Origin: Actinomyces sp. 432
Lineage (GTDB): Bacteria; Actinomycetota; Actinomycetes; Actinomycetales; Actinomycetaceae
DNA length: 64,000 bases
NCBI RefSeq assembly: GCF_009930875.1
Contig: NZ_CP025249.1
Span: forward strand, 2,232,001 to 2,296,000
Direction of reading: 5' to 3'
Part shown: piece after piece, positions 1 through 64,000 of the stretch
How positions within the stretch are numbered: the stretch's first letter is position 1
How the letters are laid out: every line of letters begins with the position of its first letter
Made by a program: the position numbers and the translations under genes
The notes under the pieces: model-generated
Database searches by the model: none
The model's input: only the letters and a program-made list of their open reading frames with translations
Told to the model about the DNA's origin: nothing

Positions 1-1873
1 CGTACCAGGTGTCCGCCGTCCACTGGCGGCGCGCGGTGTTGTCGAATGCGACCATGGCCCCCGGGTACTCGCTGTCATCCAGCGTGCCGGACATCGCCAG
101 GGAGGCCTTGACGGTCTCCTGGTAGCTCATGAAGTTCCCGCGCCAGCGCGAGTCGAGGCCGACCTCTGTGGCCGGGCCCGCCACCCAGGGCAGGTTGTGC
201 GGCGGGAACTGGAGCGTGCCGTCGATGCCCGTGTCGGCACCCAGCGCCTGGATGCCGTCGAACTCCTCGGCTACCGCGACGGCGAGCACGTACAGCTCGC
301 CGACGCCCGCCTCGCGTGCCTTCTCGCGCCAGGTCGCGACCACCTCCGGGAAGTTCTTCATCTGTGCCGGGCGGTAGACCGCCAGGACGGCCTTGCCGTC
401 TATGCGCATGTAGCGCGGGTCGAGGAGGAACTCCATGACGTCGTCGATGAAGGCCTCGGCCGGGACCTTCGTGTAGTCCTGGCCGACCAGGATGTCCGCG
501 GCCCTGCCGTCCCAGCGACGGGTCCAGTTCTCGTTGGCCCACATGATGCAGTAGGGCTGATCGAGATCGGAGGCGTGCAGCCGCTCGATCGGGACGTTCA
601 GCAGTCTCTCGCCGGAGAACCAGTAGTAGTAGTACATGAAGCCGGCGATGCCGTGCTCGCGCGCCAGCACGGCCTGCTTGCGCCGGACCTCATCATTGGC
701 GAGGTCGTAGAAACCGAGCTCGGTTGGCAGCTTCGGCTGGTAGTGCCCCCGGTATCCCGGGATCGCGGCAGTCACATTCGACCACTCGGTGAATCCCTGC
801 CCCCACCAGCGGTTGTTCTGCGGCGAGTCATGGAACTGCGGCAGGTAGAAGGGGATCACCTGGGCCCGGGCGTAGCGGTCCGCTCCCCGTTCGAAGCGCG
901 TATAGGCATCAGCGGCGCCCGCCTCCTGCCTGCCGAGTTCGGCCACCTCGGCCATTCGCAGGCCCGCCTCCTCGGTCAGGATGCCCAGGAGGCGCTCGAC
1001 GGCGTGCGCCGTGGTGGCGTCGACCTGCCCGTTCTCCTCGTCGAAGTCTGCGTGCTGCAGGTTCAGGGCGCGCAGCCCCTGCAGTGCGAAGCCGCGGATC
1101 CAGTACATCGAGCCGGATGCGAAGCGCAGCGTGTCCGGATCATCAAGCGACATCTCCAGTCGGCGCAGCAGCTGCTCGACGATGTGCTGGTCCCCGCCCC
1201 AGAACTCGGGGCCGACCACGCAGTCGTCGGCGGTGACCAGGCCTAGGGAGGAGTCCGAGGCGAACGCGTTGAGAATCTCCTTCACCCGCTGGTCGGAGCC
1301 AAGCAGGTCGCCCAGCAGCCGGTCCTTCCACCCGGCGCCGTCGCCGGCGAGCTCCGCGTGCTGCTCGCGCCAGGGGCTTCGCTTCGTGTGCACCTTCAGC
1401 ACAATGTCGTAGGGGTCGAGCAGGCCGGCGTTGACCAGCTGCACGGTTGGGAAGATGTCCCGCCCGTGGTTGGCGACCTCTACGACGCTGGCGTGACCTA
1501 GGCGCGGCAGCTGCTCCCGAGGAACGGTCAGCTCCTGGCCGGAGGCATTGGTTATGAACAGGTCGAAGTCGACCGGTATCGCCCGTAGGCGGTCGAACAG
1601 CTCGTCCATGAGCTCGGGGTAGAAGCAGTGGATCACCACGGCGATCCGGGCCGGATCGTCGTTGCGCAAGGAGTCGTCCACGCGCCAGTGGTCCGGGAAG
1701 CCTGAGTTCTGGCGCCCGCCCAGGCGGGAGACGTACTCGTTGAAGTCGGCGCAGTGCTTGCTCTGATAGCCGTGGATGCTGCCGCTGACGACCAGGTTCG
1801 CGACCGCGTTGCGCCCCCTGGCGGCGAAGTAGCTGGCTCGGCGCACGAGCCCGGTCTTGGTGACTTTAGTCAT
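1..1873 (-). CDS. RgpF/WbsX-type glycosyltransferase, 3' end outside window
   Basis: About 624 codons are visible from ATG at 1873, and the C-terminus lies beyond position 1. The N-terminal half has rhamnan-synthesis-F features (VVIHCFYPELMDELF, GRDIFPTVQL, KVHTKRS). The second half is a WbsX/GH99-like domain (IPFYLPQFHDSPQNNRWWG, GFTEWSNV, YYYYWFSGERLL, WANENWTRRWDG). This fusion is common in actinobacterial and streptococcal surface-glycan loci, where it is thought to transfer or remodel sugars on lipid-linked glycan. It lies 9 bp downstream of the next RgpF-like gene, at the end of a minus-strand operon running from the ABC exporter. The sugar donor cannot be read from the sequence. Confidence 0.85.
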   Translation of the reverse strand, partial: MTKVTKTGLVRRASYFAARGRNAVANLVVSGSIHGYQSKHCADFNEYVSRLGGRQNSGFPDHWRVDDSLRNDDPARIAVVIHCFYPELMDELFDRLRAIPVDFDLFITNASGQELTVPREQLPRLGHASVVEVANHGRDIFPTVQLVNAGLLDPYDIVLKVHTKRSPWREQHAELAGDGAGWKDRLLGDLLGSDQRVKEILNAFASDSSLGLVTADDCVVGPEFWGGDQHIVEQLLRRLEMSLDDPDTLRFASGSMYWIRGFALQGLRALNLQHADFDEENGQVDATTAHAVERLLGILTEEAGLRMAEVAELGRQEAGAADAYTRFERGADRYARAQVIPFYLPQFHDSPQNNRWWGQGFTEWSNVTAAIPGYRGHYQPKLPTELGFYDLANDEVRRKQAVLAREHGIAGFMYYYYWFSGERLLNVPIERLHASDLDQPYCIMWANENWTRRWDGRAADILVGQDYTKVPAEAFIDDVMEFLLDPRYMRIDGKAVLAVYRPAQMKNFPEVVATWREKAREAGVGELYVLAVAVAEEFDGIQALGADTGIDGTLQFPPHNLPWVAGPATEVGLDSRWRGNFMSYQETVKASLAMSGTLDDSEYPGAMVAFDNTARRQWTADTWY

Positions 1874-1882
1874 CGCAGGTCC

Positions 1883-2710
1883 TTACCAGTCGTTGACGTC
1901 GGTGCCGAACCGGCGTCGGATGTACTGAGCCGCCTCGGCCGCCTCGGCCTGGGTGGACGGGTGGGTCATGATGGTGCGCTTGAGGAACGGCACGCCGGAC
2001 TCGATCAGGTTCTTCCAGCCGTCGACGGTGGGGTTTCCATAGGGCACCCCGAGTTCCGGACCGGTCACCCACACCTCGCTGGAGTAGCACTCGGAGAAGG
2101 CCGTGCGCGAGACGCCGATCTCGTATGACAGGACCACCTCGTCCTTGCCCGGCTCCACTCTCACCGAGTTGAAGAAGTCGCGCCAGGGCCGGTCTGCCAG
2201 GATCCCGCCGCGGTAGGCGAGGAAGTAGCTCTGAACGTGGTAGGCGAACTGGTATGAGGCGGTCAGGCCGCGAATGTCGGGGCCGGGAGCCGCCGCCCAT
2301 TCGAGCAGGTGCTCAATCGGTCCGAAGGGGCCCAGCAGTGAGTCATTGGTCAGCAGGACGGTGCCCGCCTCGCGCAGCTCGGGGATGCATCCCAGCGCGG
2401 TCGCCCAGGAGCCGAAGTCGTAGCCGAGGTTGGGGCGCCGTATGACCATCGTGTCGGTGGGGACGCCCGCGGGGAACTCCAGCGGCGCGGTGGTCTCGCA
2501 GGTGGAGATGACCACGGTTGCGTATCCGGCGGCGTCGAGCCGCTGCAGGTACTCAGACAGTGACCTGGGCTGGACTGGCCCCGCGGAGAACTGGGCCACC
2601 AGCGCCACCCGGTCGGAGCCGACGACGGCGTGGGGGTCGCCCCGCTCGATGTGGACGCGTCCTTGCGACACCTCCGAGACCAGCGGTCCCCGCCGCCCTG
2701 GCACCCTCAT
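1883..2710 (-). CDS. RgpF-family (rhamnan synthesis F) glycosyltransferase
   Basis: The protein has 275 aa, starting at ATG 2710, which overlaps the upstream stop as ATGA and suggests translational coupling. An in-frame extension to 2803 is possible but would lie inside the upstream gene. Visible family signatures are VALVAQFSAG, RRPNLGYDFGSWATAL and LTNDSLLGPFGP. These are typical of the RgpF domain found in rhamnose-containing wall polysaccharide loci. The protein lacks the WbsX part of its downstream neighbour, so the two genes form a short and a long paralogue. It probably adds or modifies a sugar before or during ABC export; acceptor unknown. Confidence 0.8.
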   Translation of the reverse strand: MRVPGRRGPLVSEVSQGRVHIERGDPHAVVGSDRVALVAQFSAGPVQPRSLSEYLQRLDAAGYATVVISTCETTAPLEFPAGVPTDTMVIRRPNLGYDFGSWATALGCIPELREAGTVLLTNDSLLGPFGPIEHLLEWAAAPGPDIRGLTASYQFAYHVQSYFLAYRGGILADRPWRDFFNSVRVEPGKDEVVLSYEIGVSRTAFSECYSSEVWVTGPELGVPYGNPTVDGWKNLIESGVPFLKRTIMTHPSTQAEAAEAAQYIRRRFGTDVNDW

Positions 2711-2976
2711 CTGAGGACCCCCCGCAGCACCGTCTTGAGGGCGCGCACGGGAGCCGTCATCTGCCAGGAGGAGGAGTGCCGCATCACGTTGATCTGTTCC
2801 CATGCGCCCGCAACCGTGCGGTTGGCGCGGCGCAGCTCCTTCTCCAGCTCCTCATTGCGCAAGGACAGCTCGGAGATTTCGTGGCGCATCTTGCGCAGGG
2901 TCGCCCGTAGCTGACGAATCTCCTCGTCACGCGCGGACGCATCACCCATCGACTGGTCGTCCTTCTCAGATGCCAT
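2707..2976 (-). CDS. small coiled-coil protein with SSSWQ motif
   Basis: The protein has 89 aa. ATG 2976 is preferred over ATG 2982 because a GAAGG box lies at suitable spacing. Residues about 18-56 are a charged heptad-rich coiled coil (EIRQLRATLRKMRHEISEL and so on). The C-terminus carries RHSSSWQMTAPVRALK, resembling the S-x-SWR-x-T-x-PLR motif seen at the ends of many polysaccharide glycosyltransferases and methyltransferases. Its 3' end overlaps the RgpF-like gene by 4 bp and its 5' end overlaps the ABC ATPase by 11 bp, so it is an integral operon member. It may be an adaptor tethering glycosyltransferases; that function is inference. Confidence 0.65.
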   Translation of the reverse strand: MASEKDDQSMGDASARDEEIRQLRATLRKMRHEISELSLRNEELEKELRRANRTVAGAWEQINVMRHSSSWQMTAPVRALKTVLRGVLR

Positions 2977-4264
2977 TTTCATGATCCTTCTCCGGCTCCG
3001 GGTGCCCGGGCCGCCTGCTCCACCGGCCCGGCGCAAGCGTAACGAGTCCGGGCTCATCCATCATTCGGTCCGCGCGGATAATCATCTCCGTACGGCGATC
3101 GGACAGGTCGTAGATCTGCCCGTCCCTGACAAAGCAGGTTGTCAGCCACAGGCGTCCTGGCTGGAACACCACCTGATCAATGCTGTAATCGATATATGAA
3201 TCGCCTCGGCGCAGCGTGTAGAGCGTGCCTGCGGCGCGCGAGTTCGGGCCCGCTACGGTTACCCCGCCATCCGTGGCGAAGCCCAGCCCCAGCTCCACGT
3301 CATGCAAGTCCTTCTTGGCGCGCACGTGCACGCGCAGCGTCAGCGGCTTCCCGTAGGTGATGAAGGGAACCTCCGCCCCGTTCTCATCAAGGAAGTCCAC
3401 GCCGGTCATGCGGCAGTCCCCGTTTCCCTGGTTCTGCTTGTACGGCTCGTCCTCGGGGAACTCTTCCTCACCCTGCTCTGCAGAGCGCTTGCGCGCCTCT
3501 CGCTCGTTGACTGCCGTCAGGTACGAGGAGACCACCTCATCGGCGTTGCCTATCATCTGCACTTTGCCGTGGTCCAGCCAGGCAACCTCGTCACACATCT
3601 CGGTTGCGAGCGAGAGCGAGTGCGTCACGAGCACGATGGTGGTGCCGCGGTCGCGCAGTTGCCGCATCAGGTCGAAGCACTTCCGCTGGAACTCCTCGTC
3701 ACCAACCGCGATGATCTCATCCACGATCAGGATCTCCGGCTTGATCGCTACCGCCGTCGCGAATCCCAGCCGCACCGTCATGCCGGAGGAGTAGACCTTC
3801 ACGGGCTCGTCGATGAAGTCGCCGATGTCCGCGAAGTCGATGATCCAGTCCAGGGACTCGTCTATCTGCTTCCGGCTGCGCCCCAGGATCGCGCCGTTGA
3901 GGTATATGTTCTCGCGGCCGGTCAGCTCCCCGTGGAAGCCCGCCCCAACCTCCAGCAGCGCATCAACCTTGCTGGCCACCATGACCTCGCCGCGGGTGGG
4001 CCGGTAGACGCCCGCGAGGATCTTGAGCATGGTGGACTTCCCCGAGCCGTTGTGGCCAACCAGCCCGAAGGTGGTGCCGCGCCGCACCTTGAAGCTGACG
4101 TCATTGAGCGCGCGAAACACGTGCGTGTCCTTGGAGCGCCCCCGGACAAAGCGTTCCTTCAGGGAGTCGCGCCGGTCTGCGTGGAGCGTGAAGTGCTTGG
4201 AGACATTGCGCACCTCGATGGCGTAGTCATCGTCCGCGCTGGAGACTGGAGTGGTCATCGGCAC
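2966..4264 (-). CDS. Wzt-type polysaccharide ABC exporter, ATPase subunit
   Basis: The protein has 432 aa from GTG 4264; ATG 4258 is an alternative. AAAGGA lies 5 bases before the GTG, favouring it. Walker A is GHNGSGKST, the signature is YSSGMTVRLG and Walker B is ILIVDEIIAVGD, with H-loop VLVTHS. Residues about 280-430 form a C-terminal beta-rich Wzt-like domain, which in this family recognises the glycan or its terminal modification. It directly follows the permease, its GTG touching the permease stop as TGAGTG. It should energise export of a lipid-linked surface polysaccharide. Confidence 0.92.
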   Translation of the reverse strand: MPMTTPVSSADDDYAIEVRNVSKHFTLHADRRDSLKERFVRGRSKDTHVFRALNDVSFKVRRGTTFGLVGHNGSGKSTMLKILAGVYRPTRGEVMVASKVDALLEVGAGFHGELTGRENIYLNGAILGRSRKQIDESLDWIIDFADIGDFIDEPVKVYSSGMTVRLGFATAVAIKPEILIVDEIIAVGDEEFQRKCFDLMRQLRDRGTTIVLVTHSLSLATEMCDEVAWLDHGKVQMIGNADEVVSSYLTAVNEREARKRSAEQGEEEFPEDEPYKQNQGNGDCRMTGVDFLDENGAEVPFITYGKPLTLRVHVRAKKDLHDVELGLGFATDGGVTVAGPNSRAAGTLYTLRRGDSYIDYSIDQVVFQPGRLWLTTCFVRDGQIYDLSDRRTEMIIRADRMMDEPGLVTLAPGRWSRRPGHPEPEKDHENGI

Positions 4265-5094
4265 TCAGATCCTTTCTCCCAGATCGGCTCCCCACCTGCG
4301 TGATACCCACACCGCCGCGACCAGGGCCAGCGCTGCCCAGGCGGCGCACGCCAGCCAGCTGGCCGCCGCTCCGGGCTGCAAGGAGTAGACCAGTGAGCGG
4401 AACAGGCTGATGAACTGCGCCATGGGCATGCCCTGGATTAGGTCATGGGCTGGAAGCCCCCATACCGTTTGCGGGACAATATCGGGATTGTAGATGATCG
4501 GGGTGGCATAGAACATCAGCTGCAGGAAGACCCCCACCAGGTGGGCGAGATCGCGAACATAGATGTTCCATACGGACAGGATCACGCTGACGGCACCGGT
4601 GAACACAGTGAGTAGCAGCAGGAAGGGCACCAGCAGCAGCCAGGTCCATGACACATTCGTCAGACACGCCAGGACCACGAGCAGCAGACCAACCTCAATC
4701 CCCGACTGCACCCCTACGGCCAGGCAAGAGCCGAGGACAGCGGAGTAGGCCGGGAAATAAACCTTCTGCAGCAGTCCCCCGACCCCAGAAGGCCGTTTAT
4801 GCCCGCGTTGATGGAGTTCTGGAAGAATCCCCAAATGGTCAGGCCGGCGAACAGCCAAACCGCAAAGATCCCGATGCCCTCGTGCCGAGAGGCAATAGTT
4901 GCGGGGACCATCTTGAACAGCCCACCGAAGATGAGCGTATAGATCCCCAGCGAGGCCAGGGGGACAACCAGGGACCACAGCCAGCCCAGTGCGGTCCCCT
5001 TGAACTTCGACTTGAGGTCACGCTGCCCGAATGCCTGGATGAGGTCCCACTCCTGCCAGAAGGACCTCCTGGACCTCACGTTCGTCTTGCTCAT
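4265..5094 (-). pseudogene. Wzm-type ABC exporter permease, one-base frameshift
   Basis: The first part reads from ATG 5094 (MSKTNVRSRRSF, then QRDLKSKFKGTALGWLWSL, the ABC-2 polysaccharide permease start). The second continues in another frame (GGLLQKVYFPAYSAVLG, FYATPIIYNPDIV) to the stop at 4265. The join is at the C5 run at 4776-4780; adding one C restores GSGGLLQKVYFP and a 276-aa ORF of normal length with about six membrane segments. It is the membrane partner of the ATPase immediately downstream. Loss would block export, so the shift is more likely a sequence error than decay; slippage-based phase variation cannot be excluded. Confidence 0.88.
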
Positions 5095-5319
5095 GCAGTC
5101 CTCACTTGCCTCGGGGTGCACGCCGGAGCGCGGAGTAGTCCGCAACGGGGACTCGCCTACTCGTGTCCGCGCCGGACGGACCAGGCCACCATACCCGCTC
5201 AGTCCCAGGCACATACGGGACCGGTGGGTGATGTCTCCCGCACGTTCCGGTTCGCGCTGACGCCCCGCCGGGTAACCTGTGCGCAGCCGTCTGCGGGCGG
5301 GCTGCAAGGGAGGTCGTCA

Positions 5320-6225
5320 ATGCCGGTGGTAGTAGCAGTAGTCGTGACCTTCAATCCGGATCACGACATCGCCGGGCTCCTCGGGGCATTGGCCGCGCAG
5401 TGCGACCAGGTACTGATCGTTGACAATGGCAGTTCCGCCGAGCGGCTTTCCCGCATACAGGGCGCGGCGGCCGCCGTGGGCGCGGAACTGCTGCCGCTGG
5501 GTCACAACCGGGGGATCGCGGCGGCCCAGAACGCGGGTATCGCACGTGCACGCGAGCTGGCTGCCTCCCACGTGCTGCTGTCCGACCACGACTCCCTGCC
5601 GGCGCCGGGGATGGTGCGGCGGCTGCTGTCCGCATTCGACGCCGCCGAGCGTGTCGCTGCGGTCGGTCCCCTGCCGGAGGAGGACCGTGAGGGCGGCGAT
5701 CAGCTCGTCTACGTGTGCCGTCGCTGGAAGCCGGGACGCGCCACCCCGGCGGAGCTGCGCGCCGACCGCCTCGAAGTCGCCTTCCTCATCGCCTCCGGAT
5801 GCCTGGTGAGCATGGAGGCGCTCAGCGAGGTCGGAGCCATGGACGAGTCATTGTTCATTGACCACGTTGACCTGGAGTGGGGCCTGCGCGCCCGCCGGGC
5901 GGGGTACCGGCTGCTGGTTGTTCCCGCGGCCCGGTTGCACCATTCGCTTGGCGACGACGTCGTTATGCTGCCGGGCCGGTCGCAGCCGGTCCACGTCCAC
6001 GGGCCGGTTCGCAACTACTACCTGGCCCGCAACACCATTTTGCTGGTCCGCAGGCACGCGCTCATGCCCTGGCGGTGGCGCGTGCGCTACGTCTACTGGC
6101 TGGCCAAGTACGCGGCTTTCAACGCCCTGCTGCCCGATCGGGGCAAGGAGCGCAGACGCATGCTGCGCCGTGGCATACGCGACGGCCTGCGGCGCCGTTC
6201 CGGGGCACTTGCAGCCCAGGACTGA
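5320..6225 (+). CDS. family 2 glycosyltransferase, rhamnosyltransferase-like
   Basis: The protein has 301 aa. ATG 5320 is chosen for the strong AAGGGAGG box at 5306-5313. The GT-A fold starts at once (AVVVTFNPD), with IVDNGSS at residues 33-39, GHNRGIAAAQNAGI and the metal-binding acidic motif LLSDHDS at about 87-92. FIDHVDLEWGLRARRAGY follows; the order is typical of bacterial rhamnosyltransferases (RfbF/WbbL type). It is divergent from the ABC exporter operon and converges on the DUF2142 gene (stops 5 bp apart). It probably transfers L-rhamnose or a related sugar from dTDP; the donor is inferred from family resemblance. Confidence 0.85.
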   Translation: MPVVVAVVVTFNPDHDIAGLLGALAAQCDQVLIVDNGSSAERLSRIQGAAAAVGAELLPLGHNRGIAAAQNAGIARARELAASHVLLSDHDSLPAPGMVRRLLSAFDAAERVAAVGPLPEEDREGGDQLVYVCRRWKPGRATPAELRADRLEVAFLIASGCLVSMEALSEVGAMDESLFIDHVDLEWGLRARRAGYRLLVVPAARLHHSLGDDVVMLPGRSQPVHVHGPVRNYYLARNTILLVRRHALMPWRWRVRYVYWLAKYAAFNALLPDRGKERRRMLRRGIRDGLRRRSGALAAQD

Positions 6226-6230
6226 GCCGG

Positions 6231-7724
6231 CTAGGCAACCCTGCCGATTCCCATGACATCTGCCACCACCAGCACCAGTACGACGGCGCACACGCCCCAG
6301 ACGACGGCCTGTCCGCGTCGCCCCAGGGGCTTTAGCAGCAGCCCGAGCACCAGAGCCGTGAGCGGGATCAGCGTGACTCCGTAACGCGCCGAGACGGTGG
6401 GGAAGTAGACCTCCTCACGCACCCACGCCTGAATCTGGACTATTAGCACCACCAGCACCGGACCCACCGCCGCGATGCCGGCGAGCAGCCGCTCCCTCCC
6501 GCGCAACGCGATGAGTCCGCAGAACGGCACCACGGTCAGTGCCAGGCCGGCCAGGCTGGTCAGCAACTGGCCGTGGTACGTCATTACCGGGGACCCCTCC
6601 CAGGATCCCGCCGTATACCCGAATACGTCGGTGAGCGTCGGCAGCCACTCGTCCAACGGGCTTCCCACGTATTCGGTGTTGTTCTGCCCGAGGACCAGGT
6701 TCCTCCAACCGCTCGGCGTGTGGGCGGTGACGTATCGTCCCCACACCAGCGTCACCAGCCCCGCCCCGGAGGCGCCTGCGGCCACTGTGAGCAGCGGCTG
6801 CCACCAACGGCCGCTTCCGCGCACCAGCCGCACCACAGCGATGACGCCGAGTACTCCGAGCACGATCACCAGGCTGGCCAGGGCAATCGTCTTGACCAGG
6901 CCCGCGCAGGCGCCGGTGACCAGGGCGAGTAGCGCCGCCGACCTGCCCGACAGCTCGCGCGTGAGCACTATCGCGGACAGCACCCCGAACACCAGGAAGG
7001 GCGCGTCGGTGGACACGGTCGTGGCCATCATGAGGGTGAAGGGATTAGCGAGCAGTAGCAGGGCCACCGCAGCGGCAAGCCCGCGCGGAAGGGACCACAT
7101 GCGCATCAGGGCGTATACCATCCCCAGGCCCACCGCGATGAAGACCGCGCAGGACAGGCGCATGAGCGTCACCGGGTCCAGGGAGCTCACCGCCATGCCC
7201 ATGCGGGTCATCACGGCCACCACGGCGAACAGGCCCGGAGGCTGCCAGGCGTTGTAGTTCTCCAGTATCACCTTGAACTGCGAGCGGTCGGTCACGCCGC
7301 ACTCGGGCAGTTTGTTATAGACACTGGCCTGCTTCCGGCAGGACCACTCCTCAAGCGTGAAGGAGGTGTAGGTGTCACCACGGTGCGGGAGCTCGCCGTG
7401 CATGATGCGCCACACGTAATCGATGTGCGTGGCCTCGTCGATGGGGCTGATCTCATCAACACGCCAGATCTGCAGCGCGGCGATGGCGAATGCGAATGCG
7501 GCAATCGCCGCGGCAACACCCACATCGGGCCACCGCCTACGCCAAACCGCCCCTGCGCGGGAGCCTCCGCCACCGCCCGCAGCCCGCCTGCCGCGCCGCG
7601 AGGCCGCGCTCCGCCCGGCAACATCAGTGGCGGCGTCAGTCGCGGCGTTGGCAGCGCTGCCAGCGGCAGTTCGGGTCATGCCCACCTGACCGAATGTGCT
7701 GGCGATGCTGGACGCGGTCACCAT
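6231..7724 (-). CDS. DUF2142 polytopic membrane protein, GT-C-like
   Basis: The protein has 497 aa. ATG 7724 is preceded by GAGGAGGAG at good spacing, so it is preferred to 7739. The cytoplasmic N-terminus is Ala/Gly/Arg-rich, followed by about ten to twelve membrane segments. The first outer loop has VDEISPIDEATHIDYVWR, with acidic residues placed as in GT-C transferases, and the family's AWQPPGLF motif follows. DUF2142 proteins sit in actinobacterial polysaccharide loci and are thought to use polyprenyl-phosphate sugars outside the membrane. It follows the flippase-like gene by 48 bp in the same direction. Exact sugar unknown. Confidence 0.8.
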   Translation of the reverse strand: MVTASSIASTFGQVGMTRTAAGSAANAATDAATDVAGRSAASRRGRRAAGGGGGSRAGAVWRRRWPDVGVAAAIAAFAFAIAALQIWRVDEISPIDEATHIDYVWRIMHGELPHRGDTYTSFTLEEWSCRKQASVYNKLPECGVTDRSQFKVILENYNAWQPPGLFAVVAVMTRMGMAVSSLDPVTLMRLSCAVFIAVGLGMVYALMRMWSLPRGLAAAVALLLLANPFTLMMATTVSTDAPFLVFGVLSAIVLTRELSGRSAALLALVTGACAGLVKTIALASLVIVLGVLGVIAVVRLVRGSGRWWQPLLTVAAGASGAGLVTLVWGRYVTAHTPSGWRNLVLGQNNTEYVGSPLDEWLPTLTDVFGYTAGSWEGSPVMTYHGQLLTSLAGLALTVVPFCGLIALRGRERLLAGIAAVGPVLVVLIVQIQAWVREEVYFPTVSARYGVTLIPLTALVLGLLLKPLGRRGQAVVWGVCAVVLVLVVADVMGIGRVA

Positions 7725-7772
7725 GCTGCTCCTCCTCATCTATCGGCAATCCGCCCGGTCGGCCCCAGCGGC

Positions 7773-8726
7773 TCACTCGGGCTGTGCCTGCTCCCGCCGA
7801 CGGCCCTGCCGGGCGGCCACGATTCCCGCCCCGCCCATGGCCAAGTCCGCGATCGTAAGCACCACGCGGGACAGCAAGACCACGGCCACCACGCCGCCGG
7901 TACTCAGCGACCCCGCCAGGACGAGTCCGAGCACACCCTCGCGCACGCCCGCGCCCGCAGGAACGAAGACGATCAGGAAGCCTACCGTCCAGGCCATGGC
8001 GTACCCGCCGACGCACAGCGCCAGCGTGGCCGCCGAAGCCTCCATCCCGATGCCGACGGCCAGCAGCCACACCTGCACGCCCGCTACCGCCCAGGCCAGT
8101 AGCGTCCACACCGTGCAGGCGCCGATCCCGGACCAGCTCACCGGGTGCTCCAGCGGCGGCCGCCCGGTGAGTCGGAACACGAGCCGCAGCAGCCGGTTGA
8201 GCACCGGCGGCGCCAGCATGGTGACGAATACCGGCAGTGTCCAAGTCACCCAGCCGTAGCTGTCACGCAACCGCTCCGAGGCGAATGGCATCGTCCCCAC
8301 CGCCAGCGCGGCGCCGGTGACGATCGAGACGATTACCGTTACCGCCATGACTGATACCGAGCGGCGGCGGGGGATGTCATGGTCCGCGCCGAGCTCTGCC
8401 GCGGCAAGGATGTTCCACACCCCGCCGGGCATGTACTTGCCCAGCTGGGAGACGAAGAAGACGCGGAAGGCCGCGCTGGGCGGCAGGGTTGTGCCCATGT
8501 CTGCCAGCAGCACCCGCCAGGCCAGCATGGTCAGCAGCACGTAGACCACACCGGCCAGCAGTGAGCCCAGCAGGGCCAGCGGACTCATTCCGGCCATGGC
8601 GGCCACGATGTCATCCCACTGGGAGACGACCGCGTACACAGCCAGCGCCACCACCAGTATGAGGAAGCCGATACGCACCGGGGTGGAGCGCAGCGCCCCC
8701 GTGATCCCGCCCAGGAGCGTGCTCAC
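7773..8726 (-). CDS. LPG-synthase-TM/YbhN-like flippase-domain membrane protein
   Basis: The protein has 317 aa and about eight membrane segments. The UPF0104/AglD-type signature is visible: FFVSQLGKYMPGGVWNIL near residue 95, and FVPAGAGVREGVL near residue 265. Members of this family are proposed lipid or polyprenyl-phosphate-sugar flippases; MprF lysyl-transfer domains are absent here. It overlaps the upstream GT4 gene by 4 bp (ATGA), so they are translationally coupled. Together with the GT2 at 9890-10918, which resembles polyprenyl-phosphate sugar synthases, it could move that lipid-linked sugar outward for the DUF2142 protein; this pathway is inference. Confidence 0.82.
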   Translation of the reverse strand: MSTLLGGITGALRSTPVRIGFLILVVALAVYAVVSQWDDIVAAMAGMSPLALLGSLLAGVVYVLLTMLAWRVLLADMGTTLPPSAAFRVFFVSQLGKYMPGGVWNILAAAELGADHDIPRRRSVSVMAVTVIVSIVTGAALAVGTMPFASERLRDSYGWVTWTLPVFVTMLAPPVLNRLLRLVFRLTGRPPLEHPVSWSGIGACTVWTLLAWAVAGVQVWLLAVGIGMEASAATLALCVGGYAMAWTVGFLIVFVPAGAGVREGVLGLVLAGSLSTGGVVAVVLLSRVVLTIADLAMGGAGIVAARQGRRREQAQPE

Positions 8727-9886
8727 CGGCGCGCCTCTTCCCGGCGCCTGCGCTCCAGGGCGTCCACCAGCGGGGCCACGGCCTGTTCGGGGACGAATGC
8801 CGCCGCGGCCGCTGCGGCCCGCGCACGTGCGTCGCGCAGGGCCGCCGGGTCGGTTGCCAGATGCTGCAGGGCGTCCGCCAGCGCACGGGAATCACCCGGC
8901 GGCACGAAGACGGCGCCGTCACCGAGCACTCGCCGCTGCGGGGCGGTGTCGGAGGTGACGACGGCGCAGCCGGCCGCAAGCCCCTGGTAGACCTTGTTCG
9001 GTACGACGTCGAGCGCCTTGTCGGTGGTGCCGACGATGCCGAGGCACACGTCGTGCTCGGCCACTACGCGGGGCAGCTCGGCGGAGTCCACCCAGTCGCG
9101 CCACTGAACCGCCTGCGCGGCCGGGGAGCCGGCCAGAATCTGCTCGCATTCGGCGCGTTCCTGCCCCGCTCCGATCAGCAGGGCGCGTACCGGGGCGCCG
9201 CGCTCGGCGAGCAGGCGCAGAGCCTGGGCAATAACGGGGGCTCCCTGAAGCGGGGTGAACAGCCCGAAGAAGACCACGGTGAGCGGACGTTCCGCGTCTC
9301 GTGCACCGTCGTCGTCGGCGCGCGCGGCAGCCGCGGCCTCCCCGGCCCCGTACCAGGACCTGGGGGCCCCGACCGGCACAATCACTCCGCGGTCGGCGAT
9401 GGAGCCATCAAGCTTGGCGGCGTGCTCGCCGGTGTCCAGGACCACCACGTCGGCGCAGTGCGTAGCCATCCGGTCCAGGACGGACAGAAGCCTCGCCTTG
9501 GCACCGTCCTCGCCACGGTCGCGGGCGGTGCCGGAGGCGAAGATCAGGTGGTCCAGGATGATCGTTGTGCGCGGGTAGAGCAGGCGGGCCAGCAGCACGT
9601 CGAAATGGCCCATGTAGCCCACGAGCAGGGCGTCCGGCTTGCGGGAGCCGCGGAAGCGACGGCTGCCGGCCGCCAGGCGGGACCAGCGCGAGGCCAGCCG
9701 CCCGCCGAGGACGGGCAGGCGCCACGGCTGCTTGAGCATCGCGACCCGATCTGCGGTGCTCAGACCCAACGGCTCATCCAGCTCCCGGACCACATTGCCG
9801 GGGGTGCGCCGCAGTCCCTCCAGCAGCACCTCCACACGCGGGTGCGCCGCGGTGTCGTAGGTGCCGAAGCCAAGAATCCTGCGCAT
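8723..9886 (-). CDS. family 4 glycosyltransferase
   Basis: The protein has 387 aa from ATG 9886. The N-terminal Rossmann half reads MRRILGFGTYDTAAHPRVEV. The C-terminal donor-binding half contains VVFFGLFTPLQGAPVIAQAL, LLIGAGQERAEC, and the GT4 tail VPNKVYQGLAAGCAVVTSD with the following GAVFVPPGD. Retaining cytoplasmic enzymes of this family add sugars to lipid-linked precursors. It is 3 bp from the upstream GT2 gene and overlaps the downstream flippase gene by 4 bp. The donor cannot be told from sequence. Confidence 0.87.
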   Translation of the reverse strand: MRRILGFGTYDTAAHPRVEVLLEGLRRTPGNVVRELDEPLGLSTADRVAMLKQPWRLPVLGGRLASRWSRLAAGSRRFRGSRKPDALLVGYMGHFDVLLARLLYPRTTIILDHLIFASGTARDRGEDGAKARLLSVLDRMATHCADVVVLDTGEHAAKLDGSIADRGVIVPVGAPRSWYGAGEAAAAARADDDGARDAERPLTVVFFGLFTPLQGAPVIAQALRLLAERGAPVRALLIGAGQERAECEQILAGSPAAQAVQWRDWVDSAELPRVVAEHDVCLGIVGTTDKALDVVPNKVYQGLAAGCAVVTSDTAPQRRVLGDGAVFVPPGDSRALADALQHLATDPAALRDARARAAAAAAAFVPEQAVAPLVDALERRRREEARR

Positions 9887-9889
9887 GCC

Positions 9890-10918
9890 TCAGTCTTCCC
9901 GGCTGTAGGCGGGATCGGCCCCGGAGGGGCGGCCGGAGACCAGGGCGGCACGGATACCGGGGATCTGCGTGTGGTCCACCCGCCCGTACTCGATGTTCTT
10001 CACCCGTTCCAGGGTCTCCTCGATCAGCACCCGGTTGGTGCGCTGCAAATCGGCGATCACCAGCAGAGCCACGCTCAGCAGGGCCGCTACCAGCATGGTG
10101 GTGCCGAAGACCAGGGACTGGATATGGCCGCCGGCGGTGCCCATGCACCACAGGATGAAGAAGCGGATGAACGGAATCGCCCCGATAACCGCGAACAGTG
10201 CGGCCAGCCAGCCCAGCACCACGTGCGGCTTGAACATCAGGTAGGAGCGGGTGATGGCCCCACCGGACTTGGCCATGTGCTGGAAGATGTTGTTGAACAG
10301 GCGGGACTCACGCGTCTTGGGGTTGGTGGTGATGGGCACCGAGGCGATGCGCAGCCGCTTGTTGCCTGCCTGGATGATCGTCTCCATGCAGTAGGAGAAC
10401 TGGGTGATGACGTTGAGCTTGAGCAGGGCGTTCTTGGAGTAGGCGCGGAAGCCGGAGGCGGCGTCAGGCAGGCGGGTGCCGGCCGCGTAGTTGACCACCT
10501 GGGAGCCGAAGTGCTGCATGCGCTTCTTGAACCAGGAGAAGTGCGCGATCCTGGCGGTCTGCCGATCGGCAATGGCGATGTCCGCCTCGCCGCGCACCAC
10601 CGGGGCCACCAGCTCTCCGATGTACTCCTGCTTGTACTGGTTGTCGCCGTCGGTGTTGACCACGATGTCGGCGCCGTGCGCCAGGGCGTAGTCAACGCCG
10701 TCGCGGAAGGAGCGGGCCAGGCCCATGTTGCGGGCGTGGCGCACGAAGTGCTTGACCCCGTGCTCCCGAGCAACTTCCACGGTGCGGTCGGTGGAGCCGT
10801 CGTCGATCACGAGGATCTCGACCTGATCGACTCCCTCGATCTGGCGGGGGATCGTGTCCAGGACCATGCCCAGCGTCCCCTCCTCGTTGAGGCAGGGGAC
10901 CTGCACGAACAGTTTCAT
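9890..10918 (-). CDS. family 2 glycosyltransferase, DPM1/GtrB-like
   Basis: The protein has 342 aa from ATG 10918. The GT-A domain shows VQVPCLNEEGTLGMVL, VIDDGSTDRT at about 37-46, ARNMGLARSFRDGVDYAL and the metal site NTDGDNQY at about 88-95. A later GFRAYSKNALL matches polyprenyl-phosphate mannosyl- or glucosyltransferases. Two C-terminal membrane spans (about residues 233-260 and 268-292) fit the GtrB/DPM architecture. It should make a polyprenyl-phosphate-linked sugar used by GT-C enzymes such as the nearby DUF2142 and DUF6541 proteins. It is first in a tight run of four minus-strand genes. Confidence 0.88.
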   Translation of the reverse strand: MKLFVQVPCLNEEGTLGMVLDTIPRQIEGVDQVEILVIDDGSTDRTVEVAREHGVKHFVRHARNMGLARSFRDGVDYALAHGADIVVNTDGDNQYKQEYIGELVAPVVRGEADIAIADRQTARIAHFSWFKKRMQHFGSQVVNYAAGTRLPDAASGFRAYSKNALLKLNVITQFSYCMETIIQAGNKRLRIASVPITTNPKTRESRLFNNIFQHMAKSGGAITRSYLMFKPHVVLGWLAALFAVIGAIPFIRFFILWCMGTAGGHIQSLVFGTTMLVAALLSVALLVIADLQRTNRVLIEETLERVKNIEYGRVDHTQIPGIRAALVSGRPSGADPAYSRED

Positions 10919-11032
10919 CAGCTTCCTTCTCGGATGGGCGCACCACCCCCGGGGCGCGAGGCGGCAATGGCTGGAGCTAGCCTACAAGCCGTTGCGGACG
11001 CCCCGCCCGCCGGGAGTGGTCCTCCCCGCTGT

Positions 11033-13251
11033 TCAGCGCACCACTCCCAAGGTGTCCCTGCCGTCGCCGTTCCAGTCGCCGACGATGGCCTGGTCCCCGC
11101 TGCGGCCGTAGGTCTGCACGGTATCCGCGACGCCGCTGGACAGGGAGTTACGTACGTAGTAGCTGGCGCCGCGGCGCACGGCGAGGGTGTCCCTGCCGTC
11201 CCCGTTCCAGTCGCCCGCATACACCGCATCGGTGGCCCTGCCGTAGATGACGACGCGATCCGCCTTGCCGCCGGCCAGGGAGTTCTTGATGTGGAACTCG
11301 GCGCCGCGGCGCACGGCGAGGGTGTCCCTGCCGTCCCCGTTCCAGTCGCCGACGACGACCTCGTCCGCGGCGGTGCCGTAGGTCACCACCTTGTCCGCTC
11401 CCCCGCCGTACATGGAGTTCTTGAAGTAGTAGGTATTGCCGCGGCGTACCGCCAGCGTGTCGGTGCCGTTGCCGTCCCAGTCCCGACGAGTACCTGGTCG
11501 GTATCCCTGCCGTAGGTGAAGGTACGCAGACTGGCGCCGGAGGTGTTGGTGTTGCGGAAGCCGTAGGCGGCGCCGTTGCGCACGCCCGTGGTGTCCACGC
11601 CGTCGCCGTTCCAGTCGCCCGCGAGAACACTTGTGGCCGGCGTGGTGTAAGTGAACACGATGTTGGCACCGGCCGACCAGGAGTCATTGAGGTAGACCTG
11701 GTGGGTGCGGGCGCCGTTGCCCGCCGTTGCCGATCCCGTGGGCGATCCCGTGGGCGAGGTCTGGGCGCTCGTGCCCTTGACCTGGTTCTGTGCGGTCGAG
11801 CGGATCTGCCCGAGCTTGGAGTAGCCGACGTCACCGGGGCAGGTGGTGTAGCCGACGTCGCGGTGCCCGGAGATAACCGGCAGGGAGATGGTCTGTCCGG
11901 CGGAGTACTTCTCCGTGGACTTGAAGGTGAAGGATGCGGAGCCGGCGGCATTCGTGACCCCGGCCCGCTTCAGGAACCAGCCGGCCATCTTGCCGACGTT
12001 GGTGAGCTGGGTGGCTCCAGGGGAGACGCTGGTGTACGTGCCCATCATGGAGATGCCCATGGTGCCGGTGTTGGCGCCGTAGGCGTGGGCACCCACCACC
12101 ATCTTACCGGCGGCGGCCCCCGTGGAGCCGTAGCGGCCCTCGAAGACCTGCCCGTACTTGTCCACCAGGAAGTTGTAGCCGATGTCGCCCCAGCCCAGGG
12201 TGACGGCGTGGTAGTAGTAGATGCCGTTCACAATCGAGGCGGACTGGCTCGCGGTGTAGTTGTTCGTCCCCGCGGTGTGGTGGACGATCACGTGCTTGGC
12301 GGCGGCGTATGTGGGAGACCAGCTCATATAGGCGGAGTTGGCGCCCCACTCCGAGCGAGTTGTCACCGCGACGGGCAGGCCGCCCGCAGTGGTGGTGGTC
12401 TCCAGGGCCGCCTGCAGGTCCGGGCCGAGCGAGGTTCCGCCGGCCGCGCCGGAGCCACCCGTCGCGGAGTCCGAGCTCTCCGGGTCGGACTCCTCCGCAT
12501 CGGTGGCGGGAGCGCCCGTGGGCTGCGCCGTGGCGTCGGCGGTGGGCGCGCCGAGTCCGCCCGCCGGCTCCTCCTCGGGATCCTCAGGGGTGGCCACTGC
12601 GGTGGGCTCAGCGTCGGCCGCGCTCAGTTCCGCCGGGTCAAGCACCTCCTCGCCTGCGGGCCGCCCGGGGATGAGCGCGAGCTGGAGTCCGGCGGGAAGG
12701 GCCTGCGCGTCACCGACCACGCTGGCCTGGACGGCGTCGGCGCCGCCGGTGCTGAACTCCTCGGTTCCGGCCACGCCCGCGGCGTCGTCGCGGCCGGCGC
12801 CGGAGGCCTCGTTCAGGTACCAGTCGGACCAGACCCCGCCCTCGCGTACGCGCAGGTAGACGCTCAGTCCCGCGGGCAGCTCGTCGGCGCCGGTCCAGGT
12901 AAAGCCGGCTACCAGGAAGTCATCCACCTCCAGGGGCTCGGTAAGTAGTAGGGCGTCCGCCTCCGGATCCACGCCACCCGCTGTCCCCACTGTGGCCGCC
13001 CTGGCTACGGCGGCCAGCCGCGGCGCGATTCCCGGGTTGACGCCGGTGCCGCCGCTGGTACCGGCCGATGCCGTGTCCAGCAGGCCGGCCTCGGCCACCT
13101 CGGTCGCCTCGCCTGCGGAGGTGGTCAGCTCGAGCAGCTGCACGGGGGCGGCCTGCGTAGCGGTTTCGGCGACCGCAGGGGTCGCGGGTATGAGCCCGGC
13201 CGCCAGCAGAGGTAACACCGCTGTCAGTCCGAGGAGTCGTGGGGCTCTCAT
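11033..13251 (-). pseudogene. secreted N-acetylmuramoyl-L-alanine amidase with FG-GAP repeats, frameshifted
   Basis: The start is ATG 13251 after a GAAAGGA box. A signal peptide is followed by an acidic Ala/Glu/Pro-rich linker (about residues 210-290). The amidase_2/PGRP domain comes next (TRSEWGAN, HVIVHHTAGTNNY, GYNFLVDKYGQVFEGRYG, ISGHRDVGYTTCPGD), where the His residues and Cys fit the zinc site. Five C-terminal repeats of about 45 aa carry GDWNGDGxDTLAVRRG. The frame breaks at the G3 run at 11482-11484; one more G restores VLVGDWDGNG and a 739-aa protein. It should cleave peptidoglycan stem peptides; the repeats may bind wall glycan. Probably intact in vivo. Confidence 0.88.
11165..11350 (-). 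repeat. identical 51-bp repeats within FG-GAP coding region
   Basis: Positions 11165-11215 and 11300-11350 are identical over 51 bp, offset by 135 bp (45 codons, one FG-GAP unit). They encode the GDWNGDGRDTLAVRRGA stretch. Identity at nucleotide level, including third positions, points to recent duplication or gene conversion. Repeat number could therefore change by recombination without breaking frame. Confidence 0.9.
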
Positions 13252-14606
<1,355 letters not shown>

Positions 14607-14658
14607 GCGCGCCTGCGAGCGTCCCGCGGGCGGGTTGGCCGGTCTTGGGGGCTCACTC

Positions 14659-16737
14659 TCACTCGGCGTCGCAGGCGGTAATGCGCCACAGCGTCGCGCT
14701 GTTCTGTGAGTCCACTTCCTCCAGCGCGCTGCGCGGCACCCGAGCCAGCGCCTCTCCCCACAGGGGCTTACGCACACCCCCGGTAAGTCCATCAGGCTCG
14801 GCGTCGTCGCTGTAGTAGTACTCGACGCCGTACCGGTTCAGGATCTCGCATACGCGCGGGTCGGTCTCAATCTGGTCGGCGTTCTCCCCGAGCCACCGCA
14901 GTTCCGCGGTCGAGGGCCGCGGGCGGGAGGGGTAGAGCACCTTCGTCCCGGTGACGCTCCACAGGTATGCGCTGCCGTTGGAGGGATCCCCCAGGACGAC
15001 GGCGTCGTCGGGGAGCGCGCCGCCGATGCGACGAATGAAGTCGAGCTCACCGGCGGAGAGCATGGCGCCGTAGGAGATGCGCTCCGGGTCGTGAATCGCC
15101 TCAAGCAGTTCTGCGCGCAGACCCCAGCGCCAGCCCGGGGCAGCAAGTAGGGAGATGACCAGCAGCGTCGCCGGGACGTGCTGCCGCACCAGCGTAAGCC
15201 CGCGCCCAACCGCGCTGGCAGGTGCGCCTTTCGCCGCGCCCCAGCGCCGCTGCGCCTGCTGAATGCCGAAGGCCGCGAGCACCAGTACTCCCAGCGTCAG
15301 CAGGGGCATGATCCGGGCCCGCTGGGTATACCAGGGGCCGGCGAGGGCGCGCAGCGGCCATGCGGGGCCGGAGGCGAGCAGCAGTAACAGCAGGGAGATT
15401 CCCGTTCCCACTGCCCAGGCGCGCACGCTCGTGTCCCGGCGCCACGCCGCGGCTCCCCATACCGCTAGGGCGAAGACGAGGGCGTTGCCCGGTATCCAGG
15501 GCGTGAAGGTGGCCAGGAGGGGGTGGTCGGTTACTACGGCGAACAGGGTCTCCCAGATGTTCCCGGCTGCACGGGGGTAGTTGAACACTGCGGCAAGAGG
15601 TCGGCGCATGGTCCACGCCCCACCGGCCAGGAGGAGCAGTAGCAGCGCCCCCGAGGCGGCGATGGCCACCCGCACGCCCACTCCCCTGCGCCATACGCTC
15701 CGCCATGCCGGGACTCCGGCCGCCACAACCACGGGCAGGCCGAGCACCGCCAGGTTGAACACGGCCGCACCGTGGGCGATCAGTACACCGAGGCAGGCCC
15801 CCAGGGCCAGTATCCAGGCGGCGGTACGCTCCCTCGCACCCACCTTGCCCGACCGCACTGCGCGTACAAGCAGCGCCAGCGCGCCGGGGAGCATCACCAC
15901 TGACATGCCGTAGGGCCACACGCTGGTGAGCAGCAGAAGCGGCGACACCACGGAGCCTGACAGGGCGGTGCCGACCGCGAGGACCGAGCCGGCTCCGGGA
16001 AGGACTTCGCGCAGTAGCGCCGCCACGCCCAGCGGCCACACCAGCGCGGCGAGGACCACCACCAGCAGGTTCGCCCCGGTGATGACGTCGCCAGGCAGCA
16101 GCGCGGCAACCGCGTGCCATCCGGTCGGGTAGTACACCGCAGTGCCGCCATACATCGGTGCCAGTCCGCCTAGAAATGACGCCGTCCCGGTCTCCCGCAC
16201 GTAGGCGGTCGCGGAAAGGTGGAATACGGCGTCCGAGGCCTGGGCGGGGTTGTCCCAGGATCCCGTGCCCAGGGCCGTCGGGATGGCGGTGAGGCCTCCC
16301 GCCAGGGTGATGGCGGCTAGGAGCAGCAGCCGCTCGCGCCGCGGCAGGCGGTCCCGGTCCAGGGTGTCCGTCCCCCTGGTATCCCGGCTCGTGATGGTGA
16401 CGGGCAGCGGCAGGCGTCTGAGCGCCAGGCCGACGGCACAGGCGGACGCGAGCAGCAGCATCGGCCAGCCGGTCAGCAAGGCAGTGGGCTCCCAGCGCTG
16501 CCCCGTGCGCTGGGCGAGCAGCGTCGCCGTCCCCAGTACGCCGAGAGTCAGCGACGGTGCGCTTCCGACTGCGGTTACGCCTCTCGCGCCCCAGCTGCGC
16601 GCCAATAGCCAGCCCGGTACCAGTAGCAATGCCGCCGCGGCTGCCGCAGTCACGGGTGCCGACGCGCTCGAGACTGCGACCGCGGCGGGCACGGGCACGA
16701 CCGCTGTAGGCGCGGATGGCAGTAGGTTCATACTCAT
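14659..16737 (-). CDS. DUF6541-type polytopic membrane protein A
   Basis: The protein has 692 aa from ATG 16737 (ATG 16731 also possible; no strong SD). About twelve or more membrane segments. An early outer loop holds the motif SDAVFH at about 168-173, then YYPTGWHA at 202-209, as in GT-C enzymes. The C-terminal outer domain has VLGDPSNGSAY, ETDPRVCEILNRYGVEYYY and a final LWRITAC. The same order of motifs recurs in the genes at 16758-18719 and 25867-27993. It probably transfers or polymerises polyprenyl-linked sugars outside the membrane; substrate unknown. It lies 20 bp after the next paralogue in the same direction. Confidence 0.75.
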   Translation of the reverse strand: MSMNLLPSAPTAVVPVPAAVAVSSASAPVTAAAAAALLLVPGWLLARSWGARGVTAVGSAPSLTLGVLGTATLLAQRTGQRWEPTALLTGWPMLLLASACAVGLALRRLPLPVTITSRDTRGTDTLDRDRLPRRERLLLLAAITLAGGLTAIPTALGTGSWDNPAQASDAVFHLSATAYVRETGTASFLGGLAPMYGGTAVYYPTGWHAVAALLPGDVITGANLLVVVLAALVWPLGVAALLREVLPGAGSVLAVGTALSGSVVSPLLLLTSVWPYGMSVVMLPGALALLVRAVRSGKVGARERTAAWILALGACLGVLIAHGAAVFNLAVLGLPVVVAAGVPAWRSVWRRGVGVRVAIAASGALLLLLLAGGAWTMRRPLAAVFNYPRAAGNIWETLFAVVTDHPLLATFTPWIPGNALVFALAVWGAAAWRRDTSVRAWAVGTGISLLLLLLASGPAWPLRALAGPWYTQRARIMPLLTLGVLVLAAFGIQQAQRRWGAAKGAPASAVGRGLTLVRQHVPATLLVISLLAAPGWRWGLRAELLEAIHDPERISYGAMLSAGELDFIRRIGGALPDDAVVLGDPSNGSAYLWSVTGTKVLYPSRPRPSTAELRWLGENADQIETDPRVCEILNRYGVEYYYSDDAEPDGLTGGVRKPLWGEALARVPRSALEEVDSQNSATLWRITACDAE

Positions 16738-16757
16738 CCCGGTTGCTGCTGGCAGCC

Positions 16758-18719
16758 TCAGTCGCAGGCGGTTAGCCGATACAGGTGCGCCGTGTCCAGT
16801 ACTGCCACGAGCTCGAACCCGGCGGTCAAGTCTACCTCATCGTATCCGGGGAAGCGCATCCACCGCTCCAGATCGGAGATGTCCGAGTCCTCGTAGTAGT
16901 ACGGCGTACCGCCGATCCGGCGGACGATTTCACACACCCGCGGATTGGTGTCGATCTCATCAAAGTGCTTGGCGATGAACTTCTCATCGGGGGTGCCGGC
17001 CGGACTCCACGAGCGGTGCACGCTGGTCGCCGGGGTCAGGACGGGGATTAGGCCCGCGCCGGACTGCGGAAAGCCGTAGACGACGGCGTCGTCAGGCAGC
17101 TGCGCACCAACGGCTTCCATGCGTAGCGCCTCGGCATCGGTCACCCACGGCGGGTGAATCAGGTAGACGTAGCCCCGGGTCGTCAGCTGGCGGAAGACAC
17201 CGGTGTTGGGCGCGCACACTCCCAGGAGCAGGGCCAGGGCCACGGCCCCCGCAACCGGTCCGGCGATCCGGCGTGCCAGTGCTGACCGCTGCGGCCGACG
17301 CAGCAGTCCGTGCAGCCACAGCACGACTGCCTCTAGGCCGAGCGCGCCGAAGAACGCCAAGGGGATCACCTCCAGCGCGAGGAATCGGGGGTAGTCCCGC
17401 CACCATCCTCCGACCAGGGCCCACCATGGTCCTTCCGGAAGCCCGGTGATCCACACGCACAGCACCGCAGCCGCCAGAGCCGCCGTCGGCACCTGCCCCA
17501 CCCTACGGCGGAACAGTATTAGGCCGATAAACCCCATGACGGCCAAGGGCAGGTACGCCGCCGGGGCGAGTGGCACTGGGGAGACTTTCGCCACCACGTC
17601 GTTGAGCAGCACGGGCGCGAGGAATCGCGACCATAAGGGGATCTGTCCGCGGTCGAAGGAGCCCATGGCCTGCAGCGTGGGGATTCGCGTCATCAGTATC
17701 AGAGGCAGGCAGGCGACCAGGGCCAGAACGAAGACCGCGGCCAGGCGCAGGGGCCCGCGCGAGATGCTGCGCGCGCGTGGGGCGAGCCGCATGAAGCCCA
17801 GTAGGCAGCCGACCTCCACCGCCCATTGGCCGGCCCCGGGGCTGGCAAGACCGATCCCGAGCACCATTACCGCCACGAGCAGTAGCGCACGCCAGTCCAG
17901 GCGCCTGCGCCAGAGCAGCACAACCGCGGCCAGGGCCGAGGGAACCAGCGCAATCGCGAATGCCCCGGAGGCCTGCGCGCTGAAGGTCAGCATGAGGCCG
18001 GGGAACCAGGGGGCGGCCAACGCGAGCCACGGCGCCGCAATCCGCGCGATGGTACCTCTGCTGGCGGTCGCCGTGAGCATGCCCATGCCCGTGGGGAAGA
18101 GAACGGCGAACAGTGCCACGGCCATGGCATTGAACACGAAGGGCGTGTTGGCAAAGGGTGCCAGGAATACTGAGAACGCGTGCCAGGCGGTGGGGTAGTT
18201 CCCACCCGTCACGGGTATGGCGGCGGTGAGCATGGAGGCGTCACCGCTGCGTTCGATCTCTGCGATGAGGTTCAGCTGCACCATCGCGTCGGTGTTCTGC
18301 AGCAGGGCGTCGGGCCTTCCAACCGCCCTGGCGAAGAGCGCCACCTGCGCTCCCCCCGCGGTGACCGCACCGAAGACCGACGCGGCCAGTGCGCGTGACC
18401 GACGTGCTTGGCAGTCAAAGGCCTCGGCCTCCGGCTGACCCGCGTCTGTGGCTCCCCGCCGTCGGCGCAGGGCCGCCGCCAGGGCGCCGGCACCACAGAT
18501 CGCGGCAAGCAGTGCTACAGCGGTCCGCGCGTCCCACGCGATTCCGAGCCGGGACATGACCACTGTGGCCACGCCCACGATTGCGACCGTTACGGCGGGG
18601 CCGGCGGCGATTGCCAGCGGCCGCTGAGTTCCCGCTCCCGCCAGCAGGGTCGCGCCGGGAACTGCCACCAGCAGGCTTACAACTGCCGCTGCGAGCACCA
18701 AGGTCACCCAGCCCACCAT
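16758..18719 (-). CDS. DUF6541-type polytopic membrane protein B
   Basis: The protein has 653 aa from ATG 18719, with a GAGGAGGAA box just upstream. It is paralogous to its neighbour: QNTDAMV at about 141-147, NYPTAWHA at 174-181, and a C-terminal domain with VYGFPQSGAGL, NPRVCEIVRRIGGTPYYYED and LYRLTAC. Many membrane segments. The His/Asp-bearing outer loop and the conserved C-terminal cysteine pair (VCE and TAC) suggest an extracytoplasmic catalytic or glycan-binding role. Tandem with paralogue A, probably co-transcribed. Confidence 0.75.
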   Translation of the reverse strand: MVGWVTLVLAAAVVSLLVAVPGATLLAGAGTQRPLAIAAGPAVTVAIVGVATVVMSRLGIAWDARTAVALLAAICGAGALAAALRRRRGATDAGQPEAEAFDCQARRSRALAASVFGAVTAGGAQVALFARAVGRPDALLQNTDAMVQLNLIAEIERSGDASMLTAAIPVTGGNYPTAWHAFSVFLAPFANTPFVFNAMAVALFAVLFPTGMGMLTATASRGTIARIAAPWLALAAPWFPGLMLTFSAQASGAFAIALVPSALAAVVLLWRRRLDWRALLLVAVMVLGIGLASPGAGQWAVEVGCLLGFMRLAPRARSISRGPLRLAAVFVLALVACLPLILMTRIPTLQAMGSFDRGQIPLWSRFLAPVLLNDVVAKVSPVPLAPAAYLPLAVMGFIGLILFRRRVGQVPTAALAAAVLCVWITGLPEGPWWALVGGWWRDYPRFLALEVIPLAFFGALGLEAVVLWLHGLLRRPQRSALARRIAGPVAGAVALALLLGVCAPNTGVFRQLTTRGYVYLIHPPWVTDAEALRMEAVGAQLPDDAVVYGFPQSGAGLIPVLTPATSVHRSWSPAGTPDEKFIAKHFDEIDTNPRVCEIVRRIGGTPYYYEDSDISDLERWMRFPGYDEVDLTAGFELVAVLDTAHLYRLTACD

Positions 18720-18751
18720 GGGTATTCCTCCTCGTATGGGAGAACTCGTGC

Positions 18752-18777
18752 CGGTGGGCCCGGGTGCGGGCCCACCG
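18752..18777 (-). terminator. hairpin after the UDP-sugar dehydrogenase
   Basis: Perfect 10-bp arms CGGTGGGCCC (18752-18761) and GGGCCCACCG (18768-18777) with a 6-nt loop. It lies downstream of the dehydrogenase stop at 18857 and ahead of the DUF6541 gene start at 18719. No T-run follows, so it may be a weak or factor-assisted terminator, or separate the two transcripts only partly. Confidence 0.5.
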
Positions 18778-18856
18778 AACCGGAATTCTGAAAGACCGCC
18801 GTAGGGCTCAATGAACCACGCGGTCCACGCCTATGCCGGGCGGCGCATGATGCGGG

Positions 18857-20152
18857 TTACTTGCCCCCGCCGATGGTCAGGCGGGGGGTGCCCGCCCACA
18901 GGGCGGCGTCGGTGGCACGGCGGCCGTCCAGCAGCAGCCGCACGCCGGGCAGGTCCGCGGGGGCGAGGGTGGTGTACTCGGGGTGGTCGGCCTGCACGAT
19001 GGCGACGTCGACGGCGTCGCCGAGGTGGTAGGCGTCCCAGCCGAATCCGGCCAGCTCGGCGTCGGTGTACATGGGGTCGTGCACCAGCACCTGCGCGCCC
19101 TTGGCGCGCAGCGCCTCGACCGTGGGGAACACACCTGAGAAGGCGGTCTCCTTGACTTTGCCGCGGTAGGAGGCGCCCAGCACCACCACGCGCAGGCCCT
19201 TCAGGTCACCCAGCAATTCCTCGGCACGGTCGACCACGTACTGCGGCATGGTCGCGTTGAAGGACCGGGCGGTGCGCACGATCGAGGCGTCCGGGTCGGT
19301 GGACAGGTACAGGCGCGGGTAGACGGGGATGCAGTGGCCGCCCACGGCGATGCCGGGACGGTGGATGTGGGAGTAGGGCTGGGAGTTGCAGGCATCGATG
19401 ACGCGCTGGATGTCGAAGCCGGCCTTGTCCGCATAGACGGCGAACTGGTTGGCCAGGCCGATGTTGACGTCCCGGTAGGTGGTCTCGGCCAGCTTGGCCA
19501 TCTCGGCGGCCTCGGCGGTGCCCATATCCCACACGCCGTTGGGGTGGGGCAGGTCGTCACGCTCGTCAAAGTCGAGTACCTGCTCGTAGAAGCGGATACC
19601 GGCCTCGGTGCCGACCTCGTTCAGGCCGCCGACCAGCTTGGGGTAGCGGCGCAGGTCGGCGAAGACCCGCCCGGTCAGCACGCGCTCGGGGCTGAACACC
19701 AGGTGGAAGTCCTCGCCCTCCTTCAGCCCGCTGATCTCCTCGATCAGCGGCTTCCAGCGCCCGCGGGTGGTGCCCACCGGCAGGGTGGTCTCGTAGGAGA
19801 CCAGGGTGCCGGGTGTCAGGTGCTCGGCCAGGGAGCGGGTGGCGGCGTCCATCCACTCGAAGTCGGGCTCCCAGGTCTCGTCGTTGACGAACAGGGGCAC
19901 CACCAGGACAACGGCGTCGGCGCCGGGGATGGCCTCGGCGTAGTCGGTGGTGGCACGCAACGCCCCGGCGGGCACCAGCTGGGCCAACCGGTCGGCGAGC
20001 TCGGCCTCACCGGGGAAGGGCTCCCGGGCGGCGTTAACGGCCTCGACAGTGACGGGATTCACGTCCACGCCGATGACCTCGTGCCCCTTTCCGGCGTACT
20101 GGACCGCCAGGGGCAGACCGATCTTTCCCAGGGCGACGACGGCGATGCGCAT
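18857..20152 (-). CDS. nucleotide-sugar (UDP-HexNAc) 6-dehydrogenase
   Basis: The protein has 431 aa from ATG 20152, with an AGGAAGGA box upstream; the longer in-frame extension is rejected. N-terminal NAD domain MRIAVVALGKIGLPLAVQYA, then the FSPERVLTGRV segment, and the catalytic Cys274 in GGHCIPVYP. The C-terminal domain has VVVLGASYRGKVKETAFSG. Family members oxidise UDP-GlcNAc or UDP-ManNAc to the uronic acid with two NAD+. With the 2-epimerase at 21.4 kb it could make UDP-ManNAcA (WecBC), or with the trio at 36-38.8 kb a diacetamido uronic acid (WbpA role). Specificity is not decided by sequence. Confidence 0.9.
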   Translation of the reverse strand: MRIAVVALGKIGLPLAVQYAGKGHEVIGVDVNPVTVEAVNAAREPFPGEAELADRLAQLVPAGALRATTDYAEAIPGADAVVLVVPLFVNDETWEPDFEWMDAATRSLAEHLTPGTLVSYETTLPVGTTRGRWKPLIEEISGLKEGEDFHLVFSPERVLTGRVFADLRRYPKLVGGLNEVGTEAGIRFYEQVLDFDERDDLPHPNGVWDMGTAEAAEMAKLAETTYRDVNIGLANQFAVYADKAGFDIQRVIDACNSQPYSHIHRPGIAVGGHCIPVYPRLYLSTDPDASIVRTARSFNATMPQYVVDRAEELLGDLKGLRVVVLGASYRGKVKETAFSGVFPTVEALRAKGAQVLVHDPMYTDAELAGFGWDAYHLGDAVDVAIVQADHPEYTTLAPADLPGVRLLLDGRRATDAALWAGTPRLTIGGGK

Positions 20153-20254
20153 GCGGGTTCCTTCCTCAATCGACCTTTCGGTCCGACCATCGTAAGTCAT
20201 CCCAGTCACGCGTATCGACCGGCAAGCGTGAGACGCCTGCCCTAAGATGCCTTT

Positions 20255-21412
20255 GTGAGCCAACGCCCCGCTATCCTCGTGATCTCCTTCTCTCCGATCG
20301 CCCGTGACGCCCGCGTCCTGCGCGAGATCAGCGCGCTTGCCGAGGTCGGCGAGGTCACTAGTGTGGGGTACGGCCCCACGCCACCCCACGTGGTCAATCA
20401 CCTGCAGATACCGGACTCCGCACCGTCCCTGCCGCAGACTCCCGCCGGAGTGCTGAAGCTGGCCACTCGCCGCCTGCGCTCCGCCGAGACTGCCGCACCC
20501 GCGGCACGGGCTGCTATGCGCCTGGTGGGCAATAGCCGCTTCGACATGGTCGTCGCCAATGACGCGCGCGCGATCCCCACGGCCTTCGCTGTGGCCCATG
20601 GCGCTCCAGTGTGGGCGGACATGCACGAGTGGGCACCCGAGGAGCGCACCCATGTGACCAGCTGGCGCCTGCTTGTGGCTCCCCTGATGGACCACATCTG
20701 CCGGACGTATCTCCCGCGCTGTGCGGCCGTGACGACCGTCGGCGGAGAGATCGCGGACCTGTACAACCAGCGCTACGGCGTCGCCCCCAGGCTGGTGCGC
20801 AATGCTGCTCGCTACGCAGACCTGTCCCCCTCCCCCGTTCTGACCGAAGGTCCAATTCGCCTCGTGCACTCCGGCGGAGCAATTTACGGCCGCAACATCG
20901 AAGCGACTATCGACGCAGTCAAACAACTTGACGAGCACTTCACCCTGGATCTATATCTCGTTGCCGGCGGAGACAATGGCGCCTACCTATCCGCGCTCAA
21001 AAAACGTGCCGCAGACTGTGAACGCATCGTCTTCCGCAACCCGGTGCCGCCCGAGGAATTGCCCGCCGTTCTGAACGAATATGATGTGGGCGTATTTTGG
21101 ATCCCACCGTTCAACACGAACGCACGTCTCACTCTCCCCAATAAGATTTTCGACTTCATCCAGGCACGCCTGGCCGTGGCCGTGGGGCCAACGGTTGAGA
21201 TGGTGCGAGTAGTTAAAACCTACGGCGTCGGGGTCAGTTCCACAACTAACGATGTCTCTGACATCGTCGCCACCCTGCGTGCGCTGACGCCGGAGAAGGT
21301 AGCCAGCTACAAGCACGCCTCTGACCGCGCTGCCCATGAGCTGAGCTTCGAGCACGAGAAGCAGACTATCCACGCCATTGTCAGTGAGCTGACAGAGTCC
21401 ACCGTTAACTAG
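20255..21412 (+). CDS. family 4 glycosyltransferase
   Basis: The protein has 385 aa from GTG 20255, divergent from the dehydrogenase. GT4 features: ILVISFSPIARDARVLREI, ADMHEWAPEE, TVGGEIADLY, a donor-site segment VHSGGAIYGRNIEATIDAV, and LPNKIFDFIQARLAVAVG near the end. GC content falls in the 3' half. It lies 14 bp before the 2-epimerase gene, so both are probably co-transcribed. It may add a HexNAc-uronic sugar to the lipid-linked glycan; that substrate is inferred from gene order. Confidence 0.85.
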   Translation: MSQRPAILVISFSPIARDARVLREISALAEVGEVTSVGYGPTPPHVVNHLQIPDSAPSLPQTPAGVLKLATRRLRSAETAAPAARAAMRLVGNSRFDMVVANDARAIPTAFAVAHGAPVWADMHEWAPEERTHVTSWRLLVAPLMDHICRTYLPRCAAVTTVGGEIADLYNQRYGVAPRLVRNAARYADLSPSPVLTEGPIRLVHSGGAIYGRNIEATIDAVKQLDEHFTLDLYLVAGGDNGAYLSALKKRAADCERIVFRNPVPPEELPAVLNEYDVGVFWIPPFNTNARLTLPNKIFDFIQARLAVAVGPTVEMVRVVKTYGVGVSSTTNDVSDIVATLRALTPEKVASYKHASDRAAHELSFEHEKQTIHAIVSELTESTVN

Positions 21413-21426
21413 CCGCAGGAGCCCCC

Positions 21427-22491
21427 ATGCGAGTCATGTCCGTCGTCGGCGCACGCCCACAGTTCGTCAAACTGGCTCCGATCGACCGCACCTTTAAGGA
21501 AGCCGGAATCGAGCACGTGATCGTGCATACCGGCCAGCACTACGACCCCATGCTCTCCGACGTGTTCTTCTCGGACCTGGGCATCTCCGCACCGAACCAC
21601 CATCTGGGGGTCGGTTCGGGTACGCATGGGCGCCAGACCGGCGCAATGCTGGCCGCCCTGGATGGAGTACTGGAGGGAGATCGCCCAGACTGGATGCTCG
21701 TCTACGGCGACACCAACTCGACCCTGGCCGCGGCGCTTGCCGCAGTCAAGATGCACATTCCGGTCGCGCACCTGGAGGCGGGCCTGCGCTCCTTCAACCG
21801 ACGCATGCCGGAGGAGATCAACCGCGTGCTCACCGATCACGCTGCCGATCTCCTACTCGCACCAACCCAGGTGGGGATGGACCACCTTGCCGAGGAGGGG
21901 CTGGCGTCCCGTTCCGTGTTGGTTGGCGACGTCATGACCGACGTTCTCTACAGGGTGCGTGACGAGGTCGCCGCGCAGCCCGGGTGCGCCATCATGGACG
22001 AGCTGGGACTGGCTGCGGGAACATACTCCGTGGCAACCATCCACCGTCCGGACAACACTGATGATCCGGCGATTCTCAACACGGTACTCGATTCGCTGGG
22101 AGCGGTTGACCACCCTGTAGTGCTGCTCGCCCACCCCAGGCTGGTCGCGAAGTGCGAGGCGGCCGGGATCTCGATCGACCGGGGGTCACTGCGTTCACAC
22201 CGGCCGCTCGCCTATCCCGACCTCATTGCCTCGGTGATGCACGCGCGTGGCGTCATCACAGACTCCGGCGGCTTGCAGAAGGAGGCGTTCCTACTGCGTG
22301 TCCCGACCACCACAGTGCGCCCGCAGACCGAGTGGGTAGAGACGGTGGAATTGGGGTGGAACGTGTTGGTGGAGCCCGGTCCCGACCTGGTAGCCGCAGC
22401 GCAGCGCCCGCGGCCCGCGGAAACAAGTGCTGTGCCATACGGCAATGGCCAGGCCGCGAAACAAGTTGCCTTGGCTCTCACCGATGCTTAA
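21427..22491 (+). CDS. wecB: UDP-N-acetylglucosamine 2-epimerase family protein
   Basis: The protein has 354 aa; ATG 21427 is preceded by GCAGGAG. Epimerase_2 signatures: VVGARPQFVKLAP, HTGQHYDPMLSD, VYGDTNST at 92-99, HLEAGLRSFNRRMPEEINR, ATIHRPDN and TDSGGLQKEAF. These cover the expected catalytic Asp, Glu and His residues. It interconverts UDP-GlcNAc and UDP-ManNAc, or as a WbpI-like enzyme acts on the 2,3-diacetamido uronic acid. Both options fit the dehydrogenase and Wbp-like genes in this window. A small hairpin follows. Confidence 0.9.
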   Translation: MRVMSVVGARPQFVKLAPIDRTFKEAGIEHVIVHTGQHYDPMLSDVFFSDLGISAPNHHLGVGSGTHGRQTGAMLAALDGVLEGDRPDWMLVYGDTNSTLAAALAAVKMHIPVAHLEAGLRSFNRRMPEEINRVLTDHAADLLLAPTQVGMDHLAEEGLASRSVLVGDVMTDVLYRVRDEVAAQPGCAIMDELGLAAGTYSVATIHRPDNTDDPAILNTVLDSLGAVDHPVVLLAHPRLVAKCEAAGISIDRGSLRSHRPLAYPDLIASVMHARGVITDSGGLQKEAFLLRVPTTTVRPQTEWVETVELGWNVLVEPGPDLVAAAQRPRPAETSAVPYGNGQAAKQVALALTDA

Positions 22492-22521
22492 AGTACAGCA
22501 CGATGACCCGCAGCCCCCGCA

Positions 22522-22539
22522 CGCTATTTATGAATAGCG
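22522..22539 (+). terminator. possible terminator after the 2-epimerase
   Basis: CGCTATT and AATAGCG pair perfectly (7 bp) around a TATG loop, 30 bp after the epimerase stop. No clear T-run follows, so termination is only suggested. Confidence 0.4.
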
Positions 22540-22629
22540 CGCGGAAAACTCACGTCACATGCATTCTCAACCAAGACTGATTAGTTTTCCCTTCAGAGGA
22601 GCGCGTTAGCTTGAAGACGATCAAGGCGG

Positions 22630-23379
22630 TTACTGTAACTTCGGTGCTGATTGATGGGTTGAGTGTCGCCGTTTGATGGCTTTAAAGCCCATGAGCAGGG
22701 CGTTGGCTCTTTCTACGGGGCCCGCAGGCTGACCTAGAACTAGTTGTGGGTCTTCGAGTCGGGGTCGAGCTTGGAGCCCCTGGTGGGCGTATTTAGGCCG
22801 ATTTCTGCGCCCGCGTACCCCTCGTCGCCCCATGTGGGCATCCCGTATGCGACGCAAGGGCACAGCGCTGGCAGCGCATTGGTCATGGCGAGAGTGATAG
22901 GGGCGGTGGAGCCCAGACCGACAGGAAAACCGCAAATGCCCCGCACCAGGAACCCAATGGACCTATCAGCGCTTGCACGTTCCCGCCACAGGCCCTGTAC
23001 TTGGCGGCGCACCACAGGCGGTAGCCGGTATCCGAGTCAAAGTCGGCAACCCAGTAGGTTCACACCAGGGTCCCGTCCTTTGGCACACGAACGGCACGCC
23101 CTTGCCCTTCAGGGTGTGTAGCACGTCAGGCGGCTCAGGAACTACGTCAAGGGATCGCGGCTGGTATCGGTACGCGATAGCGGGCGAGACTCTTACATAT
23201 CGATTCACGGCCGCCACGCTTGGAGCCTGGATAAGCATCACGGCAATGATCTTGATTGTCTGAGTCCGGCGAGTGGCGGCCCTCTGCCAGGACTTGGCGT
23301 CGTGACGGCATCCGTGTGCGCTGGAAAAGCATGAGACGATGCGAGCGATGGAAGCGTGGACGCCCGTAGGTGCCACCAT
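22630..23379 (-). pseudogene. decayed IS5-family (DDE_Tnp_4) transposase
   Basis: Pieces in three minus-strand frames, in the right order, resemble an actinobacterial IS5-type transposase. They are SPAIAYRYQPRSLDVV (HTH end, near 23.2 kb), NALPALCPCVAYGMPTW then DEGYAGAEIGLNTPTRGSK (DDE core, near 22.8 kb), and PVERANALLMGFKAIKR (C-terminal helix, near 22.7 kb). At least two frameshifts separate them and the catalytic set is not intact, so it cannot be active. No clear terminal inverted repeats or target duplication were found. It marks past insertion beside the protease gene. Confidence 0.72.
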
Positions 23380-24178
23380 GGGACAGCCACACGAAGCCCT
23401 TTGCGAAATTGCTTATCACGATTGAGCCACATGCCGCACGCAGGTCCCGCGTGCACCCACACCAACGACACACCCACCTTCCTGCACAGCCCCCCCACCC
23501 CCCGCATCCTTACCCCTGACGAGAAACACTCTATATTCATGAGGCTGCAGGTATCGTGGCAGGAGAGCATAGGGGGTGCCCCCTTACCGCGGGTACTTAT
23601 TGGCCAACAAGCCCGTGAGAACAGTCCATCAGCCGTGGCTGCCGGCACGAAACTCGGCCTCAGACTCCCTTGCGGGGAGTCCCGAGCGGTCGGCCGCCGC
23701 GCCCCTCCGCCCCAAGGACCGCAAGCGACCAGACCGAAACAGCTCGGCGTCAATTCAGAAGAGCTCCTAATCGGCCCGAATACACCCCGTACACGGCCAA
23801 GACACCCTCCTCGTCCCCAAGCTCACCAGCGCTGAAGGGCACTCAGAACAAAAGGGCATCATCAGCAGGACTGCACCTAACGATTACGACCGTCCAGCCC
23901 GAACATTGCCACATGCACGGTAGCCCATCCCGAGGCGCTCATCGCCAAGTCCGAAGAGCCCATACTTATATCCGCTGCACCATCGGTGCAATTAGTCCTC
24001 GGTCGACGCCTGGCACGTCTCGGAAGTAGCTAAAAAAAGACCGATTACAACCTTCCCAATAGCGACCACAACCACACTCGCACCCACACTCATTCGCGCG
24101 CCCGTGAACACACCTCAAATGCCGACACGCAAAGTCAGACGAATGAGAGTTGCCCCAGCCAATCGTCCACCTTTCGCG

Positions 24179-25437
24179 CTAGCCGACCTTGGCCTTTCCG
24201 TTCCATGCTCGCACACCGGACAGCTGAGTGAAGCTGTAACTGCAACTTCCGGTCGTAAGACCCGTGACAATTCCATACGCAGTAGCTCCGCCTCTACCAT
24301 CGCCGTAGTAACTAATGCCACCGGAGTCACCGGCTCGGAAACCGTTGCAGTCTGCAACGCCGTCGCGATTGACGTCATGTATGGCGTTCGTCAGGTGCCC
24401 AACTGTGGTACTTCCCACCTTTCGCGTACTATTCGTGCTTCGGACAACATACCTGCAAGTCGCTCCTGTGGTTGACCCAGACGCACAGAGTTCGCGGCCA
24501 AGCGCCCTCCGGCCGAAGTCTCCACCGCTGATAGGTAGTGACGACGACGAATTGAGCTGTGCGTTAAACACCCGTAGAGCGTAGTGTGATCCCCGCAACA
24601 ATTGCCAGTCGCCGTATTTGTGCGCGGTTCCAGTCCACGTGGTCGTGTACAGGCTGCCGACGAAGTTCCCGTTACCTCCATTCCGCCAAGTCCCTTTTCC
24701 GCAATGCCCGGCCGTCAGCACGTAGTATTTTCCTCCGATTTCGATGGGCGCCCCAAGCTGCATCGGGTGCCGTTGCTCAGCACGATCGCACCGCCCGCGT
24801 AGAAATACGAGCTGTCGTTGAAACGTGTCTTGGCCTCAACTTCCGGTTCACCGGGAGTCACGCGCACTCCCACTCCAATGTCCCCCAAGGAGTCAAGTAC
24901 GCTGTCTTCGAGGTCATCGAAGTCGGACTGATTACCGTCTTGACGTGAGTCTGCCGGGTGGTCACCCTCTGAGATGGTTACCTCAATGCCGTCTCCGATG
25001 GGGTCAGGAGCGACTGACTCGATGTGCAACGCACCCCAATCGCGGTTTAAAACCTGTTCTTCTGCAGCCCTGATCTGTTCTGGCGAATTCTCATTCACGA
25101 CCGCCCGTATATGGGTCGAATCGGCGGAAAGCAACTCATCCAGGCCCGCAATGTCGAGCGAAGTGACGAACACTTCGACTACCTGCCGGTCTGATGTCAG
25201 TGCGACTCCGAGAACGGTATCGGGGTGGGATTCCGCAAATTCTTCCGCTCGGTTGGCAAGCGCTGCAACCGTCGAGGACTCCGAGCCATACCACAGGCGT
25301 TGGCCAAACTCATCGACGACGTTTACGCCGACATCATCGGGACCACTGACGTCATCGGCCGCTACGGCGGAAGTAGTAACTGCTTGGAAGCATAGTGCGA
25401 CAGCAAATGCCGCTGCCAGGGACGTAAACGTACGCAT
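24179..25437 (-). pseudogene. secreted S1-family serine protease, one-base frameshift
   Basis: ATG 25437 follows a GGAGA box and encodes a clear signal peptide (MRTFTSLAAAFAVALCF, ending near AVAA). A pro-region of about 190 residues comes next, as in alpha-lytic-type proteases. The protease domain shows GGAIVLSNGTRCSLG, YYVLTAGHCG (catalytic His), GDWQLLRG (candidate Asp) and GFRAGDSGGIS (catalytic Ser). The frame breaks at the C4 run at 24751-24754; one more base gives 419 aa. It would be exported and self-matured. It sits alone in a lower-GC island next to a transposase remnant, suggesting acquisition by transfer. Confidence 0.85.
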
Positions 25438-25866
25438 GATCGGGTCTCCACGTTGATTCCGGCATGTCAGGGATTGTGAAGCAGCGTACATCGGCTATGA
25501 GGCCGCAGTCAAGCCCTCGGCGCGACTCATCTCAGCTGCTCGTGAGAACCGCAGATGGTGGCGACAAACGGCGGCGGGTCGGCTGGTGCGGGCCAGGGTG
25601 GAGATCGCAGGAAGTGCGCGGAGCGTGCGCCAAGGCGCCCAGAGAAGAACGACAGGGGGAGGATACCGAGGCGAGTCGTGCGTGGTCACCGGTCGGCTGC
25701 CGAGTGGGCGCAGGCGAGCACGCGGTGCGACACATACCGCTACAACCACGAGGAGCGGCGTGATACGGGCGTACGCATGAGGCGCGACAGGACAACCTGC
25801 CCGGAGTCACTCCCGCACAACACGGGTAGGCCCATACCACCGAACACCCAAACCGTAGGAGCCGCT
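25438..25866. other. intergenic region upstream of protease
   Basis: These 429 bp lie upstream of the protease and downstream of DUF6541 protein C, all on the minus strand. The short ORFs lack ribosome sites and family features. It should contain the protease promoter, but I see no box clear enough to name. Confidence 0.5.
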
Positions 25867-27993
25867 CTAGGGTTCAAGAATCAGCCTGCCTTCCTCATCG
25901 AAGACATTCACCTCTCCATCCGGTCCGTACACCGGCTCGTAGGGCGTGTTCAGGCCCCAGGGATCACGCACGAGAGAGTCCGGCGAGTCGAGCTCGCCGC
26001 ACGCAGTTATGCGCCATACAGATGCAGTGTCCCCGCTCGCCACAAGCTCGAAGCCGGTGGAGGTGTCTACCCCGTAGAGTCCGGGGGCGCGCTCGGCGAC
26101 GTCCACCCCTGGGACCGTTCCCGAGTCGTCGGCGTAGTAGTAGCCCACGCGATAGTGCCGTATAAGCTCGCAGACTACGGGATCCTCGCGGAGCTCTGCG
26201 AAGTGCAGTGCCAGGTAATGAGCATCCCAATCCAGGGAGCGGAAGGTAATGTGGGGGAACACCGAGCGCAGACCGCCTAGAACCTCAACGTACGCCGCAC
26301 CAGCAGCTGGGTCGCCGAGCACCATTAGAGACGGGTCCGTCCTGCCACGCAATGACTGGATCATCCGTACCTCGTCGGCGCTCAAAGTGCGCACCAGCGC
26401 ATTACTGCCTACCTCGTAGGAGCTCTCGCTCACGCTCCGACGCGCAGCATCCGCACCGACACCTCCCACCAGAAGGATCGCTGCACAGGCCGCAGCGGTG
26501 ACCTCCGCAGTAGCCTTACGGCGGGGAGCGGAAGCATGCTCGGCAACAGCCCCGGCACAAGTCTCCACCGCTACGACCGCCAGCAGTGAGATTGACGGAA
26601 TAACCAGGGGTATGATGCGGTACGGATCGTTATACCAGAGCCCCGTGAGCGCAGTAAGAGGACCTAGCGGCAGGTAAGCCGCAACCAGTAGAACCATTGG
26701 CAGCAGCCAAGCGCAGGCAATCCATCGCCATTCTTTACGGCGCGCTGCGATTGCCAGCCCCGCGGCGGTCAGCAGCAGCTGTAGTGCAAGCGCTAGCCGG
26801 TACCCCAAGTAGCCGCTGCCCAACGGCCAAAGCGTGATCATCGCCTGTATACGCCGGGGTAGGTTCGAGACTCCGGCGTATCCCTCACGAGCAAGACGCG
26901 CCATCACGCCCGGCTCGAGTATCAGCAACCCACCCACAAGCAGAACTGCGAACACGCCAAAGGCAACCAGGAGCAACGTCCCGCGTCGTCTTCCAAGACG
27001 GCGCAATATGAAACCCGCTGCGACCTTCGCTATGCCGTACAGGAGCGGAATACCGGTGAGAAGGACCGAGAATACGGCGGATGGATACGTGGCGATCGCC
27101 CCTCCCAGAGCGATCATAAAGGCGACGAGCGCGATGACGGCTCGTCGCCTTCCCGCCGTGCCGGTGAGGCGGAGCATATGCATCGCCCGGCACAGCAACG
27201 CGAGCATAGCGGGAAGGACCGCGTACCCCAGAGCATTGGGCCACAACTGCCGATAACCGAGCATGTACACTGGAAACGCCGGAAGCAGAGCCGCCGTCAG
27301 AGGCGCGATTACCGGAGCCCACCTAGAGGTGGGGAAGGCCTCCATTGCAAGAGCAGCTATGCCGAGCGTCCATATGACGGGGGTGAGCGCGACCAGCGTA
27401 TTGGTCACTGTTACCACGTGCGCGGGGCCGGCGACGGCGGCAACGATGGCATGCCATACCAAGGGATAGTATGCGGGGATTGCACGCAAGGAGAACGACC
27501 AGGAAGCACCGGTGAGCAGGGAGGCATCACCGGTCTGTGTAATGACCCAAGCAAGATTGTAATGGAACACCGAGTCTATCTGCTGGGCTGGCAGCTCCGG
27601 ATTCCACTGGCTAACTATTGGTGCTGCAATAAGAATACCTGTCATGGTCGCCGCCAGCAGCGCCATGCCCGCCGTACCGCGCCTCCGCTGCGATAGTTCC
27701 TCCGGTAAGACCGCGGGCAGACCGCCTAGAACGAGCCGCGCAGTCAACGAGACGACAAGCACGTACAGCACCAGACCGATTACCAACGAGGTGATCGTGT
27801 AGCGCACGCCCGTCCAGGAGTAGACCTGACCGAGCAAGGCAATCCCGGCAAAGGTCACTGGCGGCGCTGCCGCCACCGGCAGCACGCCCCGATATCCTAG
27901 AGCGCGCAACGCCGCCCAGCCCGGCGCGAACACCAACCCGATGAGGCCGATGAGGTGGCCGGCATTGTGCAGCCACGGCAGGAGAACTGACAT
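25867..27993 (-). CDS. DUF6541-type polytopic membrane protein C
   Basis: The protein has 708 aa from ATG 27993. It is the third paralogue: QIDSVFH at about 138-144, AYYPLVWHA at 174-182, and the C-terminal outer domain VLGDPAAGAAYVEVLG, EDPVVCELIRHYRVGYYYAD and VWRITAC, followed by a unique tail of about 40 residues (GPDGEVNVFDEEGRLIL). About twelve membrane segments. It is 9 kb from the other two, at the end of a minus-strand run of glycosyltransferases, so it may act on a different repeat unit. Role in extracytoplasmic sugar transfer is inferred from motif order. Confidence 0.75.
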   Translation of the reverse strand: MSVLLPWLHNAGHLIGLIGLVFAPGWAALRALGYRGVLPVAAAPPVTFAGIALLGQVYSWTGVRYTITSLVIGLVLYVLVVSLTARLVLGGLPAVLPEELSQRRRGTAGMALLAATMTGILIAAPIVSQWNPELPAQQIDSVFHYNLAWVITQTGDASLLTGASWSFSLRAIPAYYPLVWHAIVAAVAGPAHVVTVTNTLVALTPVIWTLGIAALAMEAFPTSRWAPVIAPLTAALLPAFPVYMLGYRQLWPNALGYAVLPAMLALLCRAMHMLRLTGTAGRRRAVIALVAFMIALGGAIATYPSAVFSVLLTGIPLLYGIAKVAAGFILRRLGRRRGTLLLVAFGVFAVLLVGGLLILEPGVMARLAREGYAGVSNLPRRIQAMITLWPLGSGYLGYRLALALQLLLTAAGLAIAARRKEWRWIACAWLLPMVLLVAAYLPLGPLTALTGLWYNDPYRIIPLVIPSISLLAVVAVETCAGAVAEHASAPRRKATAEVTAAACAAILLVGGVGADAARRSVSESSYEVGSNALVRTLSADEVRMIQSLRGRTDPSLMVLGDPAAGAAYVEVLGGLRSVFPHITFRSLDWDAHYLALHFAELREDPVVCELIRHYRVGYYYADDSGTVPGVDVAERAPGLYGVDTSTGFELVASGDTASVWRITACGELDSPDSLVRDPWGLNTPYEPVYGPDGEVNVFDEEGRLILEP

Positions 27994-28043
27994 GAGGAAC
28001 TTTCTCTTGAAATGAGGTGGCCGCTAGAACACGTACCAGCGGT

Positions 28044-29165
28044 TCAGAGCAGTGCCTCCAGGCTCTGCGGCGACAACGTTCTGGCGGCGTCCCGCGCCCG
28101 GTCCGCCCAGGTATTGACTCGTGCAGCTGCTCGGGCGGCCGCAGCTCGCTCCGCAATCTCCTCCGGAGCTTCCTGCAGGTGGGCAAGCAGGGAAGCAATC
28201 TCATCCCGGTCATAGTCGACCACCCACCCGGCACCATTGGCCTCGACGATCCTGCCGGTCTCGGTGCCCCGTGTGGCGATCACCGGCCTACCGTACGACA
28301 GATACTCGAAGAGTTTCACCGGCACCGCGAAACTCCAGTATTCGCTAGGGCGAGCGGTAAGTACGCCCACACTCGCGCGTCTATACACCGGCGCCAACTC
28401 ATTCGCCGCAAGATGACTCACCCTGATTTGCTCCGCAGAGAGTTCAGGGTTCGCAGCCACCGCCGTCTCCCACAACGGTTTTCGAGTGACTAATTCCAAC
28501 TGCGCACACGGGATCGCAACAAGAGCGGAGAAGAACACGTCAAGGTCGTAATGGCCGCCTAGACCTCCAACATACACCAGGTGCAGCGTTCCATCTACAG
28601 GCGGCAATGGTTCCGAACAGTCGGCCTGTCCAGCCGGAGGTAACGGCGAGCATACATCATCATCCAAACCAAGAACATCAGCCATCGGCCTCGACGGAAC
28701 AAAAAAGTTGACTCCGTTACGACGATATCCTACCAAGTCCGCCTTCTGTAGCGCAGGGACAATCGACCCACGCAAGCCCGACGCCCTCCCGAACGCGAAA
28801 CGCCAATAGGCATCTCGATAAAACACGCCCACCGGCACTCCAGCATGCCTCATCGCCCGCATAATGCGATAGTCGAGCAACGGAGCGACACCGGTGCGCA
28901 CGCTCGTAGCCAGTACGTTGGGCTGAGTCGAATTCTCGCTGTACAGGAATGCGGGCCGGTCACCGGCGGCGATTCGCGCGCGCAGGGCAGCGAACGCCCT
29001 ACTCCGGCGGCTAACCGAGCCAGAGAGGTCAAAGACCCTGTAGCCGATCTGCGCAAACGCCTCCCGCATGCGCAGCGGACGCAGCCGGGACGCCGAAGTC
29101 GGATCCGGGTCCAGCGGGTACGGGGCGTGGAAGACCATCCACGGCCTATCGCCTTGCGCGCTCAT
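28044..29165 (-). CDS. family 4 glycosyltransferase
   Basis: The protein has 373 aa from ATG 29165; the longer reading overlaps the upstream gene and has no family features. GT4 marks: FHAPYPLDPDPTSASRLRPL near the start, LVYVGGLGGHYDLD, and the donor-site tail WSFAVPVKLFEYLSYGRPVI with TETGRIVEANGAGWVV. It overlaps the upstream GT4 gene by 20 bp, indicating one operon with it, and lies 50 bp before DUF6541 protein C. Donor and acceptor unknown. Confidence 0.87.
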   Translation of the reverse strand: MSAQGDRPWMVFHAPYPLDPDPTSASRLRPLRMREAFAQIGYRVFDLSGSVSRRSRAFAALRARIAAGDRPAFLYSENSTQPNVLATSVRTGVAPLLDYRIMRAMRHAGVPVGVFYRDAYWRFAFGRASGLRGSIVPALQKADLVGYRRNGVNFFVPSRPMADVLGLDDDVCSPLPPAGQADCSEPLPPVDGTLHLVYVGGLGGHYDLDVFFSALVAIPCAQLELVTRKPLWETAVAANPELSAEQIRVSHLAANELAPVYRRASVGVLTARPSEYWSFAVPVKLFEYLSYGRPVIATRGTETGRIVEANGAGWVVDYDRDEIASLLAHLQEAPEEIAERAAAARAAARVNTWADRARDAARTLSPQSLEALL

Positions 29166-30444
29166 GCCGCATCCCCCGCCCGAGCCGGCTGGCGAGCTGC
29201 ACCAACCGCTCGGCCATGTCGCTGTACTGCCGATCGGCATTGAATTCCTCGTCCCAGGTGCGCACCGCCTGCTCGCGCATCCGGGCGAAGTCGCTGGCAG
29301 ATGCTCCAGCAACCCCCGCAATCGCATCCGCGAGGTCGTCTCCAGTGGCGTCAGCAGGCACTAGCCTCCCATTCACTCCATCATGGACTATCTCCTTGGT
29401 GCCGCCCACGTCCGTGGCGACAACCGGCAGCCCAGCCGCCATTGCCTCCATAATCGATACCGGGACGCCTTCTCCCGAAGAGGAATTGACAAGCACCGTA
29501 AATCCGCCTGCCTCTAGCAGGGAGCGTATACGCGAATTCGGTTGGTACCCCATGAATTCAACCTGCGCGCCAGGCGCGACTGTTGCGGTGTACTGCCTTA
29601 TCGAACTCAGCCTCGCCTCATCCCGTTCGCCGATATGCGTCCACCGAACCTGCAGGCCCCGACCACTGAGCGCCCCTACTGCGTCAGCGATTCGGTCCAC
29701 GCGCTTGTACGGGGCTAGATGCGAGCAGCTGACTATATGAATCGGCTCCCGGCTACAGTCTCCCCTTCCACCGGCAGGCACCCCCAGGTGGCGTATTTGC
29801 AGGTTAGCGGTGCCTGCGCCGAGGTATGGTGTCAGGAACGACGCCGCATAGTGGGAGATCGGATAGACCTCATCCAGCCCTCCGACCAGCCGACGGCGAG
29901 CCGGCAGGTGGCCCTGGGGCTTGTAGGACTCGTTGACATCATAGGCGTGCGCGCGGGACACAGCGGCTACCGGGGCGTCATGGGTGGCCCGCAGCATCTG
30001 CGCCATTCCAGCACCGTAGTAGAGCCAGTAGCCGTAGGCGACTAGCGGTCTCCCGGCCAGACGTTCGCGGTACAGGCGCGCACGGGTAAAGAGCTCGAAG
30101 CGGTGCAGCACATCAACAGCGAAATGCAGTTCACGGACCGCACAAGCTGCCGAGCGGCGTGTGTTCCCGAGCTCGATTCGCCCAGGTCCTGCGATGAGCC
30201 GGGGCATGTGCCTAGGCAGGCGCTGCTTCCAGCTCCGGCCGTCCGCTAAAGGGAGCAGGACAGCGGAGACGTTCTCCGGCAGCTTCCGCGTCTTGGATGC
30301 GCCTACACCGGCCCGCATCGGAACCACCCAGACCTCGGCGAAGCGCTCGGCTAGGTAGCTGATCTCCTGCTCGAAGAACTCCTCCCCGACATCAAAGGGG
30401 TAGTTGTCGGTGAAGACGACCAGGGGAACAGGTGACTTTTTCAC
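29146..30444 (-). CDS. family 4 glycosyltransferase
   Basis: The protein has 432 aa. GTG 30444 is chosen because GGGAGGG lies 5 bases before it and the protein then starts directly with PLVVFTDNYPFDVGEEFFE. The longer ATG reading from 30534 adds unrelated residues. GT4 tail: VSCSHLAPYKRVDRIADAV, LVNSSSGEGVPVSIMEAMAA, GLPVVATDVGGTKEIV, the classic E-x7-E type donor site. It heads a two-gene run with the next glycosyltransferase, and lies 86 bp after the flippase stop. It probably builds the repeat unit exported by that flippase. Confidence 0.9.
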   Translation of the reverse strand: MKKSPVPLVVFTDNYPFDVGEEFFEQEISYLAERFAEVWVVPMRAGVGASKTRKLPENVSAVLLPLADGRSWKQRLPRHMPRLIAGPGRIELGNTRRSAACAVRELHFAVDVLHRFELFTRARLYRERLAGRPLVAYGYWLYYGAGMAQMLRATHDAPVAAVSRAHAYDVNESYKPQGHLPARRRLVGGLDEVYPISHYAASFLTPYLGAGTANLQIRHLGVPAGGRGDCSREPIHIVSCSHLAPYKRVDRIADAVGALSGRGLQVRWTHIGERDEARLSSIRQYTATVAPGAQVEFMGYQPNSRIRSLLEAGGFTVLVNSSSGEGVPVSIMEAMAAGLPVVATDVGGTKEIVHDGVNGRLVPADATGDDLADAIAGVAGASASDFARMREQAVRTWDEEFNADRQYSDMAERLVQLASRLGRGMRHERARR

Positions 30445-30449
30445 GTGGG

Positions 30450-30456
30450 CCCTCCC
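30450..30456 (-). promoter_or_regulatory. strong ribosome binding site deciding GTG start
   Basis: GGGAGGG on the minus strand, 5 nt ahead of GTG 30444. It sets the start of the glycosyltransferase 90 bp inside the longest possible reading frame. Confidence 0.75.
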
Positions 30457-30530
30457 GTGCGGCGGCATTATGTGAGCGCAGACTGCGGTCGCATTCTCGC
30501 ATACGCAGCGTAAGCGAGCTGGTAGTTCCG

Positions 30531-31828
30531 TCATCGTACGTCGTCGCGTCCGCCCGTGCGGTCATAGCGCCGGGCGGTCAGCAGCGCCATGCACAGCATG
30601 ACGACCAGCATCACTGCCATCAGCATCCCCAGTACGTACACGGTCTGCATGATGGGCAGCGGGCTGAGCCAGAGCCATGTCAGCGGGACGGCGCAGTAGA
30701 CCACAGCAAACGCCAGCAGTCGGCTCTGCTGCTCGGTCACCACGAATATATTAGAGATCGGCGAGGTGAGCACGTTCATGAACAGCCACGGCGTGAGCGC
30801 GCGTGCGTAGTATCCGGCATCGTCCCACGTGGGCCCGAACACCAGCGGGAACAGCCAGGGCGCCAGCAGGTACAGGAGCGCGAAGGGCACAATCGCGGCC
30901 AGGAAGGCGCGCCACAGCACGGCCCTTACCAGAGGTGCCATGGTCCCCGGCTCTGCGTCCGACAACTTCTTCAGGAACACCTGGGACACCGACCCGGAGA
31001 TAAGGGAGACAGGCACCTGCATGGTGCTCCAAGCGAGCTGAAACTGCCCCAGTGCCGCCACCGATGCCGCACCAATGAACAGGTTGATGCCGTTGTTGCG
31101 GATCGAGTCCACGAAGACGTTGGGGCCGTTAAGTAACGGCATCTTCCAGTACCGCCGCATCATCTCGCGCATCGTCGGCGCCTCGGGGTCCCTCGGCTCA
31201 TGCAGTTCGGGAACGCGGCGCTCCAGGAAGACCAGGGTCAGCAGCTGCCCGGTGATTGTGCCGATGATGATCGCAGAGAGCCCACCGTGCATGATCAGCC
31301 CCGCCACAAGTTGACAACTAGCAACCGCCGTATACTGGAACACGCGGTTGCGAGCGATGTCTCCGAACCGACCCTTGCGGGTGAGCCAGTACTGCACGTT
31401 GGTGATTTGCGCTACCAGGAAGACGGTAACGCCAGAGATCATAAGCCACCACATCAACTGCTCAGAGTGGTGGTAGTGGTCACGCAGTACGGTTGCGCCG
31501 ACCATACAGACAAGTGAGGTCAGCAGGGAGCTGACTACGATGCATCGTCGGGACAGGCGCTCAAGGACCTTAGCCGAACGATCGTCCTTGGGAGCACCAC
31601 GGTCAAGTCGAAGCGCAGCGCGGCGAAGGTGATGACAAAGCCAGTGATGGATCCGTAGATCCCGAACAGGCCCTTGTCCGTGTCCGAGTAGACCCGGGCT
31701 ATGAAGATCTGCAGGACAAAGGTGATCGCCTGCGCGGTAGCCGTCCCTGACACCAGGGTGAGGATGGCACCCAGGACGGGGCTCCCAGTCCGCAGCCTTT
31801 CCCACCTGTCACGCAACCGCTGTACCAT
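30531..31828 (-). pseudogene. Wzx-like polysaccharide flippase, one-base frameshift
   Basis: ATG 31828 starts GSPVLGAILTLVSGTATAQA, then FIARVYSDTDKGLFGIYGS, the usual first helices of MATE/MVF-type Wzx proteins. The frame breaks at the C3 run (plus-strand GGG at 31590-31592); one more base restores FDLTVVLPKDDRSAKVLERL and a 432-aa protein with about twelve helices. It would flip lipid-linked repeat units. It is divergent from the AsnB-like gene and upstream of two glycosyltransferases. With the Wzm/Wzt exporter at 3-5 kb, the window holds two independent export routes. Probably intact in the organism. Confidence 0.85.
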
Positions 31829-31926
31829 GCGGGTATTGAATCACGTCGTGCCTCTCCCACCGAGCATGCCGCGAGCCTCACGTATCACACGGCCTCGCTT
31901 CACACCCCGACGGCTTGAGGAGCCCC

Positions 31927-33506
31927 ATGGAGAACTTCCGGATGATGCTCACCTCTCCGCTGTGGACCAGCACGCCTACAGCATCGGAGTGGCTGTGGCG
32001 TCCGGTGCGCGACTGGGACAACGAGGACACTGTGAACAGTGTTTCCGCTGCCGCGCCATCCGATCGGCGCGGTCAGTGGACCGTCGTCACCCGCCAGGGC
32101 CGGGACCTCCGCATCGACACCGACCGCCTGCGCTCCCACCACCTGCTGTTCACCTATGTAAACGGCCAATGGATGGTTAGCGATGACCCGGAGTCACTTC
32201 GCAAGCACTCGGGTTCCTGGAGCCGCGATGCGGAGGCCGCAGACGTGTTCCTCCACACCGGTTTCGTGGTCGGCTCCCGGACCCTGGTGAGCGGCGTGCA
32301 CGCGACACCAGCGGCCTCAACCGTGGTTCTGCACCCTGACGGTACCTGGACGTGCAGCCTGTGGGACTCTTTCGGGTACAGCACCAACCCAATCACCTCC
32401 GCCGCAGAGTTTGACGAGGCCTTCGATCATGCCCTGGACTTGGCGGTGACCCGGTTGCTTGCGCACGCCGAAGGCCGGCAACTGGTACTCCCGCTATCGG
32501 GCGGGCTCGACTCGCGGCTGCTGGCCGTCTGGCTCAAGCGTCTGGGCGCCCCCCGAGTAATCGCCTATACCTACGGCAAGCCCAGCTCCCGGGAGATCTC
32601 AATTTCTCGGGCCGTGGCACAGGCGCTGGGGATCGACTGGTTCTCAGTGGACCTAGACCCCTCGCGAATCGCGCAGCGCTGGCACACCGCCGCCGGCGCT
32701 CACTTTCAGGGCGCCACCTGGGGGCTCACCTCACTCCCCCACGTGCAGGACTGGTACGCCCTGACCGTAATCAGGGAAGACCACCTGGTCGACGACGACG
32801 CGATTATCCTCCCCGGGCACGCAGCGGTCCGGACACTGCACGACACCGGCTTGCTGCACTCATCCCCTCGAACGCTCAAGTGTTCACCGCCATCGCCCGC
32901 CGATACGCGGTGCTCCAGGGTTCTCCCGAGGCATACCGCGCGCTACCGCTCCTGCGCGAGGAGATCCGGCGCGCGGAGACAGAGGCGCCGCTGGACCGCG
33001 AACGCGGCGTGCAAGGGTTGCTGGCATGGTTCAATCTCAGGGAGCGGCAGGCAAAATACATCAACAACTCCATGAAGGCCTATGAGTTCTTCGGCTACGA
33101 CTGGGCGCTTCCCTTGCTGGACTCCGAGGTGTGGGACTGCTGGCTGAACGGATCGGAGGAACTGACCGCGAACCGCGACTGGTACGCCCGCTACACCGGC
33201 GCCCACTATGCTCGCGTGACGGGACAGGAGCAGGAGCTGTATCGGGCGCCCAGTGTGTCTATGCCCGCCGTCCCCAAGCGCGCGTTGCTTGCCGCTATGC
33301 GCGCCGCTGGAGCCGACCGGCTGCTATCACGGGTCCGCTCGGTACGCACCATGCTGGATCACCCCATGGCCTTCGAAGCCTTCACCGAGGGGATTCCGCG
33401 TTCAGAACAGGCCTGGCGCTTCGCCCGGGGAACCACGTCACTGGGCCTGTGGACACAGCTGTTCCTGGACAACCAGTGGGGCACCGATCTAGTACCGTCG
33501 TCCTGA
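31927..33506 (+). pseudogene. asparagine-synthase-like protein, one-base frameshift
   Basis: ATG 31927 has a GAGGAG box 5 bases upstream. The N-terminal part resembles the Ntn amidotransferase fold (FTYVNGQWMVSDDPESLR, VLHPDGTWTCSLW) but has no Cys at position 2, so no glutaminase activity is expected. The synthetase half carries the PP-loop VLPLSGGLDSRLLAVWL. The frame breaks at the C4 run at 32864-32867; one more C yields HSSPSNAQVFTAIARRY and a 526-aa protein. Such proteins adenylate a carboxylate; in glycan loci homologues amidate uronic acids. Here the substrate and nitrogen source are unknown. Confidence 0.8.
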
Positions 33507-33566
33507 CTAATCACCCCAGGCGCTCGCGCGCCTAGGCCTTGGCATCGGCATCAGCAGCCTCGGCGT

Positions 33567-34568
33567 TCAGGAGCCACTCACCAGCGCGAAGCGTTCCTGA
33601 AGCCGTTCAACAGCTCGCGCAGGCGAGTGGTTGGCCTCAACCCACTCTCGTCCGCCCTGCACACGCACGCCCGCTAGCGCTTCACGAACTCCCTCCAACG
33701 TGGTTTCCAGCAGGCGCTCGGGAGCCGTCACCCCACCGAGCACGGGCACATCACGCGTCGTTGGATGCGATCCGTCGTACCAGCGCGAGTTCAGCGCCAT
33801 GACCGTGGTGGTGCCCGTGGCAATCGCCTCAAGCTCGGAAATACTCATGTACCCGGACATTTGTCCCACGGCCAAGCTGCCGCTTCCCAGCCACCGCGCA
33901 TAGTCATCGTGAGTCATCCGCTGCCGTAGCACCACACCGAAGTCCCGCGCCGCGGTAGCGGCGTTCTCACCCCAGTCCAGGCCTTCAAGCACTATCTGAT
34001 CGCCGTATTCATCACGCAACGCGGCCAGGAGCTCAAGCTGCATGTCCCCTCCTTTAGCCGCATCCCACCGGGAGGGGAAGAGTATGCGTGGAGGCGCCGC
34101 GGCGGTATCCACAGCTCTCGGCAGCTCGCCCACGTCTACGATCACGGGTTGGAGCGTGGCTGCGGGTGCCAGATCCAGTACGTGCTCGGCCAGGTCAGGG
34201 GTTGTGTAATAGACATCCAAGGCCTCACGTACAGCGCGCTCTACCAGGTTTGTGTATGCGGGCTCGTAGCGTCGTACACGGATGTCCGTTCCGTGCAGGT
34301 GCAGCACATAGGGACGGCGCAGCCACCGTGTATGCGCAGTCACCGTCGCTCCGTGAATGTCAAGAAGATCCGACGCCAGTGCTCTGCGTGCAAGCCCCGC
34401 CTCCCAGGCCGCCCCGCGCAACGCGCGGCGCAGCGCGCGAGTACGCGGCGACCAGCGGGGATCAACCCGGGCAGTGTCGTACAGAGTCCAGTCAAGACCG
34501 ATGCTGCGAGCCTGGCGCACCAGTGCGCTACCTATCCGAGCGACGTCGTTGACATGCAGAACCTTCAC
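33567..34568 (-). CDS. family 4-like glycosyltransferase
   Basis: The protein has 333 aa from GTG 34568, giving VKVLHVNDVARIGSALVRQA, a normal GT4 start; the 32-residue longer reading runs into a perfect hairpin and is rejected. Other features: DIHGATVTAHTRWL, HLHGTDIRVRRY, ILFPSRWDAAKGGDMQLEL and YMSISELEAIATGTTTV in the donor site. It is 60 bp from the convergent AsnB-like gene. The hairpin between it and the upstream glycosyltransferase may limit read-through. Confidence 0.83.
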   Translation of the reverse strand: MKVLHVNDVARIGSALVRQARSIGLDWTLYDTARVDPRWSPRTRALRRALRGAAWEAGLARRALASDLLDIHGATVTAHTRWLRRPYVLHLHGTDIRVRRYEPAYTNLVERAVREALDVYYTTPDLAEHVLDLAPAATLQPVIVDVGELPRAVDTAAAPPRILFPSRWDAAKGGDMQLELLAALRDEYGDQIVLEGLDWGENAATAARDFGVVLRQRMTHDDYARWLGSGSLAVGQMSGYMSISELEAIATGTTTVMALNSRWYDGSHPTTRDVPVLGGVTAPERLLETTLEGVREALAGVRVQGGREWVEANHSPARAVERLQERFALVSGS

Positions 34569-34630
34569 TAAGCCATTCTCACATGCCACGACGGGCCTGC
34601 GGAGAACACCTCCACAGCCAGCTCCGAGTC

Positions 34631-34675
34631 TTTGCACCCTGGTGTGCGGCAAATAGGCGCACACCAGGGTGCAAA
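34631..34675. terminator. perfect 17-bp hairpin between two glycosyltransferase genes
   Basis: TTTGCACCCTGGTGTGC (34631-34647) pairs perfectly with GCACACCAGGGTGCAAA (34659-34675), with an 11-nt loop. It lies 28 bp after one minus-strand glycosyltransferase stop and 63 bp before the next start. AT-rich stem ends would put T or A residues at the base in both directions, so it could act as a terminator or attenuator. Confidence 0.65.
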
Positions 34676-34703
34676 AGCTCGCATCAGAGCAGAAAGTCGC
34701 TTG

Positions 34704-35971
34704 TCATTCCGCCAGCGGCACCTCCGCCGCCGCCACCTCGGCCAGCAGCACCTCGGCCGCGTCGCGCAGGGCTGCCCGCATGGAGCGGTTGTGCATGACC
34801 CATTCCCGACGGCGATCCGCCGCCTCGGCCCGCTGCGCCTCACCCGCCCGGGAGGCCCCAGGGCGGCCAGCATGGCGGCGGCCACCTGCTCGGCGTCGTA
34901 GTCACTCGCCCAGCCCAGGGCGTTGGCGGGCAGGTCGGTGCGCGCCGGCCCGGGTCCGGCGTAGACCACCGGCGTGCCGCAGGCCAGGGCGGCGAAGATC
35001 TTGGTCGGGTAGGCGAAGTCGTAGCCGAGGCCGGGACGGATGGATACCACCGAGGCCACCGCCCCGCGCTGCCAGGTGGCCGCCTCCACCGCAGGAACCA
35101 GGTCGTGAAACTCCACGCGCGCATCGCCGCCCGCCAGATCCTTCAGCGCCTGCCAGTCGCTGCCCTGCCCCAGGAACACCAGCCGCGCCTCGGGCTCCTG
35201 CCTGTGCACCAGGCGCAGCGCCTCGATGAATACACCCGCGCCCTGCCACTCCGAGGCGGTGCCGGCGTACAGGAAGTAGGGGGCCTGCGGCGCGTCGGCG
35301 GCGCGCGGGCCGGCGGGGGTGAACACGTCGGTGTCGATGCCGTTGGGAACCACCGTCACCGCCCGGGCACCCAGCTCACCCACCCGCTCGGCGACGCCGT
35401 CGTTGACGGCCAACACGGTGCGGGCACCCCGCAGCACCAGGCGCTCCACTCCCCGCAGGGCACCAACCACCCAGCCGGGGGCGCCGGTGGAGGCCGCGGC
35501 GTCGGACCACACGTCGGCGGCGTAGTAGGCATAAGGAGCGCCACGCAGGGCGGCGGCCACGCGCACCACCGCCCCGGTGGTGGGAGGCGGCTCGGCGACG
35601 ATCAGGTCCGGCGCGGGCCCGGCCAGCAGCCGCGCCGCGAGCGGGATGTCGAAGCTCAGGTACTGGGCGTAGCCGCGGATGTAGCCGCTCTCGTCGCGCA
35701 GGGCCGGGGCGGAGCGCACCGCCACGCCTGGGTCGGCGGGGGCGCTCATACCCGGCGGCGTGGAGGTCAGCACCGTCACTCGTGCGCCGGCGCCGGCCAG
35801 GGCGCGGGCCAGTCCGCGCAGCCGTAGCGCGGCGGCGGCCGGCTCGGGGGCGTACAGGCGGGTGGCCAGCACCACCCGGGGGCCGGCGCCGCCCGAACGG
35901 GCGCGCAGAGCCGCGGCCGCGAGCGCTGCACCCGCGCCCGCGGCGGCCAGGGCGAGCAGACGGCGGTTCAC
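34704..35971 (-). pseudogene. family 4 glycosyltransferase, one-base frameshift near 3' end
   Basis: GTG 35971 overlaps the upstream oxidoreductase stop and gives VNRRLLALAAAGAG, a hydrophobic N-terminus. GT4 features: VLATRLYAPEPAAAALRLRG, ADVWSDAAASTG, VVPNGIDTDVF, FLYAGTASEWQGAGVFIEAL, YDFAYPTKIFAALACGTPVV. The frame breaks at the G4 run (plus-strand CCCC at 34856-34859). One more base restores an Ala/Glu-rich C-terminus (AEAADRRREWVMHNRSM) ending at 34704, 422 aa in all. The break is after the catalytic core. It belongs to the same operon as the Wbp-like sugar genes upstream. Confidence 0.85.
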
Positions 35972-36975
35972 AACTGCACCGCGCGGCCCTCGGCCGCGGA
36001 GGTGAGCACCGCCTCCACCACCCGCAGCGTGTTTACGCCCTCGGCCATGGTGACATGCTCGCTGCCCACCCCGCGCACGGCGTCGCGGAAGCGCTCCTGC
36101 TCCAGGGCCAGCGGCTCCCGCTTGGGGATCGCGTAGCGGATCACGTCGCCCTCGGAAACGCCGCGGAAGTTGGCAACCTGGTCCCACCCGGAGGTGACGG
36201 TGCCGTTGGCGTAGAACGTCAGGTCACCGGTGAGCGTGTCCGCCACGAAGGCGCCCTTCTCCCCCGTGACGATGGTGACGCGCTCCTTGAAGGGGGTCAG
36301 CCAGTTGACCACGTGGGACACGATCACGCCGCTTTCGAGCAGACCGGAGGCAACCACCATGTCCTCGTTCTCCCGCCCGGAGCGGTGGGCCACCTGCGCG
36401 CTGATGGAGACGTACGGGGAACCGGCCACCCAGGCGGTCAGGTCGACGTCGTGGGTGGCCAGGTCCTTGACCACGCCGACGTCGCTGATGCGCGCCGGGA
36501 AGGGCCCCTGGCGGCGGGTGAGGACCTGGTAGACCTGGCCCAGCTCTCCGGCGTCGAGCCGCTCCCGCAGTGCCCGCAGGGCCGGGTTGCAGCGCTCCAC
36601 ATAGCCGACGGCGCCCACCAGGCCACGGGAGGCGAAGGCGTCACGCACCCGCTCGCCGGCCGCCACGGAGTGGGCGATGGGTTTCTCCACCATGGTGGGC
36701 ACACCCGCCTCGGCCAGCGCCAGAGCCACCTCCTCGTGGTAGACGGTGGGGACGGCCACCATGGCGGCGTCCAGGCCGGCGTCGATGAGGGCATGCACAT
36801 CCGGCAGCACCGGCAGGTCCCCGGCGACGCCGAAGCGGTCGCCGCCCGGGTCCGCGACCGCGACCAGGTCCACGCCCTCGGTGGCGCGGATGACGCGGGC
36901 GTGGTGACGGCCCATGGAGCCCAGGCCGATCAGGCCCAGACGCAGCGGGGAGGCGGTGGTTGCGTTCTCGCTCAT
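35968..36975 (-). CDS. Gfo/Idh/MocA-family oxidoreductase (WlbA/WbpB-like)
   Basis: The protein has 335 aa from ATG 36975 (GTG 36984 possible). NAD domain LRLGLIGLGSMGRHHARVI, then MVAVPTVYHEEVALALAEAG, the MVEKPIAHS motif with the conserved Lys, and GYVERCNPAL and VKDLATHDVDLTAWV in the substrate domain. In the Wbp/Wlb pathway this enzyme oxidises C3 of UDP-GlcNAcA before amination. The aminotransferase ends 1 bp upstream and the acetyltransferase follows in the expected set, supporting this role. Substrate assignment is inference. Confidence 0.86.
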   Translation of the reverse strand: MSENATTASPLRLGLIGLGSMGRHHARVIRATEGVDLVAVADPGGDRFGVAGDLPVLPDVHALIDAGLDAAMVAVPTVYHEEVALALAEAGVPTMVEKPIAHSVAAGERVRDAFASRGLVGAVGYVERCNPALRALRERLDAGELGQVYQVLTRRQGPFPARISDVGVVKDLATHDVDLTAWVAGSPYVSISAQVAHRSGRENEDMVVASGLLESGVIVSHVVNWLTPFKERVTIVTGEKGAFVADTLTGDLTFYANGTVTSGWDQVANFRGVSEGDVIRYAIPKREPLALEQERFRDAVRGVGSEHVTMAEGVNTLRVVEAVLTSAAEGRAVQL

Positions 36976-36976
36976 A

Positions 36977-38106
36977 TCAGGCACCCGCCTTCACGACGGC
37001 GGCCACGGCCTGCACGATGCGGTCCAGGTCCGCCTGCGACAGTGACGGGTGCACCGGCAGAGACAGGCACTCGCGTGCGACCAGCTCAGTATTCGGCAGC
37101 TCGAGCCCGGGGCGTAGGGGGCCAAGGACTCCAGGCGGTGGTTGGGAATCGGGTAGTACACCCCGGTACCCACCTGCCACTCCTCGCGCAGGGCGCTCTG
37201 GGCGGCGTCGCGCTCGGCCGTCGTGGCCCCCTCCAGGCGGATCGTGTACTGGTGGTAGACGTGCCGGTAGCCGTCCGGGACTTGCGGGGTGAGCACGCCG
37301 GGGACGTCGGCCAGTCCGGCGTCCAGGGCGGCGGCGTTGGCGCGGCGGGTCTCGGTCCAGCCGTCGAGCTTCTTCAGCTGCACCCGGCCGACGGCGGCGG
37401 CCACGTCCGTCATGCGGTTGTTCAGTCCCACCAGCTCGTTGGCGTACTGCTTCTCCATGCCCTGGTTGCGCAGCAGGCGCACGCGGCGCGCCAGCTCGGC
37501 GTCAGAAGTGGAGACGATGCCGCCCTCCAGGGTGGTCATGTTCTTGGTCGGGTAGAAGGAGAAGGAGCCCCACGCCCCGAAGGTACCCACGGGCTTGCCG
37601 TTGATGGCGGCGCCGTGCGCCTGGGCGCAGTCCTCGAAGACCGCCAGGTGGTGGCGGGCGGCGATCGCCATGATCTCTTCCATGTTCGCCGGCAGGCCGT
37701 ACAGGTGCACCACCTCGATGGCGACCGTGTTGTCGGTGATGGCAGCCTCAACGGAGGCCGGGTCCAGGGTGAAGGTGACCGGGTCGATGTCGGCGAAGAC
37801 GGGCTTGGCGCCGGTGATGGCCACGGAGTTGCCGGTGGCAGCGAAGGTGAAGGAGGGGACGATCACCTCCGGGACGGCGCCATCGGCCTTGAGGTCGCAG
37901 GCCAGCGTGGCCAGGTGCTGGGCGGAGGTGCCGGAGTTGACGGCGACGGCGTGGACGCCGGCAACCACCTGGGCGGAGAACTCCTCCTCGAAGGCGGCGA
38001 CCTGCGGCCCCTGCACAACCATGCCGGAAGCCATGACGGCGTCAACGGCGGCGCGCTCCTCGTCCCCGATGATCGGCTTGGCAGCGGGAATGAACTCGCG
38101 TGACAT
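36977..38106 (-). pseudogene. DegT/DnrJ/EryC1 aminotransferase (WbpE-like), one-base frameshift
   Basis: ATG 38106 shares a base with the acetyltransferase stop (TGATG). PLP-fold features: NSGTSAQHLATLA, PSFTFAATGNSV, FEDCAQAHGA and the PLP lysine in SFYPTKNMTTLEGG. The frame breaks in a CCCGGGG stretch at 37106-37112; one more base restores APYAPGLELPNTELVAREC and SLPVHPSLSQADLDRIV, the normal family C-terminus (376 aa). It would put an amino group on C3 of a keto-uronic UDP-sugar. It sits between an oxidoreductase and an N-acetyltransferase, as in wbpB/wbpE/wbpD clusters. Confidence 0.88.
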
Positions 38107-38786
38107 CAGTGGGTGACCTCCCGGATCGTGTTTTCGGAACTGTTGGGCGCAAGTGTTTCTTCGTACAGCGCGCCGGTTGCGGGGCAGCGCCACCGGCGCG
38201 TGCCCGCGGCGGTCGGCTCGGCGTCGTTCTGGGCGGAGGGGTGCCGGGCCTCATCATCGACGGGCACGAGCGGCTCGCCGGCCCGCCCCACCCAGCCGAT
38301 GCGGCGTGCGGGAACCCCGGCGACCAGCGCGTGCGCGGGCACGTCCTTGGTAACGACAGCACCGGCGGCAACGGTGGCCCAGGCGCCGATTACCACGGGG
38401 GCAACACAGACGGCGCGCGCCCCGATGGAGGCCCCCTCCTCCACGGTGACTCCCACCGGCTCCCAGTCCGAGGCTGACTTCAGGGAGCCGTCCGGGTTGA
38501 CGGCACGGGGGAAGTGGTCATTGGTGAAGGTGACAGCGGGGCCGACGAACACGCCATCGGCCAGGCGCGCCGGCTCGTAGACCAGGGCGTAGTTCTGCAC
38601 CTTGCAATTGCGGCCCATGCGCACGCCCTCGCCGATGTACGCGCCACGGCCCACGATGCAGCCCTCGCCGAGCACCGCGTGCTCACGCACCTGGGCCAGG
38701 TGCCAGATGGATGAGCCGTCCCCGATACTCGCCTCGGGCGAGACGTCGGCGGAAGGGGCGATCCGGGCGGGACTGGCCGGACTCAT
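38106..38786 (-). CDS. hexapeptide-repeat N-acetyltransferase (WbpD/WlbB-like)
   Basis: The protein has 226 aa from ATG 38786, with AGGAGCCGCC upstream. Left-handed beta-helix repeats run from about residue 10 (IAPSADVSPEASIGDGSSIW) to 160. The family motifs are VYEPARLADGVFVGPAVTF, FTNDHFPRA and VTKDVPAHALVAGVPARRIG. The C-terminus is a short tail with TRRWRCPATGALYEE, containing a single CxxT element. It would acetylate the 3-amino group made by the DegT enzyme with acetyl-CoA. First gene of the trio. Confidence 0.88.
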   Translation of the reverse strand: MSPASPARIAPSADVSPEASIGDGSSIWHLAQVREHAVLGEGCIVGRGAYIGEGVRMGRNCKVQNYALVYEPARLADGVFVGPAVTFTNDHFPRAVNPDGSLKSASDWEPVGVTVEEGASIGARAVCVAPVVIGAWATVAAGAVVTKDVPAHALVAGVPARRIGWVGRAGEPLVPVDDEARHPSAQNDAEPTAAGTRRWRCPATGALYEETLAPNSSENTIREVTH

Positions 38787-38888
38787 GGCGGCTCCTGACT
38801 GGTCTGGCTTCTGACGTGCGGGCGGACACCGATCCTTCGGGCGGCCCTGCGTCGCCATCCTAGGCCAAGGTTGTGCGAGAATGCGGCG

Positions 38889-39596
38889 GTGACATCCGCT
38901 GAAGGCTCCCAGACGCGTTCTCCCGCGCCGGTAACCGATGCCTGGCTAGTTGTGCCCCTATACAACGAGGGCCAGGTTGTGCGTGGCGTGATCGAGGAGG
39001 CGCTGCGTGTCTTCCCCCTGATCGTGGCGGTGGACGACGGCTCCCAGGACGACTCGGCCGCGCAGGCGCAGGCGGGCGGCGCCGTAGTCGTCCGGCATCC
39101 GCTGAACCTGGGCCAGGGGGCCGCCCTACAAACGGGCATCACCTACGTACTGGAGCGCACCGACGGGCGTTACGTAGTCACCTTCGACGCCGACGGCCAG
39201 CACTCGGTCCAGGACGCCGCCGCCATGGTGCAAGCCGCGAGGCAGGAGGATCTTGCCTTCGTTCTGGGATCGCGATTCCTGGGCAATGCCTCCCCCGTCG
39301 GCTGGCTCAAGCGCCTGGTACTCAAAACGGCGGCGCTTGCCGCCTCACGCACTACCGGCATGCACCTGACCGATGCGCACAACGGGCTGCGCGTGATTCG
39401 CCGCGACGCCGCCGCGCAGCTCGACCTGCGGCAGAACCGGATGGCGCACGCCTCGGAGATCATCCGCCAGCTCGGCGCGATGCGACTGCCCTGGCGGGAG
39501 TTCCCGGTACACATCGCCTACACCGACTACTCCCGCGCCAAGGGGCAGTCCCTGTGGAACTCCGTCAACATCCTGGTTGACCTGCTGTTCTCGTAG
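38889..39596 (+). CDS. family 2 glycosyltransferase, undecaprenyl-phosphate type
   Basis: The protein has 235 aa from GTG 38889 (TTG 38871 possible). The GT-A motifs are VVPLYNEGQVVRGVIEEAL, VAVDDGSQDDS, GQGAALQTGITYVLE and TFDADGQHS with the metal-binding DxD. HNGLRVIRRDAA follows. No membrane segments are seen in it, but the next gene is a DUF2304 membrane protein 45 bp away, the usual partner. The pair probably makes or uses a polyprenyl-phosphate sugar. Divergent from the acetyltransferase operon. Confidence 0.87.
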   Translation: MTSAEGSQTRSPAPVTDAWLVVPLYNEGQVVRGVIEEALRVFPLIVAVDDGSQDDSAAQAQAGGAVVVRHPLNLGQGAALQTGITYVLERTDGRYVVTFDADGQHSVQDAAAMVQAARQEDLAFVLGSRFLGNASPVGWLKRLVLKTAALAASRTTGMHLTDAHNGLRVIRRDAAAQLDLRQNRMAHASEIIRQLGAMRLPWREFPVHIAYTDYSRAKGQSLWNSVNILVDLLFS

Positions 39597-39640
39597 CCCC
39601 GCGCCCCTGGCGGGTCGCTGAAACTGCCATACTGGACGCC

Positions 39641-39994
39641 ATGAGCTCCCAGATCATCATCCAGATCCTCCTGATCCTCGCGGTCGCCGCCATGGGGTGG
39701 ATGATGCTGCGCTCCCCGGGCGGCGCCCGGCACCAGGCGGGGCGTCGGCTCCTGACGCTCGCCTTCGTCGTCTTTGCCATTGCCGCGATCCTGGCGCCGT
39801 CGCTGCTGACGCGGCTGGCACACCTGGTCGGGGTGGGCCGGGGCACCGACCTGCTGCTGTATGCCCTGGTGGTGGCGTTCCTGTTCCAGATCCTGTCCTC
39901 CTTCCGCCGCAATGCCGCCCGCGAGCGGCAGATCACTCGGCTGGCGCGGCGAGTGGCGCTGAATGACGCCCCACCGCCGCCCTCGCTGCCCTAA
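39641..39994 (+). CDS. DUF2304 small membrane protein
   Basis: The protein has 117 aa from ATG 39641. Three membrane helices (about 5-22, 36-55, 68-88) and a basic tail (RRNAARERQITRLARRV) fit DUF2304. These proteins occur directly after GT2 genes like the upstream one and likely anchor or assist the transferase at the membrane. Confidence in family is good; function is inference. Confidence 0.83.
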   Translation: MSSQIIIQILLILAVAAMGWMMLRSPGGARHQAGRRLLTLAFVVFAIAAILAPSLLTRLAHLVGVGRGTDLLLYALVVAFLFQILSSFRRNAARERQITRLARRVALNDAPPPPSLP

Positions 39995-40315
39995 GACGCA
40001 CCACACGCAACGACGTCCGTAGCGGAGCAGCCCTCGGCGAGGCTTCCCGCATCTCCGGGCTACGACACTTGGCGAGGAGGCGTCGGCAGGCGCGTTGAGC
40101 CTTGCCCACTCGAGTCGGCTCAGGAAGCCGTCCAGATCCCATCTGGCCCTTGCATCCCGTCCTGGCGAGAACCTCAGCGAGTGCGCGACACGCGCAACTC
40201 TGGCCTTAACCGGCTCTTCGTGTTTGTGGGTGTGGGGGGGGTTGAGCTGGGGCTGTTGGTGTTGGTTGTGTTCGGGGCCCTGTTTGACGAGAACCGGCCC
40301 ATCAGGTGGCCGAGT

Positions 40316-40620
40316 ACGACACGGCGGCCACCACGCCCAACAGCGCGGGTCGTATTCGGTCGGCGTCGGGTAGTCGACTACGACCTCACACGCCCGAGTA
40401 CGACCTCCGCCCGGCCGAATACGACCTCGTCAGCCCGAGAACGTCCCCAGTGCGGCGAAAACGGCCTCGTGGGCCCGAAACCCTCCACGATGTGGAGGGT
40501 GTGGGGCGAATGAGGTCGTATTCGGCCAGCGTCGGGTGGTCGAGAACGACCTCGCACGCCCCAAAACGACCTCATCATCCCCAAAACGACCCGCTACGCC
40601 CGACCGAGTACGCCGGCCAT
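40316..40620. repeat. degenerate 20-bp tandem repeats in duplicated 166-bp unit
   Basis: ACGACCTC-type cores preceded by GCCCGAGT/GAAT/GAGA/AAAA recur at 40316, 40380, 40400, 40421, 40441, 40461, 40546, 40566 and 40586, nearly all 20 bp apart. A larger segment starting CGTATTCGG at 40351 recurs at 40517 (166 bp later) with several substitutions. GGCCGAATACGACCTC (40413-40428) is repeated exactly in inverted orientation at 40512-40527. No reading frame fits all units, so it looks non-coding. Confidence 0.8.
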
Positions 40621-40677
40621 TACCCGGCAGGCCACCACCGGGAGCACCCGGCCAGCTCAGGGCCGAGGGAGACGGCG

Positions 40678-40792
40678 TTGGGAACGCCACTTCGGCGCCT
40701 ACTACGCCCGTTGGGTGCTTGCTGAAGGCTTCCGAGCCCTTCAGCAAGCACCCAAGTGGCGTTGCCAAGCCCGAACCGGCGTAGTAAACGCC
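40678..40792. repeat. large hairpin repeat element, copy 1
   Basis: The core GGGTGCTTGCTGAAGG (40713-40728) pairs perfectly with CCTTCAGCAAGCACCC (40738-40753) around a 9-nt loop. Outside it TTGGGAACGCCACTT (40678-40692) pairs with AAGTGGCGTTGCCAA (40754-40768) at 14 of 15 positions. TACTACGCCCGTT (40700-40712) matches the inverted segment at 40774-40786 at 12 of 13. A related element lies at the right end of the window. Confidence 0.85.
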
Positions 40793-41898
40793 CATGCGCC
40801 TCGGCCACCGCCACCAGCAGCCCTAAGCCATGGCCGCCAGCACGCCGCCGGGCCTCGAACCGGAAGGGCGAGTTAATGGGCTCTTCTGGTCTAGGGGTGG
40901 GGCGGGCTAATGGTTGGCGAGCACCGGGATCGCCGTTTGTGCGCGTGCTCCGGTAGGTACGGCGCACGGCCCCGCTCCGGCGTGCACCTTCCCGCGGCGC
41001 CTGGGGTGTGGTACTCGCATGCTGTGACCTGGGTGCGCATTGGACACCTCCCCCGGTGCCTGCGATGCGGTAGCAAAATCGCTGGACTCACTGGCCGGAG
41101 CCTTCGACAGCTGCCACCGCGGTCCGGCGCCCCGGTCCGGGAACCGCACGGCCTCAACGACTCCAACGATTCGTCCACGCCGCCAACACGGCCGGACCCG
41201 TCGGCCCGAGCACAGCGTTTGCCTACTTGGACCATCTGCGCGCGCTTCTGGAGAAGTCCGGGTAGGCGCGGCCGTTCCCAGCCGGGCGCGGGCCAGCCAG
41301 CCGTACCCCGGACACCACTCCAACCTCATCCTCGGCGCGCGCACCGGAAGAGCCGAAACAGCGGCTCTTTGCGCTCAAGGCTTGGGCTGCGGCGGCCCGG
41401 CGTGAGCTCAGCCGCCGTGCGGAGGTCTACATGTCGGCCTTCTGCGGCGGTCAGTACGTGCCAGCGTGCGCGCTGATGACATGGATTGCACCACTTTGGA
41501 ACTTGCTGCCGCAGCTTCCGCCGACCGCGTCCGCGGAACCATGCGGTTTGTTAGCTCCGGAACACGGCCACTACCTGGAAAGTGGTGCATATTGTGACAG
41601 AGCGGACCCGGTAAGCGGGGAGCTGCCGCGGCAAGTCAGTCTCCGCACAGCCCTGAGGGGCCTAGGCGGCGCCTTCGTCGTCACCGCCCATGGCCTGTTC
41701 ATCTGCGGCCACGCCCGAAACCGCCTCGCGGGCCTCCTCCGCCGCCGACGCTGAGTCTCAAGAACGTCAGCCGGACCGAGGCGTCGGCGGCAACTCACCT
41801 TCCCGAACGCGATCTCGGCGACACCAAGCATCCGCGCCAGGTTCGGGCCGTACATGCCGGGCGTGCCGACCCCACGCCCGGATCACAAGAGCGCATTC

Positions 41899-42789
41899 TC
41901 AGCCGCGACGGGCAGAGCGCACCGCGATCTCCTCGCGGGCCCGCAACCCTGCAGACACCAGCCAGCGCACAGGCGCCTGCCAGGCGGCCGGGTGGCTGGC
42001 GTTCACGTAACGGCGCGCGGAGTCGTGATGCGCGCGGATCATGCGCTCGGGCCGACTCTTCCAGCTGGCGCCCTGGGAGTGGACGACTACAGCGTCGGGC
42101 ACCTGCAGGTTCAGCCAGCCGGCACGTCCCACACGCGCACCCAGATCCACATCCTCAAAGAACATGAAGTAGTCCTCATTGAAGCCGCCAAGGCGCTTCC
42201 AGGCGGCGGCGGGCAGCAGCACGCAGGCGCCGGACAGCCAGCCCACGGCGTGGGTGGCGTCCTCATTCGTGCCGTGGTACCTGGCGGAGAAGGGATTGCC
42301 CGGCCACACCCTCCCGAGGACGGCGTGTCCTGCGCCACCTACCAGCGTCGGCAGAGCGCGCCCGGACGGGTAGATGCTGCCGTCCGGGTTGAGCAGCCGC
42401 GGCCCCAGGCAGCCGGCGCGGGGCTCGGCGCGCGCGGCCTCGATCAGCGTGTCCAGGCTTCCTGGACGCCAGACGATGTCCGGGTTGGCAACAACGATCC
42501 AGTCCTCAGTCAGGTCGCGCGCGGCCAGGTTCGCCCCGCCCCCGTAGCCGCGGTTAGTGCCGTCACCGACCACACGCGCCCCGTAGCGCTCGGCGGTGCT
42601 CTCCACCCGCTCATGCTCGGTACCGTTGTCAGCGATCACGACGGCGGGGACCCGTGCGGTGGCGGCACGCAGGGACTCGAGGAAGCGTTCAAGCTCCGGG
42701 CCGGGGTTGTAGGCCACCGTGACCACGCGTACCGTTCCCAGCGGCGCCTGGGCGGACTCGCGGGACGGTTGGGACGCTACGTCAGTCAC
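41899..42789 (-). CDS. family 2 glycosyltransferase, WbbL/rhamnosyltransferase-like
   Basis: The protein has 296 aa if GTG 42789 is the start; ATG 42828 or 42873 would add an unconserved N-terminus. The GT-A motifs are VVTVAYNPGPELERFLESL, VIADNGTEHERV, GTNRGYGGGANLAAR and VVANPDIVW (acidic metal site). A later DYFMFFEDVDLGARVGRAGW is typical of rhamnosyltransferases acting on GlcNAc-PP-lipid. It is divergent from the LCP genes, consistent with wall-polymer linkage-unit synthesis, but the donor is inferred. Confidence 0.84.
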   Translation of the reverse strand: MTDVASQPSRESAQAPLGTVRVVTVAYNPGPELERFLESLRAATARVPAVVIADNGTEHERVESTAERYGARVVGDGTNRGYGGGANLAARDLTEDWIVVANPDIVWRPGSLDTLIEAARAEPRAGCLGPRLLNPDGSIYPSGRALPTLVGGAGHAVLGRVWPGNPFSARYHGTNEDATHAVGWLSGACVLLPAAAWKRLGGFNEDYFMFFEDVDLGARVGRAGWLNLQVPDAVVVHSQGASWKSRPERMIRAHHDSARRYVNASHPAAWQAPVRWLVSAGLRAREEIAVRSARRG

Positions 42790-42930
42790 GCTTGGGAGAC
42801 TACACGCGCCGGGGCCCCATGGCTGCATGCCTGGGCCGCGGGGCGTACCGTAGGGTGGAGCCATTACAGTCACCTAGGATTCCTCCTTGCTAAGGACGGA
42901 GAATCGCAGCTCCTCACAGACGGGTTCTTT

Positions 42931-44220
42931 ATGATCATGGCCGTGTCATCCCACGCCAAAGCCAAACCTCACGCGCGGCACTCAGCCAAGGACATGAGCC
43001 GGAGCGCTGCGCACAGGTTCCTGCTGGCCGGATTCGCCGTCATACTGTTCATCGTCTCCGGGGTCGGCCTGGCCTGGTATGACCTCCAGTCCCAGGTGAA
43101 CAAGCTCGGCATCGATGACTTCCTGGGCAAGGACCGCGCCCGCCAGGTAGTGGACAGCTATGAGGGGCGGTCGGTCAACATCCTCATCCTGGGAACCGAC
43201 TCCCGCGCGGGCGCCAATAACGTGGACGGCTCCGAGGGCAGTGAGGAAGTTGCGGTGGCGCGCTCGGACACCACCATGATCCTCCACCTGCCGGCGGACC
43301 GCTCCCGCATCGAAATCGTCTCAATCCCGCGTGACCTGCTGGTGGACATCCCCGCCTGCAAAACCGCCGACGGCGACACCACCGAGGCCATGACCTACAC
43401 CTCGTTCAACGCGGCCTTCGCCAATGGCGCCGGCGCCAGCGCGGATGACGCCGCCGTCGCCGCCGGCGTGGCCTGCACCGTGGCCACGGTCGAGGACCTC
43501 ACGGGGCTCTACATCGATGAGTACCTCGTTGTGGACTTCAACGGCCTGACCACCACCGTGGACGCGCTGGGCGGGGTCACCCTCTACGTGGATGAGGACA
43601 TCAATGACACCGAGTTCACCGGGCTGGTCATGAAGAGCGGCTGCCAGCATCTCGACGGCGCCACCGCGCTGCAGTACGCGCGCGTGCGCCACGGCGTGGG
43701 CGATGGCTCGGACCGCCAGCGCATCCCCCGGCAGCAGAACCTGGTGTCGGCGATGCTGCGGACCGCGAAGTCGAAGAACTACTTCACCGACGCCGACGCC
43801 CTGTACAGCTTCGCCCGCGCCGCCCTGGGCTCGCTGACCACCTCACCCGGGATCGGCTCCCTGAGCACGCTGGCCGGATTGGCCATGTCCATCAGCAACG
43901 TCGGGATGGATCAGGTGACCATCATCACCATGCCCAACGAGGAGGCGCCGTGGGATCTGAACCGCGCGCTGCCCACGGATGAGGCCGACTACGTCTGGAA
44001 GGCGATCAAGGCCGACACCCCCGTCACGGACGCCCTGCGCGAAGCAGCCGCCCAGGATGCCACCGCTGCGCCGTCGTCGGACTCGACCGAGCAGGCGCAG
44101 GCTGACGGTGATGACGCGGCACAGCCCGACGCCGCGCCGGAGCAGTCCTCAGCCCCGACGCAGGCACGTACCCCAACCGCTACCGCGACCACGCAGGACC
44201 CCGCCGCGCAGTGCCACTGA
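42931..44220 (+). CDS. LytR-CpsA-Psr (LCP) family glycopolymer transferase 1
   Basis: The protein has 429 aa from ATG 42931 (ATG 42937 also possible); the frame stays open far upstream but only this part shows LCP features. One N-terminal membrane helix (about residues 31-52). The LCP domain shows NILILGTDSRAG, VARSDTTMILHL, IEIVSIPRDLLVDI, ALQYARVRHGVGDGSDRQR. The conserved Arg and Asp residues that bind the pyrophosphate-lipid are present. The C-terminus is a low-complexity Ala/Ser/Thr/Gln tail. LCP enzymes move glycopolymers from lipid carrier to peptidoglycan or surface protein. Tandem with a second LCP gene 64 bp away. Confidence 0.9.
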   Translation: MIMAVSSHAKAKPHARHSAKDMSRSAAHRFLLAGFAVILFIVSGVGLAWYDLQSQVNKLGIDDFLGKDRARQVVDSYEGRSVNILILGTDSRAGANNVDGSEGSEEVAVARSDTTMILHLPADRSRIEIVSIPRDLLVDIPACKTADGDTTEAMTYTSFNAAFANGAGASADDAAVAAGVACTVATVEDLTGLYIDEYLVVDFNGLTTTVDALGGVTLYVDEDINDTEFTGLVMKSGCQHLDGATALQYARVRHGVGDGSDRQRIPRQQNLVSAMLRTAKSKNYFTDADALYSFARAALGSLTTSPGIGSLSTLAGLAMSISNVGMDQVTIITMPNEEAPWDLNRALPTDEADYVWKAIKADTPVTDALREAAAQDATAAPSSDSTEQAQADGDDAAQPDAAPEQSSAPTQARTPTATATTQDPAAQCH

Positions 44221-44283
44221 ACACCCACTGACACCCGCCGACGACGTGCCGACCGAGCCGCAGGAATAGGAGTCCAAGCAGCA

Positions 44284-45771
44284 GTGAGCAGCACAGACGA
44301 CGACCTCCCCCCGGCATTCAGCCCCGGAGACGACGGGTCTCGGCGTCGCCCCGGCACCGAGAGAACCCCTGCGCGCCGCTCAGAGCGTACCGGTCCCGGC
44401 TCCCCCAGCGGCACGCGCTCCACGGGCAGCGCAGGTGACGGCAGTGGCGTACGCAGTGGCGCGGCACCGCGCCGCCCACGCCCCCAGAAGGCCGACTCAT
44501 CGGGCCAAGCCGACCCAGCCTCCCCTCCTCGCGGACACCACCACGCCGACGGGGCCACAGCCCGCCCCGGAGCAAACCCGAGTACTCCCAAGCGGGTCCC
44601 CGTAAGGAGCCGGGCGCGCTCCGGATCCTCCGCTGTGCCACTGCGGTCGGCCCCCGCGGCTGCAGACGGCCGCGCGTCCACCAGGGTCATGCCCGCCGGC
44701 ACCGCGCCCTCCGCGCGCAGCCGTAACGTCTCCCCGGCTCTTGCCCCGGCGCGCTCATCCCGGTACGCCCCCTCATCGACCCTGAACCAGCACACCCAGC
44801 CGGCTCCGCCGCGGCCCCCCGCGCGCAAACGGCACCGACCCCTGCGATGGCTGGCCATCACGCTGGTCATCCTGCTGGCGCTAGTCGGGGCCCGCGCAGC
44901 CTGGCTCATACACGACGTCAATTCCAAGCTCTCACGCGTCCAGGCTCTGTCCGGCGTGCAGGCCACACCCGGGGAGACCTGGCTGATCGTCGGCTCGGAC
45001 TCGCGGGCCGACGGCGCCGTAGTGGACAACACCGACGGCGCCCGCTCCGACTCGATCATGCTGCTGCACCGAGCCCCCGGCGGGCAGAGCTCCCTGATCT
45101 CCCTGCCGCGCGACACCTACGTGGAGATACCCGGTTACGGAGGCAACAAGATCAACGCCGCCTACGCCTACGGCGGCCCCACCCTCCTGGTCGCAACGGT
45201 TGAGCAGCTGACTGGGCTGACTGTTGACCACTACGTTGAGGTCGGCATGGGCGGAGTGTCCTCCCTGGTGGACGCCGTAGGCGGCATCAACGTCTGCCTG
45301 GACTACGACGTCGATGACGCGGACTCCGGGCTCGTGTGGGACACTGCCCAGGGCGAGTGCCAGGACGTCGACGGCGCCAAGGCGCTCGCCTACTCCCGCA
45401 TGCGGAAATCCGATCCGGCCGGCGATATCGGACGCGCCCTGCGGCAGCGGGCGGTCATCTCCGCCGTCGTCTCCCGCGCTGTCTCACCCACCACACTGCT
45501 GAGCTTCACCCGGCAGGACGCCCTCGTAAACGCGGGCACCAAGGCGCTGACGGTTGACGAGGACACCTCGGTACTCGATCTTGGCAAGATGCTGCTGGCC
45601 TTCCGCTCCGCCTCGAACGCCGGCCTGACTGGCGCGCCGCCCATCGCCAGCGTGGACTACGAGCCCGGCGGCATCGGCGCGGCCGTGCTGCTACAGGACA
45701 CCACTGCCCCGGACTTCTTCGCCAAGCTCCGCGCAGGCACGCTGACTGCCGCTGACTTCGACCAGCCCTGA
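44284..45771 (+). CDS. LytR-CpsA-Psr (LCP) family glycopolymer transferase 2
   Basis: The protein has 495 aa from GTG 44284. It has a very long cytoplasmic N-terminus (about 180 residues rich in Pro, Arg, Ser and Ala) before one membrane helix (LAITLVILLALVGARAAWLI). The LCP domain follows: WLIVGSDSRADGAV, ARSDSIMLLHRA, SLISLPRDTYVEI, LAYSRMRKSDPAGDIGRALR. The disordered cytoplasmic part differs from its partner and may be a regulatory target. Same role as LCP 1, perhaps with a different polymer. A strong hairpin follows the stop. Confidence 0.9.
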   Translation: MSSTDDDLPPAFSPGDDGSRRRPGTERTPARRSERTGPGSPSGTRSTGSAGDGSGVRSGAAPRRPRPQKADSSGQADPASPPRGHHHADGATARPGANPSTPKRVPVRSRARSGSSAVPLRSAPAAADGRASTRVMPAGTAPSARSRNVSPALAPARSSRYAPSSTLNQHTQPAPPRPPARKRHRPLRWLAITLVILLALVGARAAWLIHDVNSKLSRVQALSGVQATPGETWLIVGSDSRADGAVVDNTDGARSDSIMLLHRAPGGQSSLISLPRDTYVEIPGYGGNKINAAYAYGGPTLLVATVEQLTGLTVDHYVEVGMGGVSSLVDAVGGINVCLDYDVDDADSGLVWDTAQGECQDVDGAKALAYSRMRKSDPAGDIGRALRQRAVISAVVSRAVSPTTLLSFTRQDALVNAGTKALTVDEDTSVLDLGKMLLAFRSASNAGLTGAPPIASVDYEPGGIGAAVLLQDTTAPDFFAKLRAGTLTAADFDQP

Positions 45772-45801
45772 GCCGTCCGCTCCGGAGCTGCCTGGCAAGC
45801 G

Positions 45802-45844
45802 GCGGGCACCGCCGTGGCCGGGGATACCCGTCGGCGGTGCCCGC
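45802..45844. terminator. bidirectional terminator between LCP 2 and galE
   Basis: GCGGGCACCGCCG (45802-45814) and CGGCGGTGCCCGC (45832-45844) pair perfectly over 13 bp with a 17-nt loop, between convergent genes. A second small hairpin (GCACCG/CGGTGC, 45846-45862) follows. No T-run, usual for high-GC actinobacteria. Confidence 0.75.
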
Positions 45845-45868
45845 GTGCACCGGGGACCGGTGCGGTGT

Positions 45869-46870
45869 TCAGCCGAAGTGAGGCCGGTCCGGATCGGCCT
45901 GCCAAGCGGAGAAGGACGATGCGACGATGTCGTCCAGGTCGTGCTCGGCCTCCCAGCCGAGTACCTCGCGGATACGCGAGGCGTCGCCAATCAGCTGCGG
46001 CGGATCGCCGGCACGGCGGTCCAGCTCCTCCGGCCGCACTTCACGGCCGGTGACGGCAACGACCGCGTCAATCACCTTGGAGACCACCTCGCGCACCGAG
46101 GACCCCTGCCCCGTGCCGACGTTGAACACGTGCTCGCGCATCTCCTCCTCGCCGGCCAGGTGGTCCAGCGCCGCGATGTGGGCGCTGGCCAGGTCGCGCA
46201 CGTGGATGTAGTCGCGGATGCAAGTGCCGTCCGCAGTGGGGTAGTCGGTGCCGAAGATCTTCGGGGACTCGCCACGGGCCAGACGATCGAGCACCATGGG
46301 GATGAGGTTGAGGGTGGCCATGTCACCCAGGTCGTCCCAGCCCGCGCCGGCTACGTTGAAGTAGCGCAATCCCGCCCAGCGCAGCCCCCAGGCACGCTCG
46401 CAGTCGGCCATCATCCACTCGCCAATGAGCTTCGTCTCCCCGTAGGGGTTGATGGGACGGCAATCGATGTCCTCGGGCACAACCTCCACGGGCGGCATGC
46501 CGTACACCGCTGCGGAGGAGGAGAAGATCATCCGCTCTACGCGGGCCTGCTCCATGGCCAGCAGCATGTTGGCCAGGCCGCCCACATTCTGCTGGTAGTA
46601 CCAGGCGGGTCGGGCAACGGACTCGCCCACCTGCTTGCGGGCGGCGAAGTGGATGACCGCCTTGACGTCCTTACGGTCCATCAGGTCCGCCAGGGCCTCG
46701 ATGGCGTTGCCGGCGGCGACGTCGAGCTCAACCAGCTCGGCGTCTCCTACACGCCCGGGGGTTCCGTAGGACAGGTCATCAACGACGACGACCTCATCTC
46801 CACGCTCTTGCAGCAGACGAACAACATGGGCACCGATATATCCGGCACCACCCGCAACGAGGATGCTCAT
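45869..46870 (-). CDS. galE: UDP-glucose 4-epimerase
   Basis: The protein has 333 aa from ATG 46870. Extended SDR: NAD motif GGAGYIG at 7-13, HFAARKQVGESV, SSSAAVYGMPP, catalytic NPYGETK (Tyr and Lys), LRYFNVAGA and DGTCIRDYIHVRDLA, all GalE hallmarks. It interconverts UDP-glucose and UDP-galactose, supplying galactose for the glycans built nearby. It converges on the LCP genes and lies 105 bp after purE. Confidence 0.95.
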   Translation of the reverse strand: MSILVAGGAGYIGAHVVRLLQERGDEVVVVDDLSYGTPGRVGDAELVELDVAAGNAIEALADLMDRKDVKAVIHFAARKQVGESVARPAWYYQQNVGGLANMLLAMEQARVERMIFSSSAAVYGMPPVEVVPEDIDCRPINPYGETKLIGEWMMADCERAWGLRWAGLRYFNVAGAGWDDLGDMATLNLIPMVLDRLARGESPKIFGTDYPTADGTCIRDYIHVRDLASAHIAALDHLAGEEEMREHVFNVGTGQGSSVREVVSKVIDAVVAVTGREVRPEELDRRAGDPPQLIGDASRIREVLGWEAEHDLDDIVASSFSAWQADPDRPHFG

Positions 46871-46975
46871 GGGGCGATGCTACCGGTGGCGGCATCGCTC
46901 CGTATATGCCCAAGGTCCAACTCGCCGGGCCGTGCGGCGTCGGCCCAGCGGGCTGACGCCAGGCGGTGACGGGCC

Positions 46976-47509
46976 TCAGTCCCGCCCAGCGACCTCGCGG
47001 CGCAAAGCTGCTCCCTTGGCGTGCGCAGTATCGGCGAGCTCGGCCTGGAATGCGCGCATGGCGGCGCGTAGGCAGGCAGCCTCCGCCCCCTCCCCCGCGC
47101 CCAGGATGCGTGCGGCTAGCAGGCCCGCGTTGCGAGCGCCGCCAATGGATACCGTGGCGACCGGTACACCGGCGGGCATCTGGACGATCGACAGCAGCGA
47201 GTCCATACCGTCCAGGTACTTCAGCGGCACCGGCACGCCGATCACGGGCAGCTCGGTGACGGCCGCGAGCATTCCGGGCAGGTGGGCGGCGCCCCCAGCC
47301 CCGGCGATGATGACCCGCAGGCCCCGCCCGGCGGCGTCGCGCCCGTAGGCGAGCATCTCGTCCGGCATGCGGTGGGCGGATACGACGTCGGCCTCGTAGG
47401 GGATTTCCAGCGCGTCGAGGGACTCGGCGGCCGCCCGCATGGTGGGCCAGTCGGAGTCCGACCCCATGACGATGCCGACGACTGGTTGCTGGTCCTGCTG
47501 CTGGGTCAT
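46976..47509 (-). CDS. purE: N5-carboxyaminoimidazole ribonucleotide mutase
   Basis: The protein has 177 aa from ATG 47509. [14 protein letters not shown] near residue 10, [13 protein letters not shown] near 41, and [14 protein letters not shown] match class I PurE. It converts N5-CAIR to CAIR in purine synthesis, directly after PurK, whose gene lies 121 bp upstream on the same strand. Length is normal. Confidence 0.95.
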
Positions 47510-47630
47510 GGGGCTGCTCCTACATTGAATCCGCCGCTTGCTGCGTCGTCCGCCCACGCCAGCCGCGGCGCGGTGCGGGACGGACTCGTCAAGCCTATGA
47601 CGTGCCGCGTGACCGCCCCAAGGATTCGGC

Positions 47631-48884
47631 TCAGGCCTCTGCGCGCAGGATCGCGACGACGGCGCGGGCCCGCTCGCGCACGGCGGCGATTTCCGCAGCG
47701 CCCGTGGCCGTGGTGGTCATATTGACGTGTCCGAGCTTGCGGCCGGGACGCCACTGCTTGCCGTAAAGGTGCAGGTGGGCCTCGGGCTCGCGTGCCAGAG
47801 CACGGGCGAGGGCATCGGCGGGCATCTGCTGCTCCCCGCCCAGGAAGTTGACCATCACGGTGGTGGGGGCCGTCGGCGTCGTCGCTCCCAGCGGCAGGTC
47901 GAGGACGGCGCGCATGTGCTGGGCGAACTGGCTGGTCACCGCGCCCTCCTGGGTCCAGTGGCCGGAATTGTGGGGGCGCATGGCCAGCTCGTTTACGTAC
48001 AGGCGGGTGCCCTGCGGGCCCTCGACGGCGAACAGCTCAACGGCGAGCACCCCGGTGACATCCGCACGCTCGGCAATGGTGCGGCCGATGTGCTCCGCCT
48101 GCCCGACGGCAGCGGGCTCCAGCCCGGGGGCCGGGGCCACCGTCTCAACGCAGATGCCGCCGGACTGCACTGATTCGATCACCGGCCAGACGGCGACCTG
48201 GCCGGAGGGACGTCGTGCCAGCAGAACCGCTAGTTCACGGGTGAAGGGAACCGCCTCCTCCACCAGCAGGCTGGTCACGGCGCCTCCGCCCAGGCTGCCA
48301 CCACCGCCAGTACCGGCCGCCGCCCGCCCGGCGCGAGCATCGGCAGTGGACTCCAGCCATGCCGCAGCCTCACCCTGGTCCAGCTCAACCGCGGATCGCA
48401 CCATGAGCACCCCGTGCCCGTCATAGCCGCCGCGGGGCGTCTTCAGCACTACTGGCCAGCCGTGCGCGGCAGCGAAGTCAGCCACCTGCTCCCGCATCTG
48501 CTCGGTAGTCCCGGCCACTTCCGCCCAGGCCGGCTGCGGCAGCCCAGCAGCATCGACGGCACGGCGCATGGCGAGCTTGTCGCGGGCCAGGAGCAGCGCC
48601 TCGGGCGCCGGCCGCACCGCCACCCCCTCCGCCTGCAGGTGGGACAGCAGCGCAGGATCCTGGTGCTCGTGCTCAAAGGTGAGTGCATCCGCGCCCGCGA
48701 CCAGGGCACGTACGGCGTCGGCGTCGTCGGCACGGCCAACCGGGGAATCGACCGTCACCTGCGCAGCAGAGCCGTCCGCGGACTCGACGAGGGTGCGCAG
48801 ATGAATACCCAGCGCGGAAGCCTCCTCCTGCATCATGCGGGCCAGTTGGCCGCCTCCGATAACGGCAAGAACGGGGGTGCTCAC
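47631..48884 (-). CDS. purK: N5-carboxyaminoimidazole ribonucleotide synthase
   Basis: The protein has 417 aa from GTG 48884. ATP-grasp enzyme: [19 protein letters not shown] at the N-terminus, [29 protein letters not shown] (ATP-binding), [19 protein letters not shown] with PHNSGHWT. It makes N5-CAIR from AIR, ATP and bicarbonate, paired with PurE. A Gly-rich insertion ([11 protein letters not shown]) sits in the middle. Divergent from the PIG-V-like gene. Confidence 0.94.
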
Positions 48885-48931
48885 GGCTCCACCCTAGTGG
48901 CGGTCCCGGCTCGGCCCCGTACGCTGGCGCC

Positions 48932-50206
48932 GTGTCCGACTCCTCCGCACCCGACGCCGGCGCGGTCACCGCCTCCGGCCCGCATGACGGTTGTCCATCC
49001 CCACGTCCACACCGGCGGACGGATCAGGCGCCCACGGGTGCGAGCCGGCCCGCCCTCGCCGCCCTGCCCCGCTGGGCCGCGGTGCTGGCGGTGTGGGCCG
49101 CGTCCACTGCGCTTTCCCTGCTGCTGCTGCGCATGGGCGCCCAGGACACGGGGGCCACGGTGTGGGCGCCTGAGGCGCCGTCGTGGATGCAGCAGGCCTC
49201 ATTCTGGGACTCCGGCTGGTATGACCGCATCGCCCGGGAGGGTTATCCGGCTCAGCTACCCACCAGTAGCGACGGGACGGTGCAGCAGAACGCATGGGCC
49301 TTCATGCCGCTGCTACCCCTGGCGGCCTCCGCACTGACGGCCACGGGCTGGTCCTTCTACGCGCGTGCAACGGTGATCGCGCTCGCGGCGTCGGCACTGG
49401 CCGCACTGGTCCTGGACCGCTGGCTCGGTCCCCGTGTGGGCGAGCGGGCGTCCCTGTGGGCGGTAGCGCTGGTCTGGTGCTCGCCGTGCGCGGTGGTACT
49501 GCAACTGCCTTACGCCGAGTCGCTCGGCCTACTCGCGGTGGGACTGGCGCTCATGCTGGCGGAGCGAGGCCGGTTCCTCACGGCGGTGCCGGCGGTGGTC
49601 GCGGGGGCCCTCGCCCGTCCACTCGGCGTTCCCCTGACGGCCGCCCTGGGGCTGTGGTGGCTGTGGGAGACAGTGCGTGCTCACCGCGGCCTTGAGAACG
49701 TCAGCAGGGGCGGGCGGCTGCGCCTACTGGCGCTGGCGGGAGCCGCGGCCGCCTCCACCGCCGCCTGGCCGCTGTACGCCTGGATAGTCACCGGCCGTCC
49801 CGATGCCTACACGGCCACCGAGACCTCTTGGCGCGGCGGCACGCTGATGCCCGCGCTGCAGTGGCTCACCCGCAGCCAGTGGTGGGTGGGTGACCACCTG
49901 GGATGGGCGCTACTGGCCGGCGTCGTGGCGCTGTGCTGCCTGGGCGTGTCGGCGCCCTCGCTGCGGCGGCTCGGCGCCCCGGCGTGGCTGTGGTGCGTGA
50001 GCTACTGCCTGTACCTGCTGGTCTTCTTCGACCCGACGACGTCAGTGTTTCGCCTGCTGCTACCGCTCGCCCCGGCGGGGTGGGCCCTGGCCGCCCGGGC
50101 TACGCCACGGCTGCGCGCGGCGCTGCTGGCCGCAGGTGTCATAGGCCAGGTGTTCTGGATCAGCTGGGTGTGGGATGGTTACAGCGCAGTCGTGTGGGTG
50201 CCGTAA
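48932..50206 (+). CDS. PIG-V-like polytopic membrane glycosyltransferase
   Basis: The protein has 424 aa from GTG 48932. After a Pro/Ser-rich start of about 45 residues there are about nine membrane helices. The first outer loop contains FWDSGWYDRIAREGYP, matching GT76/PIG-V-type mannosyltransferases that use polyprenyl-phosphate mannose. In actinobacteria such proteins act in lipoglycan or protein O-mannosylation. Its stop is 14 bp from the GtrA gene start. Donor sugar is inferred only. Confidence 0.8.
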   Translation: MSDSSAPDAGAVTASGPHDGCPSPRPHRRTDQAPTGASRPALAALPRWAAVLAVWAASTALSLLLLRMGAQDTGATVWAPEAPSWMQQASFWDSGWYDRIAREGYPAQLPTSSDGTVQQNAWAFMPLLPLAASALTATGWSFYARATVIALAASALAALVLDRWLGPRVGERASLWAVALVWCSPCAVVLQLPYAESLGLLAVGLALMLAERGRFLTAVPAVVAGALARPLGVPLTAALGLWWLWETVRAHRGLENVSRGGRLRLLALAGAAAASTAAWPLYAWIVTGRPDAYTATETSWRGGTLMPALQWLTRSQWWVGDHLGWALLAGVVALCCLGVSAPSLRRLGAPAWLWCVSYCLYLLVFFDPTTSVFRLLLPLAPAGWALAARATPRLRAALLAAGVIGQVFWISWVWDGYSAVVWVP

Positions 50207-50219
50207 GATCGTAGTCGTG

Positions 50220-50828
50220 ATGAAAGCGATATCTGAGACGGGGTCCGCCAACCCGCCTGTTTTCACCGAGGCCCCCGGCGCACTCACGTCCTACCAGCCT
50301 GAGCCGGGCACGCCGCCCCCCGCGCAGGCGGCACCGGGTGAAGAGGTCACTCGCGCCTACCGCCCCCACGCCCGGGTCTGCGTCATCGACCGCCTACTGG
50401 CGTGGCTGCGGGAGCTGACCCAGTTCGGCCTGGTTGGGGCGCTGGCATTCATCATCGACTCCGGCATGTTCAACCTGCTCCAGCACGGCCCCACGGGGGT
50501 GCTCGCCGGGCATCCGAACACGGCCAACCTGGTCTCCGCCGCAGTGGCGACGGTTTTCTCCTGGGTGGCCAACCGCAGCTGGACCTACCGCGGCCGCACG
50601 CGCGAGAGCATGGCCCGGGAAGCGGCCCTGTTCGCCTTCGCCAACGCCGGCGGCATCCTGATCACCCAGTTCTGCCTGCTGTTCACCCACCATATCCTGG
50701 AGCTGACCGGCCCCCTGGCGGACAACGTCTCCGCCTACGTAGTCGGCTTCGCCCTGGGAACAGCTTTCCGCTTCTTCTTCTACCACTACGTCGTCTTCAC
50801 CGGCGATGGCGACGCCGCACCCAACTGA
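50220..50828 (+). CDS. GtrA-family membrane protein
   Basis: The protein has 202 aa from ATG 50220. A disordered Pro-rich N-terminus of about 60 residues precedes four helices. GtrA marks: [57 protein letters not shown]. GtrA proteins are suggested to move or regulate polyprenyl-phosphate sugars. Adjacent to the PIG-V-like gene, it could present the lipid-linked donor to it. Confidence 0.85.
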
Positions 50829-51075
50829 GCAGCCAATCCCGCCTCTGCCACTCACAACTCCCGGCTCCGCCCAGAGCCCGCGGGCACACTCGATGCCCCG
50901 GGCCGGACGTGCGGCACGCATCGTCGTGCGGCACACATCGTGGTCATGCAGCACCGCGCACAGCGTGCAAGCTGTCACGGCGAGCCGTTGGGCTCACACG
51001 CGCGTGCCCGATTCCACAGCCGAGATGCGGCGCCCGTCTCGGCGGGCACCCAGGGTTTGTTCCTACGCTGAGCGC

Positions 51076-51780
51076 GTGATTGCGCTGCCTGCTATGCCCG
51101 CCCCTGCTCTCGGACCTGAATGGCTCGACGCCGCCAACCTCATCACCAAGATCGTCGAATGGTTCGGCCCCTGGGCCATCGTCGGCGTGATGCTGGTCAT
51201 CTTCGCGGAGACCGGCCTGCTGGTCGGTTTCTTCCTCCCCGGGGACTCCCTGCTGTTCACCCTGGGGATGTTCGTGGCCACCGGCGCCGTTGGAGTATCC
51301 ATCTGGGTGGCCGCGCCACTGGTATGGGTGGCCGCAATCATCGGGAACCAGACCGGATACGCCATAGGCCGTAAGGCCGGGCCCGCCATCTTCAACCGGG
51401 AGGACTCGCGCCTGTTCAAGCAGGAGTACGTAGAGCGCACGTCTGCGTTCTTCGCACGGCACGGCGGGAAGGCAATCACCCTCGCGCAATTCGTGCCAAT
51501 CGTGCGTACCTTCACCCCGGTGATGGCGGGTGTGGGCCGCATGCATTACTCCCACTTCCTCGGCTTCAACGTGCTCGGCGCCACCTTCTGGGCCTTCGCC
51601 ATCACCTGGCTGGGCTACCTGCTGGGATCGATCGCCTGGATCCAGAAGAACATCGACGTCATGATCCTGGGGATCGTCTTCGTGTCGGTGCTGCCGATGC
51701 TCATCACCGCCCTGCGGAACAAGCTTGGCTCCGCCAAGCGCGAGGCTGCCGAGCCGGTAAGCGTCGAGGCCACCAAGTAG
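51076..51780 (+). CDS. DedA-family membrane protein
   Basis: The protein has 234 aa if GTG 51076 is used; ATG 51094 would give 228. The DedA signatures are [53 protein letters not shown] with the conserved acidic and Arg residues, and [14 protein letters not shown]. Members are membrane proteins affecting lipid (including undecaprenyl-phosphate) transport; some are C55-P translocases. Stand-alone here. Confidence 0.9.
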
Positions 51781-52238
51781 GCCCGGCCGGGTGGCCCCGG
51801 GTAGCGACGGGCGTGGATCCTGCGAGCCTGCCCGGGGGCGGCGTCTCTACTTGAACCGCGTTCCGGCGCATGGACCGTCTGAGAACGCGTTTAAGGCGGC
51901 CCAACCGCAGATTTGGGGCCCAACCGCAGCATGGCGGTCCAACTGGGGCCGTGGGAGTGCTGCGACGGCGCAGGCCAGTTCCCCGTCACCTTGCTGGTGG
52001 CTCCGAGTGGTCCACGGCGCGGGCCAGTTCCCTGCAGCAAGCGCCAGCCAACCCGCGCAGGGGTGGGCCGCCGCCCACGCACCGTTGGCCCGCCTGCGGC
52101 GCTGGAGGCGCCAGGACTGCGAACGCACGCCGGTAGCAGGACGCCTCTCGGGCAGCCCCAAGCGGGTCCGACGGCAGCTTGCCCCGCCGCCCTGCACTGG
52201 CTTAGCCCGACATCGGCATGGACGGCTCGGCAGGCCCC
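51781..52238. other. intergenic region with short direct repeats
   Basis: About 458 bp between convergent genes. GCCCAACCGCAG occurs twice about 20 bp apart near 51.9 kb. A GGCCAGTTCCC segment preceded by ACGGCGC occurs at 51965 and 52014 (49 bp apart). No gene-like ORF; no clear terminator. Confidence 0.55.
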
Positions 52239-53318
52239 TCAGATCCGGCGGCGCCGCCCCACGCTGACCAGCGCCCCACGCGGCAGCACGTTATTGGGGT
52301 CCAGTGACTTGGGCACCGCATTGAGCAGTATCGAGAAGACGGCGGGCTTGCGCTGGGACAGCTCAATACGCCCGCCGTCGGCCTCCACCAGGTCCTTGGC
52401 CAGCGCCAGGCCCACACCGGTGGAGCCGTGCCCGGAGACATTGCGCTCAAAGACGTTCGGGGCGATGTCCTCGGCCACTCCCTCACCCTCATCCGCAACA
52501 TCAATGAAGACACCGTGCCCGCCGTTCGCGCTGCGCACGGACACACTGGTTGTGCCATCGCCATAGCGCAGTGAATTCTCAATCACCGTGGCCAACACCT
52601 GGGCCAGAGACCCGGGAGTGGCCAGCACCGGCATACCGACGGCGTCGGAGAAAGTGACCTCGCGCCCGGCGTCGTGGAAGGCCGGCTCCCACTCCTCGCG
52701 CTGCTGCTCGAACAGATCAGAAAGGTGCAGCGCCTCGGTGGTGCCGCCACCGGTACGCCGCGAAATACGCAGAAGGTCCTCCACCACGCCGGTGAGCCGA
52801 TCGACTTGCTCGATGCAGGCGCGAGCCTCCTCACGCACCTCCTCCTGAGTGGAAAGCAGCTCGATCTCCTCCAGCCGCAGGCTCAGCGAGGTCAGGGGCG
52901 TACGCAGCTGGTGCGAGGCATCGGAGGCGAACTGCCGCTCGGCCGCGATGCGCCCTGCAACGCGCTCGGCACTGCGCACGAGCTCGGCCTGCACCAGGTC
53001 GATCTCCTCGATTCCGCTGCTGCGCAGCCGGGGCCGCACCTGGCCGGAGCCGAGCTGCTCGGCCTCGGCAGCCAGGTAGATCAGGGGCGCGCTGATGCGG
53101 CGCGACCCCCTGGCGGCCACGATATAGGCGGCAACCAGCGCCACCGCGGCCAGCGCCACGGTGGTCACAACGACTATGAAAATGACGCGTAGATGATCGT
53201 CACTGGCGGAGGAGGCCCGGGAGGCGACGGCGATCCACGCCCCGCCCAGGGGCACTCCCAGCAGGACGACGGCGACGGACACGGCCGCCATGGTCATCTG
53301 CATTGCTCGGCGTCGCAT
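52239..53318 (-). CDS. sensor histidine kinase
   Basis: The protein has 359 aa from ATG 53318. Two membrane helices (about 9-33 and 44-69) enclose only a very short outer loop, so sensing is probably within the membrane. A HAMP-like segment follows, then the H-box SDASHQLRTPLTSL with His136. The N-box is VIENSLRYGDG and the ATP lid is DVADEGEGV with GSTGVGLALAKDLVE. It phosphorylates the response regulator 39 bp upstream. Signal unknown. Confidence 0.92.
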   Translation of the reverse strand: MRRRAMQMTMAAVSVAVVLLGVPLGGAWIAVASRASSASDDHLRVIFIVVVTTVALAAVALVAAYIVAARGSRRISAPLIYLAAEAEQLGSGQVRPRLRSSGIEEIDLVQAELVRSAERVAGRIAAERQFASDASHQLRTPLTSLSLRLEEIELLSTQEEVREEARACIEQVDRLTGVVEDLLRISRRTGGGTTEALHLSDLFEQQREEWEPAFHDAGREVTFSDAVGMPVLATPGSLAQVLATVIENSLRYGDGTTSVSVRSANGGHGVFIDVADEGEGVAEDIAPNVFERNVSGHGSTGVGLALAKDLVEADGGRIELSQRKPAVFSILLNAVPKSLDPNNVLPRGALVSVGRRRRI

Positions 53319-53357
53319 GGCACCTGCCTTCTTCGGTGGCCTGGCTCAGGCGTGGGC

Positions 53358-54026
53358 TCAAATCGCCAGCCGGTAGCCCCCACCATCCGCGATCAGCAGC
53401 GCCGGGTTGTCGGCGTCGTCGCCGAGTTTCCGGCGCAGCCAGGTGATATGCATGGCCAGCGTGTGCTCGGAGCCGGTGGGGTCCTCACCCCACACTTCCT
53501 TGAGGATGTCCTCAGTGGACAGCATCTGGCCCACTCCGCGCACCAGCACACGCAGCAATTCGAACTCACGGGTGGTCAGCTGAAGCTCCTCCCCACGGGC
53601 GAAGGCCCGATGGCCGGCCACGTCGACGCGAATATCGCCGGCCACCAGCTCGTCCTCGATCGCCTCACCGGAGGCACGCCGCACCTGTGCGCGCACGCGG
53701 GCCAGCAGCTCGGCCAGGCGGAAGGGCTTGGTCACGTAGTCGTCCGCCCCCGCGTCAAGTCCCACCACCAGGTCGGTGTCCTCGCTGCGGGCGGTGAGCA
53801 TGAGGATCGGGATGGTCAGCCCCTGGGCGCGCACCTGCCGGGCCACATCAAGGCCATCGATGTCCGGCAGGCCGAGGTCGAGGACGATGATGTCCGCCCC
53901 GTCCAGATCCTCCAGGGCCCCCTTGCCCGTGCCGTGGGCGTGGACCTCGTAACCCTCACGGCCGAAGGCGCGGGCGAGCGGCTCGGAGATGGCGGGGTCG
54001 TCCTCAACGAGAAGCACATTCGTCAT
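53358..54026 (-). CDS. OmpR-family response regulator
   Basis: The protein has 222 aa from ATG 54026. Receiver domain with acidic pocket VEDD, phospho-acceptor Asp50 in VLDLGLP, and Lys100 in VTKPF. The C-terminal winged helix has LTTREFELLRVLV, GSEHTLAMHITWLRRKLGDD and GGGYRLAI. It pairs with the kinase immediately downstream. Target genes cannot be read from the sequence. Confidence 0.94.
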   Translation of the reverse strand: MTNVLLVEDDPAISEPLARAFGREGYEVHAHGTGKGALEDLDGADIIVLDLGLPDIDGLDVARQVRAQGLTIPILMLTARSEDTDLVVGLDAGADDYVTKPFRLAELLARVRAQVRRASGEAIEDELVAGDIRVDVAGHRAFARGEELQLTTREFELLRVLVRGVGQMLSTEDILKEVWGEDPTGSEHTLAMHITWLRRKLGDDADNPALLIADGGGYRLAI

Positions 54027-54089
54027 GCCCTGGATCGTATGCGACCAGGGCGGGAGGCGTCATCCTCCGCTGGCAGGAAGTGTCGCGCC

Positions 54090-55211
54090 TCAGGCACGGG
54101 CGAGCGCCCATGGGGTGACATTACCCAGACCCTTGGCGACTACTTCGTGACACGGGTGAACCGTGTACAGGTGGGCGTCCGGGCCGTTGATGAGCTCCAT
54201 GGCGGTTGCCTCATCCATCCGGATGCCCCCGGGCTCAGCGGTGTCAACCAGCCGGGAGGCCAGGTTCACCGGAGGCCCGAAGACATCGCCGGAGCGGGAG
54301 ACGACCCGCCCCTGTACCAGGCTGGCACGCACCCGCATCATCTCCGGGCCGGACTGGAGCTGCTCAACCAGCGCTGTGACAACATCGGCCGCCGTGCTCA
54401 GATCATCGGCGATGTACATCACGGCGTCGCCAATGGTCTTGACCACGCGGGCGCCGCGGGAGGTGACGACGTCCCGCGCGGTGGACTCGAAGTCGTCAAG
54501 CATCTCGGCCAGCTCCAGCCGGCCCATGGTCTGGGCGCGCTGGGTGAAGGAGACGATGTCCACGAATCCCAGCGAGCGGATGAGCGGGTAGAAGTCGGGG
54601 CCGGCGTCCTCACGACCGCGGCGGGACACCTCCGAATCGGTGCGATCCAGCAGGGAGGCCAGGTGTCGGCGCCAGACGTAGGTCAGCTGCGCGGACAGTG
54701 AGTCGACCATCTCGTCGATGTGGTCCAGGGCCACCAGCCGGGCGGCGGTGTCATCCAGGTGGAGGCGCTCGGAGATGTCAGCCACCAGCGTCTCAAACTG
54801 CCATAGCACCAGCCGGTCCATGGTGAAGGACTGGGCGCGCAGCAGCTCCAGGACACTGCTGGCGGCGAGTCCGCCCCCGGGGGCGTGGGCCGAGGGCAGG
54901 CCGTCATCATTGTCATCGATCAGGTCGGCCACATTGCGCAGGGCGACCGCATCCTGCGCGGTGAAGCGGACCTCATCGGGATCGACGTCGGCGAAGCCCA
55001 TGGCCCGCCAGAAACGACGCGCCAGATCCAGCCCAGTGCCGGCGTGCACGGCAATCTCGCGCAGGCTGAGCGTGGGCACGCCCTCCAGTAGCCGCTGCTC
55101 GTGGCCGCGGACGGTGCCGGCCGCCTTGCCGGCGGACCCAGCCGCCGAGACGGCGCCGGCATACGAGTCCCCGGCGGGGTCGCGCGGCTCGGGGGTCTGT
55201 GGGGCGGTCAC
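54090..55211 (-). CDS. class III adenylate cyclase
   Basis: The protein has 373 aa from GTG 55211 (ATG 55229 adds six residues). The N-terminal about 200 residues are helical and resemble the pH/regulatory region of mycobacterial single-domain cyclases (LSLREIAVHAGTGLDLARRFW). The catalytic domain has metal Asp in FVDIVSFTQ (about 218) and IGDAVMYI (about 262), Lys in RVVKTIGD, and GDVFGPPVNLASRL with transition-state Asn and Arg. All key residues for ATP are present, so cAMP synthesis is likely. It is between birA and the two-component genes. Confidence 0.9.
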   Translation of the reverse strand: MTAPQTPEPRDPAGDSYAGAVSAAGSAGKAAGTVRGHEQRLLEGVPTLSLREIAVHAGTGLDLARRFWRAMGFADVDPDEVRFTAQDAVALRNVADLIDDNDDGLPSAHAPGGGLAASSVLELLRAQSFTMDRLVLWQFETLVADISERLHLDDTAARLVALDHIDEMVDSLSAQLTYVWRRHLASLLDRTDSEVSRRGREDAGPDFYPLIRSLGFVDIVSFTQRAQTMGRLELAEMLDDFESTARDVVTSRGARVVKTIGDAVMYIADDLSTAADVVTALVEQLQSGPEMMRVRASLVQGRVVSRSGDVFGPPVNLASRLVDTAEPGGIRMDEATAMELINGPDAHLYTVHPCHEVVAKGLGNVTPWALARA

Positions 55212-55379
55212 CGCGTAAGAGTAGCGCACATCACAGGCCGGTGATCAATAGGTGAATCAATCAGGGCGGTCACAAGGCCGACCAGCACTCATCCCAGCTG
55301 CCGCCGTATGCGTAGTGCCGCCGCTCGTACCGATACTGCGCAGCGGCACCGCCCACCCGCGCGCTGGCCGCGCCGCACG

Positions 55380-56291
55380 CTAATTCCGCTCCCTGACCGC
55401 GGTGACATCCCCCGCGGTGACCTCGATAAGGCGCGCACCCGTACCGTCACCGACTTGCAGGACCAGCCCGGGGCTGAGGTCGACGGCGACGCCCGCCACC
55501 TCCCCGTCGGGCCCGTTGACGCACACTGCCTGCCCGAGGGTGGCACAGGCGCTGCGCAGTTGCCTGCCCAAGGCGCCGTCACCGGCGTCAGGATCGCCCC
55601 CGACAGACTCCCACAAGGAAACGAGCTCAGCCAGGCTGCGCCCGCAATCGTCCAGCAGCGGGCCGGCGGCGGTGTCCGCCGCCCCCAGCGAGGCCAGGGA
55701 GGCGGCCCAGGGCACCGGCAGCTGCTGCGCGTCTTGAGCGAGGTTGACGCCGATTCCCACGATCACGGCCACGGCGGCATCCCGGGAGGCGGGCACGGCG
55801 GCCCCCGTCGGCACAGGGCCACGCGCCCCGGGGGTAACCATTTCAGTGAGGACGCCGGCCAGCTTGCGGCTACTCCCCCAGCCGGGTACCGCTGCGGGGG
55901 CGCACGTCGCCGGGCCCGGCAGTGCGATCACGTCATTGGGCCACTTGGTGGCCGTGTTCCACCCGCTGCCCGACAGCCTGGGCGCGAGGGCACGGGCTAC
56001 GGCCAGGCCCGCCAGCAGCGGCAGCCAGTGCAGCCGGGTGTTGGGAACCAGTGGCCGCACCACGATTGAGGCGGTCAGCGCCCCTGTCGGCGGCGTGGTC
56101 CAGACGTGGTCGGCGCGGCCGCGGCCAGCGGTCTGCGTACGAGCGCGCAGCGCCGATAGGTGCGGCCACCGTACGGAGGCGACGGGGTCGAGGCCGCCGT
56201 CGGGGCCGGTCAGGGCCCGCCGCAGATCCGTGTTGGTCGAGCCGGTGCGCTCCACTACCACTAGCCGGCTGAACGGGGAGCGGGCGGTCAT
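55380..56291 (-). CDS. birA: biotin--[acetyl-CoA-carboxylase] ligase
   Basis: The protein has 303 aa from ATG 56291. It has no N-terminal DNA-binding domain, so it is a monofunctional type I ligase. Motifs: VERTGSTNTDL, AGRGRADHVWTTP (the GRGR biotinyl-AMP loop), TATKWPNDV with the catalytic Lys, KLAGVLTEM and VIVGIGVNL. It makes biotinyl-AMP and biotinylates carboxylases. Divergent from maf. Confidence 0.94.
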   Translation of the reverse strand: MTARSPFSRLVVVERTGSTNTDLRRALTGPDGGLDPVASVRWPHLSALRARTQTAGRGRADHVWTTPPTGALTASIVVRPLVPNTRLHWLPLLAGLAVARALAPRLSGSGWNTATKWPNDVIALPGPATCAPAAVPGWGSSRKLAGVLTEMVTPGARGPVPTGAAVPASRDAAVAVIVGIGVNLAQDAQQLPVPWAASLASLGAADTAAGPLLDDCGRSLAELVSLWESVGGDPDAGDGALGRQLRSACATLGQAVCVNGPDGEVAGVAVDLSPGLVLQVGDGTGARLIEVTAGDVTAVRERN

Positions 56292-56384
56292 GCCAGCAGC
56301 CTACGCGACCGCCGAGAACAGTCGAGGCGACGAAGCCCGGCTCCGGCGTGGGCTTGCGGGAGACCGGGCACTAGGCTTGAGCGC

Positions 56385-57062
56385 GTGCTTGTCCTGGCAT
56401 CCCAGTCCACCGGCCGTCTGGCCACCCTGCGGGCAGCCGGCGTCGATCCGCAGGTACGGGTCTCCGACGTCGATGAGCCCCGAGTCCTGGCCGACCTAGC
56501 CGCCGCGCGCCGCGCCGGCGGCTCACCGGCTCCCACACCCGCAGAGCAGGTGCAGGCTCTGGCGCAGGCCAAGGCACTTGACGTGGCGGGCAGCCTCCCG
56601 GACGCGGCGGCACAGGCGGACCCGGACCTGGTGGTAGTCGGCTGTGACTCCATGCTGGAGATCGACGGGAACGTGGTTGGCAAGCCGGGCACCGCGCAGT
56701 TGGCCCGCGAGCGCTGGCGGGCGATGCGGGGGCGCAGCGGCACCCTGCACACCGGGCACTTCCTGGTGCGCGCCCGCGACGCCGCTACCGCCGCCGGCGT
56801 GTCATCCACGATCGTGCACTTCGGCTCCCCCAGCGACGCCGAGATCGACGCCTACGTAGCCTCCGGGGAGCCCCTGTGGTGCGCAGGCGCGTTCACCATC
56901 GACGGCCTGGGCGGCGCCTTCATCGACGGCGTTGAGGGGGATCCGCACGGGGTGGTCGGCATCTCCCTGCCACTGCTGCGCCGCCTGCTGGCTCACCTGG
57001 GGGTGACCTGGACGGACCTTTGGTCCCCACCCAGCGCCGCACCCGGCTCAGCGGCGCAATAG
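56385..57062 (+). CDS. maf: Maf/YhdE nucleoside triphosphate pyrophosphatase
   Basis: The protein has 225 aa from GTG 56385. LVLASQSTGRLATLRAAGV (the ASxSxxR motif), VVVGCDSMLEIDGNVVGKPG, and RGRSGTLHTGHFLVR match Maf proteins, which hydrolyse (d)NTPs to NMP and limit misincorporation. Its stop overlaps the convergent MaoC-like gene by 15 bp. Usual length is 190-210, so it carries small insertions. Confidence 0.92.
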   Translation: MLVLASQSTGRLATLRAAGVDPQVRVSDVDEPRVLADLAAARRAGGSPAPTPAEQVQALAQAKALDVAGSLPDAAAQADPDLVVVGCDSMLEIDGNVVGKPGTAQLARERWRAMRGRSGTLHTGHFLVRARDAATAAGVSSTIVHFGSPSDAEIDAYVASGEPLWCAGAFTIDGLGGAFIDGVEGDPHGVVGISLPLLRRLLAHLGVTWTDLWSPPSAAPGSAAQ

Positions 57063-57830
57063 GGCGCTGTGCCCGCCGGTACTGATACCGCCCCCGGCGT
57101 CGACGTGCAGCGCGACAGAGCCGCCTGCCGGCAGCGGCACGGCCCCGGTGAACCGCAGGTCCACCGTCCCGGAAGCCGGCGCTAGCGCGAGGCTGATGGC
57201 ACCCAGCAGCAGTCCATGGGCGACTACGTCCCCCTCCCCTACGGGCAGTCCTGCCCGCCGCGCCGCGCCGGCACGCAGGTGGATGGGATTGTGGTCACCG
57301 GTCGCCCGGGACCAGTCGCGCACGTGGGCGGCGGTGAGAACGAGCTCACGGACCGGCTCCGCCCCCGACGCCGGAACTGGTCCGCCCGGTGCCGGTGCCG
57401 CAGCCGCCGCGCGGCGGGCGAGGTCGTGAGCGACCCGGGCACCGGTCGCCCACCCCGGGCCGGCGGGGCACACGAGCACGGTGCTGTGCACCAGCTCCCA
57501 GCCGCCGCGGACGGTGCGGTCCATGGTGGGCTCGAGGTCGCGGGAGGCTGGTCTTCCGCGGGCGTCGGCGGGTACGACGTCGGCCGGGGTGATCCGGCAG
57601 CGTCGGTGGATGAATCCGGTCAGGTCCCTGCCACCGGTGCCGTCGGCGGCGTTGCCCGTGTACCGCGGGAGCCGGTCGGCTAATCCGGCCAGTGCCACGA
57701 CGGCGGGGGCGAGCACGAGCGCAGCAGGCGCCAGGGCCGGGCCGCAGTCCGCTCCGCTCGTGTCCGGGGCAACCGGTTCCCTGTGGGTGGAAGGCAGGCG
57801 GGCGAGAACTGCGGCGAGGACTTGCGCCAT
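57048..57830 (-). CDS. MaoC-like hotdog dehydratase
   Basis: The protein has 260 aa if ATG 57830 is used; GTG 57932 would add a low-complexity leader. The C-terminal hotdog domain has DWSRATGDHNPIHLRAGAAR with the catalytic Asp and His, and VVAHGLLLGAISLAL. The N-terminal part (LPSTHREPVAPDTSGAD through MDRTVRGGWELVHSTVLVC) resembles the non-catalytic hotdog half. Such fused proteins act as (R)-specific enoyl hydratases/3-hydroxyacyl dehydratases. Position directly after rpmG is common in actinobacteria. Start is uncertain. Confidence 0.75.
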   Translation of the reverse strand: MAQVLAAVLARLPSTHREPVAPDTSGADCGPALAPAALVLAPAVVALAGLADRLPRYTGNAADGTGGRDLTGFIHRRCRITPADVVPADARGRPASRDLEPTMDRTVRGGWELVHSTVLVCPAGPGWATGARVAHDLARRAAAAAPAPGGPVPASGAEPVRELVLTAAHVRDWSRATGDHNPIHLRAGAARRAGLPVGEGDVVAHGLLLGAISLALAPASGTVDLRFTGAVPLPAGGSVALHVDAGGGISTGGHSALLRR

Positions 57831-57934
57831 GTCTGCGGCAAGTGTGTCCGGGACTGCCGTTGCTGCGGGGGTATGGCAAGGCCCCGGCGATCCTGGATCG
57901 TCGGGGCCTGCATCCGCGTCGCGCACCGCCACGG

Positions 57935-58102
57935 TCAGCGGGTCTCGCGGTGCTCCGTGTGCTTGCCGCAGCGCCGGCAGTACTTGGACAGAGACAACCG
58001 GTCCGGAGTGTTCCGGCGGTTCTTCTTGGTGATGTAGTTGCGCTCCTTGCACTCCGAGCACGCCAGAGTGATCTTGGGGCGAACGTCGCTGGCCTTGGCC
58101 AC
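57935..58102 (-). CDS. rpmG: 50S ribosomal protein L33
   Basis: The protein has 55 aa from GTG 58102, with an AGGAGAAGGA box just before it; the longer ATG reading is rejected. [19 protein letters not shown] and [15 protein letters not shown] show the CxxC...CxxC zinc-binding form. Part of the large ribosomal subunit. It lies 58 bp after tRNA-Met on the same strand. Confidence 0.95.
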
Positions 58103-58160
58103 GTCCTTCTCCTCTCGCTGATCCTCGAGCAGCCCGTTGGGTGCCATGCTCGAACTTGCG

Positions 58161-58234
58161 TAGCGGGGGAGGGACTCGAACCCTCGACCTCACGATTATG
58201 AGTCGTGCGCTCTAACCAGCTGAGCTACCTCGCC
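58161..58234 (-). tRNA. tRNA-Met (CAT)
   Basis: Cloverleaf with D-arm AGCTCAGCTGGTTAGAGC, anticodon loop CTCATAA (CAT) on stem ACGA/TCGT, T-arm GAGGG/CCCTC around TTCGAGT. One acceptor pair (position 5, A against C) is mismatched. No encoded CCA. Elongator-type rather than initiator cannot be proven here, but the G1-T end pair and standard D-arm favour elongator. Confidence 0.93.
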
Positions 58235-58274
58235 AGATGACACTTCAGGGGCCCGTAGGCCCCCGCAGCATCAG

Positions 58275-58347
58275 AGCCCCGAAAGGGAATCGAACCCTTG
58301 ACCTTCTCCTTACCATGGAGACGCTCTGCCGACTGAGCTATCGGGGC
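58275..58347 (-). tRNA. tRNA-Thr (GGT)
   Basis: Acceptor GCCCCGA/TCGGGGC is perfect. Anticodon stem TCTCC/GGAGA with loop ATGGTAA gives anticodon GGT. T-arm AAGGG/CCCTT. No encoded CCA. Confidence 0.96.
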
Positions 58348-58468
58348 AACGAGCGGAACTTTAGGCAGATCGGATTTGCCTGCGCAACTCCGTTTCCCGT
58401 GGCCTCGCTCACCGCGGTCCCGCCCCTGGGGGCGAGTTCTGGCCGCGGCGTAAACGCCGCAACCATGG

Positions 58469-58550
58469 TGGCGGGTGAGGGATTCGAACCCCCGTAGCAT
58501 ACTGCGGCTGATTTACAGTCAGCTCCCATTGGCCGCTCGGGCAACCCGCC
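58469..58550 (-). tRNA. tRNA-Tyr (GTA)
   Basis: Acceptor GGCGGGT/ACCCGCC is perfect. Anticodon stem around CTGTAAA gives GTA, and the long variable arm (GCAGTATGCTAC region) marks a class II tRNA. First of three minus-strand tRNAs leading into rpmG. Confidence 0.96.
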
Positions 58551-58724
58551 GGGCTCCGTGCTCGCCGCGGGCCGGTCTTGCCGCCCCACGCCTCTGCTCG
58601 GTGCCGTGGAAGGATAGCAAGCCAACGGCTGCGCACGCCAATCCCCACCGTAGGACCCTGCTCACAGCGATGACGGCGCCACGTCCGGCTCCGCAATCAC
58701 CGAGCTCCTTCTACAGTCGTTGTC

Positions 58725-59462
58725 ATGTCGCAACCTAGGCCCCCTTACCGTCCCGATCAGCGACCCGCACCCCAGGCGCAGCCCATGGCTACGCAGACGC
58801 CAGGCGTCCCGATGCCGATGCAACCCGGACAGCCTCAGCACAAGCGTCGTAGTCCCCTAGTCCTCGTCATTGCTGTGGTGGCCGCCATAGCGGTCGCCGC
58901 CGGCATCGGCATCGGCATCATCGTCAGCGTGGCATCGCACGGCCGGCCCGTCCCGGCAGCACAGGCCACCGCCGGACAGTGCATCGAGGACCCGGAGGTG
59001 AAGGAGCTGGGCCACGTCTACGTCGCTGACTGCGACTCTGCGGATGGCGCCTACAGGGTCACCGCCGCTGCCGGTACCGACTGCACGACCGTGCCAGGAA
59101 CAACCACCACTTACCAGGATCTATGCATGATCGGCCTTGGCGAGGACCCGAGCGCTTCCTTGATCGAGGTTCAGGAGGGCGACTGCCTGAGTATTGACGA
59201 CGCCACGCAGGAGGCCGCCGTTGCAGAGTGCACCAGCGGCACCTACCCGGCGCTGAAGGTACTTACCGACGTTGCCGACTCAGATCTCGGGCTGATGGCG
59301 GGCGACGAGGACGCCTGCATCGCCGCGGGCGTGGATGAGGATGCTTACTCCTTCTGGTACAAGTGGAACCTGACCTCCTTCATGTTCGACACGGCAGGCG
59401 ACACGAGGAATCTGCTCAGCCCCAACCAGTTCGTCTTCTGCCTGGGCGATCCCCAGCCGTGA
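58725..59462 (+). CDS. single-pass membrane protein, function unknown
   Basis: The protein has 245 aa from ATG 58725. A Pro/Gln-rich cytoplasmic part (about 1-40) precedes one helix (LVLVIAVVAAIAVAAGIGIG) and an outer domain. That domain has two repeats of a GxCL/GQCIE start and a DC/ECxS turn (AGQCIEDPEV...VADCDSADG; EGDCLSIDD...VAECTSGTY), suggesting two small disulphide-stabilised modules. This layout resembles Streptomyces LppU-like proteins of unknown function. No enzymatic motif seen. Confidence 0.8.
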   Translation: MSQPRPPYRPDQRPAPQAQPMATQTPGVPMPMQPGQPQHKRRSPLVLVIAVVAAIAVAAGIGIGIIVSVASHGRPVPAAQATAGQCIEDPEVKELGHVYVADCDSADGAYRVTAAAGTDCTTVPGTTTTYQDLCMIGLGEDPSASLIEVQEGDCLSIDDATQEAAVAECTSGTYPALKVLTDVADSDLGLMAGDEDACIAAGVDEDAYSFWYKWNLTSFMFDTAGDTRNLLSPNQFVFCLGDPQP

Positions 59463-59495
59463 CCCGTCATCCCTGACCGGAGGGTGGCAGCCGTC

Positions 59496-60359
59496 TCAGT
59501 AGCCCGCCATCTGCTCCAGGCGGGCGATGCGCTGGGCCATCGGCGGGTGGGTGGCGAACAGGCTCCGCACCCCGCCGAAGGGGTTGGCGATCATCATGGC
59601 GCTGACCGGCTCCAGGCGCGGGTCCTGCCGCATGGGTGCGGCGGCCACGCCTGTCTCCAGCTTGTGCAGTGCGCTGGCCAGGGCCAGCGGGTCGTGAGTC
59701 AGGACGGCGCCGTCGTGGTCGGCGTCGTACTCGCGGGTACGGGAGACGGCGAACTGGGTGAGGCTGGCCGCCAGCGGAGCCAGCAGCGCCAGCAGGAGCA
59801 GAACCAGGGCGTTGGAGTCGCGCCGGTCCCGGCCCCCGCCGAACCACATGATGCCGGTGGCGATCGAGGAGATCACCCCGGCGATGCCCGCGGCTACGGA
59901 GCCGGTGAGGATGTCCCGGTTGTAGACGTGGGACAGCTCGTGGCCGAGTACCCCGCGCAGCTCCCGCTGGTTGAGCAGCTGGAGGATGCCCTGGGTGCAG
60001 CACACGGCGGCGTGCTGCGGGTCGCGGCCGGTGGCGAAGGCGTTCGGACTCATGGTGGGGGCCACGTACAGCCGCGGCATCGGCTGCCCGGCGGCAGTGG
60101 ACAGCTCGCGCACAACCGCGTACATGACCGGCTGCTGCACCTCGCTGACCTCGACGGCGCCCATGGAGCGCACCGCGAGCTTGTCGGAGTTCCAGTAGGC
60201 GTAGGCCGTCTGCGCCACCCCGATCGCGGGCATGAGCAGCAGCCACACGCTTGAGCCGGTTCCGCGCGCAAGCAGCCAGCCGAGCAGGAGCAGCAGGCCC
60301 CACAGTCCCCCCATGAGGACGGCGGTCTTGAGTCCGTTGTGGTGGTTCGTGCCCGTCAT
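59496..60359 (-). CDS. htpX: M48-family zinc metalloprotease HtpX
   Basis: The protein has 287 aa from ATG 60359. Four membrane segments; zinc motif HELSH at 140-144 in LRGVLGHELSHVYNRDIL, third ligand Glu in SRTREYDADHDGA. PRLYVAPTMSPNAFATGR is the family segment before the active site. It degrades misfolded membrane proteins from the cytoplasmic side. Stands alone. Confidence 0.95.
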   Translation of the reverse strand: MTGTNHHNGLKTAVLMGGLWGLLLLLGWLLARGTGSSVWLLLMPAIGVAQTAYAYWNSDKLAVRSMGAVEVSEVQQPVMYAVVRELSTAAGQPMPRLYVAPTMSPNAFATGRDPQHAAVCCTQGILQLLNQRELRGVLGHELSHVYNRDILTGSVAAGIAGVISSIATGIMWFGGGRDRRDSNALVLLLLALLAPLAASLTQFAVSRTREYDADHDGAVLTHDPLALASALHKLETGVAAAPMRQDPRLEPVSAMMIANPFGGVRSLFATHPPMAQRIARLEQMAGY

Positions 60360-60410
60360 AGCGCGAGTGTATGAACGCTCGCTGTGCTGTTCCTGGGAGT
60401 GGTGGCCGGC

Positions 60411-61526
60411 TCAGGCCAGCAGGGCGGCGACGTCGGCGACGTCGAGTCCCAGGGCCTGCCCGACGCCGGCCGTGTACAGGGCGCCGCCATGGGTGGCCAG
60501 GCCGCGGGCGAGGTCGGCCCGCTGGCGGCAGGCCTCGTGCCAGCCGCTATCGGCCAGGGCGACGGCGTAGGGCAGGGTCGCGTTGGTCAGCGCGTAGGTG
60601 GACGTGTAGGACACGGCCCCGGGCATATTGCCCACGGCGTAGAAGATCTTGCCGTCCACCTCGTAAGTGGGCTCGGAGTGCGTGGTCACGTGGGAGTCCT
60701 CGAAGCAGCCGCCCTGGTCGATGGCGATGTCCACGAGTACGGAGCCCGGGCGCATCGCCTCGACCATCTCGTGGGTCACCAGCCGGGGCGTGCGGGCGCC
60801 GGGTACGAGCACGGCGCCGATGACAAGATCGGCGGCGGCGACGGCTCCGGCCACGTCCAGCGGGGTGGAGAAGCGGGTGCGGACCGTCCCGCCGGTCAGC
60901 TCATCGATCTGGCGCATACGGACCGGGTTGATGTCCATGACGGTGACGTCCGCACCCATGCCCGCGGCCACGCGGGCGGCGGCCAGGCCGGCGGTGCCGC
61001 CGCCAAGCACGACGACGTTGGCGCGGCGCACTCCCGCGGCACCGCCCAGCAGCACGCCGGAGCCTCCGTTTGGTGCGAGCAGGGCGTCGGCCCCCACCTG
61101 CACGCCGAGCCTTCCAGCGATCTCGGACATGGGAGCGAGCAGCGGCAGGCCGCCGTCGTCGGTGGCGACCGTCTCATAGGCGACCGCCGTGACGCCCCGG
61201 TCCATCAGGGCCTCAGTCAGGGCGCGGTCGGCGGCCAGGTGCAGGTAGGTGAACAGCAGCAGGCCCTCACGCAGGTAGCCGAACTCGGAGGGCACCGGTT
61301 CCTTGACCTTGAGGACCATCTCGGCCCCGCCCCACACCGCAGCGGCATCGGCGGCGATGGTCGCGCCGGCGTCCACGTAGTCGGCGTCGGCAATGCCGGC
61401 ACCCAGTCCCGCCCCCGCCTGCACGGTCACCTCGTGCCCGTGCCGCACGAGCGTGTCCACGCCGGCCGGCGTGAGCGCTACGCGGTATTCGTGATCCTTT
61501 ACCTCGGTGGGTACGCCGATACGCAT
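60411..61526 (-). CDS. ald: alanine dehydrogenase
   Basis: The protein has 371 aa from ATG 61526. MRIGVPTEVKDHEYRVALTP opens the domain; catalytic Lys75 (LKVKEP) and His96 (FTYLHLAAD) are at the standard positions. The NAD site is VVVLGGGTAGLAAARVAAGM. C-terminus has GNMPGAVSYTSTYALTNATL. It interconverts L-alanine and pyruvate with NAD. Neighbouring gene is the ferredoxin reductase, on the same strand 73 bp upstream. Confidence 0.96.
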   Translation of the reverse strand: MRIGVPTEVKDHEYRVALTPAGVDTLVRHGHEVTVQAGAGLGAGIADADYVDAGATIAADAAAVWGGAEMVLKVKEPVPSEFGYLREGLLLFTYLHLAADRALTEALMDRGVTAVAYETVATDDGGLPLLAPMSEIAGRLGVQVGADALLAPNGGSGVLLGGAAGVRRANVVVLGGGTAGLAAARVAAGMGADVTVMDINPVRMRQIDELTGGTVRTRFSTPLDVAGAVAAADLVIGAVLVPGARTPRLVTHEMVEAMRPGSVLVDIAIDQGGCFEDSHVTTHSEPTYEVDGKIFYAVGNMPGAVSYTSTYALTNATLPYAVALADSGWHEACRQRADLARGLATHGGALYTAGVGQALGLDVADVAALLA

Positions 61527-61599
61527 GGGGCTACCTTTCGCTGCTTGGAGTCCGGGCACTGTGCTCCGGGTGCCTCAGCCTACCGCCCCGACCGGACCG

Positions 61600-63086
61600 T
61601 CAGTCCTGCAGGCGGTGTGCAACTCGCTCGGGCACGCGATCGGGATCCGGCTGGCCGATGAGGTCGGCGGGGGCCTCGGTGCTGCGGGAGATCGCGGTCA
61701 TCGCTTCACGGGCAACAACCTTGACGCGCTCGCGCGACTTGGCGTCACCGCCGGTGACCGTGACCTCACCGTAGGCCTCGCCCAGCTCGCGCTCGTAGGC
61801 GTCCAGCAGCTCCCAACCCTCCCAGGTGGTGTAGGGCACGCCGCGGGAGTCGAGCAGCGCCAGCAGGGCGTCGTGGCCGACCTGGGAGGCGTCGTCGGTG
61901 GTGGCGTGCAGCAGGCCGGCGTTGGCATCGGCAACCAGGTTCGTAATTGTCTCCTGGGCGTCGGACTTGGTGGAGCCGATCAGGCCGACCGGGCCGCGGC
62001 GGATCCAGCCGGTGGCGTAGATGCCGGTCAGCGGCTGGCCATCATCGTCGAGCACGCGGCCGCCGGCGTTGGGGATCACATGCCGGTCGGCGTCGAAGGG
62101 CAGGCCCTCAATGGGACTGCCTGCGTAGCCAACGGCGCGGTAGACGGCCTGCACCGGCCAGTCCCGGAACTCGCCGGTGCCGGAGACGGTGCCGTCACCG
62201 TTCAGGCGAGTGCGCTCGGTGCGCAGGGCGCGCACGTGCCCGGCCTCATCGGTGAGAATGGCGGCGGGCGCCTGGAACAGGTGGATGTGGATGGTCCGGG
62301 AGGCGGTCAGCTCCTCCGGCTCCTGCATGGCGTAGTTCTCCAGGGCCTTGACCACCTGCCGCTGCTGGTTGGAGGCGGCCAGGGCCTCGCGGGAGCCCTC
62401 GTCGTACTCGAAGTCCTCCTCATCGACGGTGACGTCCACATCGGGCTGCTTGCCCAGTTCCCGCAGCTCCAGGGGGTGAACTTCACCTGGGCGGGGCCGC
62501 GGCGACCGAAGACGTGCACGTCGGTGACCGGGGACTGCTGCAGTAACTCGGCCACGTTCGCGGGGATCTCCGTGGTCATCAGGTCGCGGGCGTGCTTGGC
62601 CAGGACGCGGGAGATGTCCAGGGCGACGTTGCCGACGCCGATGACGGCAACCTCCTTGGCCTCCAGCGGCCAGGTGCGCGGATGGTCGGGGTGACCGTCG
62701 TACCAGGAGACGAAGTCGGCGCCGCCGTAGGACTCGGGAGCGTCGATACCGGGGATGTCCAGGGGGGCGTCGGTATCCGCGCCGGTGGAGAAGATCAGGG
62801 CGTCGTAGTGCTCGCGCAGCTCGGCGACGCTGATGTCGCGGCCGACCTCCACGTTGCCGATCAGCCGGATGTCGCCGCGCTGCAGGATCTTGTACAGGGC
62901 CACGATGATCTGCTTGATGCGCGGGTGGTCCGGGGCCACGCCGTAACGCACCAGGCCGTAGGGGGCAGGCAGGCGCTCGAACAGGTCGATGTTCACGTCC
63001 AGGCCCGACTTCGACAGGATGTCCGAGGCGTAGATACCGGCGGGGCCTGCTCCGATGACGGCGACATTAAGAGGGCGTGCGTTCAC
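61600..63086 (-). pseudogene. ferredoxin/flavodoxin-NADP+ reductase (FprA-like), one-base frameshift
   Basis: GTG 63086 gives LNVAVIGAGPAGIYASDIL, the FAD-binding motif, then LFERLPAPYGLVRYGVAPDH. EVAVIGVGNVALDISRVL is the NADP site and IYATGWIRRGPVGLIGSTKSD the C-terminal adrenodoxin-reductase-type signature. The frame breaks at the G5 run at 62472-62476; one more base restores VKFTPLELRELGKQPDVDV and a 495-aa protein. It passes electrons between NADPH and ferredoxin. Essential-type function, so the shift is probably a sequence error. Confidence 0.9.
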
Positions 63087-63623
63087 TGGTCTTCGTTTCT
63101 GGTGACTAAGGGTGGATGGCCGGGCGAGCACCGGGCGGTGCGCTGCTCAGGTCGGCCCAAGTGTATGCGGGTGCTCATCAACCGCGGTGTGGCGTGCGTC
63201 CCGCTCACCCGACTGGCTTCCGCCGCCCCTCGCCGAGGTCGGTAGACGTTACGTGCCGAGGTCGGCAGAAGTGGCGAATCCCATTCCCGCTGACCTCCTC
63301 GTTCTTGTCGCCCGTCCGGAAGCATGCAGACGCAGCACTGCGCGGCTCAAACCACGACGATTCGTGCACATGGCGACGGATCTGCGATTCGCCGGGTGAC
63401 GTGACTCCTCCGGTTCGCGGGTGTGGAGGTGGATTCCGGGGTGATCTCGGGCGCTTAGGCCGAGGGGTCGGCTGGATGCGACTCTCTGCTGGCACCGAGT
63501 CCCGTGCGTGGCGGCCCGAAGTGTCCAGATCTATGACAAACGAGGTAGGAGGCGGCAGCGGCCGCGAACAGAACGTTGGAATCATGCGGGTGTCAGATCG
63601 GCACCAGCGGCCGTAGGCGGTGT

Positions 63624-63642
63624 TTGTCATCAATTTTGACAA
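63624..63642. promoter_or_regulatory. small palindrome, operator-like
   Basis: TTGTCA (63624-63629) and TGACAA (63637-63642) flank seven T/A-rich bases. ATGACAAAC at 63533-63541 is the exact reverse complement of GTTTGTCAT at 63622-63630. Could be a regulator site or part of a longer repeat; no gene nearby in the window to assign it to. Confidence 0.35.
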
Positions 63643-63914
63643 CCATAGGAGCATCATTCCGCCCCCGCGGCGGGCACCCGGCACACACCCACCAGGCCGA
63701 CAGCACCCACCAGCCACACCTCAAACCTGACAAGTCCGTTTGAGGGCGTACGCATCGCTGGTCATGCAGTACCGGATACCGGCCACTGACAATGCCGTGC
63801 CCAGCACCTCCCACGCCTGGAGTCGGCTGCACGCACCCCCGTACCCAAGTCGGCTGCAAGCACCCCCGGAGTCGTTTGCCGGTATCCCCCGCCCGGAAGC
63901 GGGATCATCTACAA

Positions 63915-63999
63915 CGCCACTTCGAGGTTAACAACGCCCGTTAACGGTCTGCTGAAGGGCTGCAAGGTATACAGCAGGCCGTTAAGTAGCGTTGTTAAC
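63915..63999. repeat. large palindrome, copy 2 of hairpin repeat family
   Basis: Two 28-nt arms (63927-63954 and 63972-63999) pair at 24 of 28 positions around a 17-nt loop, both ending in GTTAAC/CAGCAG. Conserved blocks shared in order with the 40.68-kb element: AACGCCACTTCG, ACGCCCGTT, TGCTGAAGG, then AAGTRGCGTTG. The outer end may continue past 64000. Confidence 0.82.
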
Positions 64000-64000
64000 G

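Follow-up and report, generated by a model that had tools for sequence, protein, structure and literature searches.

The two hairpins at the centre of this study lie in a window of 64,000 bases (bases 2232001-2296000 of the 3,141,809-base genome G000) and belong to a new dispersed hairpin family with covarying stems, as the original prediction had proposed. Further copies and conserved pairing were both found: the genome holds at least 35 copies, the two window elements included, and a covariance model built from the family alignment A1 has matches in 15 of 49 Actinomyces genomes, G000 among them (E ≤ 0.001). The literature searched, whose scope left most subscription journals outside, contained no description of such a family, and it is apparently undescribed so far. 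We favour, with a probability of about 0.57, the reading that these elements are dispersed intergenic DNA palindromes resembling a large REP or MITE, which have partly spread in ISL3-type elements and undergone some homogenisation.

Copy 1, a divergent B-type element, is a 115-bp dyad at 40676-40790 on the + strand, delimited from the sequence, its arms, A1, and DNA and RNA folding; in the family alignment it occupies 40676-40794. Its perfect 16-bp inner stem (GGGTGCTTGCTGAAGG / CCTTCAGCAAGCACCC) is enclosed by 55-nt arms that are 73% complementary, and A1 together with the pairing analysis places the two sides of the inner stem at 40711-40724 (5' arm, columns 36-49) and 40742-40755 (3' arm, columns 67-80), both on the + strand. 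Copy 2, of A-type, was located from the sequence and A1 at 63906-64000 on the + strand, where the window end cuts it; its alignment row starts at 63906 and ends at the equivalent of window position 64024, and its dyad extends 20 bp beyond the window end, to genome position 2296020. The inner stem of this copy lies at 63941-63954 (5' arm) and 63972-63985 (3' arm) on the + strand, again from A1 and the pairing analysis, and the part within the window has 28-nt arms that are 86% complementary. The ordered blocks noted earlier as common to the two elements are indeed present, and the stems differ in sequence while pairing is kept in both. Compared with dinucleotide shuffles, copy 1 and copy 2 reached z-scores of -9.1 and -4.5 for DNA folding, -7.5 and -5.4 for RNA folding of the + strand, and -9.1 and -4.9 for RNA folding of the - strand; in no DNA or RNA test of either copy did a single one of 200 shuffles fold as well.

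The arms are made of 20-bp units that carry the core ACGCYnnTT, normally two units per arm. From the sequence and A1, copy 1 has an outer-left core (ACGCCACTT) at 40684-40692 and a middle-left core 20 bp after it at 40704-40712, both on the + strand, and two cores on the - strand, the middle-right one at 40754-40762 (reading AAGTGGCGT on the + strand) and the outer-right one 20 bp further on at 40774-40782. The same evidence places the outer-left core of copy 2, also ACGCCACTT, at 63914-63922 and its middle-left core 20 bp later at 63934-63942, both on the + strand. A1 is a gapless alignment of 119 columns and 52 copies with dyad symmetry over columns 1-115, selected by eye from 82 unique copies by leaving aside near-duplicates, half copies and those that differ in length. 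The core is invariant or nearly so at all four unit positions of this alignment. Among 34 copies of G000, each taken with 150 bp of flank, neighbouring cores on the same strand were spaced by exactly 20 bp in 59 of 60 cases, spacings that are not independent because the copies share descent. Left arms carried two cores in 30 of these copies and three in four, and right arms one core in 14, two in 18 and three in two. As a background, the first 40 kb of the window contain five cores, none less than 40 bp from another. Extra units beyond the aligned part stay in 20-bp phase and were found on one arm only, and in G005 Tandem Repeats Finder detected 20-nt arrays of up to 6.9 copies. A-type copies have a central hairpin CTGCTGAAGG...CAGCAG, and hairpin ends, as judged by eye in A1, are mostly CGTCTRC / GYAGACG. 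The interest of the family lies in this 'accordion' design, in which arm length changes mostly in 20-bp steps and pairing is kept despite extensive sequence change across the genus. Slippage or unequal exchange at the hairpin could be what lengthens and shortens the arms.

The count of at least 35 copies in G000 is made up of 34 resolved places and one partial match at about 947478. A blastn search of the genome with copy 1 returned 79 matches, some of the weakest being short and unrelated; the element reads almost like its reverse complement, and both strands were therefore matched. The 12-mer AACGCCACTTCG occurs 14 times in the genome and its reversed control not at all. The covariance model gave 36 matches, two of them weak, at 33 loci of G000, and with genes called by a simple codon-usage caller none of the 36 overlaps a called gene of at least 80 aa, in agreement with the gene-free location proposed for the two window elements. 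The genes around the 36 matches are arranged in tandem at 13, convergently at 11 and divergently at six, six being undecided, and the orientation of the hairpin relative to the genes is not fixed. High copy number and extragenic position, by which REP elements are recognised, are thus both found in this family.

Beyond G000, per-genome counts (both strands summed) reached at least 74 matches in three genomes, and G009, G017, G018 and G021 had two matches each, corresponding to a single site. The architecture is kept in G015, G022 and G060 with different stems and a different loop, and the loop sequence differs between subfamilies. In seven genomes with divergent stems, the matches form length clusters of 79, 97-98 and 115-119 nt, alongside some of 99-112 nt and one of 137 nt. 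A search of 84,980 species for the exact A-type pattern recovered 23 stretches, a number from which records very near G000 may be missing; all are from Actinomyces, the species being Actinomyces glycerinitolerans, A. ruminis, A. succiniciruminis and A. ruminicola.

The original prediction had read the kept pairing as selection on structure. In the 52 copies of A1, 78.1% of cells pair in the nested structure, whose covariation score (0.159) and number of double-changed cells (111) exceeded those of all 500 shuffles; the number of pairs changed on both sides (20, with 22.4 in shuffles) and that of additional pair types (53, with 55.3 in shuffles) did not rise above the shuffles. A crossing scheme, in which the outer-left unit pairs with the middle-right and the middle-left with the outer-right, fits at least as well as nested pairing (83.6% paired, score 0.167, 18 pairs changed on both sides against 13.6), as is expected because all units are alike. 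The least ambiguous evidence of covariation is found in the inner stem, mostly outside the unit cores: of the 52 copies, columns 39-77 are AU in 26 and GC in 18, columns 40-76 are CG in 34 and GC in eight, and columns 44-72 are CG in 27 and UA in 10. Orthologous copies were also compared, using one pair from each of nine of 12 ortholog groups with orthology taken from flank alignment; the mid and serC groups were excluded because they are not independent of pcnA, and one further group for its unequal length. The nine pairs showed 17 single-kept, five double-kept and 22 broken stem pairs, while 14.9, 1.6 and 38.5, respectively, were expected when the same changes were placed randomly on stem columns. 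The excess of double-kept pairs had a P of 0.0145 and none of 2000 simulations had so few breaks, indicating that pairing is conserved at these loci. Breaks are common between orthologs and the changes fall partly on already unpaired columns, and conversion toward the family consensus would yield a similar pattern. Pairing is thus kept across subfamilies and, in part, between orthologs. Selection on structure is a plausible cause, although part of the signal could come from conversion between copies. Pairing may also be kept if the folded or cruciform form is what gets copied, or if one arm templates the repair of the other.

Neither window copy is present at the sites that align in relatives. 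Copy 1 lies in a stretch of about 1.9 kb (39988-41897, no strand assigned) that does not align with relatives, whose aligned flanks are separated by 22 bp (G030), 53 bp (G005), 338 bp (G012), 855 bp (G014) and, in the more distantly related G009, 165 bp. At the locus of copy 2, the gap measures 248 bp in G030, where a further hairpin follows past the next gene, and 76 bp in G005, and G014 has 1216 bp with an ISL3-ended element and without a hairpin. At other loci several hairpins retain orthologous positions, which argues for old, mostly static copies. Comparison of all fetched loci revealed no clean insertion boundary or target duplication for a hairpin alone; the empty-site search over the same loci gave 13 candidate pairs, several of which are the same site, and the best of them (G012 against G014, 194 against 56 bp) showed neither a readable boundary nor a duplication. 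Among the hairpins at the serC-pcnA locus, the four from G000 share 93-99% identity with one another and 88-93% with the A-type copies of G014, G030 and G012, whether these are orthologous or not. All three G005 hairpins there belong to the other subfamily (63-69% to A-type copies), while the alignments adjoining the hairpins are about 77-95% identical. G030 has one divergent copy. The three copies of G012 are 91-96% identical among themselves and 92-94% to those of G014 and G030, so they are no more alike, and the orthologs of the close pair G014 and G030 are 96-100% identical. This pattern fits conversion between copies in some lineages, not generally across the relatives, and such conversion would homogenise some of the hairpins.

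Part of the family is associated with ISL3 elements. ISL3-family elements end in the motif GGCTCTTCnnGTTTGnGGGTGTGG: copies of it bracket PF01610 transposases, and in 16 distinct ISL3 copies, one of which (L124) encloses a third end, the 8-bp flanks are identical. In the window, ISL3 end-like sequences were found on the + strand upstream of copy 1 (40212-40235, no mismatch to the motif), downstream of it in the same direction (40879-40902, three mismatches) and upstream of copy 2 (63403-63426, three mismatches). Of 90 distinct hairpins (three near locus ends excluded, orthologous copies counted separately), 32 have such an end no more than 150 bp away, compared with 39 of 545 controls outside called genes, a rate about five times lower, and 42 of 2665 controls overall; an earlier count in which some loci were duplicated gave 34 of 104 hairpins and 30 of 1636 controls. 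A 1266-bp ISL3-ended element of G030 (L109) is flanked on both sides by a perfect 8-bp duplication, AGCATCAC, and carries two hairpins. Three elements of exactly 276 bp (L006, its ortholog L096, and L075), one of 272 bp (L109) and one of 270 bp (L114) likewise have ISL3-like ends on either side of a hairpin, these 270-276-bp elements having no target duplication (1-4 of 8 bases match). The ISL3-ended elements around some hairpins suggest that ISL3-type elements carry, or once carried, a minority of the copies, and copies may have been dispersed partly as passengers of such elements when the transposase was present.

A rival reading makes the hairpin the internal part of an ISL3 MITE and every copy an intact or decayed MITE that ISL3 transposases have moved; we hold it to be unlikely. 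It gains from the 270-276-bp elements, from the 1266-bp element with its perfect 8-bp duplication, and from the enrichment of ISL3-like ends, which in the subset concerned match those of autonomous ISL3 elements of related genomes. Nevertheless, 58 of the 90 distinct hairpins have no ISL3-like end within 150 bp, and the hairpin itself differs from ISL3 MITEs in its modular anatomy. PF01610, present in G005, G009 and G030, had no match in G000, G012 or G014, although G014 and G012 (82% complete) have dozens of hairpins. Moreover, an ISL3-like end touches the hairpin edge at four loci (L010, L105, L108 and L134), and at L134 this is an intact ISL3 insertion with the duplication AGTAAAGG, so the hairpin there is the target, not the cargo. 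ISL3 elements do not target hairpins in general: only one of 16 insertions with perfect 8-bp duplications lies beside a hairpin (one of 11 in G005, which supplies 11 of the 16), a count in which the hairpin model may miss the hairpin types of G015. The family is only partly an ISL3 MITE, and we retain the reading of REP- or MITE-like palindromes with partial ISL3-borne spread.

The regular units raise the question of recognition by a protein. It is rather doubtful that an undescribed actinobacterial system for mobilisation or recombination recognises the unit arrays, with arms changing by whole units and copies actively exchanged; were a dedicated protein to recognise the units, the family would hint at a new mobilisation system. 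In a set of 198 genomes of the order, including G000 and at least five congeners and searched with stricter filters and 18 candidates scored per genome, three outside the genus had one match each (E of 1e-7 to 1e-6). These matches (L236-L238, from three other families of the order) are single and palindromic, and in them a similar core recurs at 20, 20 and 19 nt; GCGCC replaces ACGCC in the core of L236, and in L237 the similar core forms a 20-nt array. Under the mobilisation reading, they would be outlying members of the family. Another proposal, which we find slightly more doubtful still, is that the 20-bp-phased ACGCYnnTT cores are sites for a putative DNA-binding protein acting in chromosome organisation, in recombination or in a transposition complex, and that pairing is a by-product of the inverted order of the cores. 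The near-invariance of the core in all four unit positions, the rigid 20-bp phase, the addition of units to one arm only and the good fit of crossing unit pairings are all consistent with it, but the clearest compensatory changes occur in the inner stem, mostly outside the cores.

A transcribed hairpin, serving as a putative regulator, processing site or terminator, would explain the strong folding on both strands, the covariation of the inner stem, the low number of broken pairs between orthologs, and the many copies in convergent gaps (11 of 36 matches). Yet all three gene arrangements and both orientations are found, the two arms differ in unit number and the subfamilies differ in loop, and we judge such a structured RNA improbable. 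No Rfam model matched over a hairpin at its gathering score in the window, 18 loci of G000 and ten loci of relatives: the window gave three tRNAs, the 18 loci a tRNA plus three sub-gathering matches, of which one lay over a hairpin (MIR839, 25.8 of 200 bits), and the ten loci 64 matches, all below gathering and nearly all to microRNA models.

Integron attC sites are also long imperfect hairpins, and their end boxes are RYYYAAC / GTTRRRY. Like them, the hairpins described here sometimes flank accessory genes in the same orientation, but their ends are mostly CGTCTRC / GYAGACG, their copies are scattered over the chromosome, and the attC boxes are absent from hairpin ends inspected by eye in A1; the integron-like reading is further weakened because many hairpins and the DUF559-type gene at serC-pcnA are conserved in position. 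An apparent gene replacement in G012 arose from the gene caller choosing another frame.

REP- or MITE-like behaviour, as suggested originally, finds support in its general form, as the elements are intergenic, multi-copy, absent from relatives' sites and, in a subset, surrounded by ISL3-like ends. A link to a RAYT-like transposase finds no support: Y1_Tnp was found in none of the 49 Actinomyces genomes in a search that matched five of 14 known genomes used as a control, and a REP with RAYT was therefore rejected. According to PMC3733652, REPs are short-stemmed palindromes of 20-40 bp whose tag, GTAG or CGTC, is unpaired, and stems in CGTC families measure 8-9 bp. REPs and our family are alike in being dispersed, intergenic, palindromic and present in many copies per genome, and, like CGTC-tagged REPs (PMC3733652), many rows of A1 start with CGTC or with a variant of it such as CCTC. 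In contrast, the hairpins measure 79-137 nt, with 115-bp dyads and stems of tens of pairs built from 20-bp units, and in many copies the terminal CGTC pairs with GACG, whereas the tag of REPs is unpaired. In size and stem the family thus lies outside the REPs. CGTC REPs are presented in the same paper as apparently lacking a dedicated transposase, so that RAYT does not define them, and RAYT-less CGTC-tagged REPs are already known from other phyla (PMC3733652); a term search of that paper gave no hit for actino-, coryne-, mycobact-, streptomyces or bifido-. The hairpins described here add an actinobacterial case of REP-like repeats without RAYT and offer a natural series for how bacterial genomes tolerate, copy and homogenise long palindromes.

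Finally, no hairpin match was obtained among 50,697 phage and 72,556 plasmid records, and two hairpin patterns had no exact match in viral contigs. A third pattern matched a single viral contig, as a 20-nt array with the same core, which we judged compatible with chance.

The dispersed intergenic hairpins, palindromes of about 115 bp in Actinomyces sp. 432, were observed on both sides of a DUF559-matching gene or its relatives at loci L097, L098, L107, L150, L151 and L221, in six genomes. The DUF559 match of the L097 gene is weak, the relatives at the other loci being assigned by alignment or by eye, and the start of the L097 protein is AbiEi-like. In the Actinomyces genome G005, an additional, different gene also lies between the hairpins flanking a relative of this DUF559-type gene.

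Another Actinomyces genome, G014, carries between two hairpins a gene pair encoding an AAA_21 ATPase, whose Pfam name reads putative AbiEii type, and a DUF4276 protein (positions 6135-7984 of locus L110). A pair likewise placed between two hairpins occurs in G005 (L106, 8490-10338), and is likened to it by the protein starts, the Pfam assignment being that of L110 only. No such pair was called at the syntenic loci of Actinomyces sp. 432 and of its relative G030. Four hairpins are also found in G005 inside a higher-order tandem array of 3.5 copies with a period of 325 bp (L103, 7001-8143).

Around the two hairpins of the window, further repeats were detected. Immediately upstream of copy 1 (40676-40790), units of 20-21 nt with the core ACGACCTC form imperfect tandem arrays at 40375-40601, a region with dispersed matches also in relatives. 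A further dispersed repeat of about 240 bp (41393-41632) has a single match in each of G012, G014 and G030, at 77-78%. Near copy 2, which starts at 63906 and runs past the window end, lie two additional dispersed repeats, one of about 200 bp (63490-63730) and one of about 50 bp (63223-63276), the latter with identity up to 94-95% in G005, G012 and G014. The site orthologous to copy 2 in L157 holds an element of 913 bp (1529-2441) without hairpin, bounded by ISL3-family end sequences and flanked on either side by GCGTTTCC.

Finally, a viral contig (L239) contains a 20-nt tandem array (6090-6220), about 700 bp away from a gene judged by eye to be integrase-like. The array unit includes the hairpin-unit core AAGTGGCGT, and this resemblance in sequence is possibly due to chance.
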